Assembly: GCA_029433345.1 (NCBI GenBank)
Contig: JAQTHY010000001.1
Location: 496,001 to 560,000, forward strand
Length of the DNA: 64,000 nucleotides
Direction: 5' to 3'
DNA from: Orbaceae bacterium ESL0727
Lineage (GTDB): Bacteria > Pseudomonadota > Gammaproteobacteria > Enterobacterales > Orbaceae
Part shown: in pieces, positions 1 to 64,000 of the stretch
How the letters are laid out: every line of letters begins with the position of its first letter
Position numbering within the stretch: position 1 is the stretch's first letter
Translations under genes and position numbers: made by a program
The notes under the pieces: model-generated
The model's database searches: none
Told to the model about the DNA's origin: nothing
The model's input: the letters and a program-made list of their open reading frames with translations, nothing else

Positions 1-41
1 TTGATATCACACCCTATGCTATAGCGTGTAAACAAGAATGA
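1..41 (+). CDS. fabZ: 3' end of a gene, probably fabZ (3-hydroxyacyl-ACP dehydratase)
   Basis: Only the frame beginning at base 3 is open; it reads to a TGA at 39-41, 18 bases before lpxA. The visible end is about 12 residues, finishing ACKQE. FabZ proteins end in a short Cys/Ala/Arg-rich tail, and fabZ lies directly upstream of lpxA in E. coli, so the assignment rests mainly on position. The fragment is too short for firm identification. Confidence 0.45.
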   Translation, partial: DITPYAIACKQE

Positions 42-59
42 CAGAATTAAGGAAAACGT

Positions 60-839
60 ATGGCTGTTGAGATACATCCAAGTTCAGTGATCGAAAAAGG
101 GGCTATTATTGGTGATAATGTCAAAATTGGCCCTTTTTGTTATATTGGCGAACATGTTGAAATTGGTGAAGGTACCTTTTTAAAATCGCATGTTGTGATC
201 AACGGGCACACTAAAATTGGTAAAGATAATCAGATTTACCAATTTGCTTCTATCGGTGAAGTGAATCAAGACCTTAAATACCGTGGCGAACCAACGCGTA
301 CCGAAATTGGTGATCGCAATATGATTCGTGAAAGCGTGACTATCCATCGTGGTACGATGCAAGGTAGCGAAGTGACCAAAATTGGCAACGATAATTTATT
401 CATGATTAATGCCCATATTGCGCATGATTGCCAAATTCATGATCGTTGTATTTTAGCCAATAACGCAACCTTAGGTGGCCATGTCCAATTAGGCGATTAT
501 GTGATTATTGGCGGTATGACCGCTGTACATCAGTTCTGTATATTGGGTTCACATGTTATGGTTGGTGGCTGTTCTGGCGTTGCGCAAGATGTTCCGCCTT
601 ACGTGATTGCTCAAGGTAATCACGCTACACCACATGGTGTGAATTATGAAGGGCTTAAACGCCGGGGCTTTAGCAAAGAGGCACTACAAGCGATTCGCCA
701 TAGTTATAAGCTATTATATCGTGATGGATTAACCTTAGAAGAAGCGAAAACAGCTATTGCAGAACTGGCTAAAGAACATCCTGAAGTTGGATTGTTTAGC
801 GATTTTTTTGCCCTGTCAACACGTGGTATCATTCGTTAA
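60..839 (+). CDS. lpxA: UDP-N-acetylglucosamine acyltransferase LpxA
   Basis: Catalyses the first step of lipid A synthesis: transfer of 3-hydroxyacyl from ACP to UDP-GlcNAc in the cytoplasm. The 259-residue protein shows the hexapeptide-repeat pattern of a left-handed beta helix (runs such as [14 protein letters not shown]) over about residues 10-185, including the [12 protein letters not shown] region that holds the catalytic His. A helical C-terminal domain follows. Length is close to the E. coli protein (262). It heads the lpxA-lpxB-rnhB run, and a GGAA-type ribosome site precedes the ATG. Confidence 0.97.
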
Positions 840-898
840 CCAACAGGCCTTACAAATCAGGTTTATAAATCAAAGATTACAAATAATATATCACAAAA

Positions 899-2104
899 AT
901 GACAACCCGCCGTCCTCTAACTATCGCCTTAGTCGCTGGAGAAACCTCTGGCGACATTCTGGGATCAGGATTGATTACCGCCTTAAGGCAGCTATTTGAG
1001 AATAGTGACAGCTTAAAAGCAGAATATTCGTCCATCCATTTTGTTGGTATTGGCGGCCCTCATATGCAAGCTGTTGGTTGCCAAATATGGTATCCAATGG
1101 ATGAACTTTCCGTCATGGGTATCGTCGAGGTGCTCGGTAAACTACGTCGTATTCTTGCCATTCGACGCGCTATCACTAAACGACTTTTGGCGATCAAACC
1201 GAATATTTTTATCGGCATTGATGCGCCAGATTTTAATCTTTCATTAGAAGGAAAGTTAAAAAAACAGGGTATCAAAACGATTCACTATGTCAGTCCGTCC
1301 GTGTGGGCATGGAAACAGAAGCGCGTTTTTAAAATTAAGCGCAATACTGATCTCATATTAGCTTTTTTGCCGTTTGAGAAGGCCTTTTATGATAGATTTA
1401 ATGTCCCTTGTCGCTTTATTGGCCATAAAATGGCAGATGATATCCCGTTAAATCCCGATAAAATCGCAACGCGGCAAAAACTGGCTATTCCTTTAGATTG
1501 TCACTGCTTGGCACTTTTGCCTGGGAGTCGTCATGCCGAAGTTACCTTACTGTCTGAGCCTTTTTTACAAGCGGCAAAATTACTCAAAGCACGCGATCCC
1601 GATTTACATATTGTCGTTCCCTTATCGAGTCGTCAACGGCGAAAGGAATTCGAACAGATCAAAGCACACGTTGCGCCAGATTTAGATATCCAACTGCTCT
1701 ATGGCCATGCGCGCGAAGCGATGATCGCCAGCGATGCCGCCATTTTGGCTTCGGGTACGGTCGCATTAGAATGTATGCTTGCCAAATGTCCAATGGTAGT
1801 CGGCTATAAAATGAAAGCATTCACTTTTTGGTTAGCGAAAAAACTGATTAAAACCCCTTATGTTTCACTGCCCAATATTTTAGCCGGACACGAAATCGTA
1901 CCCGAATTGTTGCAACACGATTGCACGCCCGAAAACATTGTCAAGCACGTTACACCTTTACTGGAAGGCGATAATCACGCATTAAAAGAAACGTTTTTAT
2001 CATTACATGAACAAATTCGTCGTCAAGCAGATAAACAAGCTGCACAAGCCGTAATCGACGTAATCGAAAATCAGCATTTATCGCCGAAAAAATCAGATAA
2101 TTAA
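899..2104 (+). CDS. lpxB: Lipid-A-disaccharide synthase LpxB
   Basis: Glycosyltransferase joining UDP-2,3-diacylglucosamine and lipid X into the lipid A disaccharide at the inner membrane. Visible family marks are the N-terminal [12 protein letters not shown] glycine-rich motif (about residues 11-22), VSPSVWAWK near residue 131, [10 protein letters not shown] near 208 and the late ASGTVALE nucleotide-binding stretch. At 401 residues it is slightly longer than E. coli LpxB (382), with an extended C-terminus. It lies 59 bases after lpxA and 28 bases before rnhB, so the genes are probably co-transcribed. Confidence 0.97.
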
Positions 2105-2132
2105 TTACAATTAAGCAGGAAATTCATCAAAA

Positions 2133-2774
2133 ATGGCTAATTCCATGGTGTCGTCTATCACGTTTACTTACCCTAATGCGACATTAATCGCCGGGGTAGA
2201 TGAAGTTGGTCGTGGCCCTTTGTGTGGGGATGTGATGACTGCCGCGGTTATTTTAGATCCGCATAGGCCAATTGCCGGGCTGGCCGATTCTAAAAAATTA
2301 AGTGAAAAAAAGCGGGAACAGCTATTTAGTGAGATCCAAGAAAAAGCGTTAGCTTGGTCAATCGCACGAAGTACCGTGGCCGAAATTGATCAACTCAATA
2401 TTTTACATGCAACGTTACTTGCCATGCAGCGTGCAGTCGCCGGATTGGCTATCCAACCGAATTGGATATTAGTGGATGGCAATTGTTGTCCCGATTTTGG
2501 TATTCATGCCCAAGCGGTTGTGAAAGGGGATAGTTTAGTTGCCGAGATCAGTGCTGCGTCAATTTTGGCCAAAGTGGCGCGTGATCGCGAAATGGTTGAG
2601 CTCGATAAACAGTATCCTGAATATGGGTTGGCTCAACATAAAGGTTACCCAACTAAAGCGCATTTAGCCGCACTGAATCAGTACGGCGTTAATCATTTAT
2701 ATCGTAAAAGTTTTGCACCGGTAAAAAAACTATTTGCGATCGGTCGAATTGCGGTTAGTAAAAATAGCCGATGA
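2133..2774 (+). CDS. rnhB: Ribonuclease HII
   Basis: Removes ribonucleotides from RNA-DNA hybrids and misincorporated rNMPs from the chromosome. The motif [15 protein letters not shown] near residue 20 carries the Asp-Glu catalytic pair, [11 protein letters not shown] follows, and later acidic residues sit in LVDGN and AKVARD. The 213-residue protein is longer than E. coli RNase HII (198), with a few extra residues at both ends; the second Met (base 2145) is an alternative start. The 3' end overlaps the convergent ndh gene by 45 bases. Confidence 0.95.
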
Positions 2775-4028
2775 TTTGGTTTTGTGCATCACCTTACTTG
2801 CGCGTGCAAATCGCCATGTTTTAACGATTCCCAATAAACAAATTTGATGCATACGATATAGCAATCGGTGTCCTAATAGCGCTAAACGTCCTTTAATACC
2901 GATTTGATAATTACCACTGATAGTCATCACACCTTGCGCGGTATCATGCAATGAAATAATCGTACCACGATCATGGTATTTAAATGATTTAAGCGGTTTC
3001 TTTTTCAGTAATCTATCAATATTATCCGCACAGGTTTGTGCCATATGGTGTGCCGCTTGTGCAGTCGGTGGCGCTGGTCGCCCATTATCTTGCATAGCAT
3101 AAGTACAATCACCAATCGCAAAAATAGAATCATCCCGCGTTGTTTGTAATGTTGGCTTAACCACTAATTGATTAGAACGGCTTGATTCAAGTCCACCGAT
3201 ATTTTTCAAGAAGTCAGGCGCTTTAATGCCCGCAGTCCAGATCATCATATCCGCTTTAATGATATCGCCATCTTTGGTGTAAAAACCATCACTTTCCGCT
3301 TTGGTAATCATTGTGTTGGTTAATATGCGAATACCCCGTTTTTGTAAAGTTTCGCTAACACCTTTTGCGGTTGATTCAGGTAATGACGGTAAAATACGAT
3401 CAGTTGCTTCAATCACGGTGATGGCTAATAAATCAGAGCACATTTTATTACGGCCACATACGCCAAATGTTTCGACCATAGAAGGTAATTCAGAAGCGAG
3501 TTCAACACCGGTTGCGCCGCCACCAACAATCGCGATATGGATCTTATCTTCTTCGGGTGTGGTATCGATAATAGAACAGAAACTGCTAAATTTTGCAATC
3601 AACGTTTCTCGTAACTTTATAGCCGAGTTCTGATCATCTAAATAGATACAATGTTCTTTGACACCTGGCGTACCAAAATCATTGGCCACACTACCGATTG
3701 CAATAACCAAAATATCATAATCGACAATGATATCTTGACCATTCATATCAGTGATAAACAGATGTTTATCGTCGCGATTAATATTGAGCAAACTGCCTTG
3801 TTTGAATAAAAAATGGTGTTGTTGCCCTTGTGCTGCGTAGTAGATATTATCTACTTGCTCATCCAGTACGCCCGTTGCAAGTTCATGTAACAAAGGTTTC
3901 CAGAGATGATAGCTATTTTGATCGATGAGGGTTATTTCGGCTTGGTTACTTTTCCCTAATGTATCTCCTAATCGAGTCACAAGTTCTAAACCACCGGCTC
4001 CGCCTCCAATAACAATTATTTTTTCCAT
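2730..4028 (-). CDS. ndh: Type II NADH dehydrogenase (NDH-2)
   Basis: Membrane-associated FAD enzyme passing electrons from NADH to quinone without proton pumping. Two Rossmann dinucleotide motifs are visible: [16 protein letters not shown] at the N-terminus (FAD) and [15 protein letters not shown] near residue 167 (NADH). The FAIGDC motif that closes the FAD site lies near residue 305. The 432 residues match the usual length. A hydrophobic/basic C-terminal segment probably docks at the membrane. It is monocistronic, divergent from the HlyD gene, and its last 45 bases overlap the end of rnhB. Confidence 0.95.
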
Positions 4029-4261
4029 TTTATATGCCTTTTGAGTTAACTGCGAATATCATACTAAATCAGTAGGACTTTATCTATTTTTTTTGATTAT
4101 TGGGCAGCTAAATACCAATAAAACAGATTCCAGATTAATAGGTAAAGCATTTTCCGTATAACGACTACACAAGAAGTTACGTATATTAGCCGCGCTTGGC
4201 AAAATGTAGTATTCTTGTCATTAACCCTTATCTAACCGTCATACTATCTAATATATTTTTT

Positions 4262-5233
4262 ATGAATAAAAAAATTTTTATCATCATTTCATTAATGATC
4301 ATTTTAATCGCAATAACGATTCTAATTCGTGCCCATAATAGCCACTTAATTCTGCAAGGAGAAGTTGATGCACCGAATGTCAGTGTTGCGTCTAAAGCTA
4401 AGGGGCGAGTACAAAATATTTATGTTAACCGTGGCGATGATGTGACACAAAATACGTTGCTCATTACTTTAGATAGTCCAGAATTACTTGCACAAGTCAA
4501 AGCGGCAAAAGCGGCTAGAGATCAAGCTAATGCACAAGTTGAACTTTCACAAAATGGCACCCGCGAAGAGAGCATTCGCTATTATGAAGCTTTACTCAAA
4601 CAAGCTCAAGTGACTTATGATAATGCCTCAAAAGAGTATGAGCGCAATCATGCCATTTCATCGAAAGGTTACGTGTCACAATCTATTTTAGACGATGCGC
4701 TACGCACACGCGACGCAACGTTCCAACAAGTCCAATCAGCACAAGCTAACTTGGATCAAGCCAAACATGGCGATCGTATTGAACAACGGCAAATTTATAA
4801 TGCGCAATTACAGCAAGCCGAAGAACAGCTAAAACAACTCGAAATCCAATATGATGATTTAGAAGTCAAGGCGCCCGTTGAAGGGGAAATAGGTTCTATT
4901 CCTGCCGAAGTAGGTGAACTGTTTAATGCGGGTAGTCCATTATTAACTATTATTCGTCTATCCCAAGCTTATTTTGTGTTTAATATCCGTGAAGATATCA
5001 TGGCCCATATCCATAAAGGTGACCACGTTATGATTACGGTGCCTGCACTTGGTAATCAAAAAGTGATGGCCGAAATTCGTTATATTGCCCCTATGGGTGA
5101 TTATGCGACTAAACGTGCAACTCGCGCAACAGGTGATTTTGATCTCAAAACCTTTGAAATTCGGTTATATCCTATCGATCCCGTTGAAGGGTTAAGAGTA
5201 GGCATGAGTGCATTATGGCAATTAGAAAATTAA
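4262..5233 (+). CDS. HlyD-family periplasmic adaptor (membrane fusion protein)
   Basis: Adaptor of a multi-component exporter. From the chosen ATG it starts MNKKIF followed by one membrane segment (about residues 4-22), then a biotinyl-lipoyl-like barrel (GEVDAPNVSVASKAKGRV), a long Gln/Ala-rich coiled coil (about 80-190), the returning lipoyl half (LEVKAPVEGEIGSIPAEVGE) and a beta-barrel domain. An in-frame TTG at 4196 would add 22 residues but lacks support. Its stop overlaps the next gene by 19 bases. It resembles YhiI/YbhG-type adaptors of ABC-2 exporters; the substrate is unknown. Confidence 0.88.
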   Translation: MNKKIFIIISLMIILIAITILIRAHNSHLILQGEVDAPNVSVASKAKGRVQNIYVNRGDDVTQNTLLITLDSPELLAQVKAAKAARDQANAQVELSQNGTREESIRYYEALLKQAQVTYDNASKEYERNHAISSKGYVSQSILDDALRTRDATFQQVQSAQANLDQAKHGDRIEQRQIYNAQLQQAEEQLKQLEIQYDDLEVKAPVEGEIGSIPAEVGELFNAGSPLLTIIRLSQAYFVFNIREDIMAHIHKGDHVMITVPALGNQKVMAEIRYIAPMGDYATKRATRATGDFDLKTFEIRLYPIDPVEGLRVGMSALWQLEN

Positions 5234-6399
5234 TCTTTTATCGAAAGTTAATCTCTAAGCAAAGCGCAGTAGATTTTATGCACGCTTTCCACCGATCCTT
5301 TGATAACGAAATAGTTGGGATCTTTAAACATTTTACTGCGCATTGGTTAATGTGGATTTTGCCACTGGTTATTTTTGTGCTCATCAGTAGTATTTTCTAT
5401 CGCGGGGTTCTTTTTGATCTCCCAGTTGGTTATATCGATCAAGATAACAGCGTCTTATCACGCGAAATCACCCGTAATTTAAATGCAGCTGCACATGCTA
5501 ATTTAATCAATTATGATAATGAGCTTAGCCAAGCAGAACATGATTTAGAAAAATCGGCTATTTACGCTTTGCTTTATATTCCGCCAAACTTCGAAGCGGA
5601 TGTTTTGTCTGGACGGCAACCGACCCCCATGCTCTATTATAATGCACTATATTATAGTGCAGGACTTTATTCGATTATGGATTATTCCGGATTAATTGCC
5701 ACCTTGAATGAACAGTATCGGGTTACCTTAGCCAATAAAATTGGTCTTACCACGCCGCCATTGATTAAAATCAATTTTAATTATGATGGACTCTATAACA
5801 GCAGTGGTAACTCCATGTACTTTCAACAATTTTCGGCTGTTGTCCATTTATTACAGTTATTTGTGGTCAGTATGACGATTCACCTGTTGGGTAATTTACC
5901 TAAACATACCCGCTTAAGTTATCCATTTGTGCTGGGTAAACTCGCGCCTTACACCATTTGGTATACGACTTTGCTGATTTTTGAAATTGCGTTGTTGGTC
6001 TTTTTCTCTGATGCACGAGTATCAGGATCGCCGATTGCCATGCTAATTGTGGTCTTTTTTTATGTCATTGCGGCGCAAAGTCTCGGTATTTTATTGTTTA
6101 GTTTTACTCAAACAACCATTGATGCTTATATGTATATTGGTTTATTAGTCGGATTAGCGTTAACCTATTCAGGTATTATGGTTCCCGAACTGGCTATGCC
6201 ATGGATTGCAAGATTAATCTCTTCGATAGAACCGTTAACTTATGCGCTAAATAAATTATTTGATCTCTTTTTACGCCATGCACCTTACCTATCCGTCCTA
6301 AAAACATGCGCTATTTTAATGATCTATCCGATTATTATTACCGTATTGGTAAGAAAACGGCTTGTAAGACGATTATATCGTAAAGAAACACTGACATAA
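5215..6399 (+). CDS. ABC-2 type transporter permease (first of two)
   Basis: YbhS/YhhJ-like integral membrane subunit. Layout: one membrane segment near residues 43-60, a large periplasmic domain (about 65-205, with the typical LPVGYIDQDNS...SREITRNLN pattern of ABC-2 permeases), then about five C-terminal membrane segments. The reading frame overlaps the adaptor gene by 19 bases, suggesting translational coupling; a Met at 5278 (MHAFHRS) is a plausible later start. No ATP-binding subunit lies nearby. Probably half of a heterodimeric export channel. Confidence 0.85.
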   Translation: MAIRKLIFYRKLISKQSAVDFMHAFHRSFDNEIVGIFKHFTAHWLMWILPLVIFVLISSIFYRGVLFDLPVGYIDQDNSVLSREITRNLNAAAHANLINYDNELSQAEHDLEKSAIYALLYIPPNFEADVLSGRQPTPMLYYNALYYSAGLYSIMDYSGLIATLNEQYRVTLANKIGLTTPPLIKINFNYDGLYNSSGNSMYFQQFSAVVHLLQLFVVSMTIHLLGNLPKHTRLSYPFVLGKLAPYTIWYTTLLIFEIALLVFFSDARVSGSPIAMLIVVFFYVIAAQSLGILLFSFTQTTIDAYMYIGLLVGLALTYSGIMVPELAMPWIARLISSIEPLTYALNKLFDLFLRHAPYLSVLKTCAILMIYPIIITVLVRKRLVRRLYRKETLT

Positions 6400-6411
6400 G
6401 ATGAAGTGAAA

Positions 6412-7563
6412 ATGATAAAGTTATTTTGGACTGCATTTATACGGCTTTCACTGCGTTTACTTGGGCGACCTATGTGGCTATTGTTGCTTATTTCTGTTTC
6501 GCTGATGAGTTTGGTATACAGCAATGGCACAATTATCGATCTGCCTATTGCCGTGGTGGACATGGATCATACGACGTCGAGTCGTGATTTAATCCGTTCA
6601 TTAGATACCAGTGCGAAAATCAAAGTGAAGTTATATGATAACTCATGGCAAGCCTATCAAGATATTAATGAACGTAAATTATTCGCCGTTATTATGATTC
6701 CGCGTAATTTTGAAAAACGGTTATTGAGTGGTGAAACTATCACGATTCCCGCTTATGGGGATGCATCAAGCCGTTTGGTCAATGGTTTGATTCAGCGCGA
6801 TCTGCAAACTATTTATCAACAAATCCTGACCAATTTTAATACCAAAATCATGTTAAATAATGGCTTCTCCCCCCAACAAATTAGCATTATTTTATCGCCG
6901 ATAAAAGGTCAAACCGAAGCGCTCTATAACGCGGGTGTGAGTTTTGCCGCTATCACGTTGCCAGGACTTTTAGTCATGCTGCTGCAACACTCATTTTTAA
7001 TTGCATCAACACGCACTAACATTACATTAAATTCATTACCGCAAGGTAAACCACCTAAAATTATTTTTATTGGTAGCTTATGCGGTCTATTGCCTATCTG
7101 GTTATTCTTATCGCTGGTATTATTTGGTTTATGGCCGTGGATTTTAGGTTATCGGCAACTCGCCACCTTACCCGATATTTTAATGATGTCATTACCGCTG
7201 CTTTTAGGCACACTTGGCTTAAGTAAATTGTTGACTGAATGTTTGCGCCATATTGAGATGATCTACCTCACTCTCGCCTTCTTAACTACACCGGTTTTTT
7301 ATCTATCCGGCACAATTTGGCCGTTAGATGCTATGCCGCTCTGGGTTCAGTTTGTGTCGAAATTATTACCGTCAACATGGGCAACTAATATGATCGCTGG
7401 CGTTAATCAGATGGGCGCCAATCTTTCCGATAATTGGGATAATATTTTCATGATATTATTGCTCGGCTTTATCTATGGTTCGCTCGGCATATTTATTGCT
7501 GCGCTGCGTGATGGACGGGTACGCCGTTATTTTAGACATCGCTTTAAACATCGATTACACTGA
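6412..7563 (+). CDS. ABC-2 type transporter permease (second of two)
   Basis: Paralogous partner of the preceding permease with the same plan: one N-terminal membrane segment (WLLLLISVSLMSLV), a periplasmic domain beginning LPIAVVDMDHTTSSRDLIRSL, and a C-terminal block of membrane segments ending in a basic tail (RRYFRHRFKHRLH). An in-frame GTG at 6406 is the longest start; the ATG at 6412 is preferred. It follows the first permease by about 12 bases, so adaptor and both permeases form one operon. Substrate unknown. Confidence 0.85.
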   Translation: MIKLFWTAFIRLSLRLLGRPMWLLLLISVSLMSLVYSNGTIIDLPIAVVDMDHTTSSRDLIRSLDTSAKIKVKLYDNSWQAYQDINERKLFAVIMIPRNFEKRLLSGETITIPAYGDASSRLVNGLIQRDLQTIYQQILTNFNTKIMLNNGFSPQQISIILSPIKGQTEALYNAGVSFAAITLPGLLVMLLQHSFLIASTRTNITLNSLPQGKPPKIIFIGSLCGLLPIWLFLSLVLFGLWPWILGYRQLATLPDILMMSLPLLLGTLGLSKLLTECLRHIEMIYLTLAFLTTPVFYLSGTIWPLDAMPLWVQFVSKLLPSTWATNMIAGVNQMGANLSDNWDNIFMILLLGFIYGSLGIFIAALRDGRVRRYFRHRFKHRLH

Positions 7564-7705
7564 TAATTATTCTTTTTTGCTTCTCGTCATGAGATTAACG
7601 GCTATCTTTACGTAAAAAAAGGTGAATATCCTTATAATTATTGTTATGATTAATGCCCGTTTGCACCTTGATTGGCAATAATTAATCATTAAAATTTTAA
7701 TTACA

Positions 7706-8602
7706 ATGAAATGTTATCCATTAATCATTAGTTTACGTTTAAAAACATTACCTTTAGCACTTTCTGCTATTTTAGTGGGGAATGCGCTGGCTTATTGGCA
7801 ACATCAATTCCATATTGGTATATTGTTGCTCTCACTTACCACCGGTGCACTGTTGCAGATCTTATCGAATTTAGCCAATGATTACGGCGATGCGGTAAAA
7901 GGCACTGATCAAACCGCCCGTGTAGGCCCAGTTCGCGGTATTCAGTTAGGGCTAATTACCCTCAAGCAGCTTAAAACGTCGTTATGGGTAACGACTGGCT
8001 TATGTGTGATTTCTGGACTTGGTTTATTAGCGTTAGCTTGCCATAATCTCTATGAATTACTTGGTTTTTTATTACTTGGCTTATTTTCGATTATTGCGGC
8101 AATTACCTATACTGTCGGCAAAAAACCTTACGGTTATAATGGCTTAGGTGATATATCGGTTCTTATCTTTTTTGGATTAGTCAGTGTTATCGGCAGTTAT
8201 TACCTGCAAACTTCACAGTTATCCCTCTTTTTAATTTACCCCGCTCTCGGTTGTGGTTTGCTATCTGTCGCGGTGCTAAATATTAATAATTTACGCGATA
8301 TTGATAATGATCTTATCCACCATAAACGAACTTTAGTGGTGCTGATGGGTAAAAAAATGGGGCGCACTTATCATCTCTGTATCTTGTTACTTTCACTCGC
8401 ATTGCTCAGCCACTTTTCTTACTACTATTTGCAAACAATATGGGGGTGGTTATTTCTTTTACTGCTTCCACTGTTTTATCAGCATGCCCGCGCCATATTC
8501 TGTAGTGTGACGGCAAAGGATGTTGCGCCACTATTTTTACAGATGGTCAAACTTGCTTTATTGACTAATTTACTTTATTGTTTGGGAATTGTGCTAAGCT
8601 AA
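7706..8602 (+). CDS. menA: 1,4-dihydroxy-2-naphthoate polyprenyltransferase MenA
   Basis: UbiA-superfamily inner-membrane enzyme attaching the prenyl chain to DHNA to form demethylmenaquinone. The first Asp-rich motif is clear (NLANDYGDAVKGTD, about residues 55-68) and the second is NLRDIDNDLIHHKRTL near residue 195. There are eight or nine hydrophobic segments over 298 residues, near the family's usual 300. Menaquinone implies anaerobic or microaerobic respiration. It is followed by rraA, as in E. coli. Confidence 0.95.
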   Translation: MKCYPLIISLRLKTLPLALSAILVGNALAYWQHQFHIGILLLSLTTGALLQILSNLANDYGDAVKGTDQTARVGPVRGIQLGLITLKQLKTSLWVTTGLCVISGLGLLALACHNLYELLGFLLLGLFSIIAAITYTVGKKPYGYNGLGDISVLIFFGLVSVIGSYYLQTSQLSLFLIYPALGCGLLSVAVLNINNLRDIDNDLIHHKRTLVVLMGKKMGRTYHLCILLLSLALLSHFSYYYLQTIWGWLFLLLLPLFYQHARAIFCSVTAKDVAPLFLQMVKLALLTNLLYCLGIVLS

Positions 8603-8611
8603 CTCTTGATA

Positions 8612-8640
8612 TTAGCTAACGCAGGATCTTAGCTAACGCA
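8612..8640. repeat. Two 12-bp direct repeats just downstream of menA
   Basis: TTAGCTAACGCA occurs at 8612-8623 and again at 8629-8640, with a degenerate third relative in the menA stop-codon region (CTAAGCTAACTC). Period is 17 bases. No function is apparent; it may be simple local duplication. Confidence 0.6.
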
Positions 8641-8782
8641 TAACGTTAAGCTAATTACGTTGAGTTCACTTATATTGATTGGAATTTTATCGCTTATTGA
8701 TAATAATTAACGCTATACGGTAAGAACATAAACCAATACAATAGCGGATTATAAATTAAAAAATGCAGTGCAAGGAGTTTTA

Positions 8783-9280
8783 ATGATGGAATTTGATACT
8801 TCGATTCTCTGTGACTATTACCCAGAAGATGTCAATGTAGTTGAGCCTCTATTTAGTAATTTTGGTGGTATATCTTCTTTCTCTGGGCAAGTCGTGACCG
8901 TAAAATGTTTTGAAGATAACGGCCTGCTTTACGAAGCGTTACAAGCTGATGGCACAGGCAAAGTCCTTGTCATTGACGGTGGGGGTTCGGTTCGCCGCGC
9001 ACTTATCGATATAGAATTAATTGATATTGCCGTGCAAAATCATTGGGAAGGCATTGTGGTATATGGTGCTGTTCGTCAAGTCGATTTGCTGGCTGAAGCA
9101 CAAATAGGTATTCAAGCACTGGCTGCCATTCCTGTTGGTGTGGATGATCAAGGTATGGGTGAAGTGGATATCCGTATCAATTTTGCGGGTGTGACTTTCT
9201 TTTCAGGCGATTTTATCTACGCTGATAATACCGGTATTATTCTCTCCGAAATTGCGCTCGACACCGAAGAAAAAGCATAA
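8783..9280 (+). CDS. rraA: Regulator of ribonuclease E activity A
   Basis: RraA trimers bind RNase E and the degradosome and inhibit RNA decay. The N-terminus ([20 protein letters not shown]) and [20 protein letters not shown] are characteristic of the family, as is [15 protein letters not shown] in the middle. An AAGGAG ribosome site at 8772-8777 points to the tandem ATGs at 8783 and 8786, not to the upstream GTG at 8768. About 165 residues compared with 161 in E. coli. The menA-rraA order is conserved. It converges on dprA with a 17-base gap. Confidence 0.95.
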
Positions 9281-9297
9281 ACAATTCCTAACTTAAT

Positions 9298-10398
9298 TTA
9301 CGGTATGCGGTTACGAATGTAGCCGCCAGTAACCGTCTTAATCAGCCCTTCTAATTCCAGATCTAATAACTTTATCGTGATATCAGGAATCGATAATTCG
9401 AGCTGTTCGGCAATTCTATCGACCGATATAGGTTGGTGATGAATTACCGCAAAAATTTCTGGATGCAAAATTGACTGAGACTGTTCAACGGGTATTGTCT
9501 GTTGCAAATTAGCATGTGATAGATAGCCAGAATAATGCTCTAAAATATCGGTCGGATGCGTCACTAAATAGGCACCTTGTTTAATTAACCAATGTGAACC
9601 ACTACAGTTATCATTATTAATTTCCCCCGGCAGCGCAAATACATCACGATTCTGTTCAAGTGCATAACGTGCAGTAATCAGCGAACCACTTTGGGTAGAT
9701 GCTTCTACCACAAATGTACCTAAACTTAGGCCACTAATAATTCGATTACGACGAGGAAAATATTCCGGACGAGCCAGCGTGGCCGGTAAAAATTCTGAAA
9801 CAATCGCCCCACCCGCTGCTAAAATATCTTTTGCTAGATGCAAATTGGTACGTGGCGTAATATGACTACTCCCGCTACCCAAAACGGCAATCGTATTCCC
9901 TGCCACATCTAACGTACCGCGATGACAAATCGCATCAATACCCATGGCAAGCCCACTGGTGATTGTCATACCGTTGATTGCCAATTCACCGGCAAAATAA
10001 CGTGCCCACTGTGCACCATACTCACTAAACTCACGGCTACCCACCATCGCAAGTTGAGGGGACAAAAGTAGCCGTTTATCGCCTTGGATAAACAGTAACG
10101 GTGGCGCGGCACTGATCTGCTTAAGCAACGGCGGATAATCCATATCGCAATACGCGATCATACTATTTCGCACATCTGCATCCAACCATGCAAGTGCTTG
10201 AGCGATATCATGCTCTGCAGCCTTAAAAAATAAGGCTTGCTGTACATCGGTTAATTGTAATTGTTTAAGCAGCCGTGCGGTATCAATATTAGCGGGTAGT
10301 CCATCACGAAAAAGCTGGCCTATTTTTTTAAAAAGGCGTAATTTTCCTTGCCCAGTCATTGAAATTCGCAATAAGAATTCATATTTAGTCAATATCAT
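9298..10398 (-). CDS. dprA: DNA processing protein DprA (Smf)
   Basis: Loads RecA on incoming single-stranded DNA during natural transformation. The 366-residue protein has an N-terminal helical/SAM-like region, the Rossmann-fold core (AMVGSREFSEYGAQWA near residue 116; SGLAMGIDAICHRGTL; LGSGSSHITP; SEFLP) and a C-terminal winged-helix (about 300-360). It is full length with all core motifs, so probably functional. It diverges from def, as in E. coli. Alone it does not prove competence, since many non-transformable bacteria keep it. Confidence 0.95.
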   Translation of the reverse strand: MILTKYEFLLRISMTGQGKLRLFKKIGQLFRDGLPANIDTARLLKQLQLTDVQQALFFKAAEHDIAQALAWLDADVRNSMIAYCDMDYPPLLKQISAAPPLLFIQGDKRLLLSPQLAMVGSREFSEYGAQWARYFAGELAINGMTITSGLAMGIDAICHRGTLDVAGNTIAVLGSGSSHITPRTNLHLAKDILAAGGAIVSEFLPATLARPEYFPRRNRIISGLSLGTFVVEASTQSGSLITARYALEQNRDVFALPGEINNDNCSGSHWLIKQGAYLVTHPTDILEHYSGYLSHANLQQTIPVEQSQSILHPEIFAVIHHQPISVDRIAEQLELSIPDITIKLLDLELEGLIKTVTGGYIRNRIP

Positions 10399-10583
10399 AG
10401 TTTACATCACAATTCGTCTTAGCGTTTTAACGTTATCCATCCGTTACCCTTTAAGAAATAGTCATGGTATATACTAATGATAGCTAAACACTCACTAACC
10501 AAGACTATTCAACGACATGATAAATGTTTACAATGCAGGCAAGAAAAATAAATCCACGTTTTGAGGAGCAGATCGAAAAATTT

Positions 10584-11096
10584 ATGGCTATTTTACCGGT
10601 ATTACGTTTCCCAGATGAGAGACTTCGCAAAATTGCAAAATCCGTCACAGAAATCACCCCAGAAACCCAAACCATTATTGATAACATGATAGAGACCATG
10701 TACGCCGAAAAAGGTATCGGCCTTGCGGCTACGCAAGTCGATATTCATCAACGTATTATTGTCATTGATGTGTCTGAAGATAAAAGCGAACTGTATGTCA
10801 TCATTAATCCAGAAGTGATTTGTAAAAATGGCGAAACGGGTATTGAAGAAGGCTGTTTATCTATTCCAGATAGTCAGGGCTTTGTACCGCGTGCAGAAAC
10901 GATTAAAATTAAAGCACAAAATCGACAGGGTGAAGAATATGAAATTGATGCAGATGGATTGCTTGCGATTTGTATCCAACATGAAATGGATCATTTAGTT
11001 GGGAAGCTATTTGTTGATTACTTATCGCCTTTAAAACGTCGCCGCATCGAACAAAAAATGAAGAAGATGACACGTGCAGAAAATAGGCACGAATAG
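10584..11096 (+). CDS. def: Peptide deformylase
   Basis: Removes the N-formyl group from nascent proteins using a metal centre. The three family motifs are present: [17 protein letters not shown] (metal Cys) and QHEMDHLVG (HExxH). An upstream in-frame ATG at 10524 would add 20 residues with no family counterpart; the ATG at 10584 gives [16 protein letters not shown], matching the usual N-terminus, for 170 residues. In most relatives fmt follows immediately; here no fmt follows and a 430-base non-coding stretch begins. Confidence 0.96.
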
Positions 11097-11204
11097 GCTT
11101 TTTTATTCTTTTTGGTTATCCCCTACTTGATTAATCGGCCAGCAGTACGCACAACTTATCTTAAGTTTGAATTTAGCTTAACTTCACGTATTGCGCCGCT
11201 TATC

Positions 11205-11428
11205 TTTATAAGTTAAGTCTTTATAAATCAAGTCATTACAAATTCATTCGTTACAAACTGATTCGTTATAAACTGATTTTTTTATAATTTGATTGTTATA
11301 GACTATTTTTTATAAAAAAATCATAAGCTAATTTTTATAAAAGAATCCGCTATAGACTCACTATTTATAGATTTATTACTTATAGAATAATTGTTTATAG
11401 GATAATTGTTTATAGGATAATGATTTAT
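11205..11428. repeat. Degenerate tandem array with ~15-bp period, between def and grpE
   Basis: Within the 430-base non-coding gap (11097-11526) about fifteen consecutive units follow the loose pattern TTATAAACTGATTCG: for example TTATAAATCAAGTCA, TTACAAATTCATTCG, TTACAAACTGATTCG, TTATAAACTGATTTT, and at the far end TTTATAGGATAATTG twice. Units drift gradually along the array, as expected for an old tandem expansion. There is no open reading frame. The remainder of the gap (11097-11204) shows nothing recognisable. Confidence 0.7.
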
Positions 11429-11439
11429 CGGACGAGAAC

Positions 11440-11470
11440 GCCTATCTGCCTTAAAGCAAGGCAAATAGGC
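11440..11470. other. Strong hairpin at the 3' side of grpE
   Basis: GCCTATCTGCCTT (11440-11452) pairs with AAGGCAAATAGGC (11458-11470) with one mismatch and a 5-base loop. It lies 57 bases beyond the grpE stop. Neither strand has a clear U-tract, so it may act as a 3'-end stabiliser or a weak terminator. Confidence 0.55.
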
Positions 11471-11526
11471 ATATTACCGGTAGATTTTGACAGCTAATGG
11501 TTGATCAGCGACTTTATTGCTTATAC

Positions 11527-12105
11527 TTACTTAGCCACAATGACCATAGCAGGGCGAATTAGACGGCCGTTTAGCGTATAGCCACGTTGAATAGTACTGA
11601 CAATCTGGCCTGTTTTATGATCTGGTGAATCAACCATACTAATTGCTTGATGGAGATCAGGATTGAGCTGACTACCTTCCGTATTCACCACTTCGATACC
11701 AAATTTCTTCACGGTATCTAAAAATGATTTCAATGTCAGTTCTAACCCTTCAATCATCGCTTGATGTTCTGGATTATTTCTGTCAGTTGACTCTAACGCG
11801 CGCTCTAAATTATCAATAACCGGTAACAGTTCGTTAGAAAACTTTTCTAACGCATACTTATGGGCTTTTTCAACATCTTGCTCCACACGTTTACGCACAT
11901 TATCGATCTCAGCACGCGCACGAATCATAGCTTCGCTTTCATTTTTCTTCGCAGTTTGCAATTCTTGTTCAAGTTCAGCAATCCGCGCATCTTTTGCTTT
12001 AACCACTTCGTTCAGATCTGGCTGTGATGTTTCGGTGACAGTCTCGGTTGGATTGGGTTGATGAGTATTGTTATCATTATCTGGCATAGTTTTTTCTTGC
12101 TCCAT
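11527..12105 (-). CDS. grpE: Nucleotide exchange factor GrpE
   Basis: Exchanges ADP for ATP on DnaK. The 192-residue protein has a disordered acidic/polar N-terminus, a long coiled coil (about residues 35-95, KDARIAELEQELQTAKK...), the conserved NELLPVIDNLERAL dimer region and the C-terminal beta domain ending in RPAMVIVAK. A longer in-frame start at 12183 exists, but GGAGA lies 8-9 bases before the ATG at 12105 and the protein then has normal length. It is divergent from nadK, as in E. coli. Partners dnaK-dnaJ lie at 45-48 kb. Confidence 0.95.
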   Translation of the reverse strand: MEQEKTMPDNDNNTHQPNPTETVTETSQPDLNEVVKAKDARIAELEQELQTAKKNESEAMIRARAEIDNVRKRVEQDVEKAHKYALEKFSNELLPVIDNLERALESTDRNNPEHQAMIEGLELTLKSFLDTVKKFGIEVVNTEGSQLNPDLHQAISMVDSPDHKTGQIVSTIQRGYTLNGRLIRPAMVIVAK

Positions 12106-12149
12106 AATAGGTTCTCCAAAGTAGTCGAAAACTGATCTAATAACAGTTA

Positions 12150-12177
12150 TTATGGAGGCAAAATTTTTTATTACAAG
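12150..12177 (-). promoter_or_regulatory. Candidate sigma-32 heat-shock promoter of grpE
   Basis: On the minus strand CTTGTAA (12177-12171) is followed after 13 bases by CTCCATAA (12157-12150). This resembles the RpoH pattern CTTGAA / CCCCATnT. The position 45 bases upstream of the grpE start fits. Read by eye only. Confidence 0.45.
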
Positions 12178-12278
12178 GCTCATCTCATATTAAGGGTCTA
12201 TTTTTCGATCTTTTATGTCATATTGTTTGATAATATACAGATGGAAATCATAAAGATAGATTCACCAAGGACATAGTT

Positions 12279-13157
12279 ATGAAGACACAGTTTAGTTGCA
12301 TTGGATTAATGGGATTGCCGCGTAAAGTAGAAGCGCTACAGACACATCAGATTATTTATCATTGGTTAGTTAAGCAAGGCATTCATGTATTAGTCGAAGA
12401 TGCGTTAAAAGATCAAATCACCTTTCCTGTACAAGAATATGCGCCGCTCGACGAAATTGGACAACGCGCGCAATTGGCTATTGTTATTGGTGGTGATGGT
12501 AATATGTTAAGGGCGGCACGTTATTTAGCCCATTACCCAATCAAAGTCATTGGTGTTAATCGGGGTAATTTAGGATTTTTGACTGATATTTCGCATAAAA
12601 GAGCGATTGATCAACTGGCGAGTATCTTAAAAGGTGAATATGAAGATGATCCCCGTTTTCTACTCGAGATGTCCATTTATGATCAAGGTAAGCTGATTCA
12701 TTCTGGCTTTGCCGTGAATGAAATTGTCGTCATGCCAAGTACTGTTGCTCATATCATCGATTACGATGTGTATATTAATCATTATAACGCTTTTTCACAG
12801 CGTGCTGATGGGCTGATTATCGCGACCCCAACGGGATCGACCGCTTATTCACTTTCCGCAGGTGGCCCGATTTTAGCCCCACATTTAGACGCGCTGATTA
12901 TTACGCCAATGTTTCCGCACTCACTATCTGCACGGCCTTTAGTGATTCGCAGTAGCGATCTTATCTGCCTTAAATTTCCAACCACTGCGTTAGATTTAAA
13001 AATTGCCTGTGATAGTCAAATTATTTTTTCAGCTAAACCTTACCAAGAAGTGGCGATCCGTCGGTCGCGTTATGAATTTAACTTAATCCATTCTAAAGAT
13101 TATGATTATTTTAATAATCTTTCTACCAAACTGGGTTGGTCACAAAAAATGTATTAA
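12279..13157 (+). CDS. nadK: NAD kinase
   Basis: Phosphorylates NAD to NADP with ATP. The GGDGN motif (VIGGDGNMLRAAR, about residues 72-84), GVNRGNLGFLTDI, NEIVV and the GSTAYSLSAGGPI motif near residue 186 define the family. 292 residues equals the E. coli length. It has its own promoter region divergent from grpE. Downstream come a 41-bp dispersed repeat and a terminator-like hairpin. Confidence 0.97.
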   Translation: MKTQFSCIGLMGLPRKVEALQTHQIIYHWLVKQGIHVLVEDALKDQITFPVQEYAPLDEIGQRAQLAIVIGGDGNMLRAARYLAHYPIKVIGVNRGNLGFLTDISHKRAIDQLASILKGEYEDDPRFLLEMSIYDQGKLIHSGFAVNEIVVMPSTVAHIIDYDVYINHYNAFSQRADGLIIATPTGSTAYSLSAGGPILAPHLDALIITPMFPHSLSARPLVIRSSDLICLKFPTTALDLKIACDSQIIFSAKPYQEVAIRRSRYEFNLIHSKDYDYFNNLSTKLGWSQKMY

Positions 13158-13187
13158 TGGCTGCATAAATAAAACTAAACGTCTGTC

Positions 13188-13228
13188 TGGATGTTTCAGA
13201 ACTATACTACGTTTATGTCAAATTTTTG
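13188..13228 (+). repeat. Dispersed ~40-bp repeat, copy R1
   Basis: Begins TGGATGTTTCAGAAC, has a TATACT centre, and ends ACGTTTATGTCAAATTTTTG. All 41 bases are identical to copy R2 (15121-15161) in the same orientation, 1,933 bases away. The pair brackets the frameshifted surface-protein gene. Related copies at 24641, 35457, 52475 and 56632 lie in the opposite orientation. Confidence 0.9.
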
Positions 13229-13266
13229 TGGTTAAAGCCACGGTGACGTCGCCACTGACTGGTTAT

Positions 13267-13302
13267 AAAAGCGTGGCTTTCGCAACTGATAGCCACGCTT
13301 TT
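13267..13302. terminator. Bidirectional terminator-like hairpin after nadK/R1
   Basis: AAAAGCGTGGCT (13267-13278) pairs perfectly with AGCCACGCTTTT (13291-13302) over a 12-base loop, with A and U tracts on the two sides. The rest of the gap (13158-13523) holds R1 and short repeats of GGTAACCG and TTTATCACGGTAAC type at 13311-13372; no gene is seen. Confidence 0.75.
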
Positions 13303-13523
13303 ATCTATTCGGTAACCGTTGTGTCTATTAGGTAACCGCTTTATCGCGGTGATAGTTTTATCACGGTAACTGTTTTATCATAGTCATAATCCTCGCCGGC
13401 AATAGCTAGGGCACCGTATTATACTTTTTTTGCCCAACTTCGCCACGCTGCACGGCATAACCGTGGTGAGGTTTATCACGTGTTATGCTTTGCGCAGGCA
13501 CGGCGTTATCGTGTTAAGGGGAT

Positions 13524-14741
13524 TTACGCCGTATCGGCTAGCAAGCGACTAGGGGTGACACAAACAGGGACAAAGCTTGAGGCGGTTGCGCCGCTTGCGA
13601 CTCCAGCAGTGATGAAGCCATAGTCCAAAGAGATAGTATAAACATAGTTGCCGAAAAAATTATCCGTCCAATAAGAGCTTCTGCTCATAAAATCACTATT
13701 GATGTAGTAACGAGAAGCCATAGAATTTCCCCACTCAGCAAATAATCCCCCGCCAATTCGACGTTGGTAATTATTAGGTTGGCCTGGTAAACCACCTGTC
13801 CAACCGTTGCCATTAGCATTAGTGTACTCAGCTACGTTTGGAATCCGGTAATTACTCCCGTAGGTGTTTCGACAGTAGTTGGCATTATAAACGCCCGTCT
13901 CTCCACGTCTAGTAATAAACCATTTACTGATAGTAAAACTGTATATCTTATTGGTTTTATTGGTATCAGCGTATATTGTAAAGGTAGTTGGGACAGTCGT
14001 GTTGGCAGTGGCTGATGAATCCCCATACTTAGGTCCGGTTACGGTTATCTTAGCGATATTTGTACTGCCACCATTCTCTATCGTTAAATTTATGCCAGAG
14101 TTAGCCGGGCTTTTGTCATAACGTACTGTACTATAATTAGCTCCTGTACCTTGCATAATTAAGTTAAAAAATAGATTATTCGCCCCCATGGTTGGGAAAT
14201 TAGACGATGGGTTATTGATATTTTGCGGCTTAAAACCCTTAGTAGCATCCCATTGCGATGCAGGGCCATCCCAATTGTAATAAATATTAAGATTACCCAA
14301 AAGTCGACTCCCACTATACTGTAGATTAGGCTGTGCGTAACACGCAACGGGACCAATGACTTTTGGTATAATATAGTAAGTTGCACTGCTACCAGCATAA
14401 TTAGTGCTATTAGGTTTGCCATATTGAGAGCGTAATATGCTACATCAGCAAATGTTTGCCCCAAGCCAGGTAATTCGATAGGGTTAGCAGCAGTTGAGGT
14501 ATTATTTTGGTCATAACGGGTACCGTTAGACAGCTTAATTGCGAGTAGAGAGGATACATCGGTTGCTTTGGTGACACCATTATCAAAGGTTAAGTAAGGT
14601 GCGTTGCCCTCGATGGCATTAGCGGTCATTACTGAGAGCGCATTTACGTGAGAGGAAAGCAACGGACTAAGGAGAGATATAGCCGGAATTAAACAAAAAC
14701 TTTTGGCAAAAGTGTGTTTTTTTGTTTTTTGTTTTTATCAT
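13524..14741 (-). pseudogene. Frameshifted secreted/surface protein gene
   Basis: Three frames must be joined for one protein. It starts ATG (14741-14739) with MIKTKNKK. After an A7 run the frame must shift to continue FAKSFCLIPAISLL..., completing a signal peptide. It then runs ANAIEGNAPYLTFDNGVTKA to TFADVAYY near 14430, where a one-base deletion shifts into RSQYGKPNSTNYAG and on to 13524. The remainder is rich in Tyr, Asn, Ser and Gly, with a C-terminal module containing WTDNFF...SLDYG...FVPVCV that resembles lectin/FISUMP-like extracellular folds. Product unknown. Either a decaying gene, a phase-variable gene (A7 tract) or an assembly error. The two flanking direct repeats suggest an accessory islet. 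Confidence 0.7.
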
Positions 14742-15320
14742 GATACAACTTTTTCCTATAATTATAAATTTTTTAATTTTTATTTGTTATAAATTCGGCA
14801 TAGAATAGCAAAAAAATATTTATTTTCATAAAAATTAATTTGTTTTTTTGTAAAGAAATGTAAGGGATAGGTTTAGCGCATGCCTGTTGTATTTCTGTTT
14901 TATCATCGCAAAAGAGAAAGTATTTTTATAATATCTATCGTTAAAAACCGATTTAGACTTAAAAATAATTGAATTAAAAATTAATTCTATTGATTAGAAA
15001 AATTTTTATTTGAAAAAACATGAATAAAAAAATAAATACACCAAAAATCAATAGTAATAAGATTGAATCTTTTTGAGTAAAAAAATTCAATTTCCCCTAT
15101 ACGATTTGCATTATCTTATATGGATGTTTCAGAACTATACTACGTTTATGTCAAATTTTTGCGGGTAGATTGAAGTCCGCAATGCGAATGGTGAATCTAA
15201 ATACTATTTGCGTTAAGCACGGCATATATTAAAGACTGTGTATATTAAAGGCGATATGTATTAAGCACACAAGGGGCTTGATACCGTCGACAACGGTCGC
15301 CGACGGTATGGGGCAAGACT
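14742..15320. other. Very AT-rich non-coding stretch upstream of the surface-protein gene
   Basis: Long runs of A and T (14700-15090) and no credible reading frame. It holds repeat copy R2 at 15121-15161 and ends in a short GC-richer block (15255-15310: ACCGTCGACAACGGTCGCCGACGGTATGG), which can fold around ACCGTCG/CGACGGT and may serve as the lysS 3' structure. Nothing else is recognised. Confidence 0.6.
15121..15161 (+). repeat. Dispersed ~40-bp repeat, copy R2
   Basis: Identical over 41 bases to R1 at 13188-13228 and in the same orientation. It lies 160 bases from the lysS stop and about 380 bases upstream of the surface-protein start. It forms the right boundary of the 13.2-15.1 kb islet. 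Confidence 0.9.
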
Positions 15321-16847
15321 TTATTTATTTGGTCGCATAGCAGGGAATAAAATCACATCACGAATAGTATGGCTGTTAGTAAACAACATTACTGTACGAT
15401 CAATCCCAATGCCCAATCCTGCTGTCGGTGGTAAACCGTGTTCGAGTGCAATAATATAATCTTCGTCATAGAACATGGCTTCATCATCGCCGGCATCTTT
15501 CTGTTTTACTTGGTCGGCAAAACGTTGTGCTTGATCTTCCGCATCATTTAATTCAGAGAAACCATTACCGATTTCGCGTCCACCAATAAAAAATTCGAAA
15601 CGATCAGTGACAGCAGGATTTTTATCATTACGCCGCGCCAATGGCGATACTTCGGCTGGATATTCAGTAATAAAAGTCGGTTGGATAAGATTCGCTTCGA
15701 CAACTTCTTCGAAGATTTCAGTGACAACACGACCTAATCCCCACCCTTTTTCGAGCTGAATACCAATACTTTTTGCAATCGCGCACGCTTTATCAAAATC
15801 ATCCAGATCGGCATTATTTGTTTCTGGACGATAGTGGCAAATCGCTTCACGCATCGTCATTTTGGCAAACGGTTTACCAAAATCAAACGTATTGTCGCCG
15901 TATTGTACAACAGGATTACCGGTGACATTAATCGCTAAACGACGGAAAAGATTTTCAACCAGCACAATCAGATCTTTATAATCTGCATATGCCATGTACA
16001 TTTCCATCATAGTGAATTCAGGATTATGCCTTGGCGAAACACCTTCGTTACGGAAGTTGCGATTGATTTCAAATACTCTTTCAAAACCACCCACCACTAA
16101 TCGCTTTAAATAGAGTTCTGGTGCAATACGTAGATACATATCAATATCCAATGCATTATGATGCGTGATAAATGGTTTTGCTGAAGCACCACCCGGGATG
16201 ACATGCATCATTGGGGTTTCGACTTCCATAAAATGGTGTTCGAGCATGAAATTGCGAATTTCAGTGACAATTTGTGAACGGGCTCGGAAGGTATTACGTG
16301 ATTGTTGATTGGTAATCAAATCAAGGTAACGTTGGCGATAACGCATCTCTTGATCGGCAAGACCATGGAATTTATCCGGTAATGGGCGTAACGCTTTTGT
16401 TAATAGACGAACTTCTTGGCAATGAATCGAAAGTTCACCCGTTTTTGTCTTAAAGAGATAACCTTTAGCACCAATAATATCGCCTAAATCCCATTTTTTA
16501 AATTGTTCGTTATACACACCTTCGGGAAGATCATCACGCGTAACATAGAGCTGAATCTGTCCGCCAACATCTTGTAATGAAGCAAATGAGGCTTTCCCCA
16601 TGATACGACGCATCATCATACGCCCCGCGACAGTGACAATGATTTTATGTTCGATTAATTCTTCATTCGTTTTATCGTCATACTGTTGATGTAGCGACTG
16701 AGATATCGCGTCACGTCTAAAATCATTCGGAAAGGCGATACCTTGCTCACGAATCTGCACTAATTTTTCGCGGCGTGTTTTCAGCTCATTATTTAACTCT
16801 TCAAGTTGACTCTGCTGATTATGATTATCTTGTTGCTCAGTTGACAT
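15321..16847 (-). CDS. lysS: Lysyl-tRNA synthetase, class II
   Basis: Charges tRNA-Lys. The 508-residue protein has an N-terminal OB-fold anticodon-binding domain (about 65-175) and the class II catalytic core: motif 2 region [20 protein letters not shown] and motif 3 [13 protein letters not shown] near the end. Length agrees with E. coli LysS (505). It follows prfB by 33 bases in a conserved prfB-lysS operon. Confidence 0.97.
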
Positions 16848-16880
16848 AGTTTTACCTTATTTTTTATCAAGACGCGGCAT

Positions 16881-17979
16881 TTAGAGACCCGCTTTTAAAC
16901 TTTCGACAATAAATTGATCCAAATCGCCATCTAATACCGCCCCAGTATTACGGGTTTCAACGCCGGTACGTAAATCTTTAATCCGTGAATCATCTAATAC
17001 ATAAGAACGAATCTGACTTCCCCAGCCAATATCCGATTTATTTTCTTCCATTTGCTTCTTTTCAGCATTTTTTTTCTGCATTTCCAGATCATACAGTTTA
17101 GCTTTTAACTGTTTCATCGCTTGATCTTTATTGCTATGCTGAGAACGATTATTTTGACATTGTGTCACAATGCCAGTAGGAATATGGGTAATACGTACCG
17201 CAGATTCGGTACGGTTAACATGCTGACCACCTGCCCCAGATGCACGATACACATCAATCCGTAAATCAGCAGGATTGATATCAATGGCAATATCATCATC
17301 AATTTCTGGATAGACAAATACAGATGCAAATGAAGTATGCCGACGATTCCCTGAGTCAAATGGGCTTTTGCGAACTAATCGATGTACACCTGTTTCAGTA
17401 CGTAACCAGCCATAAGCATAATCACCGGTGATTTGGATGGTAGCCGACTTAATGCCTGCGACATCACCATCAGAGACTTCTATCACACTGGTCGTAAAAC
17501 CTTTTGCTTCGGCCCAGCGCAAATACATGCGTAAAAGCATTTCGGCCCAATCTTGTGCTTCCGTGCCACCTGAACCGGCTTGAATATCGAGATAACAATC
17601 AGCACTATCCACATCACCAGAGAACATGCGGCGAAATTCCAATCCAGCCAGTTTTTTTTCAAGCTGTTCGAGTTCCAGATTGGTTTCATCAAAGGTTTCT
17701 TGATCATCAGCTTCGACAGCTAAATCGAGTAGGCCTTGAACATCTTGCAAACCTTGCATTAATGCATCGATAGTACCAATGACTTCATCAAGCGCTACAC
17801 GTTCTTTGCCTAAAGCTTGTGCTTTTTCGGGATTGGCCCACACTTCAGGCTGTTCTAATTCCGCATTAACTTCTTCTAGGCGCTCTTTTTTCAGATCATA
17901 GTCAAAGATACCCCCGAATCACTTGTGTGCGCTCGGTAAGTTCAGCAATTTTGGTGGTAGTAGGATTAATTTCAAACAT
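16881..17979 (-). CDS. prfB: Peptide chain release factor 2 (programmed +1 frameshift)
   Basis: Recognises UGA and UAA stop codons. Translation starts at ATG 17979 ([19 protein letters not shown]), meets an in-frame UGA at codon 26 and shifts +1 into the long frame ([18 protein letters not shown]...). The joined product is 365 residues, exactly the E. coli length. The GGQ peptidyl-hydrolysis motif ([17 protein letters not shown]) and the RF2-specific SPF tripeptide ([15 protein letters not shown]) are present. It is the first gene of the prfB-lysS operon. Confidence 0.96.
17901..17916 (-). promoter_or_regulatory. prfB autoregulatory frameshift site
   Basis: On the minus strand the site reads CGGGGGTATCTTTGAC: an internal Shine-Dalgarno-like GGGGG, three bases, the slippery CUU codon and the UGA stop followed by C. 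The textbook site is AGGGGGTATCTTTGAC, so only the first base differs. When RF2 is scarce the ribosome slips +1 and completes RF2, giving negative feedback. Confidence 0.95.
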
Positions 17980-18312
17980 GATTTTATTTTATCTTGTAAA
18001 ATTGTGATGATATACGCCTTATCCTTAACTGTCAGGAAAAAGAATCAACAAAGCTTAGCGCGATGTTCTGTGAACCGTTATCTTTTCCCATATTGTATCG
18101 GTGATAGTCAATCGTACCAAACAATCATTTTGCAGGATAATGGGTATAGTCATTAACATAACTTATTTTGTAGGGGAGTTATTGTAGCGGATTTAGGCAA
18201 TAGTTAGCAATTTTTTGGGGCGGTTTTTTAAAAATGTTTTGTGGCTATCGATAGTGAAAATGTTAATAAAATAACGTGCATCGAGCCTAAAATGTAATAC
18301 GAAGATAATAAA
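17980..18312. other. Non-coding gap between sodA and prfB
   Basis: Contains the prfB promoter region on the minus strand and no supported gene. A short GC-rich hairpin is absent. The only clear structure is the sodA terminator at its distal edge. Nothing else is recognised. Confidence 0.5.
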
Positions 18313-18343
18313 AATGGCACACAGCTAAAAACTGGATGCCATT
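18313..18343 (-). terminator. sodA terminator
   Basis: AATGGCA (18313-18319) pairs with TGCCATT (18337-18343); an inner CAG/CTG stem extends it. On the minus strand the hairpin is followed by TTTTTATT, a good intrinsic terminator 32 bases after the sodA stop. Confidence 0.75.
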
Positions 18344-18374
18344 GTAATGAGAATAGTTGTGCTAATCGTTACGA

Positions 18375-18998
18375 TTATTGTGCTTTAGCATATAATTCGG
18401 CGACTTTATCCCAATTAACTACATTCCAAAACGCACCAATATAATCTACGCGGCGATTTTGATATTTTAAATAATACGCATGTTCCCACACATCTAATGC
18501 TAAGATTGGTGTACCAAATACACCGGCATATTTTTCGCCCATTAATGGTGTATCTTGATTAGCCGTTGAAACAATCGCTAATTTATTTTTCTGTACTACT
18601 AACCATGCCCAACCTGATCCAAAACGACCAGCTGCCGCTGCGGCAAATTTTTCTTTAAACGCATCTACTGAACCAAAGGTTTTTTCGATATCAGCACGCA
18701 ATTCGCCTTTTAGTTCTGTACCAACTTGTAATAATTCCCAAAAAAGGCTGTGGTTAACATGACCACCAACATTATTTTTAATCGCGGTAAGTTTATCTGC
18801 AGGGACTTGATCAAGATTTTGTAATAATTTTGCTGGATCCCAATTTTGTAGCTCAGTTGGTAGTGTTTCGACGACGACATTAGCATTATTAACATAAGTT
18901 TGATGATGCTTATCATGATGGAAATGCATAGTTTCAGCATCGATATACGGTTCTAATGCATCATAAGCATAAGGTAATGGAGGTAAAGTATAAGCCAT
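18375..18998 (-). CDS. sodA: Superoxide dismutase, Mn type
   Basis: Converts superoxide to hydrogen peroxide and oxygen in the cytoplasm. The N-terminus [18 protein letters not shown] and core [25 protein letters not shown] and [16 protein letters not shown] carry the four metal ligands (His, His, Asp, His). The wording is closer to E. coli SodA (Mn) than SodB (Fe), including GGHxNH and the Gln before DTPLM. 207 residues. AAGGAG lies just upstream of the start. Metal use is inferred, not proven. Confidence 0.93.
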
Positions 18999-19352
18999 GG
19001 ATTGCTCCTTAATATGTGAGGTAGGATTGACTTTTTTGATTTACAACTTGTTATTGCAACTGATTATTGCATAACTATCAACTAATTGAACAATTGGTAT
19101 TATCTAATAAATAGTAAAGTATACCCACCATTCCAAATTCTCTCAAACTATTATTTGAATAGTTTGCAGCTATCTATACAATCTTTACAACCTGAATCGG
19201 ACTATCGAATAGGATCACGACTGTATAGTGATTTATCGTTATTGGATAAAATTATGCGATTTCCGCTTTTTATATAATCAATTGAACACTATTTTTTAAA
19301 ATATGCTGGACAATATGCTCATTTATGCGTAATATCTCGCCCTGTTCTATAT
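18999..19352. other. Non-coding gap between sodA and tRNA-His
   Basis: Carries the sodA promoter region and the tRNA promoter. The only distinct structure is a perfect inverted repeat, CAAACTATT (19144-19152) with AATAGTTTG (19158-19166) and a 5-base loop; no U-tract follows, so it could be an operator. No gene is recognised. Confidence 0.5.
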
Positions 19353-19429
19353 GGTGGCTATAGCTCAGTTGGTAGAGCCCTGGATTGTGATTCCAGTTGT
19401 CGTGGGTTCGAATCCCATTAGCCACCCCA
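19353..19429 (+). tRNA. hisR: tRNA-His (GTG)
   Basis: A 77-base cloverleaf starting GGTGGCTATAGCTCAG with anticodon GTG in GGATTGTGATTCC, T-loop GGTTCGAATCC and an encoded CCA end. It appears identical to the E. coli hisR product as I recall it. The terminal G pairs across the extended acceptor stem, as expected for tRNA-His. Confidence 0.98.
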
Positions 19430-19464
19430 TTTATTCTTATATATTCTTGAATCTGCAGTCAAAA

Positions 19465-19541
19465 CGGCGAGTAGCGCAGCTTGGTAGCGCAACTGGTTTG
19501 GGACCAGTGGGTCGGAGGTTCGAATCCTCTCTCGCCGACCA
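19465..19541 (+). tRNA. proM: tRNA-Pro (TGG)
   Basis: A 77-base cloverleaf starting CGGCGAGTAGCGCAGC with anticodon TGG in GGTTTGGGACC, T-loop GGTTCGAATCC and an encoded CCA. It resembles E. coli proM almost base for base. It lies 35 bases after tRNA-His, probably in one transcript. In E. coli these two sit in argX-hisR-leuT-proM; the Arg and Leu genes are absent here. Confidence 0.98.
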
Positions 19542-19950
19542 ATTTTCCCTTAACTGTCTTCCAATTCCCGCTTTGCGCCATTTTTATTATCTGCCTACCA
19601 TCACTTATTGTTGTTCGTACTATGATCCTTACTATAATCCGCTTACTATAATTCTTAGTTATCACGTTATTATTTATAAAAATATTTTTTATTTGTTTTG
19701 TCACGCCATTTTGTTTTAATAGAGCAATAGTTCTGAATAGTTCTGTAATGGTTATCTCTCGCAATCTGGTTATTTTGTTCTGTTGAATGCTAATAGGTTA
19801 CCTGGCTAAGCCCTATAATACCTTTCGATCTTCTACATTTCATAGACGACAGTCGAAAGAACAACGCTATCACTTGGAAGAGTAACAAGTAGATATGCTA
19901 AACGCTTTATTTGAAAATATTATTTATAAAACAGTTAATTAGGAAATATT
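19542..19950. other. Non-coding gap between tRNA-Pro and asd
   Basis: AT-rich. A run with the loose repeat CTTACTATAATcc occurs at 19628-19656. CTTTCGA (19822-19828) can pair with TCGAAAG (19853-19859) upstream of asd. No lysine-riboswitch signature is seen, and no gene is recognised. Confidence 0.5.
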
Positions 19951-21069
19951 ATGAAAAATGTCGGTTTTATTGGTTGGCGTGGAATGGTCGGATCGGTGCT
20001 GATGCAACGAATGGTTGAAGAGCATGATTTTGACTATATCAATCCTATTTTCTTTTCAACCTCTCAAGTAGGACAAGCTGCCCCGACTTTTGGTAGCAAC
20101 CACCATAACAGCAAGATAAGTAGCCTGCAAGATGCAACGAATCTTGAGGCATTAGCCGCATTAGATATTATTGTCACATGCCAAGGTGGCGATTATACCA
20201 CGGATATTTATCCAAAACTCAGATCGATGGGTTGGCAAGGTTATTGGATTGATGCAGCATCAACGCTACGCATGAAAGATGACGCTATCATCGTGCTGGA
20301 TCCTATCAATAAAGCAAACATTGATGCAGGACTAAATAATGGCATAAAAACCTTTGTGGGGGGTAACTGTACTGTCAGCCTTATGTTGATGTCATTAGGT
20401 GGACTGTTTGCGGCCGATCTGGTTGATTGGGTATCGGTTGCCACTTACCAAGCTGCTTCAGGTGGCGGCGCTAGACATATGCGTGAATTACTCCTTCAGA
20501 TGGGTATGTTATATAACGATGTCGCCCCCGAACTACAAAATCCGCATTCATCTATCTTAGAGATCGAACGCAAAGTGACACAAAAAATGCGTGATGGTAC
20601 ATTACCAACCGATAACTTTGGCGTTCCCCTTGCTGGTAGTCTTATTCCTTGGATTGATAAAGCATTAGACAATGGTCAAAGCCGTGAAGAATGGAAAGGC
20701 CAAGCAGAAACAAACAAAATTTTAGGCACAACGCATACCATTCCTATTGATGGGCTTTGTGTGCGTGTCGGTTCACTACGCTGTCATAGCCAAGCTTTTA
20801 CCATTAAGTTGAGAAAAGATATTAGTGTACCTGAAATCGAAAAAATACTTGCCGCAAATAATGATTGGGTAAAAGTGATCCCAAATGATCGTGAACTTTC
20901 CATGCACGAACTGACGCCTGCAGCGGTCACCGGTACCTTAACCACACCGGTAGGTCGTTTACGCAAACTCAATATGGGGAAAGAATACCTTTCTGCCTTT
21001 ACGGTTGGTGATCAGTTATTGTGGGGAGCAGCAGAACCACTCCGTAGAATATTACGTATCTTAGCTTAA
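19951..21069 (+). CDS. asd: Aspartate-semialdehyde dehydrogenase
   Basis: Reduces aspartyl phosphate to the semialdehyde, the branch precursor for Lys/DAP, Met and Thr. The N-terminal NADP site ([18 protein letters not shown]) and catalytic [15 protein letters not shown] (active-site Cys near residue 137) are intact. 372 residues compared with 367 in E. coli; it belongs to the Gram-negative subfamily. Single gene with its own terminator. Confidence 0.97.
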
Positions 21070-21091
21070 TAATTTTTATATTTCCTAACAT

Positions 21092-21125
21092 CGGGTGATA
21101 GGCTGTATAACAGCATTCTCACCCG
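21092..21125 (+). terminator. Hairpin downstream of asd
   Basis: CGGGTGA (21092-21098) pairs with TCACCCG (21119-21125), and an inner GCTG/CAGC stem continues it. The U-tract is weak (TATTTG). Probable asd terminator. Confidence 0.6.
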
Positions 21126-21319
21126 TATTTGCTAAGCTTACCATGGTGATTGCCTGCAATTCTTGGGCTGGACTTGAAATTTTGCTTTTATTGGTTAGAC
21201 GCTATTTTTTTATCCGGTTTTTTATTCCAATTGTTATCGCCGCTTTTTATTTTTATTTCGATTATGCGTTTTGCTTGTTAGACTACTCTTGCTTATTTTT
21301 ATCAATTAATTTTTATTGA

Positions 21320-22546
21320 TTAACTTTTATCATCTAATAACGTCATTAATAATGAGCCATTAAATAAAGCTTGTTGGACTAAAGCAAACGCACCAATTGC
21401 CGAACAGTCATCTAATGTTGAACAATTAATAATAAGGTTATCTCGTAATCCCGCTAAGGTTTGTGCTTGGCAGGTACTATTGACTGCCGGTAATAAAATA
21501 TCGGCGGCTTTGGTTAATTCTCCGGCTAAAACAATGCGTTGTGGATTAAAAATATTCACCATAATGGCAACCGCAAAGCCGAGATTTTTCCCGGCATCTT
21601 GGATCAGTTTTACCGCCAAATCATCGCCTTGATTAGCACACTCGCAAATGGTTGCAATAGTACATTGATCTAATGTCAATTTAGTTGGATAACCTTGCTC
21701 AATCATATGTCTGGCGCGTTTTTCAATCGCTTTATTCACCACGCGATTTTCTAAACAGCCAAAATTACCGCAATGACAGCGATCGCCAAGTTCATCCACA
21801 TGAATATGACCGATTTCGCATGCACTGTGATTATGGTTAGTCAGTAATTGTTGGTTGATAATCACACCGGATCCCACGCCACGATGAACACGAATCAAGA
21901 TAGAATCATCCACATCTTGCGTTGAGCCAAAATAACGTTCAGCTAAGGCTAAACTCTGAATATCATTCCCTAACAGGACAGGAACCTGAAATTGCGCTGT
22001 TAAAGCTGCCGCCAAGGCCCATTCTTTCACGTCAATATGGGGCGTATAACGCACTGTGCCATGCGTCGAATCAACTAAACCGGGTAAAGTAATCGAGATT
22101 GCTTGCAACTGTTTGATCTTTTTATGTTGTTCAAGACAAAACTGTTCGATACACTCAATTAAGTAGTCTTGAACAGCTTGCTGGGTAAAATAAATTAACG
22201 GATAAACTTTCGACGCTAAACAGTGTGCACCTAAATGATAAAGTTCAATCGTAATCGTTGATCGTCCTAACTGAATAGCAATAGCTTGATAGCTGGTAAA
22301 TTTGGCCACAATCGATACAGCGGGTCGACCACCAGTAGATTGTTGTGTATCAACTTCTTTGATTAATTTATATTTTAATAACTGTTTGGTAATTTTAGTA
22401 ATACTGGCTGGCGCAAGATGACTAATTTCAGCTAACTGAATCCGCGATAAGGGCGCTTGTTGCACAATCAAACGGTAGATGATTGCATAATTCAGTTGCT
22501 TGATTAACTCCGCATTACCAACCAGATTGAGGTAATTAAATGGCAT
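21320..22546 (-). CDS. nagC: ROK-family repressor NagC
   Basis: Represses amino-sugar genes and is released by GlcNAc-6-phosphate. The N-terminal winged helix (GNAELIKQLNYAIIYRLI...SRIQLAEISHLAPASITKIT) is followed by the ROK sugar-kinase-like domain with the zinc motif CHCGNFGCLE near residue 257. The N-terminal wording matches E. coli NagC better than Mlc, and its place as last gene of nagB-nagA-nagC supports that. 408 residues, normal length. It starts 35 bases after the nagA stop. Confidence 0.94.
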   Translation of the reverse strand: MPFNYLNLVGNAELIKQLNYAIIYRLIVQQAPLSRIQLAEISHLAPASITKITKQLLKYKLIKEVDTQQSTGGRPAVSIVAKFTSYQAIAIQLGRSTITIELYHLGAHCLASKVYPLIYFTQQAVQDYLIECIEQFCLEQHKKIKQLQAISITLPGLVDSTHGTVRYTPHIDVKEWALAAALTAQFQVPVLLGNDIQSLALAERYFGSTQDVDDSILIRVHRGVGSGVIINQQLLTNHNHSACEIGHIHVDELGDRCHCGNFGCLENRVVNKAIEKRARHMIEQGYPTKLTLDQCTIATICECANQGDDLAVKLIQDAGKNLGFAVAIMVNIFNPQRIVLAGELTKAADILLPAVNSTCQAQTLAGLRDNLIINCSTLDDCSAIGAFALVQQALFNGSLLMTLLDDKS

Positions 22547-22581
22547 AACTTGCCTCTATGTAATGACATATCGGCAATATT

Positions 22582-23724
22582 CTAACGGCTCATCTGTCCA
22601 TTGACAATGGTTTTCAAAACAGTAAAATCGCGATTAAAGACCACTAAATTAGCTATTTTACCTTCACTTATCGTTCCTAACTGAGTATCCATATGGATAG
22701 ATCGTGCAGGATACAATGTTGCCATACGTAGTGCTTCATCAAGCGCAATACCTATCTGATTAACAGCATTGGCAACCGCTTGCATCATCGTCAATGTCGA
22801 ACCGGCTAACGTCCCATTAGCATCAACACAACGCCCTTCTTTATGATAAATCGTTTTACCACCAAAAGTCGCTGTTGCTAAGTTGGATCCAGCGAATATG
22901 ATGGCATCAGTAATGAGAATCAGATGATGCTGTTTTATTTTATAGCTATTACGGATTGTCGCCCAATTAACATGTTGACCATCCGCAATAATGCCGGCAT
23001 AGACATCAGGCGCATCGTAAATCGCACCAACCACACCCGGTTCACGGCCAGTGATATAAGGCATCGCATTAAATAAATGTGTTCCCATCCGAATGCCTGC
23101 ATTAAAGCCGCGACGGCAATCTTCGTAATGACCATTTGAGTGGCCAGCAGAAACATGGATACCAGCAGCGACCAATCGCTGAATAATCTGACTATCAACT
23201 TTTTCAGGCGCCAACGTAATGATTTTAATCACATCGGCATTGTCACACAAAAAATCGACCATTTCCGGTGAGGGTTGTCGAATAAATTGCGGATCATGGA
23301 TGCCTTTTTTCTCAACATTAATATAAGGCCCTTCCAGATGCAAACCTAATGCTTGGTTTTGGTGTTGGTTTAGATAATCACGCATCACCTGTACCGCTTT
23401 AATCATAAATTCATCACTGGCGGTAATTAATGTCGGTAAAAAACTGGTGCAACCTGAACGTAAATTGGTTGCTTGCATCTGCTCGAGTGTGGCAATATTT
23501 AACGCATCAAGCGTTTCATTAAATTGTACACCGCCACAACCATTTACCTGTAAATCAATAAAACCCGGCGCAACCATGGCACCTTGTAAATCCTGTCGTT
23601 CTATATCGGTAGGCAGATCACTTTGTTTAATAATCTGCTTAATTTTATCGTTTTCAATAATGACCGCATGATTATCAAGAATCTCATACCCTGTATAAAG
23701 GCGGCAATTAATTAACGCGTACAT
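22582..23724 (-). CDS. nagA: N-acetylglucosamine-6-phosphate deacetylase
   Basis: Amidohydrolase that deacetylates GlcNAc-6-P to glucosamine-6-P. Visible motifs: PGFIDLQVNGCGG (metal region, about residue 53), HLEGPYIN, AGHSNGHYEDC, THLFNAM and ITDAI with the catalytic Asp. 380 residues compared with 382 in E. coli. It is the middle gene of nagBAC. Confidence 0.97.
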   Translation of the reverse strand: MYALINCRLYTGYEILDNHAVIIENDKIKQIIKQSDLPTDIERQDLQGAMVAPGFIDLQVNGCGGVQFNETLDALNIATLEQMQATNLRSGCTSFLPTLITASDEFMIKAVQVMRDYLNQHQNQALGLHLEGPYINVEKKGIHDPQFIRQPSPEMVDFLCDNADVIKIITLAPEKVDSQIIQRLVAAGIHVSAGHSNGHYEDCRRGFNAGIRMGTHLFNAMPYITGREPGVVGAIYDAPDVYAGIIADGQHVNWATIRNSYKIKQHHLILITDAIIFAGSNLATATFGGKTIYHKEGRCVDANGTLAGSTLTMMQAVANAVNQIGIALDEALRMATLYPARSIHMDTQLGTISEGKIANLVVFNRDFTVLKTIVNGQMSR

Positions 23725-23756
23725 AGTATTCCTCGTTTATTCGGTTTGCGATACGA

Positions 23757-24563
23757 TCATAAAATCGTGATTCGTAAATTATCCGCTTCCATCTGCTTAA
23801 AATAATTTAAGGTTTTCACTTTTAGATCATCGGTGCTAGGTTCATCACAAACCACAATCGATTTCGGATGCATTTGCAATGCAGTCACTGTCCATAAATG
23901 GTTAATCGAACCTTCCACAGCGGCTTGCAATGCTAAACTTTTATTGTGACCACAGACTAATAAAAGGACTTCTTGTGCATCAAGTAACGTTGCCACCCCA
24001 ATGGTTAATGCTTGTTTTGGTACTTTGTTGACATCATTATCAAAAAAACGTGAATTGGCAATTCGTGTATCCATCGTCAAAGTTTTAATGCGTGTGCGTG
24101 AACAAAGTGATGAGCCAGGTTCATTGAAAGCGATATGTCCGTCTTGGCCGACGCCACCTACAAAAATATTGATTTTACCGTAAGATTTAATTTTTTCTTC
24201 ATATTGCCGACATTCCAGACCAATATCTGCTGCATTGCCATTTAGTATGTTGATATTTTCTTTCTGAATATCAATGTGATTAAAAAAGTTTTCCCACATA
24301 AACGTGTGATAACTTTGCGGATGATCTTCTGGTAATCCCACATATTCATCCATATTAAATGTTACGACATGTTTAAAACTGACATGACCTGCCTGATATT
24401 GTTTGATCAGTTGTTTATACATTAGCAGCGGTGAGCTTCCCGTCGGCAGTCCTAATAGAAACGGACGATCAGCACTAGGCTTAAATTGATTAATTTTTCT
24501 TACGATCCGTTGCGCAACCCAAGCCCCTACGTCTTGACTATTTTGTAATGGAATAAGCCTCAT
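23757..24563 (-). CDS. nagB: Glucosamine-6-phosphate deaminase
   Basis: Converts glucosamine-6-P to fructose-6-P and ammonia. The ATG at 24563 gives MRLIPL..., the usual N-terminus, and is preceded by AGAGGTG; a longer start at 24584 is unlikely. Motifs [24 protein letters not shown] and [17 protein letters not shown] carry the active-site residues. 268 residues. First gene of nagBAC. The GlcNAc PTS gene nagE, normally divergent and adjacent, is absent; ybeD and a repeat copy lie there instead. Confidence 0.97.
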
Positions 24564-24640
24564 GCAATCACCTCTCTTTATCACTGATTTATTAAATTAT
24601 TTATTAATGATATTTTGCCTACTTAATTCTAAATATTATA

Positions 24641-24669
24641 CATAAACGTATAGTAACTCTGAAACATCC
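24641..24669 (-). repeat. Dispersed ~40-bp repeat, copy R3
   Basis: Reads CATAAACGTATAGTA then ACTCTGAAACATCC on the plus strand, that is, the reverse of R1. The TGACA-side arm is replaced by TATA and the poly-A arm is lost, so this copy is shorter. It lies upstream of nagB and ybeD. Confidence 0.8.
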
Positions 24670-24855
24670 TAATTTTATTTTACTTACGTTATGCAACTGT
24701 TATCACAACAACTATTACTCACAACAATTATCACAACTCATTCACCATTTTGCGCATTTTTACATCACGATTACTTGAAGTCTCAAAAAATGGCTATATA
24801 TGTTTGTAACATAGATAATCATACTATACAAACCAAATCTGAGAACAATAAAACT

Positions 24856-25122
24856 ATGCAAAAAACTAAATTAAGTGAACTATTAGATTTCCCTTGTTCA
24901 TTTACCTATAAAGTGATGGGCGAAGCAAAACCCGAATTAGTTGATAAAGTATTAACAGTTATTCAACGCCATGCGCCTGGTGATTATACACCGTCAGTTA
25001 AGCCAAGTAGCAAAGGTAATTATCATTCTGTTTCAATCACTATTAATGCAACACATATTGAACAGATCGAAAATTTATACAAAGAATTAGCTGAGATTGA
25101 TATTGTCAGAATGGTACTGTAG
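24856..25122 (+). CDS. ybeD: YbeD family protein (DUF493)
   Basis: Small conserved protein of unknown role with an ACT-like fold. The 88 residues from ATG 24856 ([13 protein letters not shown]) match the E. coli length (87), including [24 protein letters not shown] and IDIVRMVL. A much longer open frame upstream (to 24691) has no family counterpart and is disregarded. In E. coli ybeD lies between dacA and lipB; here it stands alone. Confidence 0.93.
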
Positions 25123-25180
25123 TTTTTCATAAAACTATCATGAGCAGTAACCGTTGTGATTGGCAGGCTGATTAATCGAT

Positions 25181-25208
25181 AAAAATCCACCGACAACTGT
25201 CGGTGGAA
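25181..25208 (-). terminator. adk terminator
   Basis: TCCACCGACA (25186-25195) pairs perfectly with TGTCGGTGGA (25198-25207) with a 2-base loop. On the minus strand the stem is followed by a U-rich TTTTTA. It lies just after the adk stop. Confidence 0.8.
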
Positions 25209-25219
25209 TCCTATATGCG

Positions 25220-25963
<744 letters not shown>

Positions 25964-26023
25964 TTATTTTTATCACCTTTACAAGTAATCTGTTATCGCT
26001 ATTCTCTTAACGAGATTACGTTA

Positions 26024-26299
26024 TTATTCTTTTTCTAAATAGTGAATAATCACTTTTTTAGACGAGATAAGCCCTTCAGTTGGGCAAAAATAGTTGCTTG
26101 CTCCGCATCCTTGAATAAGTTGTGCTGGATTACCACACGTTGGGCAGAGAGATTGTTCGCGATAATTTTGCTGACAATGTTCACAAATATAACTTTGTGG
26201 CGACAGTTGTCGCATCTTTTGATGGCACTTTGGGCAGATCGCCAACTGCGCATCGGCTAAATTTGGTTGTCGTGTCAACTTAATAGCGTCCTTTGACAT
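26024..26299 (-). CDS. yfgJ: Zinc-ribbon protein YfgJ
   Basis: 91 residues with four Cys pairs (CPKC, CEHC, CPTC and a final GCGASNYFC) typical of double zinc ribbons. Function is not established. The start codon lies within the end of der (20-base overlap), implying coupling. In E. coli yfgJ is also the gene after der. Compared with the E. coli protein it has about 20 extra N-terminal residues. Confidence 0.85.
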
Positions 26300-27743
26300 G
26301 TTTTAATAATCGACGACGTTTACGTTGTTGCGCTACCGTTAAATGATTTTTGCGACCTTCAAATGGGTTATTCCCTTCTTTAAATTGAATTCGAATTGGG
26401 GTACCGACAATTTTTAATGCTCGTCTAAAATAGTTCATTAAATAACGTTTATACGCGTCAGGTAAATTTTCTACTTGATTACCATGGATAACAACAATAG
26501 GTGGATTATACCCACCGGCATGCGCATATTTTAATTTGACACGACGCCCGCTAACTAATGGTGGTTGGTGATCATCTTGTGCCATTTGCATAATCCGCGT
26601 TAGCATGGCTGTATTAACGCGGCGCGTCGCACTTTCATAAGCTTCTTGGATAGAATCAAATAAATTCCCCACGCCACTACCATGCAGTGCCGAGATAAAA
26701 TGTAAGCGTGCGAAATCGATAAATCCGAGTCGCTCATCCAAGGTATCTTTTATCTGTTCTTTTACATCTTGAGACAAACCATCCCATTTATTCACCGCAA
26801 TGACCAGTGAACGGCCACTGTTAATAATAAAACCTAACAGTGATAAGTCTTGATCCGAAATACCTTCTCGCGCATCAATCACTAAAATAACTACGTTAGC
26901 ATCTTCAATCGCTTGCAAGGTTTTAATCACTGAGAACTTTTCAATGGATTCGGTGATCTTGCCACGTTTACGTACGCCAGCCGTATCGATTAAAATATAA
27001 TCTCGCTCATCACGTGTCATTGGGATATAAATGCTATCGCGCGTGGTACCCGGCATATCATAAACAACCACGCGTTCTTCACCTAAAATACGGTTGGTTA
27101 GTGTGGACTTACCTACATTAGGACGTCCAACAATGGCTACTTTAATGGGTTGATTAATCAGTTCAGCTGTATCATCTAAAACTGCATCATCATAGGATTC
27201 GGGTAGGTCATTGTGATCATCATTTTCATCACAAACGGGATCGTCTGCAAAATGGAAAATAGGATCTAATACATTTTCAATTAATGTACTGACGCCCCGA
27301 CCATGGCTGGCTGCAATAGGGTGAACTTCACCTAATCCTAATGCATAAAAATCGGCCACGGCACTATCGGCATCGATTCCATCAATTTTATTAGCCACTA
27401 AAAAAGTGGCTTTTTCACGAGCACGCAGATGTTTGGCAATGGCATAATCAGCTGGCATCGCACCCACTTTGGCGTCAACCATAAAAAGGACAATATCCGC
27501 CTCTTCTATGGCCTGTAATGATTGCTCAGCCATCGAGCCTTCAACACCTTCCTCGGAGCCATCAATACCACCTGTATCAATAACAATGTATTCATGACCT
27601 TTAATTTCGGCTCGACCATATTTACGATCACGAGTTAGCCCAGGAAAATCAGCAACTAACGCATCACGCGTACGTGTTAATCGATTAAATAGTGTCGATT
27701 TACCGACATTAGGACGACCAACTAAAGCAATAACAGGGATCAT
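26280..27743 (-). CDS. der: Ribosome-assembly GTPase Der (EngA)
   Basis: Double-domain GTPase needed for 50S subunit maturation. Two G domains are visible, each with GRPNVGKST (near residues 8 and 212), DTAG/DTGG and NKxD motifs, followed by a KH-like domain. A 30-residue acidic linker separates the G domains. The ATG at 27743 ([12 protein letters not shown]) fits the family better than the start four codons earlier. Last large gene of the rodZ-to-yfgJ block. Confidence 0.97.
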
Positions 27744-27776
27744 GTCAATTCTCAAATTATGTCAGTTTTTACTGCG

Positions 27777-28949
27777 TTATTCTTTAGTGAAAGCATAAAT
27801 GTCACCATTTTTTGCTTGCACAATAAGTCGATTACCAACCACTAACGGTTTTGAAATCAAACCACTACTGCTAACTTGCGTTTTGGCAACTACTGTACCA
27901 TTTTCACTATTTAACCAGTAGAGATAACCTTCGAAGTCACCAAATACAATATAATTTTGATAGATGACTGGATCAGTCAATTGTCGGTGTAAAAAGTCAG
28001 CATTTTTCCAAAGTATTGCGCCCCCTTTTTTCGCCACCGATAACACATTATCATCTTGATCAACAACAAACAGTTTATCGTTAGAAACCGCAAAACTATG
28101 TGTTGAACCTAATTCTTTACGCCACACTATCTGCCCATTACTTAGATCCAAGGCAGCGATATTACCATTATAACCAATAACATAAGCAACATTGCCTTCA
28201 ATCACAGGTGTCATATCGACATCGTTAAGTTTAGCGATTTCGGTTGATCCTGACGGTTGAGAGATACGTTGTTGCCAAATAGGTTGACCATCTTTGACAA
28301 AGAATGCATTCACATGGCCGTTATCATCACCTAAAATTGCTGCACCATGTGCAACAACCGGTGTTGAGTTACCACGCAGGGACAGTGCAGGCACTTCTAA
28401 TGCAGTATCCCACAATGCTTCGCCGGTATCACGATTTAGGCCTTGTAAATAACCATTTGCGGTGTGAATGATCACCTTATCTTCGGTTGGAACAGGTCGC
28501 GCTAAAACTTCACCTTTGACCGGTTTTTCCCATACTAATTTGCCATTCATACGATCGATGGCGTAGGCGACAGCGCGTTCACTTGCGACGTAAACATATT
28601 TATCATCAACACTGACGCCACCAGAAAATAATCCTGTTTGGCTACGAAAGAGTGAACTATTAGATAAATCCACATTCCACAGTGTACCACCTGTCGATAA
28701 ATCGATCGCTTTAACTTGACCACTACGGCTTGCCGCATAAACGGCATTATCATAGTTAATTGGTCCTAATAAGGAGTAAATTGCGACATTACCTGAAGTG
28801 CTGTTACTCCATATTTTTTGAATGGGAAACTGATTATCTACTTTGGGCGTAGGGGCAACTTGAATGACTTCTTCTTCACCACCAAATAAAGAACATCCAG
28901 CAAGCGAAAGCATAATCATAGTAGTCAAAAGATATTTGGATAATTTCAT
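27777..28949 (-). CDS. bamB: Outer membrane assembly lipoprotein BamB
   Basis: Accessory lipoprotein of the BAM complex that inserts beta-barrel proteins. It has an N-terminal lipoprotein signal with lipobox LAGC (Cys near residue 19) and eight-bladed PQQ-type beta-propeller repeats (recurrent AxDxxxGxxxW patterns such as AIDRMNGKLVWEKP, ALDLSNGQIVWRKE). 390 residues, close to E. coli (392). It lies between yfgM and der in the conserved block. Confidence 0.96.
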   Translation of the reverse strand: MKLSKYLLTTMIMLSLAGCSLFGGEEEVIQVAPTPKVDNQFPIQKIWSNSTSGNVAIYSLLGPINYDNAVYAASRSGQVKAIDLSTGGTLWNVDLSNSSLFRSQTGLFSGGVSVDDKYVYVASERAVAYAIDRMNGKLVWEKPVKGEVLARPVPTEDKVIIHTANGYLQGLNRDTGEALWDTALEVPALSLRGNSTPVVAHGAAILGDDNGHVNAFFVKDGQPIWQQRISQPSGSTEIAKLNDVDMTPVIEGNVAYVIGYNGNIAALDLSNGQIVWRKELGSTHSFAVSNDKLFVVDQDDNVLSVAKKGGAILWKNADFLHRQLTDPVIYQNYIVFGDFEGYLYWLNSENGTVVAKTQVSSSGLISKPLVVGNRLIVQAKNGDIYAFTKE

Positions 28950-28976
28950 TTCATAGACCCTTTATTGCAGGATAAA

Positions 28977-29741
28977 TTAATTTTTATTGGTTCCGTTTGT
29001 AGCCGGTTTTTCTGATTCTGCTGGTTTTGATGCAGCATCTGATTTTTGTTGGCTGTTTTCGGCACTCTCTTTAGCGGCTTGTTTTTCATCATCAATAAGC
29101 TGTTTAGCTTTTAAATATTCAGCTTGATTCAGCTTCATTCTAATATTTTTTTCTACCTCAGGTGCAGGCGATGATGATAATGCAACTTGGAAACTATCTA
29201 TGGCATCTGCATAACGTGCCATCTTTACAAAGATTTCACCGCGCAGATCGTTCACGGTAGATGCCCAACTTTTATCAAGCACTTTATCTAATGACGCAAG
29301 ACTATCTTGGTATTGTGCTAACTGATATTGTAAGCGTGCAATACGAATATAAATAATCGATTGGATAGGTTGTGAATCTGTTTTTGTTAATGCATTGGCC
29401 AGTAATGCTTCTGCCCCTTCATAATTTTTTAGCGCTTCAACATAAAATTGTGCTGCGCGTAAATCAGCAAACACATTATAGATGGTTTTATTTTCTTTAT
29501 CGTTGGCAAAGGCGACCAGAGCATCCACGGATGTGGGTATAGTCGCATCCAGTTGCTTAACCAATTGTTCATATTTATCTGAAGCATCGGTTATTTTCTG
29601 TTCTTGGTAGGACTGCCAATAACGCCATCCCCAAAAAGCTAATAAGCCAATCACAATAACTGCAACAAAAATTTTCCATGTTTTGGCGAGGAACGATCTT
29701 AATACCGAAAATTGTTCTTCACTCGTTAATTGCTGACTCAC
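28977..29741 (-). CDS. yfgM: YfgM-like tetratricopeptide membrane protein
   Basis: Ancillary SecYEG/chaperone-network protein. One membrane helix (about residues 22-42) follows a short cytoplasmic N-terminus. A periplasmic TPR-like domain then runs to about residue 205 and a Lys/Ala/Ser/Glu-rich low-complexity tail to 254. E. coli YfgM is 206 residues, so the tail is an addition. It sits between hisS and bamB, as in E. coli. Confidence 0.92.
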   Translation of the reverse strand: MSQQLTSEEQFSVLRSFLAKTWKIFVAVIVIGLLAFWGWRYWQSYQEQKITDASDKYEQLVKQLDATIPTSVDALVAFANDKENKTIYNVFADLRAAQFYVEALKNYEGAEALLANALTKTDSQPIQSIIYIRIARLQYQLAQYQDSLASLDKVLDKSWASTVNDLRGEIFVKMARYADAIDSFQVALSSSPAPEVEKNIRMKLNQAEYLKAKQLIDDEKQAAKESAENSQQKSDAASKPAESEKPATNGTNKN

Positions 29742-29776
29742 ATTATTCTCCTCTAATCTTTCTTACTTAAGTAATG

Positions 29777-31057
29777 CTATTTTATGATGGCTAAACATGA
29801 TGATGCAGCGTCTTGCTTAGCGACTTCAACCTGCTCACCCGTTTGTAAATTTTTAATCGTTACTGTCTGTTTAGTGGCTTCATTTTCGCCAATAATGACA
29901 GCTATTTTAGCACCTAACTTATCAGCCTTGGCAAATTGTTTCTTAAAATTACTGGTACCATAATGCGTCATAATGCGTTTATCTGGCATCGCATCACGTA
30001 GCTGTTCAGCAACATTTTGTGCGATTGCGATAGTTTCATCATTACCCGAGGAAACCATATAAATATCAATGGCATCACTGGCTGATAATGACGGATTCAC
30101 CGCCTGAACAAGTAGCACTAAGCGTTCAACGCCCATGGCAAAACCTATAGCAGGGGTCGCTTGTCCACCTAATTGGCTAACTAAGCCATCATAACGCCCA
30201 CCACCACATACCGTACCTTGAGCACCTAAACTGGTTGTGACCCATTCAAATACAGTTCGATTATAATAATCTAAACCGCGCACAAGTCGTTGATTAATTT
30301 CATAGTGAATACCCGCCTGATCAAGTAAATAGCATAATCGCTTAAAATGATCTTTCGATTCTTCATCTAGATAATCAAATAATTGGGGTGCCTCGTTAAG
30401 TAACTCTTGTATGATTGGATTTTTCGAATCCAAAACACGTAAAGGGTTAGTATACATTCTGCGAAGGCAATCTTCGTCTAATTTATCTTTATGTTGTTCA
30501 AGAAATTCAACTAGTGCTTTGCGATAATTGCCACGCGCTGCAACTGAACCAATCGAATTTAACTGCAATGTAGTATGTTTCTCAATACCCAATGCTTTCC
30601 AAAAACGGGCCGTTAAGAGAATAATTTCTGCATCAATATTCGGACCTTCAAGGCCAAATACTTCGACACCAAATTGATGAAACTGACGATAACGCCCTTT
30701 TTGCGGTTTTTCATAACGAAATGCTGGGCCTAAATACCATAATCGTTGTTCTTGATTATAAAAAAGACCATGTTCGATGCCAGCACGGACGCAACCTGCA
30801 GTCAGTTCTGGACGTAACGTAATGCTTTCATCATTACGGTCGTTGAAAGTGTACATCTCTTTTTCAACAATATCTGTCACTTCACCCACCGCACGTTTAA
30901 ACAGTGCCGTATCTTCAACAATAGGTGTCCGAATTTCGTTATAACCATAACTGTTCAACACACCTTTCACTATTTTTTCAATCTGTTGCCAGATAGCGCT
31001 TTCGGTTGGGAGTAAGTCATTCATACCGCGAATAGACTGTATTTTTATCTCTGCCAT
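29777..31057 (-). CDS. hisS: Histidyl-tRNA synthetase
   Basis: Class II synthetase for tRNA-His. Motifs: IRGMNDLLP near the start, TLRPELTAG (motif 2 region), [22 protein letters not shown] (histidine A motif) and [12 protein letters not shown] (motif 3). A C-terminal anticodon-binding domain follows. The ATG at 31057 is preferred over an in-frame GTG at 31069. It is in the conserved ispG-hisS-yfgM order, and its tRNA lies at 19.35 kb. Confidence 0.97.
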
Positions 31058-31233
31058 ATTGTTATTCACTATGTGATTTTATATTGATTAACATGCTATT
31101 TCCGTGACTATTAGCGACGGATAAGATGAAAAGGATGATAACGTTTAGCTATGTCGACAATGACATCGCACCTTATTCGATAAACCGTGCAGCAAAGCAG
31201 GTTATCTTATTATGTCTAATCATCCGTTTATTT

Positions 31234-32343
31234 TTATTTTTCTACTGTTTGTATACGATTTTTTAGTAGCATTGCTTTCGCACGAATTTTTGCTTCGAGT
31301 TCATCGATCATCTGCGCATTATCAATTCGACCTATGCGCACACCATCTTCATAAAAGCCACTTTTATTATGACCACCGGCAACACCCATCGTAGACGCTA
31401 AAGCTTCGCCAGGTCCATTGACAACACAACCAATAATAGATACATCCATCGGTGTCACAATATCTTCAAGGCGCTGTTCTAACGCATTGACTGTGCTAAT
31501 CACATCAAATTCTTGCCTTGAACAAGTTGGACAAGCAATAAAATTGATACCACGAGAACGAATACGGAGCGATTTTAAAATATCAAATCCAACTTTGACT
31601 TCTTCGGTTGGATCAGCGGCTAGTGATACACGCAGCGTATCGCCAATACCTTCCGACAATAATAACCCTAAACCAATAGCGGATTTAATCGCACCACTTC
31701 TCGCCCCACCGGCTTCAGTAATACCTAAATGTAAGGGTTGTTTGATCTGTTTTGCTAATAGTCGATAAGCATCGACCGCGGTAAAGACATCAGACGCTTT
31801 CACACTCACTTTGAACTGATCAAAATTAAATTTATCGAGAATATCGACATGTCGCATAGCCGATTCGACAATAGCTTGTGGAGTGGGTTCGCCGTACTTT
31901 TCTTGAATATCTTTCTCTAGCGATCCGGAATTGACGCCAATTCGGATGGGAATATTATGATCTTTAGCACAATCAACAACCATCCGGATGCGTGATTCAT
32001 TGCCAATATTGCCTGGATTAATACGTAAACAGTCGACACCATATTCAGCCACTTTAAGAGCAATTCTATAATCGAAATGGATATCAGCGATAAGAGGGAC
32101 CTTGACTTGTTGCTTAATAAATTTAAACGCTTCTGCCGCATCCATTGTTGGAATAGAAACACGAACAAGATCCACGCCCACACGTTCTAACGAGTGGATT
32201 TGCGCGACTGTTTTTTCAACATCTGTAGTGCGCGTATTCGTCATGGATTGCACGGCAATAGGTGCACCATCACCAATCGGTACATTACCAACATAAATTC
32301 GCGTTGATGCTCTGCGTTTAATGGGTGAATCATGATGGCTCAT
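31234..32343 (-). CDS. ispG: 4-hydroxy-3-methylbut-2-enyl diphosphate synthase IspG
   Basis: [4Fe-4S] enzyme of the MEP isoprenoid pathway converting MEcPP to HMBPP. The cluster Cys residues are in [13 protein letters not shown] (near 272) and [10 protein letters not shown] (near 308). N-terminal TIM-barrel signature: [15 protein letters not shown]. 369 residues compared with 372 in E. coli. Isoprenoid supply links to menA and cell-wall carriers. Confidence 0.97.
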
Positions 32344-32495
32344 AAATACCTAACTACCTCGCACTGACAATCTATATTAATCGTTCTTAGGTCAATGATG
32401 GAACAATTCATCTGAAAGAACATATCTAAAAAATAACTGACCCGCGATCTTAACAAGATTTATAACAAATGTCTGTATACAAATCAGAAAATTTG

Positions 32496-32945
32496 CTAAC
32501 TATTGATCCGTTCTGTTGGCGTCGGTGAAATATAATGACTCACTTCCACAAAATTACTTTTATTTTCTGACCAAACACAATATGCCGTTATGCCTAATGC
32601 ACTAGCAATAATTAATATGGTGATTATCAACAACCACTTACCTCGTTTTCTATTTTGACTAACATGTGAATAGTCTCTCATCTGATAAGTGGTATGTTCT
32701 TTAGATAGCTCATCTAAAAATGGTTGGTATTCATCGACAGGTAAACCAACAATTTCAGCATAAGCACGGATATAACCCCTAACAAAAACGAATGGCGTAT
32801 TCGTTAATTGTCCTTGTTCAATATCAGCTACCACTTTTGTGCGGATATGGATCTGACTGGCAATATCATCTTGAGTCAATCCCATTTCTTCTCGTAAGCT
32901 CATAAATCTAACGCCTAACGCAATATGGTCCATTACCCCCCCCAT
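32496..32945 (-). CDS. rodZ: Short RodZ-like protein lacking the periplasmic domain
   Basis: RodZ tethers MreB to the membrane and supports rod shape. The N-terminal helix-turn-helix domain (VRFMSLREEMGLTQDDIASQ...) that binds MreB, a basic juxtamembrane stretch (QNRKRGK) and one membrane helix (about 105-125) are intact. Only about 20 residues follow, compared with a periplasmic DUF4115 domain of about 200 in E. coli (337 residues in all). The next 150 bases contain no continuation. Either Met 1 (32945) or Met 5 (32933) may be the start. Its place ahead of ispG supports the identity. Confidence 0.85.
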   Translation of the reverse strand: MGGVMDHIALGVRFMSLREEMGLTQDDIASQIHIRTKVVADIEQGQLTNTPFVFVRGYIRAYAEIVGLPVDEYQPFLDELSKEHTTYQMRDYSHVSQNRKRGKWLLIITILIIASALGITAYCVWSENKSNFVEVSHYISPTPTERINS

Positions 32946-33039
32946 TTATAACGCTCGTGGTAAAATGTCGTCATTCTTACATATCTGTGCGGGTACATCT
33001 ACACAATTAATTCTTTTTTTGCGCAAAACTGCGCCTAAT

Positions 33040-33903
33040 TTAAACTTGTTTAGCTTTAAACCAATGAGTTGGATGAGCAATCTCATCTTGGGCTGCCACT
33101 AATTGGAGTTCGTATTCATCGCGTTTTAACGTTTCTAGCATGACGGCATAAACAGCTGCAGTGGTATGTTCAAATGCTTCAACAAGTGATTTGCCTAATA
33201 GAATATTGGCTAAAAATAATCCGCTGGTCATATCGCCAACACCAACTGGTTGGCGGACACCAAAATCAACCAGTGGACGAGCAATATGCCATGCTTCGTC
33301 TTTGGTGACTAACAGCATCTCAAAGCGATCATTTTGATAACCTGCGCGGCTCAAGTGTTTCACTAAGATGGCTTTGGGTCCTCTTTTGCACAACTCACGG
33401 CATGCTAAAATCGCTTCACTCACATTATTAATGCGTTGTTTGCCGTTCAATTCTTCTAATTCTAAAATATTAGGTGCCATCATATCTGCCATAGGCACGG
33501 CAATATTACATAAAAATTCAGCTACGCCGGGCGCAACAAAACAACCTTTTTCTGGGTGACCCATCACCGGATCGCATAAATAGATAGCGTTAGGATTGGC
33601 TGCTTTGACTTTTTTAACGATCTCGATAATGGCATTACCTTGTTCTGGTGATCCCATATAACCACTCAAAACTGCATCGCATCGTCTCAACTCTTTGATA
33701 ACATTAATACCATCTACAATTTCAACTAAATGCGATGCGGGCATCACAGTACCTGTCCAGTGGCGGTACTGAGTATGATTCGAAAATTGCACGGTATTGA
33801 GCGGCCAAACATTTACACCTAAGCGACGCATTGGAAATTCGGCAGCACTATTACCAGCATGGCCAAATACAACATGGGATTGGATAGAAAGAATATTTTT
33901 CAT
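33040..33903 (-). CDS. pdxY: Pyridoxal kinase PdxY
   Basis: Phosphorylates pyridoxal in B6 salvage. Ribokinase-fold protein of 287 residues; N-terminus [30 protein letters not shown] near residue 109 and the anion-hole/catalytic [10 protein letters not shown] near residue 220 are diagnostic. It lies 15 bases after tyrS, as in E. coli pdxH-tyrS-pdxY, though pdxH is absent here. Confidence 0.96.
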
Positions 33904-33918
33904 GGTATTAGTCCAATA

Positions 33919-35193
33919 TTAAGCATTCCAAATTAATAAGCAGTAATATTTTTTACCGCGACGTAATAAGGTATAACGATTAAAGAGTTTATCGTTATCA
34001 GTAAAACGGAAATCGGCAGCGGATTGACGTTGTCCATTGACGGTAATCGCGTTAGATTCAATCATTGTCTTCGCCTGTCCACGCGATGGCGCAAAGCCGG
34101 CTTTAACAATAGCATGTTGTAAATCAGCATCCGCATCGAGCATCGCTATTGGCATGCCATCTTGCGCTAACTGCGCAAAATCCGATTCGGAGAGATCATT
34201 CACTTTACCCGAAAATAAACTTTCAGTGATTCGTTTAGCAACCGCTACCCCTTCATCACCATGGACTAAGCGTGTCACTTCTTCTGCCAATACAGATTGT
34301 GCACGTGGTGCAACACCACTATTTTTATCTTCTTGTTCTAACGCATCAATTTCGGCCAGATCCATAAAAGTGAAAAATTTTAAGAAGCGATAAACATCTG
34401 CATCGGCCGTGTTTATCCAAAATTGATAGAATTTATAAGGGCTGGTTTTTTTCGGATCAAGCCATACCGCACCACTTTCTGTTTTACCAAATTTAGTGCC
34501 ATCTGATTTGGTAATAAGTGGTACGGTCAAACCATAAACTTGTTTTTGATGCAAACGTCTGGTTAAATCAATACCCGCCGTAATATTACCCCATTGATCA
34601 GAGCCGCCAATCTGTAACACAACATCATGGCTTTTATTCAAACAAGCAAAATCATACGATTGCAATAAACTATACGAAAATTCAGTAAATGAAATACCGA
34701 CATCATCACGATCAATACGTTGCTTTACTGATTCTTTGTTGATCATTGCATTGACCGAGAAATATTTACCAATATCACGCAAAAAAGTTAGCACATCCAT
34801 ATTGCCAAACCAGTCATAATTATTGGCAATAATCGCTGCATTATCCCCGCAATCAAAATCTAAAAATGGAGATACTTGTTGCTTGATCTTATTGCTCCAT
34901 TCAACAACCGTTTGTTTAGTGTTTAATTTGCGTTCTACCGCTTTAAAGCTAGGATCACCAATTAAGCCAGTCGCACCACCCACTAAAGCCACCGGTTTAT
35001 GTCCAGCTAATTGGAAGCGTTTTAAACAGAGTAACGGGACTAAATGACCTAAATGCAAACTATCGGCAGTAGGATCAAAACCACAATAGAGTGCAATTGG
35101 ACCTTGTTCGATTTTTTCCATTAGCGCTTTTTCGTCAGTTACCTGAGCAATGAGTCCCCGCTCTTCTAGTTGTTTGATCACATTTGTTGTCAT
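33919..35193 (-). CDS. tyrS: Tyrosyl-tRNA synthetase
   Basis: Class I synthetase. HIGH-like motif HLGHLVPLL near residue 47, [22 protein letters not shown] (tyrosine binding) and a KFGKT signature near residue 235. A C-terminal S4-like domain ([19 protein letters not shown]) binds tRNA. 424 residues, same as E. coli. Coupled to pdxY. Confidence 0.97.
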
Positions 35194-35456
35194 AATTTTT
35201 ACCTATTTTATGTGTATACCCGTTACCCTTCAAAACGGTGGTTTTATTCCGCAAGCTGTCGCTTATTATGTGTAGCAGACAAGCAAGTCTTTATCAGGTT
35301 TTATGCCATGCTCTCTAAGCCATTTTTACCCATCCTCAAATGGATTGAGCCAATACGCAGTTCCCTCGATTCTCACCGATGTATAGGCTAGAGAAAATGG
35401 CAATTAGCTTACCATAAAAATACCCTGCTAAAAAGCAGGGCTCAGATATCTATCCA

Positions 35457-35494
35457 GAAAAATTAGACATAAACGTATACTAATTCTGAAACAT
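35457..35494 (-). repeat. Dispersed ~40-bp repeat, copy R4
   Basis: Plus strand reads AAAAATTAGACATAAACG, then TATACTAATT, then CTGAAACAT. It differs from the consensus at a few centre positions and ends in TT where others have CC. It is bracketed by an almost perfect 20-base direct repeat. Confidence 0.85.
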
Positions 35495-35629
35495 TATAAA
35501 AATACCTTGCTAAAATGATTTTGTATAACTTAAAAAACCGCTGTAAATACAGTAGCTTCTGGCTTTGCAATGTTGCTTACCTTATTTATCACGGCAACGA
35601 TTAAAAATCAAAAAACTGATTGAAATGGG

Positions 35630-35646
35630 TAGTAGTTCTGAAAGAT
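35630..35646 (-). repeat. Truncated copy R5 of the dispersed repeat
   Basis: TAGTAGTTCTGAAAGAT matches the CTGAAACAT half of the consensus with one change; the TGACATAAACG half is missing. It is the same orientation as R4, 135 bases away. Confidence 0.5.
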
Positions 35647-35938
35647 TTTAACAAAGAAGGTAGCGCTTTTTATCTTGTTTGCAAGCTAACATGGCAAACT
35701 TAAATTTACCTAGCTCATGTAGCATAAAACACGTCACAGAAAACACGCAGCACACAACATAAAGTATAAAACAGGAGCAGATTAAAACTTGGCTGTCTAC
35801 TACATACCCTTGATGATGGCTGACAGAATAAAAAAACAACCACGTTGAGGGGTAACAAGTATATAATGGTCAGTAAGTTATTTTATTTACATAAATACGC
35901 GAAGCAACGCGCTTCCAATAATCAGATTCCACAGCCAT

Positions 35939-36580
35939 ATGAAACAAACTATTCGCGTGCAAATTTTAGAGCGATTAAAAGCACATATCAAAGATCCGAC
36001 AACTGAGCTGGTCTATCAAACCCCCTTTGAGCTACTCATCGCCGTCGTGCTTTCTGCACAAGCGACTGATGTAAGTGTCAATAAAGCGACCAAGCCCCTT
36101 TTTGCTGTTGCAAATACGGCTGAACAAATTTTGGCCTTGGGCATTGATCAATTAAAACAGTATATTCGCACAATTGGCCTTTATAATAGTAAAGCGGCTA
36201 ATATCATAAAAACCTGTCAAATATTAGTCGATAACTATCATGGTGAAGTGCCCGAGGATTTTGATCGCTTAATCGCTTTACCCGGTGTTGGTAGAAAGAC
36301 AGCTAATGTTATTTTAAATACCGCGTTTGGCTGGCCAACTATTGCGGTCGATACACATATCTTTCGCGTCTGTAATCGTACCGGTTTTGCGCCAGGGAAA
36401 ACCGTCGAAGCGGTAGAGCAAAAATTATTAAAAGTGGTACCTGACGAATATAAACTTAACTGTCATCACTGGCTTATTTTACATGGACGTTATACCTGCA
36501 TTGCACGTAAGCCACGTTGTGGATCTTGCGTGATCGAAGATTTATGTGAATATAAAGATAAAGTCTATCCTGAATCTTAA
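35939..36580 (+). CDS. nth: Endonuclease III
   Basis: DNA glycosylase/AP lyase removing oxidised pyrimidines. The helix-hairpin-helix LPGVGRKTANVIL with its catalytic Lys (near residue 120), the catalytic Asp in AVDTHIFRV, and the C-terminal iron-sulfur loop CIARKPRCGSCVIEDLC (C-x6-C-x2-C-x5-C) are present. 213 residues compared with 211 in E. coli. It is isolated from its usual rsx neighbours. Confidence 0.97.
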   Translation: MKQTIRVQILERLKAHIKDPTTELVYQTPFELLIAVVLSAQATDVSVNKATKPLFAVANTAEQILALGIDQLKQYIRTIGLYNSKAANIIKTCQILVDNYHGEVPEDFDRLIALPGVGRKTANVILNTAFGWPTIAVDTHIFRVCNRTGFAPGKTVEAVEQKLLKVVPDEYKLNCHHWLILHGRYTCIARKPRCGSCVIEDLCEYKDKVYPES

Positions 36581-36631
36581 ATTAAACATTATTGGCGAGT
36601 TTTCGCCAGTATTTATATTGAGTCGCTATTT

Positions 36632-37168
36632 ATGTCAAAAAAATTCAATCTGAGTCCAGATGATATTGCTCTATTTAAGAGCACTATTGGTCACACTAAA
36701 AAATTAAAACAAGACACAGTCGTGCATAAACCGATTAAGCATAGCCAACGGTATGTGACATCACAGAAATTAACACAAGAAAAGATGAATACGGAATTCT
36801 ATTTTTCAGATGATTACCAACCTTTGTTGCAAGACGATCCGATCCGTTACAGTCGTGAAGATGCCGATCCTTACGAAGTAAAAAAATTGCGACAAGGATT
36901 TTATGAACCTGAGTTTTTTTTGGATTTACATGGGCTGACCCAACAAGAGGCTAAAAAAGAGATCGCTGCACTCATCACCGCATGCTTAAACGAAAATGCA
37001 CATTGTGCGTGTATTATGTATGGACATGGTAAGAATATTTTGAAAAAACAGACGCCAATGTGGCTAGCACAACATCCTCGGATTATCTGTTTCCATCAAG
37101 CGCCTAAAGAATTTGGTGGTAATGCCGCGCTGTTAGTGTTATTTGATATTGATACGATCAGAAATTAA
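36632..37168 (+). CDS. smrB: Ribosome rescue endonuclease SmrB
   Basis: Smr-domain nuclease that cleaves mRNA between collided ribosomes. The Smr domain (about residues 95-178) shows DLHGLTQQEAKKEI and MYGHGKNILKK followed by a conserved FGGNAALLVLF. The charged N-terminal half matches the YfcN family. 178 residues, near E. coli (183). It lies 51 bases after nth. Confidence 0.93.
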   Translation: MSKKFNLSPDDIALFKSTIGHTKKLKQDTVVHKPIKHSQRYVTSQKLTQEKMNTEFYFSDDYQPLLQDDPIRYSREDADPYEVKKLRQGFYEPEFFLDLHGLTQQEAKKEIAALITACLNENAHCACIMYGHGKNILKKQTPMWLAQHPRIICFHQAPKEFGGNAALLVLFDIDTIRN

Positions 37169-37390
37169 TACTCGTCGATATTTATGCTATTGCCTTTTGG
37201 CACTCTGTTATGGACTGTTTTATAAACTATATGTCTAAACCATAGCCATAAAGCATGCTATAAATGAGTCATAAACGATTCATCAACTATTCTATAAATA
37301 ATTTCATAAACTGTTATTCTATAACGAATGGAACAATGCTGTTTTTATAAGGGACATATGTCTAATCGATGAGCAAAGGAAAGGCTAAAA

Positions 37391-37490
37391 TAAAAAAACC
37401 AGCCTAACCTAATTAAGCTGGTAAACATTGGAAGCAATGTGAGCAATGTCATACTTTTATCAGAAGTCTAGCGACGATCCAACAAAGTAC
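37391..37490 (-). ncRNA. ryhB: RyhB iron-responsive small RNA
   Basis: On the minus strand an approximately 100-base transcript runs from about 37490 to 37391. Bases 37450-37430 contain GACATTGCTCACATTGCTTCC, written here only to mark the conserved RyhB seed: its parts GACATTGCTC and ACATTGCTTCC match the E. coli RyhB core exactly. A terminator hairpin (ACCAGC / GCTGGT, 37398-37422) with a run of seven U follows. Upstream lie -35/-10 elements and a Fur box. RyhB pairs with Hfq-bound targets (sodB, sdh, iron-sulfur genes in E. coli) to spare iron. There is no competing reading frame. Confidence 0.92.
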
Positions 37491-37496
37491 GAATGA

Positions 37497-37526
37497 AATG
37501 ATAATCATTCTCATTCATAATTGCAA
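37497..37526 (-). promoter_or_regulatory. Fur box and sigma-70 promoter of ryhB
   Basis: On the minus strand TTGCAA (37526-37521), 17 bases, and TATCAT (37503-37498) form a good promoter with the start near 37491. AATGATAATCATTCTCATT (37497-37515 on the plus strand) matches the Fur consensus GATAATGATAATCATTATC closely and covers the spacer and -10 element, so Fur-Fe would block transcription. Confidence 0.88.
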
Positions 37527-37578
37527 CTATTATTTTGCAAAATAATAAATTTATGTTCATTTTTATTTTTTATAACTT

Positions 37579-39755
<2,177 letters not shown>

Positions 39756-39791
39756 AGATAATTATTGTATAAAAATAAAGACGTAAAGAAA

Positions 39792-39823
39792 ACGAAAAAA
39801 GCCTCACAACTGATTGTGAGGCT
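39792..39823 (-). terminator. rplU-rpmA terminator
   Basis: AGCCTCACAA (39800-39809) and TTGTGAGGCT (39814-39823) form a perfect 10-bp stem with a 4-base loop. On the minus strand it is followed by TTTTTTCG. It lies 30 bases after rpmA and before yhbE. Confidence 0.88.
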
Positions 39824-39853
39824 TCTATAACTTTCGAACCAACCGCTTTTTAT

Positions 39854-40114
39854 TTAGCTATTTGCAACTATACTAACATAACGACGATTTTTAGGTCCTT
39901 TAACTTCAAACTTCACTTGTCCATCAATTAATGCAAATAATGTATGATCACGTCCGCAACCTACATTAGTACCTGGATGGAATTGAGTTCCACGCTGACG
40001 AACTATGATATTACCCGCTAACACTTCTTGATTACCATAACGTTTAACACCTAAACGTTTGCTCTGGGAATCGCGACCGTTACGTGATGAACCACCCGCC
40101 TTCTTATGTGCCAT
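39854..40114 (-). CDS. rpmA: 50S ribosomal protein L27
   Basis: 86-residue L27 starting [20 protein letters not shown]; its flexible N-terminus reaches the peptidyl-transferase centre. The family signature ([15 protein letters not shown]) is present. It starts 15 bases after rplU in the conserved rplU-rpmA pair. Confidence 0.98.
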
Positions 40115-40129
40115 TGTTCGATACTCCTA

Positions 40130-40438
40130 TTAAGCGATTGCAGTAATCTTCACATCAGTGAACCACTGACGGTGACCTTGTTGTTTACGATAGTGTTTAC
40201 GACGACGGAATTTGACAATTTTAATTTTGTCGCCACGACCGTGTTCAACGATTTCTGCTTTAACTGTTGCACCTTCAACAAACGGAGCACCAATTTTGAT
40301 GTCTTCACCATTTGCTACCATTAAAATCTTATCGAAAACAACTTCTGAACCTGTTTCGACTTCTAACTTTTCCAAGCGAACGACTTGTCCTTCGCTAACT
40401 CGGTGTTGTTTACCACCACTTTGGAAAACTGCGTACAT
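40130..40438 (-). CDS. rplU: 50S ribosomal protein L21
   Basis: 102-residue L21, binds 23S rRNA. Begins [18 protein letters not shown] and contains [16 protein letters not shown], diagnostic of the family. First gene of rplU-rpmA. Confidence 0.98.
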
Positions 40439-40761
40439 ACTTAACTCCGCAATAAAAAGCAGACGCTTTACTTAACTAACAGATGTCTGCATTGATTAAT
40501 CATATAGGGCGTGAATTTTACGCAAAAATATGTCTTGTTGCAAGTACTGTTTAATAAAAGATCACAAAAAAATAAAAAGATCCCTCATCTATAAAAATAA
40601 GATCCTTTATGCATCATCCTTACTCATCCCCTTGCTGAAACGTGCTAGCGTGTTAAAATAAGCGCTTATTATTGTAATTTAAATTATTATAATGTCGATA
40701 ACAGCTATCGTCGCGAGATCACGAGGGTTGTTATAACGTTTGTCATCATTAGGACTCTTTC
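40439..40761. promoter_or_regulatory. Divergent rplU/gltX control region
   Basis: On the plus strand TTGCTG (40632-40637), 16 bases, and TAAAAT (40654-40659) make a likely gltX promoter. On the minus strand the rplU leader contains GCAGAC (40495-40490) and GTCTGC (40467-40462), which can pair in the mRNA 5' region. No gene is seen in these 323 bases. Confidence 0.5.
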
Positions 40762-42186
40762 ATGAAAATCAAAACCCGTTTTGCACCAAGTCCAACCGGT
40801 TATTTGCACGTTGGTGGTGCACGTACTGCACTTTATTCTTGGTTATATGCTCGCCACGCTAAAGGTACATTTGTTCTTCGTATTGAAGATACCGATCTTG
40901 AACGTTCGACACCCGAGGCGATTAAAGCAATCATGGATGGGATGAACTGGTTGTCACTTTCATGGGATGAAGGTCCTTATTTTCAAACTAAGCGTTTTGG
41001 GCGTTATAATCAAGTTATTGATGAAATGCTTGCAAAAGGGACGGCCTACCGTTGTTATTGCTCAAAAGAACGACTCGAAAAATTGCGTGAAGAACAGATC
41101 GCTCGTGGTGAAAAGGCACGTTATGATGGGCATTGTCGTTGTGATGCCGTACAACATGCGCATTCACCTGAAGAACCCCATGTCGTGCGTTTTTCTAATC
41201 CAACTGATGGCGTCGTCATTTTTAATGATCTTATTCGTGGCCCAATTGAAATCGCCAATAAAGAGCTAGATGATCTGATTATTCGTCGTACTGATGGTTC
41301 ACCAACCTATAATTTTTGTGTTGTTGTCGATGACTGGGATATGGAAATTACGCATGTTATTCGTGGGGAAGATCACATTAATAATACACCACGACAAATC
41401 AATATATTAAAAGCACTCGGGGCGCCTTTACCTGAATATGCTCATGTTTCGATGATTCTCGGCGATGATGGACAAAAACTGTCCAAACGTCATGGCGCTG
41501 TAGGTGTTATGCAGTATCGTGATGATGGGTATTTGCCTGAAGCATTATTAAATTATTTAGTCCGTTTAGGTTGGTCACATGGTGATCAAGAAATTTTTTC
41601 AATCGAAGAGATGATAGATTATTTTACGCTAGATGCGATAAGCCGATCAGCCAGTGCGTTTAATACCGAAAAACTGTTATGGCTAAATCATCATTATATC
41701 AATCACCTTGATGCAGATTATGTCGCACAACATTTAATGTGGCATATGCAACACCAAGGTTATGATTTAAGCAACGGGCCGGACTTAATTACCATTGTCA
41801 AACTATTTGGTGAACGATGCAAAACCTTAAAAGAGATGGCGGAAGCGTGTTCTTACTGTTATCAAGATTTTGCTGAGTTTAATGCAGATGCAGCCAAAAA
41901 ACATTTACGTCCTGTTGCCAAAACACCTTTAGAAGCAATAAAAGCTAAAATTGCAGCGATTAGCGATTTCGATTGGCAAATTGAAAATATCCATCAAACA
42001 ATAGAAGCAACCGCAGCAGAACTCGATGTCGGAATGGGCAAAATTGGCATGCCATTACGTGTTGCGATAACGGGTGTGGGCCAATCACCTTCTGTTGATG
42101 CAACGGTTTTTGCGGTGGGTAAAAAAAGAACATTAGAAAGAATTGATAAAGCACTGGACTATATTGCTCAACGCGAAAATGCCTAA
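40762..42186 (+). CDS. gltX: Glutamyl-tRNA synthetase
   Basis: Class I discriminating GluRS. HIGH motif region [17 protein letters not shown] at residues 7-23, zinc-type CYCSKERLE...CRC insertion near 100-125, and the KLSKRHG form of KMSKS near residue 238. The C-terminal helical anticodon domain ends with LDYIAQREN. 474 residues compared with 471 in E. coli. Product also feeds tetrapyrrole synthesis. Confidence 0.97.
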
Positions 42187-42242
42187 AAATAGGCATGAAT
42201 TTTGCATTCTTTTATATGTGTATCACACTTCACAGAAGTGAT

Positions 42243-42297
42243 TTTATCTTGAATTTAACGATGCCGCCTTCTATCAGCGGCGGAGTCAAGATAAAAG
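42243..42297 (+). terminator. Extended hairpin after gltX
   Basis: TTTTATCTTGA (42243-42253) pairs with TCAAGATAAAA (42286-42296); inside, GCCGCC pairs with GGCGGC across TTCTATCA. It lies about 60 bases after the gltX stop. A 20-base segment on its left arm (GTGATTTTATCTT) recurs in altered form at 52194, outside any gene. Confidence 0.6.
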
Positions 42298-42442
42298 CTT
42301 TTTAGGGGTTACCCGCAATATTTTTAACTTAAGATTTAACGTAATCTGCAAATTAAGATTCTTAAATACAAGCTATTAAATTCAAGCGCTTTCGTTACCT
42401 GTTAAGGTAGCGAGTATATAACTTATAAATTAAGTAAATCAT

Positions 42443-42463
42443 ATCGCAAAGAAGCGATTTTTT
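42443..42463 (+). other. Small terminator-like hairpin just ahead of asnB
   Basis: ATCGC (42443-42447) and GCGAT (42454-42458) form a 5-bp stem directly followed by TTTTTT, ending 8 bases before the asnB ribosome site (GGAG). It could attenuate asnB or be chance; the stem is short. Confidence 0.35.
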
Positions 42464-42477
42464 AACGGAGAAACTCA

Positions 42478-44148
42478 ATGTGTTCGATTCTTGGTATTCT
42501 TGATATAAAATCAGATCCAGAGCAACTACGCACTAAAGCATTGGAATTATCAAGTCTAATGCGACACCGTGGTCCTGATTGGTCTGGTATTTTTGCCTCT
42601 GATAAAGCAATACTGGCTCATGAACGTCTCTCAATTGTAGACGTAAATACTGGCTCACAACCATTATATAATAAAGATAAAACATTAGTGTTAGCGGTTA
42701 ATGGCGAAATTTATAATCATCAAGAAATTCGTAATCGATACAAAGATCGTTATGAGTTTCAAACGGGTTCAGATTGTGAAGTGATTCTTGCACTCTATCA
42801 AGAAAAAGGGGTTGATTGTCTTGATGAATTACAAGGCATGTTTGCTTTTATTCTTTATGATATCAATAAAAACAGTTATTTTATTGGACGTGATCATATC
42901 GGGATTATTCCACTTTATATGGGGTATGACGAAAATGGTTCACTCTTTGTTGCATCAGAAATGAAAGCATTAGTTCCGGTTTGTAAAACATTAAAAGAGT
43001 TCCCACCGGGGTGTTATCTTTCGAGTGTTTATGGCGAAATCAAACAGTATTATCGTCGAGATTGGATGGAATATGACAATGTCAAAAACAATGTTACTGA
43101 TCCCAATGCTGTGCGTATTGCACTAGAAGAATCCGTTAAAAGTCATTTAATGTCAGATGTCCCTTATGGTGTTTTACTATCAGGGGGATTAGATTCTTCT
43201 ATCATTTCAGCAATTACACAAAAATATGCGTCTCGTCGTGTTGAAGATCAAGAAAAAACAGCAGCTTGGTGGCCACAACTGCACTCTTTTGCGGTGGGAT
43301 TAAAAGGTGCACCAGATTTAAAAGCAGCACAAGAAGTGGCAAATCATTTAGGTACCGTCCATCATGAAATCAATTTTACGGTACAAGAAGGAATTGATGC
43401 GATTCGTGATGTCATCTATTTTATTGAAACTTATGATGTCACAACAATTCGCGCCTCGACGCCAATGTATCTAATGGCGCGTAAAATCAAAGCGATGGGC
43501 ATTAAGATGGTGCTATCAGGTGAAGGTGCCGACGAAATATTTGGCGGTTATCTCTACTTCCATAAAGCGCCAAATGCACAAGAATTTCATGAAGAGACAG
43601 TTCGCAAACTGGCCGCTTTACATATGTTTGACTGTGCTCGCGCCAATAAAGCCATGGCTGCTTGGGGCGTAGAAGCTCGCGTACCATTTTTAGATAAGAA
43701 GTTTTTAGATGTCGCCATGCGCATTAATCCAAAAGATAAAATGTGTGGCCACGGAAAAATGGAAAAACATATTTTACGCGAAAGTTTTGAATCTTACTTA
43801 CCGGCTAGCGTTGTTTGGCGTCAGAAAGAACAGTTCTCTGATGGTGTGGGTTATAGCTGGATTGATACGTTAAAAGAGATTGCCGAGAAAAAAATTAGTG
43901 ATCAACAATTAGCGAATGCAAAATTCCGTTTTCCATATAACACGCCGACATCGAAAGAAGCATACATGTATCGTGAAATTTTTGATGAACTCTTCCCACT
44001 GGAAAGTGCAGCAGAATGCGTTCCAGGTGGCCCAACTGTTGCATGTTCAACCGCTAAGGCAATCGAATGGGATGAATCATTTAAAAATCTAAATGATCCA
44101 TCAGGACGTGCCGCCGTCGGTGTACATCACGACGCGTATAAAAAATAG
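42478..44148 (+). CDS. asnB: Asparagine synthetase B (glutamine-hydrolysing)
   Basis: Makes Asn from Asp, Gln and ATP. Cys 2 (MCSILGIL) is the N-terminal nucleophile of the glutaminase domain (1-~205), with LAHERLSIVD and NGEIYNH. The synthetase domain has the PP-loop LLSGGLDSSIIS near residue 230 and SGEGADEIFGGYLYFHKAP. 556 residues compared with 554 in E. coli. Single gene between terminators. Confidence 0.97.
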   Translation: MCSILGILDIKSDPEQLRTKALELSSLMRHRGPDWSGIFASDKAILAHERLSIVDVNTGSQPLYNKDKTLVLAVNGEIYNHQEIRNRYKDRYEFQTGSDCEVILALYQEKGVDCLDELQGMFAFILYDINKNSYFIGRDHIGIIPLYMGYDENGSLFVASEMKALVPVCKTLKEFPPGCYLSSVYGEIKQYYRRDWMEYDNVKNNVTDPNAVRIALEESVKSHLMSDVPYGVLLSGGLDSSIISAITQKYASRRVEDQEKTAAWWPQLHSFAVGLKGAPDLKAAQEVANHLGTVHHEINFTVQEGIDAIRDVIYFIETYDVTTIRASTPMYLMARKIKAMGIKMVLSGEGADEIFGGYLYFHKAPNAQEFHEETVRKLAALHMFDCARANKAMAAWGVEARVPFLDKKFLDVAMRINPKDKMCGHGKMEKHILRESFESYLPASVVWRQKEQFSDGVGYSWIDTLKEIAEKKISDQQLANAKFRFPYNTPTSKEAYMYREIFDELFPLESAAECVPGGPTVACSTAKAIEWDESFKNLNDPSGRAAVGVHHDAYKK

Positions 44149-44168
44149 CTTGATAATCAGCTCAAATA

Positions 44169-44196
44169 AAAAATCACGCCATATCGCGTGATTTTT
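44169..44196. terminator. Bidirectional terminator between asnB and satP
   Basis: AAAAATCACGC (44169-44179) pairs with GCGTGATTTTT (44186-44196), with A and U tracts either side, serving both convergent genes. Confidence 0.9.
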
Positions 44197-44220
44197 TTTG
44201 TTTATCGCAATCCTTTCTTA

Positions 44221-44799
44221 TTAATGTTGAGCGCCTTTAGCTGCACCAATTGGCAGAATAGTACGTCCAAATTGTTCATTAATTACTTCGGCCATTGCTA
44301 AATAAACAGCGCTTGCACCACAAATAATACCTTCAAATCCAGCAATATTAATGATCAAATGATTACCACAGATATTACCAATTGCCAACAAAACAAATAA
44401 AATCGTCAAACTCGCAAACACAAACTGTAATGCTCTATTTGCTTTCAATGTGCCAATAAACATAAATCCAGTAAAAATCCCCCATAATAGTAAGAAAATA
44501 CCGACAAATGTGGCATCGGTTGGCGCTGTTGCTGCCGATGTCGGTAAATACCAAATACCCACTAAGACAATCCAGAAGAAACCGTACGAAGTAAATGCTG
44601 TTGTGCCAAATGTGTTACCTTTTCTAAATTCTAAAATTCCAGCAATAACTTGCGCTAATCCACCATAAAATATTCCCATCGAGACAATTGCCGTCATAGC
44701 AGGAAAGAAGCCTGCATTGTGAATATTTAATAAAATCGTCGTCATACCAAATCCCATTAAACCAAGTGGACCTGGGTTAGCTAATTTTGTCTGTTCCAT
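44221..44799 (-). CDS. satP: Acetate/succinate transporter SatP
   Basis: AceTr (GPR1/FUN34/YaaH) inner-membrane protein carrying acetate and succinate with protons. The signature NPGPLGLMGFGMTTILLN occurs at residues 8-25, followed by six hydrophobic segments. 192 residues compared with 188 in E. coli. It lies divergently upstream of dnaK, broadly as in E. coli. Confidence 0.95.
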   Translation of the reverse strand: MEQTKLANPGPLGLMGFGMTTILLNIHNAGFFPAMTAIVSMGIFYGGLAQVIAGILEFRKGNTFGTTAFTSYGFFWIVLVGIWYLPTSAATAPTDATFVGIFLLLWGIFTGFMFIGTLKANRALQFVFASLTILFVLLAIGNICGNHLIINIAGFEGIICGASAVYLAMAEVINEQFGRTILPIGAAKGAQH

Positions 44800-44896
44800 A
44801 ATATCCTGCTAATAATAAATGCGTTAAATACAAAAGGTGCACATAATAAAGGGAGATAATCGCGCAAGCAAGACATAAAAAAAATTATTTCGCACC

Positions 44897-44924
44897 CTTG
44901 ATATTATTTATAACGATCCCATGT
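44897..44924 (+). promoter_or_regulatory. Sigma-32 heat-shock promoter of dnaK
   Basis: CTTGATA (44897-44903) followed 13 bases later by TCCCATGT (44917-44924) closely fits the RpoH consensus CTTGAA / CCCCATnT. The 16 bases CCTTGATATTATTTAT recur at 44971-44986, 75 bases downstream, but without a good -10 partner. Confidence 0.65.
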
Positions 44925-45037
44925 AGGTAATATAGTAAAACAACAAATTGTTTCCTTGCTAATATTGGTGCCTTGATATTATTTATTTAGGACTTATATG
45001 CATGGAGTAGAGACAGAATTTTAGGAGAGAAAAGATT

Positions 45038-46966
45038 ATGAGTAAAATTATCGGTATTGATTTAGGTACAACCAATTCATGTGTTGCCGTCATGGATCAT
45101 GGGCAAGCTAAAGTCATCGAAAATTCAGAAGGTGATCGTACAACACCATCCATTATTGCGTATACGCAAGGCGGTGAAGTCCTTGTTGGTCAACCTGCTA
45201 AACGTCAAGCCGTTACCAATCCACAAAATACATTATTTGCTATCAAACGTTTGATTGGTCGTCGTTATGATGATCCAGAAGTACAACGTGATGTTAGCAT
45301 CATGCCATATAAAATTGTTAAAGCAGATAATGGTGATGCCTGGGTTGAAGTAAAAGGTAAAAAAATTGCTCCACCACAAATTTCAGCTGAAGTATTAAAG
45401 AAAATGAAGAAAACCGCTGAAGATTATCTTGGTGAACCAGTAACAGAAGCGGTCATTACTGTACCTGCTTATTTTAACGATACGCAACGACAAGCAACCA
45501 AAGATGCCGGACGTATTGCAGGACTTGATGTTAAACGTATTATTAATGAACCAACCGCAGCAGCACTAGCTTACGGTTTGGATAAAGATGTAGGTAACCG
45601 TACGATTGCGGTTTATGACCTAGGTGGTGGTACATTTGATATCTCTATTATCGAAATCGATGAAGTGGATGGCGAAAAAACGTTTGAAGTATTGGCAACC
45701 AATGGTGATACCCATTTAGGTGGCGAAGATTTCGATTCACGTTTGATTAACTACTTGGTTGATGAATTTAAACGTGAACAACATTTTGATCTGAAAAATG
45801 ATCCGCTAGCCATGCAACGTTTGAAAGAAGCGGCAGAAAAAGCGAAGATTGAACTTTCTTCTGCTCAACAAACTGATATTAACTTACCGTATATCACAGC
45901 CGATGCAAGTGGACCAAAACATTTAAATATTAAAATCACCCGGGCAAAATTAGAATCATTAGTCGAAGATTTAGTTAAACGTACTATGGATCCTGTGAAA
46001 ACCGCATTGAAAGATGCTGGATTATCTGTATCAGATATTCAGGATGTGATTTTAGTCGGTGGACAAACACGTATGCCATTGGTACAAAAAGTGGTAGCAG
46101 ACTTCTTTGGTAAAGAACCACGTAAAGATGTTAACCCTGATGAAGCTGTCGCAATTGGTGCTGCTGTACAAGGTGGTGTACTGGGTGGTGATGTTAAAGA
46201 TGTCTTGTTACTTGACGTAACACCATTATCATTAGGTATCGAAACTATGGGTGGTGTCATGACTGTCTTGATTGAAAAAAACACCACTATTCCAACTAAA
46301 CATAGTCAGGTATTTTCGACAGCAGAAGATAATCAATCAGCCGTAACTATTCATGTACTACAAGGTGAACGTAAACGTGCTAGTGATAATAAATCATTAG
46401 GCCAATTTAATTTAGATGGTATCCAAGCAGCGCCACGTGGTTTACCACAAATCGAAGTGACCTTTGATATTGATGCCGACGGTATTTTGCATGTATCTGC
46501 CAAAGATAAAAATACAGGACGTGAACAAAATATCACTATTAAAGCATCATCTGGATTAACTGAAGATGAAATTAAGAAAATGGTCCATGACGCAGAAGCC
46601 AATGCTGATGCCGATCGTAAATTTGAGGAATTAGCTCAGTTACGTAACCAAGCTGATCATCTTGTTCATACAACACGTAAAGAACTAACTGAAGCAGGCG
46701 ATACATTATCAGCTGATGATAAAAAATCTATCGAAGAAGCCGTAAATGCATTAGAAACAGCTTCACGTGGTGAAGACAAAGATGAAATCCAAGCTAAACT
46801 CGATAACTTAACCAATGCATCTAAAAAATTACTTGAAGCTGCAGCACAAAAACAGGCTCAGGCAGGACAAGCTAATAGCCAAAGCCAAGCAGACAGTAAT
46901 TCAGCAGCACAAGATGATGATGTTGTCGATGCTGACTTTAAAGAAGTTGATGACGATAAGAAATAA
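45038..46966 (+). CDS. dnaK: Molecular chaperone DnaK (Hsp70)
   Basis: ATP-driven chaperone. Nucleotide-binding domain 1-~385 ([37 protein letters not shown]), the interdomain linker [13 protein letters not shown], substrate-binding beta domain and an alpha lid ending in the acidic EEVD-like tail [10 protein letters not shown]. 642 residues compared with 638 in E. coli. A GGAGAG ribosome site precedes the ATG. Works with dnaJ next door and grpE at 11.5 kb. Confidence 0.98.
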
Positions 46967-47036
46967 TCATGTACTGATATAAAATGGTATTTTTAGCAGA
47001 GTTATTTCAACTAGCTTGAAAAGAAGAACCACATAA

Positions 47037-47065
47037 AACGGGCGAGGGGCAACTCAAGCCCGTTT
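47037..47065 (+). other. Hairpin between dnaK and dnaJ
   Basis: AAACGGGC (47037-47044) pairs with GCCCGTTT (47058-47065), with an inner GAG/CTC. No U-tract follows, so partial attenuation or mRNA processing between dnaK and dnaJ is more likely than full termination. The gap between the two genes is 230 bases, longer than in E. coli. Confidence 0.55.
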
Positions 47066-47196
47066 AGTTGTTTATATTCGTTACCTTTTGACAAGATAAA
47101 ATGGCTCTGTTAGCCACAACCAAAGGGTTCGAGAAAAGAATAATCGTTAAAAAATCACTTAATTTATAATGATAATCCACAAAAAATAGGTTCAAT

Positions 47197-48345
47197 ATGG
47201 CAAAGAAAGATTATTATGAAGTATTAGGTATCAATAAAGATGCCGATGAACGTGAGATAAAAAAAGCCTATAAACGCCTTGCCATGAAATATCATCCTGA
47301 TAAAAATCAGGATAATAAGGCTGAAGCTGAAGAAAAGTTTAAAGAGGTCAAAGAGGCCTACGAAATTTTAAACGATCCTGAAAAAAAAGCGGCTTATGAT
47401 CAATATGGTCATGCGGCATTTGAGCAAGGTAACGCTGGCGCAGGTGCTCGTGGATATAGCGGTGGCTCATTCGATGATATTTTTAGCCAATTTAATGGCG
47501 GTTCGTTTGATGATATATTTAGCCAATTTGGTGGTCGTGGGCGTGCGCAAGCAGCAGCTACACGTGGCAATGATCTTCAATATACGATTTCGTTATCGTT
47601 AGAAGAAGCAGCAACCGGTGTGACGAAACAGATAAAAGTACCAACTTGGACAACCTGTGATGTTTGCCATGGGCAAGGAACCAAAAAAGCGTCTGATATC
47701 GAAACATGTACGTTATGTCATGGTTCAGGTGTGGTACAGATGCAACAAGGATTTTTTGCTGTACAACAAGAATGTCCTACCTGCCATGGTCGCGGTAAAA
47801 TAATTAAGAATCCATGTCCAAAATGTCACGGCGAAGGGCGAGTACAAAAAACCAAAACTCTATCCGTCACTATTCCAGCAGGTGTAGATACCGGTAATCG
47901 TATTCGTTTAAGTGGTGAAGGTGAAGCAGGACGAAATGGAGCACCAGCTGGTGATCTCTATGTGCAGGTGCAAGTTAAACCAAATCCAATTTTTGAACGC
48001 GATGGTGTTAATCTACATTGTGAAATTCCAATTAATATCGCTATTGCGGCATTAGGTGGCGAAGTCGAAGTCCCAACACTGAGTGGCAAGGTTAGCTTAA
48101 AAATCCCGAGTGAAACACAAACAGGGAAAACCTTCCGTTTGCGTGGTAAAGGTATCAAATCGTTACGAGGCGGTACAATGGGTGATCTCTATTGTCATGC
48201 CCTTGTGGAAACACCCGTTAATTTGACTAGCAAACAAAAACAGTTATTGAAGGAATTGGGCGAAAGTTTAAGTGCAGACAAAAATGCCAAACATAGTCCG
48301 AAGCAAAAAAGTTTCTTAGATAAAATGAAGAAGTTTTTTGGATAA
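47197..48345 (+). CDS. dnaJ: Co-chaperone DnaJ (Hsp40)
   Basis: Type I DnaJ. J domain (residues 1-70) with HPD in KYHPDKNQ; Gly/Phe-rich linker; zinc domain with four CxxCxGxG repeats ([32 protein letters not shown], about 147-205); C-terminal peptide-binding domains. The G/F linker contains a direct duplication of [11 protein letters not shown]. 382 residues compared with 376 in E. coli. Confidence 0.97.
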
Positions 48346-48378
48346 GCTGAAAGTTTTTTGAGATAAGTATTAATTTCT

Positions 48379-48398
48379 CCGCCGACGGATGTCGGCGG
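48379..48398 (-). other. GC-rich hairpin at the 3' end of the rpsP operon
   Basis: CCGCCGAC (48379-48386) pairs with GTCGGCGG (48391-48398) over a GGAT loop. It lies between the convergent dnaJ and rplS. The U-tract is poor on both strands, so it may be a stabilising 3' structure or a weak terminator. Confidence 0.55.
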
Positions 48399-48409
48399 GA
48401 AGAAGTAGC

Positions 48410-48760
48410 CTAATTAAGGCGTTCTTTAATACGTGCAGCTTTACCACGAAGTTCGCGTAAGTAGTAAAGTTTAGCTTGACGTACTTGGCCGCGACGTTTC
48501 ACAGTAATAGAATCGATGATTGGTGAATAGGTTTGGAAAACACGTTCTACACCTTCGCCGTTAGAGATCTTACGAACAGTGAATGAAGAATGTAAACCAC
48601 GGTTACGGATCGCAACAACAATACCTTCATATGCTTGAAGACGTTTTTTATTGCCTTCAACAACCCATACTTTAACTTCGACAGTATCACTTGGTCGAAA
48701 AGCTGGGATTTCTTTTTTCATTTGTTCTTGTTCTAATTGCTGAATAATTGCATTTTTCAT
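48410..48760 (-). CDS. rplS: 50S ribosomal protein L19
   Basis: 116-residue L19, contacts the 30S-50S interface. Contains [20 protein letters not shown] and [23 protein letters not shown] as split signatures. Last gene of rpsP-rimM-trmD-rplS, 33 bases after trmD. Confidence 0.98.
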
Positions 48761-48793
48761 AATATTATCTCATTAACTAGTTACACTGAAATT

Positions 48794-49546
48794 TTAGTCT
48801 TGCTGTTTATTGTTATATTCCTGTTGGAATTCAACTAATAAACAGTGTTCCTCATCAGTCAGAGCTAGATTTGCCAGAAGATCTTCTCTTCTTAACCAAG
48901 TTCGTCCTAGTGACTGTTTCAATCGCCAGCGACGAATTTCTTTATGGTGACCAGACATTAATACGTCAGGTACCGCCATATTATCTAACACCTCAGGTCG
49001 TGTATAGTGTGGGTAATCAAGCAAACCATTAACAAAAGAATCCTCTTGTGCCGAGTCTTCATGATGTAACACGCCAGGAATAAACCTTGCTAATGCGTCA
49101 ATCATTGTCATTGCAGGTAGCTCACCACCACTTAACACATAATCACCTACTGACCATTCTTCATCAATCTCAGTCTGGATTACGCGTTCATCTATACCTT
49201 CATATCGCCCACAAATTAGAATCAACTTCTTATTTTGGGATAATTCGCAAACACCTTGTTGGTTTAATTTGCGACCTTGCGGAGATAGATAAATTACTTT
49301 TGTATCTTCACCTATTGTTGCTTTTGCTGCATGAATCGCGTCACGTAACGGCTGTACCATCATCAGCATGCCGGGACCGCCGCCATAAGGCCTATCATCG
49401 ACAGTCTTATGCTTATCATGCGTAAAATCACGCGGGTTCCAATACACTATGTCTAACAATCCGTTTTTAACTGCTCGACCTGTCACACCGTAATGAGTAA
49501 TTGCTTGGAACATTTCTGGGAAAAGGCTAATAATGCCAATTCGCAT
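48794..49546 (-). CDS. trmD: tRNA (guanine-N1-)-methyltransferase TrmD
   Basis: Methylates G37 next to the anticodon to keep frame. SPOUT-fold trefoil knot motifs [13 protein letters not shown] and [16 protein letters not shown], plus [12 protein letters not shown]. 250 residues (E. coli 255). In the conserved operon between rimM and rplS. Confidence 0.98.
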
Positions 49547-49583
49547 ACTCTCACCTTCTTATTACTAATTCATAAATGACTCA

Positions 49584-50111
49584 TCAAAAAGCAGGATCCC
49601 AATCGACTTCAATCATCTTTGCCGAAAGATCAACTTTTTTAATGAATTGCTCTTCGACAAAAGGAATCAAACGTTCTGTTGCTCCAAATGCATCTTTTAG
49701 ATTCGCTTTTACTACCAACACATCATTAGAACCGGTTTCGAGAAGCTCAGTTACCTGACCTAAATCATAACCGTTTACTGTTTTCACTCGACAGCCTATC
49801 AGATCTTTCCAGTAAAAATCACCATCACTGAGTTCTGGCAAATTTCCTGAATCGACATACACTTCACTATTCGTTAATGTGTTAGCCGCATCACGATCAT
49901 CAATACCTTTAAGTTTCACCAGCATGTCTTGATTATGTGGCTTATAGCTTTCTACAACAACTTCCCGCCATATACCCATTTGTTGGATATACCAAGGGGC
50001 ATAGTCAAAAATAGTTTCCGGAGACTCTGTAAACGAAAAAATCCTGAGCCATCCACGAATTCCGTAGCTGGAACCAAACTTACCTACGACAATCAGATTC
50101 TCAGTATTCAT
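49584..50111 (-). CDS. rimM: 16S rRNA processing protein RimM
   Basis: Assembly factor for the 30S head. N-terminal RimM domain ([20 protein letters not shown]) and C-terminal PRC barrel ([16 protein letters not shown]...[13 protein letters not shown]). 175 residues, near E. coli (182). Second gene of the operon. Confidence 0.97.
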
Positions 50112-50189
50112 CTTATTACAGCACTATTTTTAGTTACTTAATTTTTAACAAACGTCTACTTAATTAGTGATCAATTTAATGCACTAATA

Positions 50190-50438
50190 TTAAGCAGCTT
50201 TTTGTACTTGTTTGATCAATGAACTAACACGATCAGAAACAGTTGCACCCAAACCAACCCAATGATTTACGCGATCAAGATCTAAACGTAATTCTTCGGC
50301 TTTACCGCGCGCAATTGGATTAAAAAAGCCAATACGTTCAATAAAACGACCATCACGTGGGTTACGGCTATCAGTAACAACTACTTGATAAAATGGGCGT
50401 TTTTTAGAACCGCCGCGACTTAAACGAATAGTTACCAT
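50190..50438 (-). CDS. rpsP: 30S ribosomal protein S16
   Basis: 82-residue S16 with start [18 protein letters not shown] and ERIGFFNP. First gene of the operon, 78 bases before rimM. Confidence 0.98.
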
Positions 50439-50800
50439 AATATCCTCTTAAATTAAAATGTTCTTTTTTCTATCCAACATGGACAAATTAAAAGCCCAAG
50501 AATTATACTCTTTTTAGCTAAAAGTGCAATGACTCTTTCGGGCAGATATCCGTTACCATTCAATATGATATTTATTTGTAGACAAGTTGCCCGCAAAGAT
50601 GCCAATAACTTGTTAGCACGGAAAAAAGATTTAGAAAATTTACTTTTATAACTCATTCTTTTTTCGTGATTCATCGCAAAAAATCGCTATAACATCGCTG
50701 TATTGCTTAGATTTTAGGCAATAATTCAGCGTAACAGGTATATACTCCCATAGCATAAATGTGGATAATGAACGATATTTTGACAAAAGGATGCCTGACT
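50439..50800. other. Non-coding gap between rpsP and the HAD phosphatase
   Basis: Contains the divergent promoters. CGTTACCATTCAA at 50551-50563 resembles CGTTACCCTTCAA at 35220-35232 and CGTTACCCTTTAA at 10441-10453, a possible minor dispersed motif. No gene is supported. Confidence 0.4.
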
Positions 50801-51613
50801 ATGTATAAATTGATTGCCTGTGATTTAGATGAAACCTTACTTGATGACCAGAAAAATGTTCCTGAAGCTAATCGCCAAGCCATTAAGCAGGTTACTGCAC
50901 AAGGTGTGAAATTTGTACCAACAACTGGGCGAGGCTTTACTTCTGTGCAAAATACATTGCAGGAAATTGGCTTAGCTAAGCAACCTGATGAATATGTTAT
51001 CTCATTCAATGGTGGCATTATTACCGAAAACGCAGAGAATAAAATTCTTTCTTGCCATGGAATTTCTTTTGATCAAGCTAAAACTGTTTTTGATATTGGA
51101 TTACAACATAATGTTTATATGCATATTTTTTCATTAGAAAATAATTATATGTACAATTTCCCTACTTTTGAAAAACAGTATTTACGTAATCGAATCCATG
51201 ACTATGTAGAGATTTCACCAGAAACGTTTACTTCATTAAAAAATGAACATTTTATTAAGGTGATTTTTGGTTGCGAAAATTTTCGCTTATTGCAAGATAT
51301 TGAAAGAACGTTACCTGATGAAATCAGATCACAATATGCCATTAGTTTTTCATCTAATCGTTACTTAGAATTTAATCAAAAGGGTGTTACCAAAGGCGAA
51401 GGTATTACGCGACTCGCCCAAAAGTTAGGTATGACACTGGATAATGTCATTGCGATTGGTGATAACAATAATGATATTCCGATGTTGCGCAAAGCAGGAT
51501 TTTCGGCCGCGGTACAAAACGCCACCGATGAAGTCAAAAAAGAGGTCGATTACGTCTGCCAAGCAACCAATAACCAATCTGCTGTTGCCGAGGTCATTAA
51601 GAAATTCTTCTAA
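50801..51613 (+). CDS. HAD-superfamily (Cof-type) sugar phosphatase
   Basis: Cof/YidA-like hydrolase probably acting on sugar phosphates. Motif I is CDLDETLLD at residues 7-15, motif II TGRGF, and motifs III/IV appear as KGEGITRLA and GDNNNDIPML near residue 223. A C2-type cap lies between. The ATG at 50801 follows AAAGGA and fits the family; a longer start at 50759 is unlikely. Next to PTS genes, it could dephosphorylate hexose phosphates. Confidence 0.9.
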   Translation: MYKLIACDLDETLLDDQKNVPEANRQAIKQVTAQGVKFVPTTGRGFTSVQNTLQEIGLAKQPDEYVISFNGGIITENAENKILSCHGISFDQAKTVFDIGLQHNVYMHIFSLENNYMYNFPTFEKQYLRNRIHDYVEISPETFTSLKNEHFIKVIFGCENFRLLQDIERTLPDEIRSQYAISFSSNRYLEFNQKGVTKGEGITRLAQKLGMTLDNVIAIGDNNNDIPMLRKAGFSAAVQNATDEVKKEVDYVCQATNNQSAVAEVIKKFF

Positions 51614-51762
51614 TTGATCATATCGCTATTGCCGATACGTTAACAATCCCCGCTGGGTGGTAATCGGGCAACATTCCATCATCCCTTATCTACTGCTACA
51701 TCGAGCTGAAAACAGTCAGTAAAATGTAGCAAAAGTGGGCTTTTAGCATTTAATGATCAGTA

Positions 51763-52137
51763 TTAATCACGCGCTTTCTTTTTCACGATAGCTCTTTTTA
51801 ATACGTCAAAAAAGCCTAATGATCTTACCATTTTTTGACTATCGATATAAACGCGAATAGCCTTTAGCACTTTTTTAGGCTCTTTTGACGAGAACGTAAA
51901 CGTGCCATTTTGCTTAGTCTGAATAGCATAACGTGGAATCCAACGCCCACCTAATAGCACTGATGCTGTCACAAACTCAACTTCACTCCATGGAATTTGG
52001 ATATACTTACGCATATCACGTTTATGATAAAACTCAAAGGCTTTATCTCCAATCATAATTTGACCATATTCAGCAAAACCAACAAATGCGGTTGCTTTAA
52101 TGGTTAAATCAACTTTGGTATTTAAAGATTGTACCAT
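51763..52137 (-). CDS. manO: ManO-type DUF956 protein
   Basis: DUF956 family, usually the last gene of mannose PTS operons in lactic acid bacteria and probably regulatory or accessory. From ATG 52137 it starts MVQSLNTKVDLTIKA and has KFIQIPW-like YIQIPWSEV, GGRWIPRYAIQT and GTFTFSSKEPKKV, all characteristic. About 124 residues. An earlier in-frame start at 52167 is weaker. It shares strand with manZ but is separated from it by a hairpin and repeat copy R6. Confidence 0.88.
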   Translation of the reverse strand: MVQSLNTKVDLTIKATAFVGFAEYGQIMIGDKAFEFYHKRDMRKYIQIPWSEVEFVTASVLLGGRWIPRYAIQTKQNGTFTFSSKEPKKVLKAIRVYIDSQKMVRSLGFFDVLKRAIVKKKARD

Positions 52138-52434
52138 GCTAACACTCATTACCGTTAAAAATCGCATGCACTACTTATTATCATTTAATGCGGGTGATTT
52201 TATCTTAAATTCAACTATTACGTCGACTTTTATCGGCCGCTGTAAAAGTGAGACAAATTTTATATGATTCCGTTTTATAACACATGCTTTCGTTATTGCT
52301 TATTGGGAGAAAAGCGCAGATATGATTTATCATAACCAAGTGATAACAGCTTTTCACTGCTGCCAAGAAAACGATAATACGATGTTTCAGCAATGAGCAC
52401 AGTAAATTTACCTAATATGATCAATATAAATAAA

Positions 52435-52480
52435 TCAAAACAGCGATAAGTTTGTCGTTAATTCACCATCGCTGTTTTGA
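52435..52480 (-). terminator. Terminator-like hairpin after manZ
   Basis: TCAAAACAGCGAT (52435-52447) and ATCGCTGTTTTGA (52468-52480) are perfectly complementary over 13 bases with a 20-base loop. On the minus strand it lies 52 bases past the manZ stop and leads into a TTTTGA tract. Its right arm overlaps the start of R6. Confidence 0.65.
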
Positions 52481-52508
52481 CATAAACGTATAGTAGTTCT
52501 GAAACATC
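52475..52508 (-). repeat. Dispersed ~40-bp repeat, copy R6
   Basis: TTTTGACATAAACG, then TATAGTAG, then TTCTGAAACATC. It is the same orientation as R7 (56632-56668) and, with it, brackets manZYX and murQ (about 4.1 kb). It separates manZ from manO. Confidence 0.9.
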
Positions 52509-52531
52509 GTTATAAGAATATACAGCTGTTT

Positions 52532-53467
52532 TTATAAAAGACCAATCACATGGCCTACAATACCAACCACAAATAGACCAATGATGATAACAATTGGTGA
52601 TACTTTCTTACGTAATAACCACATACAGAAAAAAGTTAATAGTAATGGTACCAATCCAGGAATTAATTGATCCAAATTATTTTGCAATGTAGTGACCTTT
52701 TCTTGAGTCAGTGATAGACCACTTTGCAATTGCGCTAATGCTTTTTGGATACCTTCAGCACCTACTGGTAATGAATTCCAATCAATATAAGCCCCATGAT
52801 CCAATTTAACCGTGGACACAACTGGCTGGAATTTAATCGATACCCACCTTTGCACCAATGCCGCTAGGACAAACATCCCTAAAATAGAGGCACCTTTTGT
52901 GATTTTTTGGAGTAAACCGCCAGATAGATTATCCGTAATTCTAGAACCGGTACGGTAACCAAATTCTTGGGTATACCACATAAAGCCCCAACGAATAATA
53001 TTCCATAATAAAAAGAATAAAATTGGCCCAAGTACATTGCCACCTAATGCTAATGAAGCACCTAAAGCGCCTAACATTGGTCGAACAGTAAACCAGAATA
53101 CCGGATCACCCACACCGGCTAACGGTCCCATCATCCCCACTTTTACACCTTGAATGGCCACATTATCAACAGATGCACCATTAGCACGTTCTTCTTCCAG
53201 AGCTAAGGTCACACCAAAAACAGGTGAAGCTAAGTAAGGGTGAGTATTAAAAAACTCGAGATGGCGTTTTAAAGCAGCAGATCGATCTTCTTTAGTTGTA
53301 TATAATTTTTTAATAGCAGGGATCATCGCATAGACCCAACCGCCATTTTGCATACGTTCATAGTTCCAAGAACCTTGTAAAAATGTTGAACGCCATGCCA
53401 CGGCGAGACGATCCTTTTTAGTTAATTGGATTCGATTACTGTTATTTACTTGCATATTATCTGTCAT
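52532..53467 (-). CDS. manZ: Mannose-family PTS component IID
   Basis: IID subunit of a mannose-type PTS channel. Starts MTDNMQV after GGGGAGAG; core SWNYERMQNGGWVYAMIPAIKKLY and GPLAGVGDPVFWFTVRP are typical, with C-terminal hydrophobic segments. About 311 residues; E. coli ManZ is 283-286, and the insertion with WNSLPVGAEG matches the Lactobacillus form. Third gene of manXYZ. Confidence 0.93.
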   Translation of the reverse strand: MTDNMQVNNSNRIQLTKKDRLAVAWRSTFLQGSWNYERMQNGGWVYAMIPAIKKLYTTKEDRSAALKRHLEFFNTHPYLASPVFGVTLALEEERANGASVDNVAIQGVKVGMMGPLAGVGDPVFWFTVRPMLGALGASLALGGNVLGPILFFLLWNIIRWGFMWYTQEFGYRTGSRITDNLSGGLLQKITKGASILGMFVLAALVQRWVSIKFQPVVSTVKLDHGAYIDWNSLPVGAEGIQKALAQLQSGLSLTQEKVTTLQNNLDQLIPGLVPLLLTFFCMWLLRKKVSPIVIIIGLFVVGIVGHVIGLL

Positions 53468-53484
53468 TTTATCTCTCCCCACTC

Positions 53485-54285
53485 TTAGTAATCATTCAAA
53501 ATATCATCGAGTGGATCACCTTTATTACCACCGTTAGATGAATTGCCACGTTCTGACAGGTTTAAATAGATTAATGCTAATGCAATACCTAATGCACCCA
53601 ACGCGATCAAGGTCAATTGAGAAATCGCTGCAACAACAAAACCGATAATAAAAAATGGCCAGACTTCGCGATTTGCCATCATGTTAATGACCATCGCATA
53701 ACCCACTGCTACCACCATACCACCACCAATAGCCATACCGGCAGTCAACCATTGTGGCATCGAATTTAATGCATCTTTTACTGCTTCTGCTGGAATAAAT
53801 AATAATGCTGCGGCAGGAATAGCAATACGCAAGCCTTGCAAGCAGAGACAAAAAATTTGTAAAAATTCAATACGGCGAATATTGCCTTGTTCAGCTGCCG
53901 CATCCATCATATGGACCAATGGTACAGCAATAGTTCGCACAATCATTGTTAAGAATAATCCGGCAACAGCTAAAGGAATCGCGACTGCAATTGCAGTGGC
54001 AACACCCGATACTCCTTGCCCGCCGAGGACAAGAATAATCGCTGAAGCTACCGACGCTAATGCTGCATCAGGCGCTACTGCTGCACCGATATTTGCCCAA
54101 CCTAGCGCAATCATCTGTAAAGATCCACCCAAAACTACCCCTGCTTCTAAATTACCTGTAACAAGGCCAATTAGCGAACAGGCTACTAAAGGTTGATGAA
54201 ATTGGAATTGATCCAAAATACCTTCCATACCTGCTAGAAAGGCAACCACTATCACTAAAAGGATAGCTACAATCGATAACGTCAT
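53485..54285 (-). CDS. manY: Mannose-family PTS component IIC
   Basis: Membrane channel subunit IIC with about seven hydrophobic segments. It contains GVVLGGSLQMIALGWANIGAA, GQGVSGVATAIAVA-type motifs and a C-terminal Gly/Asn-rich extension ending DPLDDILNDY, a tail typical of lactic-acid-bacterium IIC-Man and absent from E. coli ManY. 266 residues. Ends 17 bases before manZ. Confidence 0.94.
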   Translation of the reverse strand: MTLSIVAILLVIVVAFLAGMEGILDQFQFHQPLVACSLIGLVTGNLEAGVVLGGSLQMIALGWANIGAAVAPDAALASVASAIILVLGGQGVSGVATAIAVAIPLAVAGLFLTMIVRTIAVPLVHMMDAAAEQGNIRRIEFLQIFCLCLQGLRIAIPAAALLFIPAEAVKDALNSMPQWLTAGMAIGGGMVVAVGYAMVINMMANREVWPFFIIGFVVAAISQLTLIALGALGIALALIYLNLSERGNSSNGGNKGDPLDDILNDY

Positions 54286-54306
54286 AATATAACCCCTTAA
54301 TTAAAA

Positions 54307-55275
54307 CTAATTCTTTTGTTGGGCTAACTCTTCTTTAGCCTTTTTCAATAAGTCATCCATATTACTATTTGAATCACTTGGCACTTTACGCACATCAAAT
54401 TTAACATGTTTTTCTGCCAATTTTTCAAATGTGTTCACATCCGAAGCATCCATGGATAATACCTTGTTAACCATTACTTTGCCAACTGAATGCGCCATCG
54501 ATCCCACATTGATGACATTAATATCAACACCACCTTCAATCACCCGTAACACATCTTGTGGATTTTCGAATAACAAGAGTGCTTTAGTATTGCCAAAGCG
54601 CGCATCGTTCGCCACCGCAATCAATTTACTAATCGGGATGACATTCGCTTTTACCCCTGGAGGCGCTGCTTGTTCGATAAGTTTTTTCCTTAATTCATCT
54701 TTTGCAACAGAATCCGAAACAACAATAATACGATTAGTGTTAGTGGATTTTGTCCAAGATGTAGCAACTTGTCCATGTAATAGACGTGAATCGACACGTG
54801 CTAACACAATTTGCATTTTACCATTGCCAACTGCCGCACCTGAAGGTGTTGTATTATGGTGTACTGCGGTAACTTTTTCTTCATGTGGAACTGTCGTACG
54901 CACACCTTCTTTAGCCACTTCTAAAATAGCTATCGCTAATTCTTTGGCCGAGGTTATTGATTCCCTTGAAGAGTAAGCTTCAATCAACATGGGTAGATTT
55001 AATCCGGCAACAATAGCCCATTTATCATGCTCACCACACAAGTTATTTGCTTGATTAAATGGTGTCCCCCCCCATAAATCCACTAAGAATAACACTTCAT
55101 CTGCATTATCAAACGAGGCTATTGCTGTTTGCATCCGTTCTCTCAAGCTATCTGGACTATCACTTGGGTGTAAAGTTACTGCTTTCACATTTTCTTGTTC
55201 CCCAAAGATCATTGTTCCCGATTGTAGAATACCTTCTGCAAACTCACCATGAGTTGCCAGAACTATTCCTACCAT
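54307..55275 (-). CDS. manX: Mannose-family PTS component IIAB
   Basis: Cytoplasmic phosphocarrier with IIA (residues 1-~130, active His in LATHGEFAEG) and IIB (from about 160, phosphorylated His in VDSRLLHGQVATSW) joined by a polar linker. LFLVDLWGGTPFNQAN matches the lactobacillus ManL/ManX wording. The ATG at 55275 follows GGGGGG; the longer start at 55290 is less likely. 322 residues. First gene of manXYZ, 131 bases downstream of murQ. Confidence 0.94.
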   Translation of the reverse strand: MVGIVLATHGEFAEGILQSGTMIFGEQENVKAVTLHPSDSPDSLRERMQTAIASFDNADEVLFLVDLWGGTPFNQANNLCGEHDKWAIVAGLNLPMLIEAYSSRESITSAKELAIAILEVAKEGVRTTVPHEEKVTAVHHNTTPSGAAVGNGKMQIVLARVDSRLLHGQVATSWTKSTNTNRIIVVSDSVAKDELRKKLIEQAAPPGVKANVIPISKLIAVANDARFGNTKALLLFENPQDVLRVIEGGVDINVINVGSMAHSVGKVMVNKVLSMDASDVNTFEKLAEKHVKFDVRKVPSDSNSNMDDLLKKAKEELAQQKN

Positions 55276-55406
55276 GTTATTACCCCCCATTAATTTATAA
55301 TTTTATTTATTGCTATTTTTACTCAAAGAAACTATTGAGTCGACTATTATCGCTAGAAAAGCGAACAATGATCACAAAACTGAGTTTATAAAAACGAATT
55401 TTAGGC

Positions 55407-56330
55407 TCAATCAGTTAAGCTAACGCTATTATTTTGTATCGCTTGGCGAAGCAAACCGTTATTTTTTGCTAATAGCTGTTTTGCCTTTTTTGCATCTAAA
55501 TTCGCTAAGATCATTAAGATGGCTGTTTTGCAATGCCTTTCACATTGCTGTAACGCCGCGATTGCTATTTCCCGATTACATTCGGTTGCTTGCATGACAA
55601 TAACAATTTGCCGCTCAACTAATTTAGCATTAGTCGCTTCTACATCAACCATCAAATTGCCATAGACTTTACCAATTTTAACCATGCTAGCAGTAGTCAG
55701 CATATTAAGCACTAATTTTTGTGCCGTGCCGGCTTTCATGCGGGATGACCCAGTTATCACTTCGGCACCCACTACTGGCGTAATAGCAATATCAGCTAAA
55801 GTAATCATTGGCGCTTGCGGATTACAACAAAGACTAATAACTCTCGCGCCTAATGATTGGGCAAATCGCATTCCACCCATAACATAAGGTGTCCGACCAC
55901 TTGCTGCAATGCCCACTAAAACATCATTGGCGGTAAAAGCGAGGTTTTTTAAGTCTTGCACAGCTAATTCTGGATTATCTTCGGCATTTTCGACTGCCTT
56001 AAAAATAGCTGTCGATCCACCCGCTATCACACCAACAACTTGTTCCATGGGTGTGCCATAGGTTGGTGGGCATTCACTGGCATCTAAAATACCTAATCGC
56101 CCCGAGGTACCTGCCCCTAGATAAATCAAACGGCCATGATTTAAAAACGCCTGACTAATAACATCAACTGCCTGCGCAATTTGCGGTAATACTGTTTCGA
56201 TAGCGAACGGAACTTGTTTATCTTCATTATTGATAATTTTTAAGATATCGATAGTTGTACATGTGTCAAGATTCTCACTATGCGGATTACGGCTTTCAGT
56301 TACCATATTGGCTAAATTAATGTGACTCAC
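55407..56330 (-). CDS. murQ: N-acetylmuramic acid 6-phosphate etherase
   Basis: Cleaves the lactyl ether of MurNAc-6-P to GlcNAc-6-P and D-lactate; GlcNAc-6-P then enters nagA/nagB. SIS-domain protein with [20 protein letters not shown] near residue 71, [28 protein letters not shown] and [16 protein letters not shown]. 307 residues compared with 298 in E. coli. There is no adjacent murP; the neighbouring PTS is manXYZ. Confidence 0.95.
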
Positions 56331-56771
56331 GTTTTATTAATCCTTTATTAATCTTTCTTAAAGAATATTCCACCATTTTATGGAAAAACTGAATGATTAT
56401 ATACTTATTCCAATTAAATACGTAAAAATCTATTTATCAGTTATCAGTTATCAAATAATGTGCCATAAACCTCTGCATATTTACTTTCCCTTTAATAACT
56501 GTCAATAGAACAAAATAATCACGTTAAAGATGATTAAGACTGCGTGATCTGCTAGCAAAGCGATTACTTACTTATCTTTACTAATAGATGATGCGCCTCT
56601 ATTAATATTTGATATTCAAAGCCGTGTAAATAATTTGACATAAACGTATGGTAGTTCTGAAACATCCAAATAAGATTCTCTTTGCTTTATAACAAAAAAG
56701 AGCATACAGAGGCCTTTTTTTCCGCTAAAATCTACCCATCAATTTTGTGTTAATTGTTTACCGGAGATCAC
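56331..56771. other. Divergent murQ/slyD control region
   Basis: On the minus strand a TATAAT element at 56397-56402 may serve murQ, and AACTGAT occurs in tandem near 56440-56455. Repeat copy R7 lies at 56632-56668. A GGAG ribosome site precedes slyD. No gene is supported. Confidence 0.5.
56632..56668 (-). repeat. Dispersed ~40-bp repeat, copy R7
   Basis: AATTTGACATAAACG, then TATGGTAG, then TTCTGAAACATCCA. It is the right boundary of the manZYX-murQ segment and the same orientation as R6. Confidence 0.9.
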
Positions 56772-57347
56772 ATGAAAATAGCCAATAATACTGTTGTCAG
56801 TTTAGCCTACCAAGTCCGCACCAAAGATGGTGTTTTAGTCGACGAAGCCACTGTTGCCGCGCCTCTTGAATATTTACATGGCAAGGGAAATCTTATTAAA
56901 GGATTAGAAGATGCGTTAACTGGACGCGAAGCGGGTGATAAATTTGATATTGACGTTGCTGCAAGTAATGCCTATGGCGACTACAATGACAAACTTGTCC
57001 AAAGCGTTCCCCGTAGTATCTTTGTTGGAGTCGATGACCTTGAAGTTGGCATGCGTTTTTTAGCCGATACTGATCAAGGCCCAGTGCCAGTCGAAATTAC
57101 GGCAATCGACGGTGATTCAATCACAATTGATGGTAATCATATGTTAGCCGGTCAAGATCTTAACTTTAAGGTTGAGGTCATCGCATTACGTGAAGCGACA
57201 GACGAAGAGGTTGCACATGGCCATCTGCATGGTGAACATGGTCACAATCACGACGGCTGTGGTTGCGGTGGACATGATCACGAAGAAGATGAAGAAGAAA
57301 CTGGCTGCTGTGGTGGTGGACAGGGTGGCTGTGGATGTAAACACTAA
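56772..57347 (+). CDS. slyD: FKBP-type peptidyl-prolyl isomerase SlyD
   Basis: Proline isomerase and metallochaperone for nickel enzymes. FKBP domain with an IF insertion (residues 1-~150), then a C-terminal tail rich in His, Cys and Gly (HGHLHGEHGHNHDGCGCGG...CCGGG) for metal binding. The ATG at 56772 follows CCGGAG; an upstream start at 56754 is ignored. 191 residues (E. coli 196). Confidence 0.97.
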   Translation: MKIANNTVVSLAYQVRTKDGVLVDEATVAAPLEYLHGKGNLIKGLEDALTGREAGDKFDIDVAASNAYGDYNDKLVQSVPRSIFVGVDDLEVGMRFLADTDQGPVPVEITAIDGDSITIDGNHMLAGQDLNFKVEVIALREATDEEVAHGHLHGEHGHNHDGCGCGGHDHEEDEEETGCCGGGQGGCGCKH

Positions 57348-57374
57348 TCTGTTCAGCTTATATCTCTCTTTATC

Positions 57375-57394
57375 AAGCGCCGTCAGGCGCTTTT
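57375..57394 (+). terminator. slyD terminator
   Basis: AAGCGCC (57375-57381) pairs with GGCGCTT (57386-57392) over a GTCA loop and is followed by TTTTATTTTATT. Confidence 0.85.
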
Positions 57395-57541
57395 ATTTTA
57401 TTCGCGACCTTAGACATCATCCTTTTATAACTCAATAAAAATAATAAGTTTGTGAACTATCTTCCAACAATAAGTAATCTTCGTTGGTATTCAAAAAAAT
57501 TTCGTTAATAATCTGATTGTTATCTTAACCAGATTATCAAT

Positions 57542-58210
57542 ATGATATTATCACAAACACCGTTAATGCCTCGTGAAAAATTACTTAAATTTGGTGTAGA
57601 AAGCTTAAGTGATGCCGAATTGTTGGCACTATTTTTACGTACCGGTACCCGAAATTTTTCCGTATTGGCGCTTTCTGAAAAATTACTCAGCGAATTTGGT
57701 TCGTTTTATCATTTAATGAATGCAACACATGCTGAATTTTGTCAAAAACATGGTCTAGGAACAGCTAAATATACCCAACTCAAAGCCGTTGTTGAGCTTT
57801 CACAACGTTACCTCAAGGTGCAAATAGCGCATAAAAACTTTTTGACTTCACCCGCATTGACTCACCATTATCTTGCTAGCCACTTAGCGCATAAAGAACA
57901 AGAGATTTTTATGGTACTTTTTTTAGATAATCAAAATCACGTGATTGTGACTAAAGAAATGTTTATTGGTACATATAATTGTGTAGAAGTGCATCCACGC
58001 GAAATTGCTCGGTATGCCTTACAATATAATGCTGCTGGATTGATTCTAGCGCACAATCATCCATCGGGTATTGCTGAACCTAGCCAAGCGGATCGTGATA
58101 TTACACAACAAATCATCAAAACTTGTGATCTCCTTGATATTCGCATATTAGATCACATTGTGATTGGTAAAGGCGAATATGTCTCTTTTGCTGAACGAGG
58201 GTGGATTTAA
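57542..58210 (+). CDS. radC: RadC/YicR family JAMM-domain protein
   Basis: Conserved DNA-linked protein of uncertain role. N-terminal helix-hairpin-helix region, then a JAMM metal domain with [12 protein letters not shown] and [15 protein letters not shown] (HxH...D), ending in VSFAERGWI. 222 residues, same as E. coli. Displaced from its usual dfp/rpmB neighbours to lie between slyD and slyX. Confidence 0.95.
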
Positions 58211-58259
58211 CCACTTTTTTTACTTACAATGCTCATCATACCTATTAAAGGAAGTTGCC

Positions 58260-58478
58260 ATGGATCAACCACAAATAAATCAGTATCTAGAAGCATTAGA
58301 AACCAAGTTAGCTTTTCAGGAAATCACAATTGAAGAATTAAATCAGACTGTAATCAGTCTCCAAACCGATATCAGCAAATTACGAGAACAATTATTACTA
58401 TTGTCAAAGAAATTACAAGCGACACAAACCAGTCATATTGCTGCGCTTTCCGAAGAGACTCCACCACCACATTATTAG
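58260..58478 (+). CDS. slyX: SlyX family coiled-coil protein
   Basis: 72-residue coiled coil of unknown function; [18 protein letters not shown] and the terminal PPPHY are typical of SlyX. The ATG at 58260 follows AAAGGAAG. In E. coli slyX is adjacent to slyD, so the radC insertion separates them here. The longer in-frame start at 58164 overlaps radC and is ignored. Confidence 0.93.
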
Positions 58479-58639
58479 AAAGAATATAGTGCACTTTGTG
58501 ATCAATAATTATTGGCACAATAATAATTTTATATAAAATTACCACCAAATGGGTATCAGCTTAGTAGTCATAAAAATAGACAAAAAAACCATGTCTATAA
58601 AAGAAAGCACAGTATAGATTACCCTTCAATTAGAAAATA

Positions 58640-58667
58640 AAAAAACCGACATAATGTCGGCTTTTTT
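58640..58667. terminator. Terminator after rplQ
   Basis: AAAAACCGACAT pairs with ATGTCGGcTTTTT around 58640-58667; A and U tracts on both sides make it effective in either direction. It ends the alpha operon. Confidence 0.9.
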
Positions 58668-58689
58668 ATCATAATTCACTTGAAATAAA

Positions 58690-59082
58690 TTATTCAGTCG
58701 CTGCGGTTTCTTCTACTTCAGCGGCAGGACGATCCACTAACTCAATATAAGCCATTGGAGCGTTATCTCCATCACGGAAACCACATTTTAGAATGCGAAC
58801 ATAACCACCAGGTCTGCTAGCAAAACGTGGGCCCAAATCTGAAAATAATTTCTTTACCGCATCTTTATCACGAATACGAGCAAAAGCCAGACGACGATTA
58901 GCTACGCTATCGCTCTTGGCTAACGTAATCAACGGTTCAACGACACGACGCAACTCTTTCGCTTTTGGCAACGTAGTTTTAATAATTTCGTGTTCGACTA
59001 ATGAACTAGTCATATTACGAAACATTGCTTGACGGTGGCTGCTATTTCGGTTCAGTTGACGACCACTTTTACGATGGCGCAT
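58690..59082 (-). CDS. rplQ: 50S ribosomal protein L17
   Basis: 130-residue L17; starts [18 protein letters not shown] and contains [12 protein letters not shown]. Ends with a short Glu/Ala-rich tail. Last gene of the alpha operon, 28 bases after rpoA. Confidence 0.98.
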
Positions 59083-59110
59083 AACTTTATCCTTCTATAT
59101 AAATTTTATT

Positions 59111-60100
59111 TTAGTCTTCAACAATACTTGCCGGTGGCCAATTCTCTAGACGCATACCTAAAGACAAACCACGCGATGCGAGCACATCCTTAATTTCAGT
59201 AAGTGATTTCTTACCAAGATTAGGTGTTTTAAGTAACTCGACTTCAGTACGTTGTACTAAATCACCAATATAATGAACTGCTTCTGCTTTTAAGCAATTA
59301 GCAGACCGGACAGTTAACTCCAAGTCATCTACTGGACGTAGCAGAATTGGATCAAATTCCGGTTTATCTTCTTTCACTTCTGGTTGACGCACATCTCGTA
59401 AATCAACAAAAGCTTCAAGCTGTTCAGCCAAAATGGTTGATGCTCGACGAATGGATTCTTCAGGATCGATTGTTCCGTTAGTTTCCATATCAATCACTAA
59501 TTTATCCAGATCAGTTCGTTGCTCCACTCGAGCCGCCTCAACAGAATAGGCAATTCGCTCAACGGGGCTATAACATGCATCAACTAATAAACGACCAATA
59601 GGTCGTTCTTCATCCTCTGACTTAACGCGAGCAGAAGCAGGGACATAACCACGTCCTCGTTGTACACGGATACGCATACTAATAGAAGCATTATCATCAG
59701 TTAGATGACAAATAACGAGATCAGGATTAATGATTTCCACATCACCATCATGTGTAATATCAGATGCAGTCACTGCTCCAATACCAGACTTATTTAGAGT
59801 CAAAATAACATCATCTTTAGAATGAACTCGAATTGCCAATTTTTTCAAATTTAACAAAATATCCAGCACATCTTCCTGAACGCCTTCTTTAGTACTGTAC
59901 TCATGCAGAACACCGTCAATTTCAACTTCAGTTACTGCACATCCAGGCATCGATGATAATAAAATACGACGGAGTGCATTACCTAATGTATGACCAAAAC
60001 CACGTTCAAGTGGCTCTAAAGTCACTTTTGCATGAGTTTGGCTGTATTGAACAACATCAACTAGGTGAGGTTTTAAAAACTCTGTTACAGAACCCTGCAT
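59111..60100 (-). CDS. rpoA: DNA-directed RNA polymerase subunit alpha
   Basis: N-terminal assembly domain ([20 protein letters not shown]), flexible linker and a C-terminal domain ([28 protein letters not shown]) that binds UP elements and activators. 329 residues, identical in length to E. coli. Between rpsD and rplQ. Confidence 0.98.
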
Positions 60101-60125
60101 TATGTCCTCTCTTAAGTGCTAAACT

Positions 60126-60764
<639 letters not shown>

Positions 60765-60795
60765 CTAAAACATACAATGTTTAATTAAATAGAAA

Positions 60796-61197
<402 letters not shown>

Positions 61198-61201
61198 TCA
61201 A

Positions 61202-61558
61202 TTATTTCTTGATTGGCTTACGCGGTCCCTTACGGGTACGTGCGTTAGTTTTTGTGCGTTGACCGCGAACAGGAAGTCCACGACGATGACGCATGCCACG
61301 ATAACAACCAAGGTCTAATAAACGCTTGATACTCATAGTTACTTCACGACGTAAATCACCTTCAACAGTAAATTTAGCGACTTGTTCACGTAACTTTTCA
61401 ATCTGATCTTCAGATAGTTCTCTGATCTTAACATGTTCAGGAATACCAGCTTCAGCACAAATTGTCTTCGCACGGGTATTACCGATACCATAAATCGCTT
61501 GTAGCGCAATTACAGTATGTTGTTGATCAGGAATGTTAATGCCTGCTATACGGGCCAC
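61202..61558 (-). CDS. rpsM: 30S ribosomal protein S13
   Basis: 118-residue S13 with a GTG start, as in E. coli, preceded by [15 protein letters not shown] at the start, [20 protein letters not shown] near the end. First gene of the alpha operon, controlled by the S4-binding leader. Confidence 0.98.
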
Positions 61559-61643
61559 TATGCACTCCTATTATTGTTAATGTTTAGCGAATACCCCTAT
61601 ACTGAAAAGCCCGTTTTCAGGATACTCAAACAGGGGATTCGCG
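61559..61643 (-). promoter_or_regulatory. Alpha-operon leader (S4-binding pseudoknot)
   Basis: On the minus strand the leader contains TTTGAGTATCCTGAAAACGG and then GCTTTTCAG, matching the E. coli alpha-operon regulatory RNA almost exactly through the hairpin and ribosome site (AGGAGTGCATAGTG). S4 is known to bind this pseudoknot and block initiation at rpsM. Conserved position directly upstream of rpsM. Confidence 0.9.
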
Positions 61644-61672
61644 AAAAAACTAGGCTGGCTATTCTAGCCAGC
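61644..61672 (-). terminator. Intercistronic terminator between rpmJ and the alpha operon
   Basis: GCTGGCT (61654-61660) pairs with AGCCAGC (61666-61672); on the minus strand it is followed by CTAGTTTTTT. It suggests at least partial separation of the spc and alpha transcripts. Confidence 0.8.
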
Positions 61673-61724
61673 TTTACTATACTTTGGCAAGTAAAATATG
61701 CACAACATCTGATTAAATAATTAA

Positions 61725-61838
61725 TTAACCTTGACGTTGTTTATGTTTACCTTCAATACAAATGACGCGAACAACGCCATTACGTTTGATGATTTTACAA
61801 TTTCTGCATAATTTCTTGACTGAAGCACGAACTTTCAT
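61725..61838 (-). CDS. rpmJ: 50S ribosomal protein L36
   Basis: 37-residue L36 starting [15 protein letters not shown] and ending GKHKQRQG. It keeps the zinc ligands (Cys 11, Cys 14, a later Cys and His), so it is the zinc-binding C+ form. One residue shorter than E. coli L36. 22 bases after secY. Confidence 0.97.
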
Positions 61839-61860
61839 TGGTTTTCTCCGTAACTTCTAT

Positions 61861-63201
61861 CTATCGGCCGTAGCCTTTCAGATTTGCTTTCTTCAAAACT
61901 GACTCATAACGATTTGGCATCATTAAAGTCTGTACTTGCGCCATAAAGTCCATAATAACAACAACAACGATTAATAGAGATGTTCCACCAAATTGCACAG
62001 GAACTTTCATTGCTGATGTCATGAACATTGGAACTAAACAAACAAAAGTAATATAAAGAGATCCGACTAATGTTAAACGAGTCATCACCTTATCAATATA
62101 TTTCGCTGTTTGTTCACCTGGACGGATACCTGGAATAAATGCACCCGATTTTTTTAATTGATCTGCTGTTTCTCTTGGATTAAAAACTAACGCAGTATAG
62201 AAAAAGCAGAAAAAGATAATTGCTGCTGCATAAAAAATCATATATAACGGTTGATCGTGAGAAAAGTATTGTCCAATTAGAACAATAAAATATCTCCAAC
62301 CTTCGCCATTCCCTTGGAACCACGACGCCATCATCGATGGCAACATAATGATTGTTGATGCAAATATTGCTGGAATAACACCAGCCATATTAATCTTCAA
62401 TGGTAAATGCGTACTTTGTGCTGCATAAACACGACGTCCTTGTTGACGTTGAGCGTAATTGACAACAATACGACGTTGCCCACGTTCGACAAACACAACA
62501 AAGTAAGTCACACCAATTACTAAAGCTGCAACAACTAAGAGTAAAATCGGATGTAATGAACCAGAACGAGCTTGTTCAATTGTTTCATATATTGCATGAG
62601 GAAGACCTGCTACAATACCCGCAAAGATAATAATAGAGATCCCATTACCTACACCTCTTTCTGTGATCTGCTCACCTAGCCACATAAGAAACATAGTGCC
62701 AGTAACTAAACTAACCGATGCAATAAAATAGAAAGAAAATCCTGGATTAATCACTACATGACCATATCCTGGAATATTAGGTAAACCAGTCGAAATACCA
62801 ACTGCCTGTATAATTGCTAAGGCTAATGTACCATAACGCGTATATTGGCTAATCTTCTTACGTCCTGATTCACCTTCTTTCTTCAACTCTGCTAACTTAG
62901 GATTAATTGCTGTTAATAACTGCACAATAATTGATGAAGATATATACGGCATTATTCCTAACGCAAAAATTGAAGCACGGCTTAAAGCACCACCAGAGAA
63001 CATATTGAACATACCTACGATACCATTACTGGCAGCTTGTGTAAGTAAATCCGATAACGCTTTAGTATCAATACCAGGAACGGGAATATAAGAACCGATA
63101 CGAAAAACAATAAGCGCTAAAAGTACAAATATTAATCGTCTTTTAAGCTCACCACTACCGCCTCTTGTACTTTGAAAATCTAATCCTGGTTGCTTTGCCA
63201 T
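61861..63201 (-). CDS. secY: Preprotein translocase subunit SecY
   Basis: Core of the Sec channel. Ten hydrophobic segments, N-terminal [20 protein letters not shown], plug region after [18 protein letters not shown], and cytoplasmic loops with [19 protein letters not shown] and the C-terminal [19 protein letters not shown]. 446 residues (E. coli 443). Eight bases after rplO. Confidence 0.98.
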
Positions 63202-63209
63202 CTTTCTAA

Positions 63210-63644
63210 TTATTCCTCAATTTTTCCGCCAGCAGCTTCAATTGCAGCTTTTGCACCTTTAGTCACACGAATACCACGAACTGTTACCGGTTTTGTGACT
63301 TCACCAGACAACATAATCTTCGCATATTCGATTTGTGAATCAATCACATTGGCAACTTTCAAGCTATTTAAGTCAACAACATCGCCATCGATTTTCATTA
63401 AATCAGAAAGACGAATTTGTGCTGTAACTTGTGCTTTACGAGAGGTAAAACCAAATTTTGGTAAACGACGATATAAAGGCATTTGACCACCTTCAAAGCC
63501 GCGACGAACGCCGCCACCTGAACGAGATTTTTGACCTTTAACACCACGGCCACCAGTTTTACCTAATCCTGAGCCAATACCGCGACCTAAACGCTTAGGT
63601 GCATGCTTTGAGCCTTCAGCAGGAGATAAAGTATTTAAACGCAT
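63210..63644 (-). CDS. rplO: 50S ribosomal protein L15
   Basis: 144-residue L15. [20 protein letters not shown] and [20 protein letters not shown] are typical of its extended Gly/Arg N-terminus. It starts 6 bases after the rpmD stop. Confidence 0.98.
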
Positions 63645-63650
63645 TACTTA

Positions 63651-63830
63651 TTACTCCTCTACTTTAACCATGTAATAAACTTGGTTAATCATACCACGCA
63701 TCGCAGGTGTATCCTCACGTTCCACAGTATGACCAATTCGACGTAATCCTAGACCGCGTAACGTTGCTTTATGCTTCGGTAAACGTCCAATAGAACTACG
63801 AGTTTGTGTGATTTTAATTGTTTTTGCCAT
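63651..63830 (-). CDS. rpmD: 50S ribosomal protein L30
   Basis: 59-residue L30 read directly from the minus strand: [20 protein letters not shown], then [20 protein letters not shown] and an end of VEE. Same length as E. coli. It begins 6 bases after the rpsE stop. Confidence 0.97.
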
Positions 63831-63836
63831 GGTTGA

Positions 63837-64000
<164 letters not shown>

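Follow-up and report, generated by a model that had tools for sequence, protein, structure and literature searches.

The repeat in the 64-kb window

The window, the whole 64,000-nucleotide stretch of Orbaceae bacterium ESL0727 that was analysed, contains a repeat of two conserved parts around a variable centre. This genome is referred to as G000, and the congener genomes as G001, G004 and so on. An earlier note had placed the repeat at seven positions; all seven exist, with coordinates now refined to 33-bp cores, and it had described their orientations, intergenic location and variable centre correctly. Positions are counted in the whole window.

13188–13220, plus strand: consensus copy, centre TATACT, behind the NAD kinase gene (12279–13157)
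15121–15153, plus strand: consensus copy, centre TATACT, adjoining lysS (15321–16847, minus strand)
24638–24670, minus strand: copy with 5 differences from the consensus, CAGAGT variant, between nagB (minus) and ybeD (plus)
35465–35497, minus strand: copy with 5 differences from the consensus, CAGAAT variant, between tyrS (minus) and an ORF at 35939 (plus)
35617–35649, minus strand: full-length mixed copy, left half of G000 type, right half ACTACCCATTTCAATCA
52478–52510, minus strand: copy with 2 differences from the consensus, behind the mannose PTS IID gene; other dialects at the orthologous site of congeners
52532–53482, minus strand: PTS mannose-family IID gene, anchor of the orthologous-site comparison
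56636–56668, minus strand: consensus copy, centre TACCAT, between ORFs 55407–56330 (minus) and 56754–57347 (plus)

Core genes adjoin the copies that have named neighbours (NAD kinase, lysS, nagB, tyrS and PTS). The copy at 35617–35649 had been taken for a truncated one at 35630–35646, but is of full length, and its right half is identical to the right half of one G004 copy. When the left half alone was searched in the window with up to three mismatches the result was barely above chance, with 6 matches against a shuffle mean of 2.14 and one of 100 shuffles reaching 6.

Number, anatomy and placement in the genome

The decisive evidence that the repeat is real comes from the whole G000 genome, where the two-part consensus with up to three mismatches gave 107 matches and the reversed-pattern control gave none, bearing out the earlier description of a dispersed two-part repeat. 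A sequence profile found 154 matches at E ≤ 1. The genome, which has 2.15 Mb, thus contains about 150 copies, or about 72 per Mb. This lies within the range of 31–913 copies per Mb reported for the uptake signal sequences (USS) of Pasteurellaceae in the available part of PMC12616744, contrary to the earlier note, which had called the spacing far sparser than that of uptake sequences. The layout of the site is rigid, consisting of ATGTTTCAGAAC, six variable bases and ACGTTTATGTCA with T-rich flanks, and within it GTTTCAG and GTTTnAG form a direct repeat with an offset of 18 bp. The information content is about 65 bits over about 45 bp, as summed by hand over the alignment columns of copies picked with up to five mismatches.

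Of the approximately 154 copies, 104 were read with their flanks, and 100 of these are intergenic by our own ORF calls. The directions of the neighbouring genes are near random (27 convergent, 21 divergent and 49 tandem, n = 97), and the 107 consensus matches divide 52/55 between the two orientations. The spacing of 143 sites is more even than random, with a CV of 0.70 compared to 0.99 (0 of 2000 randomisations), and is also more even than placement in intergenic slots would give (0.96, 0 of 1000); this spacing test covers G000 alone. Close inverted pairs are absent, the nearest pair on opposite strands among the 143 listed sites being 371 bp apart. Of the five largest repeat-free gaps fetched, one of phage-like appearance was scanned (7 of its 22 ORFs), so that a lack of the word in prophages is no more than an anecdote.

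Dialects and orthologous sites in congeners

In several congeners the site is present in a dialect of the species, around a shared core. The genus has at least seven spellings, and the word counts range from 0–2 up to 341. The latter number is that of G004, likely the sister species of that of G000 in a midpoint-rooted tree built from one locus in 30 genomes, where the word is a bare 12-mer, TGTTTTAGGGTT, found 0–5 times in the 34 other genomes. Its strands are balanced (163/178), its core is surrounded by T-rich flanks and 20 of 30 copies are intergenic although the DNA is 86% coding. In G001 the site occurs in tandem arrays with locus-specific spacers, while the G026 dialect is strongly strand-biased (25:2 versus 4:24, with the break picked after the fact). 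In 200 kb each of G029 and G006 no such word was found, a weak result as this finder also failed to pick up the word already known from G001. The 33 matches in G014, which is 74% complete with 5% contamination, are not relied on as a count, though its lolC locus is included below.

Behind the mannose PTS operon 29 loci were compared, of which those of G018 and G024 were unreadable; the motif flags of G013 and G031 were judged false. A recognisable version of the word is present in 9 of the 27 readable relatives. In 16 of the 27 there is no recognisable word at the PTS site. G020 and G003 read GTTTCAGGAGA here and G023 reads GTTTCCTGAGA on the same stem. As GTTTCCTGAGA is also the spelling of those 20 of the 112 G023 copies that were listed, and so the genome-wide dialect, the change took place in situ. 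Looking for a conserved core with point mutation in place gave this one clear case and a few probable ones.

Twelve congeners, G014 among them, have a copy at the lolC start, and those of G001 and G023 deviate from the dialect of their species. Both neighbours are common to G001 and G000 at 2 of 30 sampled G001 loci, set against the 104 G000 copies read, and additionally at the lolC site. Eight G000 sites have their neighbours inside a G004 stretch, and by a hand tally four of these have the G004 word at the same gene end, one of them reversed. In a 140-kb stretch of G011 compared with its G002 counterpart there are three sites, each with homologous sequence in both genomes and no insertion.

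Possible relationship to DNA uptake sequences

Over-representation, intergenic preference, even spacing, dialects and in-place change are all marks of the DNA uptake sequences (DUS) of Neisseriaceae and of USS. From these features of the sequence it would seem an even call that the repeat is a DUS-like recognition word with species dialects, from a further lineage. Put more broadly, there may be about one chance in two that a code for DNA self-recognition extends through the genus, its words running from a bare 12-mer to about 45 bp. Each species would have rewritten core, spacer and right half in place at most sites, and the code would represent either a further independent uptake-specificity lineage or an analogous, undescribed recognition system.

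We infer a receptor, an uptake preference and a molecular drive. On this view the competence machinery would include a putative receptor at the cell surface with a preference for DNA that contains the word. Homologous recombination of the imported DNA would then slowly turn near-matches into the word at all positions where the sequence can vary freely. Such a drive would lead to many near-identical, evenly spaced, orientation-free and intergenic copies, none of them derived from another by transposition. If the preference of the receptor were to shift in a lineage, most copies would be expected to follow in place, giving rise to species dialects.

A PilQ/HofQ-type secretin is present in the genus. 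PilQ-family secretins score above the cut-off in 33 of 35 genomes; the two genomes without such a score are 59% and 81% complete. The best name for the G000 protein is HofQ, with 455.9 bits, below the cut-off of 554. Phage genes are located directly upstream of the secretin gene block in G000.

DUS are continuous motifs of at most about 13 nt, present in 943 to 4265 copies and often forming inverted pairs at terminators, as described in the accessible sections of PMC3630211 and PMC12616744. From the same sections, the repeat shares with them species-conserved dialects with a common core, a location in permissive intergenic DNA and many copies; it differs in its length of 12 to about 45 bp, its tens to hundreds of copies and the 371 bp between the closest opposite-strand pair in G000. 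With USS it has in common a strict core with flanking AT tracts, a discontinuous motif and even spacing. USS have no orientation bias, and the repeat is balanced overall in G000 and G004 but strongly biased in G026. The word, on the other hand, is unrelated, USS have two main types where this genus has at least seven spellings, and almost all G000 copies are intergenic, whereas in H. influenzae about 65% of the USS fall within ORFs (PMC7811141, PMC12616744 and PMC1939737, as far as these were accessible).

Several observations speak against the uptake reading. The 65 or so bits over about 45 bp are far above those of DUS or USS, G001 has tandem arrays, the G026 dialect is strand-biased, the lolC copies of G001 and G023 are off-dialect, the presence of the secretin does not correlate with repeat copy number and most of the readable PTS sites (16/27) have no word. 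On the same side count the stretches of G029 and G006 in which the word was not seen, weak as that result is, the tally of four in eight G000 sites with a G004 word at the same gene end, the p = 0.001 of a cut in G000 picked after the fact, the non-local coupling of some positions and the phage genes near the G000 secretin block.

In the open-access literature no report was found of this repeat, of a Gilliamella 'DNA uptake sequence' or of an Orbaceae 'uptake signal sequence', a weak result since the genus name was a guess; as far as this search goes, the repeat is undescribed, as the earlier note supposed. PMC11389375, in the part available, treats natural competence only generally, and the corresponding parts of PMC1939737 and PMC7811141 deal with words of uptake specificity in Neisseriaceae and Pasteurellaceae. 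If the uptake reading is true, the presence of at least seven spellings and of a long two-part and a short form in related species would make it possible to test how these words originate, grow longer, change and vanish, and the system could show whether recombination between species is limited by them.

Alternative explanations

The repeat might instead be bound by a protein inside the cell that serves chromosome organisation, segregation or replication. The specificity of this protein would have drifted from one species to the next, and selection would maintain its evenly spaced binding sites. The even spacing in G000, the rigid 18-bp direct repeat and the strand bias of the G026 dialect would be consistent with this, but judged by GC skew the G000 copies are not strand-biased (42/39 where the skew is positive), although a cut at 1.36 Mb, picked after the fact, gives p = 0.001. 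Given also the balanced strands in G004, the wide range of congener word counts and our own arithmetic, by which about 15 bits, rather than 65, would suffice for finding about 150 sites, such a site seems unlikely.

A miniature non-autonomous mobile repeat, amplified independently in each species by some enzyme, appears rather improbable. The high identity across about 45 bp, the G001 arrays and the mostly differing positions in G001 and G000 would fit, but copies with the same centre are not more alike elsewhere (0.597 versus 0.595) or in their flanks (0.288 versus 0.285). In 89 G000 copies, after removal of 15 segmental duplicates, the centre type hardly depends on the flanks or on the remaining variable positions. 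The exceptions are 4 of 21 positions associated with centre class at p < 0.05 (−2, −1, 5 and 14, of which 14 lies next to the centre). Coupling at p < 0.005 was seen for 21 of 465 position pairs, mostly neighbours, the non-local ones being (−5,33), (23,38) and (33,42). Little points to a mobile element: the aligned copies, on inspection, revealed no inverted arms or terminal inverted repeats, a Y1/RAYT transposase is absent from G000 and present in only one of 35 congeneric genomes (G009), and the three G002/G011 sites lack an insertion. The earlier note had also seen no transposase or long inverted repeat, yet had likened the repeat to a recombinase core or the solo end of a mobile element. 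These results support neither, and the bare 12-bp word of G004 likewise speaks against a mobile end, as the in-place dialect change at the PTS site does against amplification.

Tyrosine-recombinase core sites such as dif have two conserved parts around a variable centre of about 6 bp. The repeat resembles them in this arrangement, but its parts are direct instead of inverted and it has about 150 chromosomal copies. It is like REP/REPIN elements in being short, extragenic, present in hundreds of copies and at times in composite arrays, but unlike those with a RAYT it is non-palindromic, has no hairpin and lacks a RAYT gene in G000 (PMC3116915, from the part available). No imperfect palindrome forming a hairpin was found in the repeat sequence, nor any covariation of centre and flank as an RNA hairpin (permutation z −1.3 to 1.1 in G000, G001 and other congeners). 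Rfam gave no match at the window repeats or at five G001 loci.

A transcription-factor or promoter element, suggested by a centre that often reads TAnnnT, similar to a −10 box, by the copy at the lolC start and by the rarity of convergent regions in the relatives (3 of the 70 loci having both neighbours, lolC being counted up to 12 times), is very improbable given the 27 of 97 G000 copies in convergent regions, the near-random gene directions and the G009 centre TGCACT, a poor −10.

A terminator element was also considered and rejected: at the PTS site of some relatives the centre forms one arm of a terminator stem, but this is local only. Targeting to terminators was likewise rejected, the T content to the left of the site being independent of the direction of the upstream gene (5.63 versus 5.74). 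Strong hairpins show only a mild enrichment at gene ends.

Copies of the word in the source genome

All seven places in the window listed by the earlier note carry the repeat, and the consensus search that it called for, across the complete genome and relatives, gave many more. With up to three mismatches, TGGATGTTTCAGAAC-N6-ACGTTTATGTCA has 107 matches in the whole 2.15 Mb source genome (G000), split 52:55 between the strands, and this form is absent from all 59 relatives, 34 of them of the same genus. The reversed pattern, searched in the source genome in the same way, gave no match. A sequence profile built from 104 of its copies has 154 matches there at E≤1. The position between genes noted for the window extends to the genome, with 100 of the 104 copies intergenic by ORF calls and the remaining four in small or edge ORFs. 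Where both neighbours are known, the genes are convergent around 27 copies, divergent around 21 and tandem around 49; named neighbours of the window copies are NAD kinase, nagB, ybeD, lysS, tyrS and the mannose PTS operon. The sites are spaced more evenly than chance: for the 143 listed on contig 1 the CV is 0.70, compared with 0.99 for random placement (0 of 2000 simulations) and 0.96 when positions are sampled from intergenic slots patterned after the window (0 of 1000).

An indel-free alignment of the 104 copies bears out the conserved ends and variable centre described earlier, ATGTTTCAGA and CGTTTATGT being near-invariant and positions 14-20 the most variable. Positions 18-20 are drawn mainly from a small menu of triplets (CTA, GTA, ATA, TAC, CCC, CCA), and T-rich stretches occupy -5 to 1 and 36 to 40. 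The two halves of the word form direct repeats, GTTTCAG and GTTTATG, offset by 18 bp; no inverted arms were seen on inspection of the aligned copies. Among the 89 copies left once 15 segmental duplicates had been taken out, those with the same centre were no more alike than those with different centres, either at the other variable positions (0.597 and 0.595) or in the flanks (0.288 and 0.285), and only a few positions are weakly coupled with the centre or among themselves. The copies are not obviously descended from one another.

Dialects in congeners

The profile has weak but many matches in several congeners, where the word is spelled TTGTCAAGAAGTTTCAGAAATACCCTACGTTTAAGTATAAAA (G001), TTTGTCAAAAAGTTTCAGGAGTGCACTACGTTTATGTATAAAA (G009) or with the start GTTTCCTGAGA (G023). 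A general 30-bp pattern, counted in 35 genomes of the genus and 163 outside it, occurs 118 times in the source genome, 112 in G023, 79 in G015, 78 in G001, 65 in G003 and 49 each in G002 and G011, and a further 21 of the 35 have 0-2. Its reversed control has no match in the genus. In the 163 genomes beyond it there were 3 matches against 6 for the control, and thus nothing above chance.

The general pattern was not found in G004, which adjoins the source genome in a one-locus tree. This genome has 341 copies of another word, TGTTTTAGGGTT (strands 163/178; reversed control 1; 0-5 in each of the other 34 genomes). Among 30 copies in 200 kb, 10 lie inside ORFs and the flanks are weakly conserved, with a T-rich patch at the place of the right-hand GTTT of the source-genome word. 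G026 has 55 copies of AAGTTGAGGAGCG (0-7 in other genomes), which, unlike the words of the source genome and G004, show a strong strand bias along the chromosome, 25:2 against 4:24 about a break chosen after the fact. No other word was found in 200 kb of each of two low-count species, although this result weighs little since the known G001 word escaped the same finder.

Orthologous sites

In 27 of 29 fetched relatives the site corresponding to window copy 52478-52510, which follows the PTS IID gene, is readable. A recognisable word is present in seven (G020, G023, G003, G011, G005, G002, G001), G004 and G032 carry the G004 and G026 words, respectively, and G007 and G015 have a decayed word, while 16 have none; by coordinate comparison, G026 also carries its own word here. 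Where G020 and G003 have GTTTCAGGAGA, G023 has GTTTCCTGAGA, which starts every one of 20 G023 copies among the matches listed (112 in total). As the surrounding stem is common to all three, the site was respelled along with the genome-wide dialect, without relocation.

The earlier note, which likened the layout to a recombinase core site or the solo end of a mobile element, had suggested comparing loci with and without a copy for insertion boundaries. Such a pair did not emerge where 140 kb of G011 could be partly aligned with G002: each of the three sites found there is represented in both genomes, decayed in G011 in one case and imperfect in both in another. Twelve congeners retain a word where lolC begins, which departs from the species' own dialect in G001 and G023. 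Of the G001 loci sampled (30), just 2 besides lolC are flanked on both sides by the same genes as any of the 104 source-genome copies, and the G004 word lies beside the same gene end at four of eight testable source-genome sites, once reversed.

Proposed relation to uptake sequences

Passages in studies of DNA uptake sequences describe a fixed core with AT-rich flanks, occurrence in either orientation and preferably between genes, even spacing, dialects, and change by mutation in place (PMC3630211, PMC1939737, PMC7811141, PMC12616744). These marks, together with a PilQ-family secretin above cut-off in 33 of 35 congeners, led us to propose that the repeat is an uptake-sequence-like word kept by biased uptake and recombination, a reading to which we give an even chance. 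A receptor would prefer DNA carrying the word, and the uptake bias, followed by recombination and drive, would maintain it. Our confidence goes no higher because the source-genome word greatly exceeds the Neisseriaceae (DUS) and Pasteurellaceae (USS) words in length, in G001 the word and a local spacer are repeated in tandem (periods 108 to 455 bp), the G026 dialect is strand-biased and few-word species also have the secretin.

In the source genome the best name for the secretin is DNA uptake porin HofQ, with a score under that model's curated cut-off. Its gene is the last in a block of four ORFs, the first being PilN-like and of 160 codons, compared with 306 in the G026 counterpart (L308 7587-8507). 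Directly upstream of the source-genome block lie phage genes, presumably Mu-like (L307 9422-11394; G000:C1 about 1967400-1969400); they include a late transcriptional activator (phrog_532) as well as two PHROGs without an assigned function. The short PilN-like ORF and these phage genes suggest that uptake in this strain may be impaired, and its words may be relics.

Other observations

The G001 arrays (L137, L143, L217, L220, L222) hold 3 to about 8 words, partly counted by eye, with locus-specific spacers; one adjoins tmRNA. A contractile-tail prophage cluster (tail sheath, tape measure, baseplate, fibres; L305, G000:C1:1431200-1451199) lies inside the fifth largest repeat-free gap of the source genome, the only one scanned among the five largest. 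Loci L098, L099, L102, L103, L104 and L105 encode members of one paralogous family (ALSATTANAIQGTPPYLTFDGG..., about 400-540 aa), which are probably secreted; several of the genes are followed by the word and AACCAAAT-type simple repeats, and the one member scanned had no Pfam match. In G029 (L256-L265), CCCTGTATACAC is clustered, 13 times in 200 kb, and may form a CRISPR array, and the 10-mer TGTTGTGGCA is dispersed over 10 separate places. Genome sizes are mostly 2.2-3.1 Mb, with fetched loci of 30-40% GC, and a ribosomal region is 74-76% identical in DNA to Proteus, Klebsiella and E. coli; along with the RyhB match described next, these features would fit Gilliamella (Orbaceae). In the window, 37390-37458 (-) matches the RyhB sRNA at 56.4 bits, against an Rfam threshold of 55.
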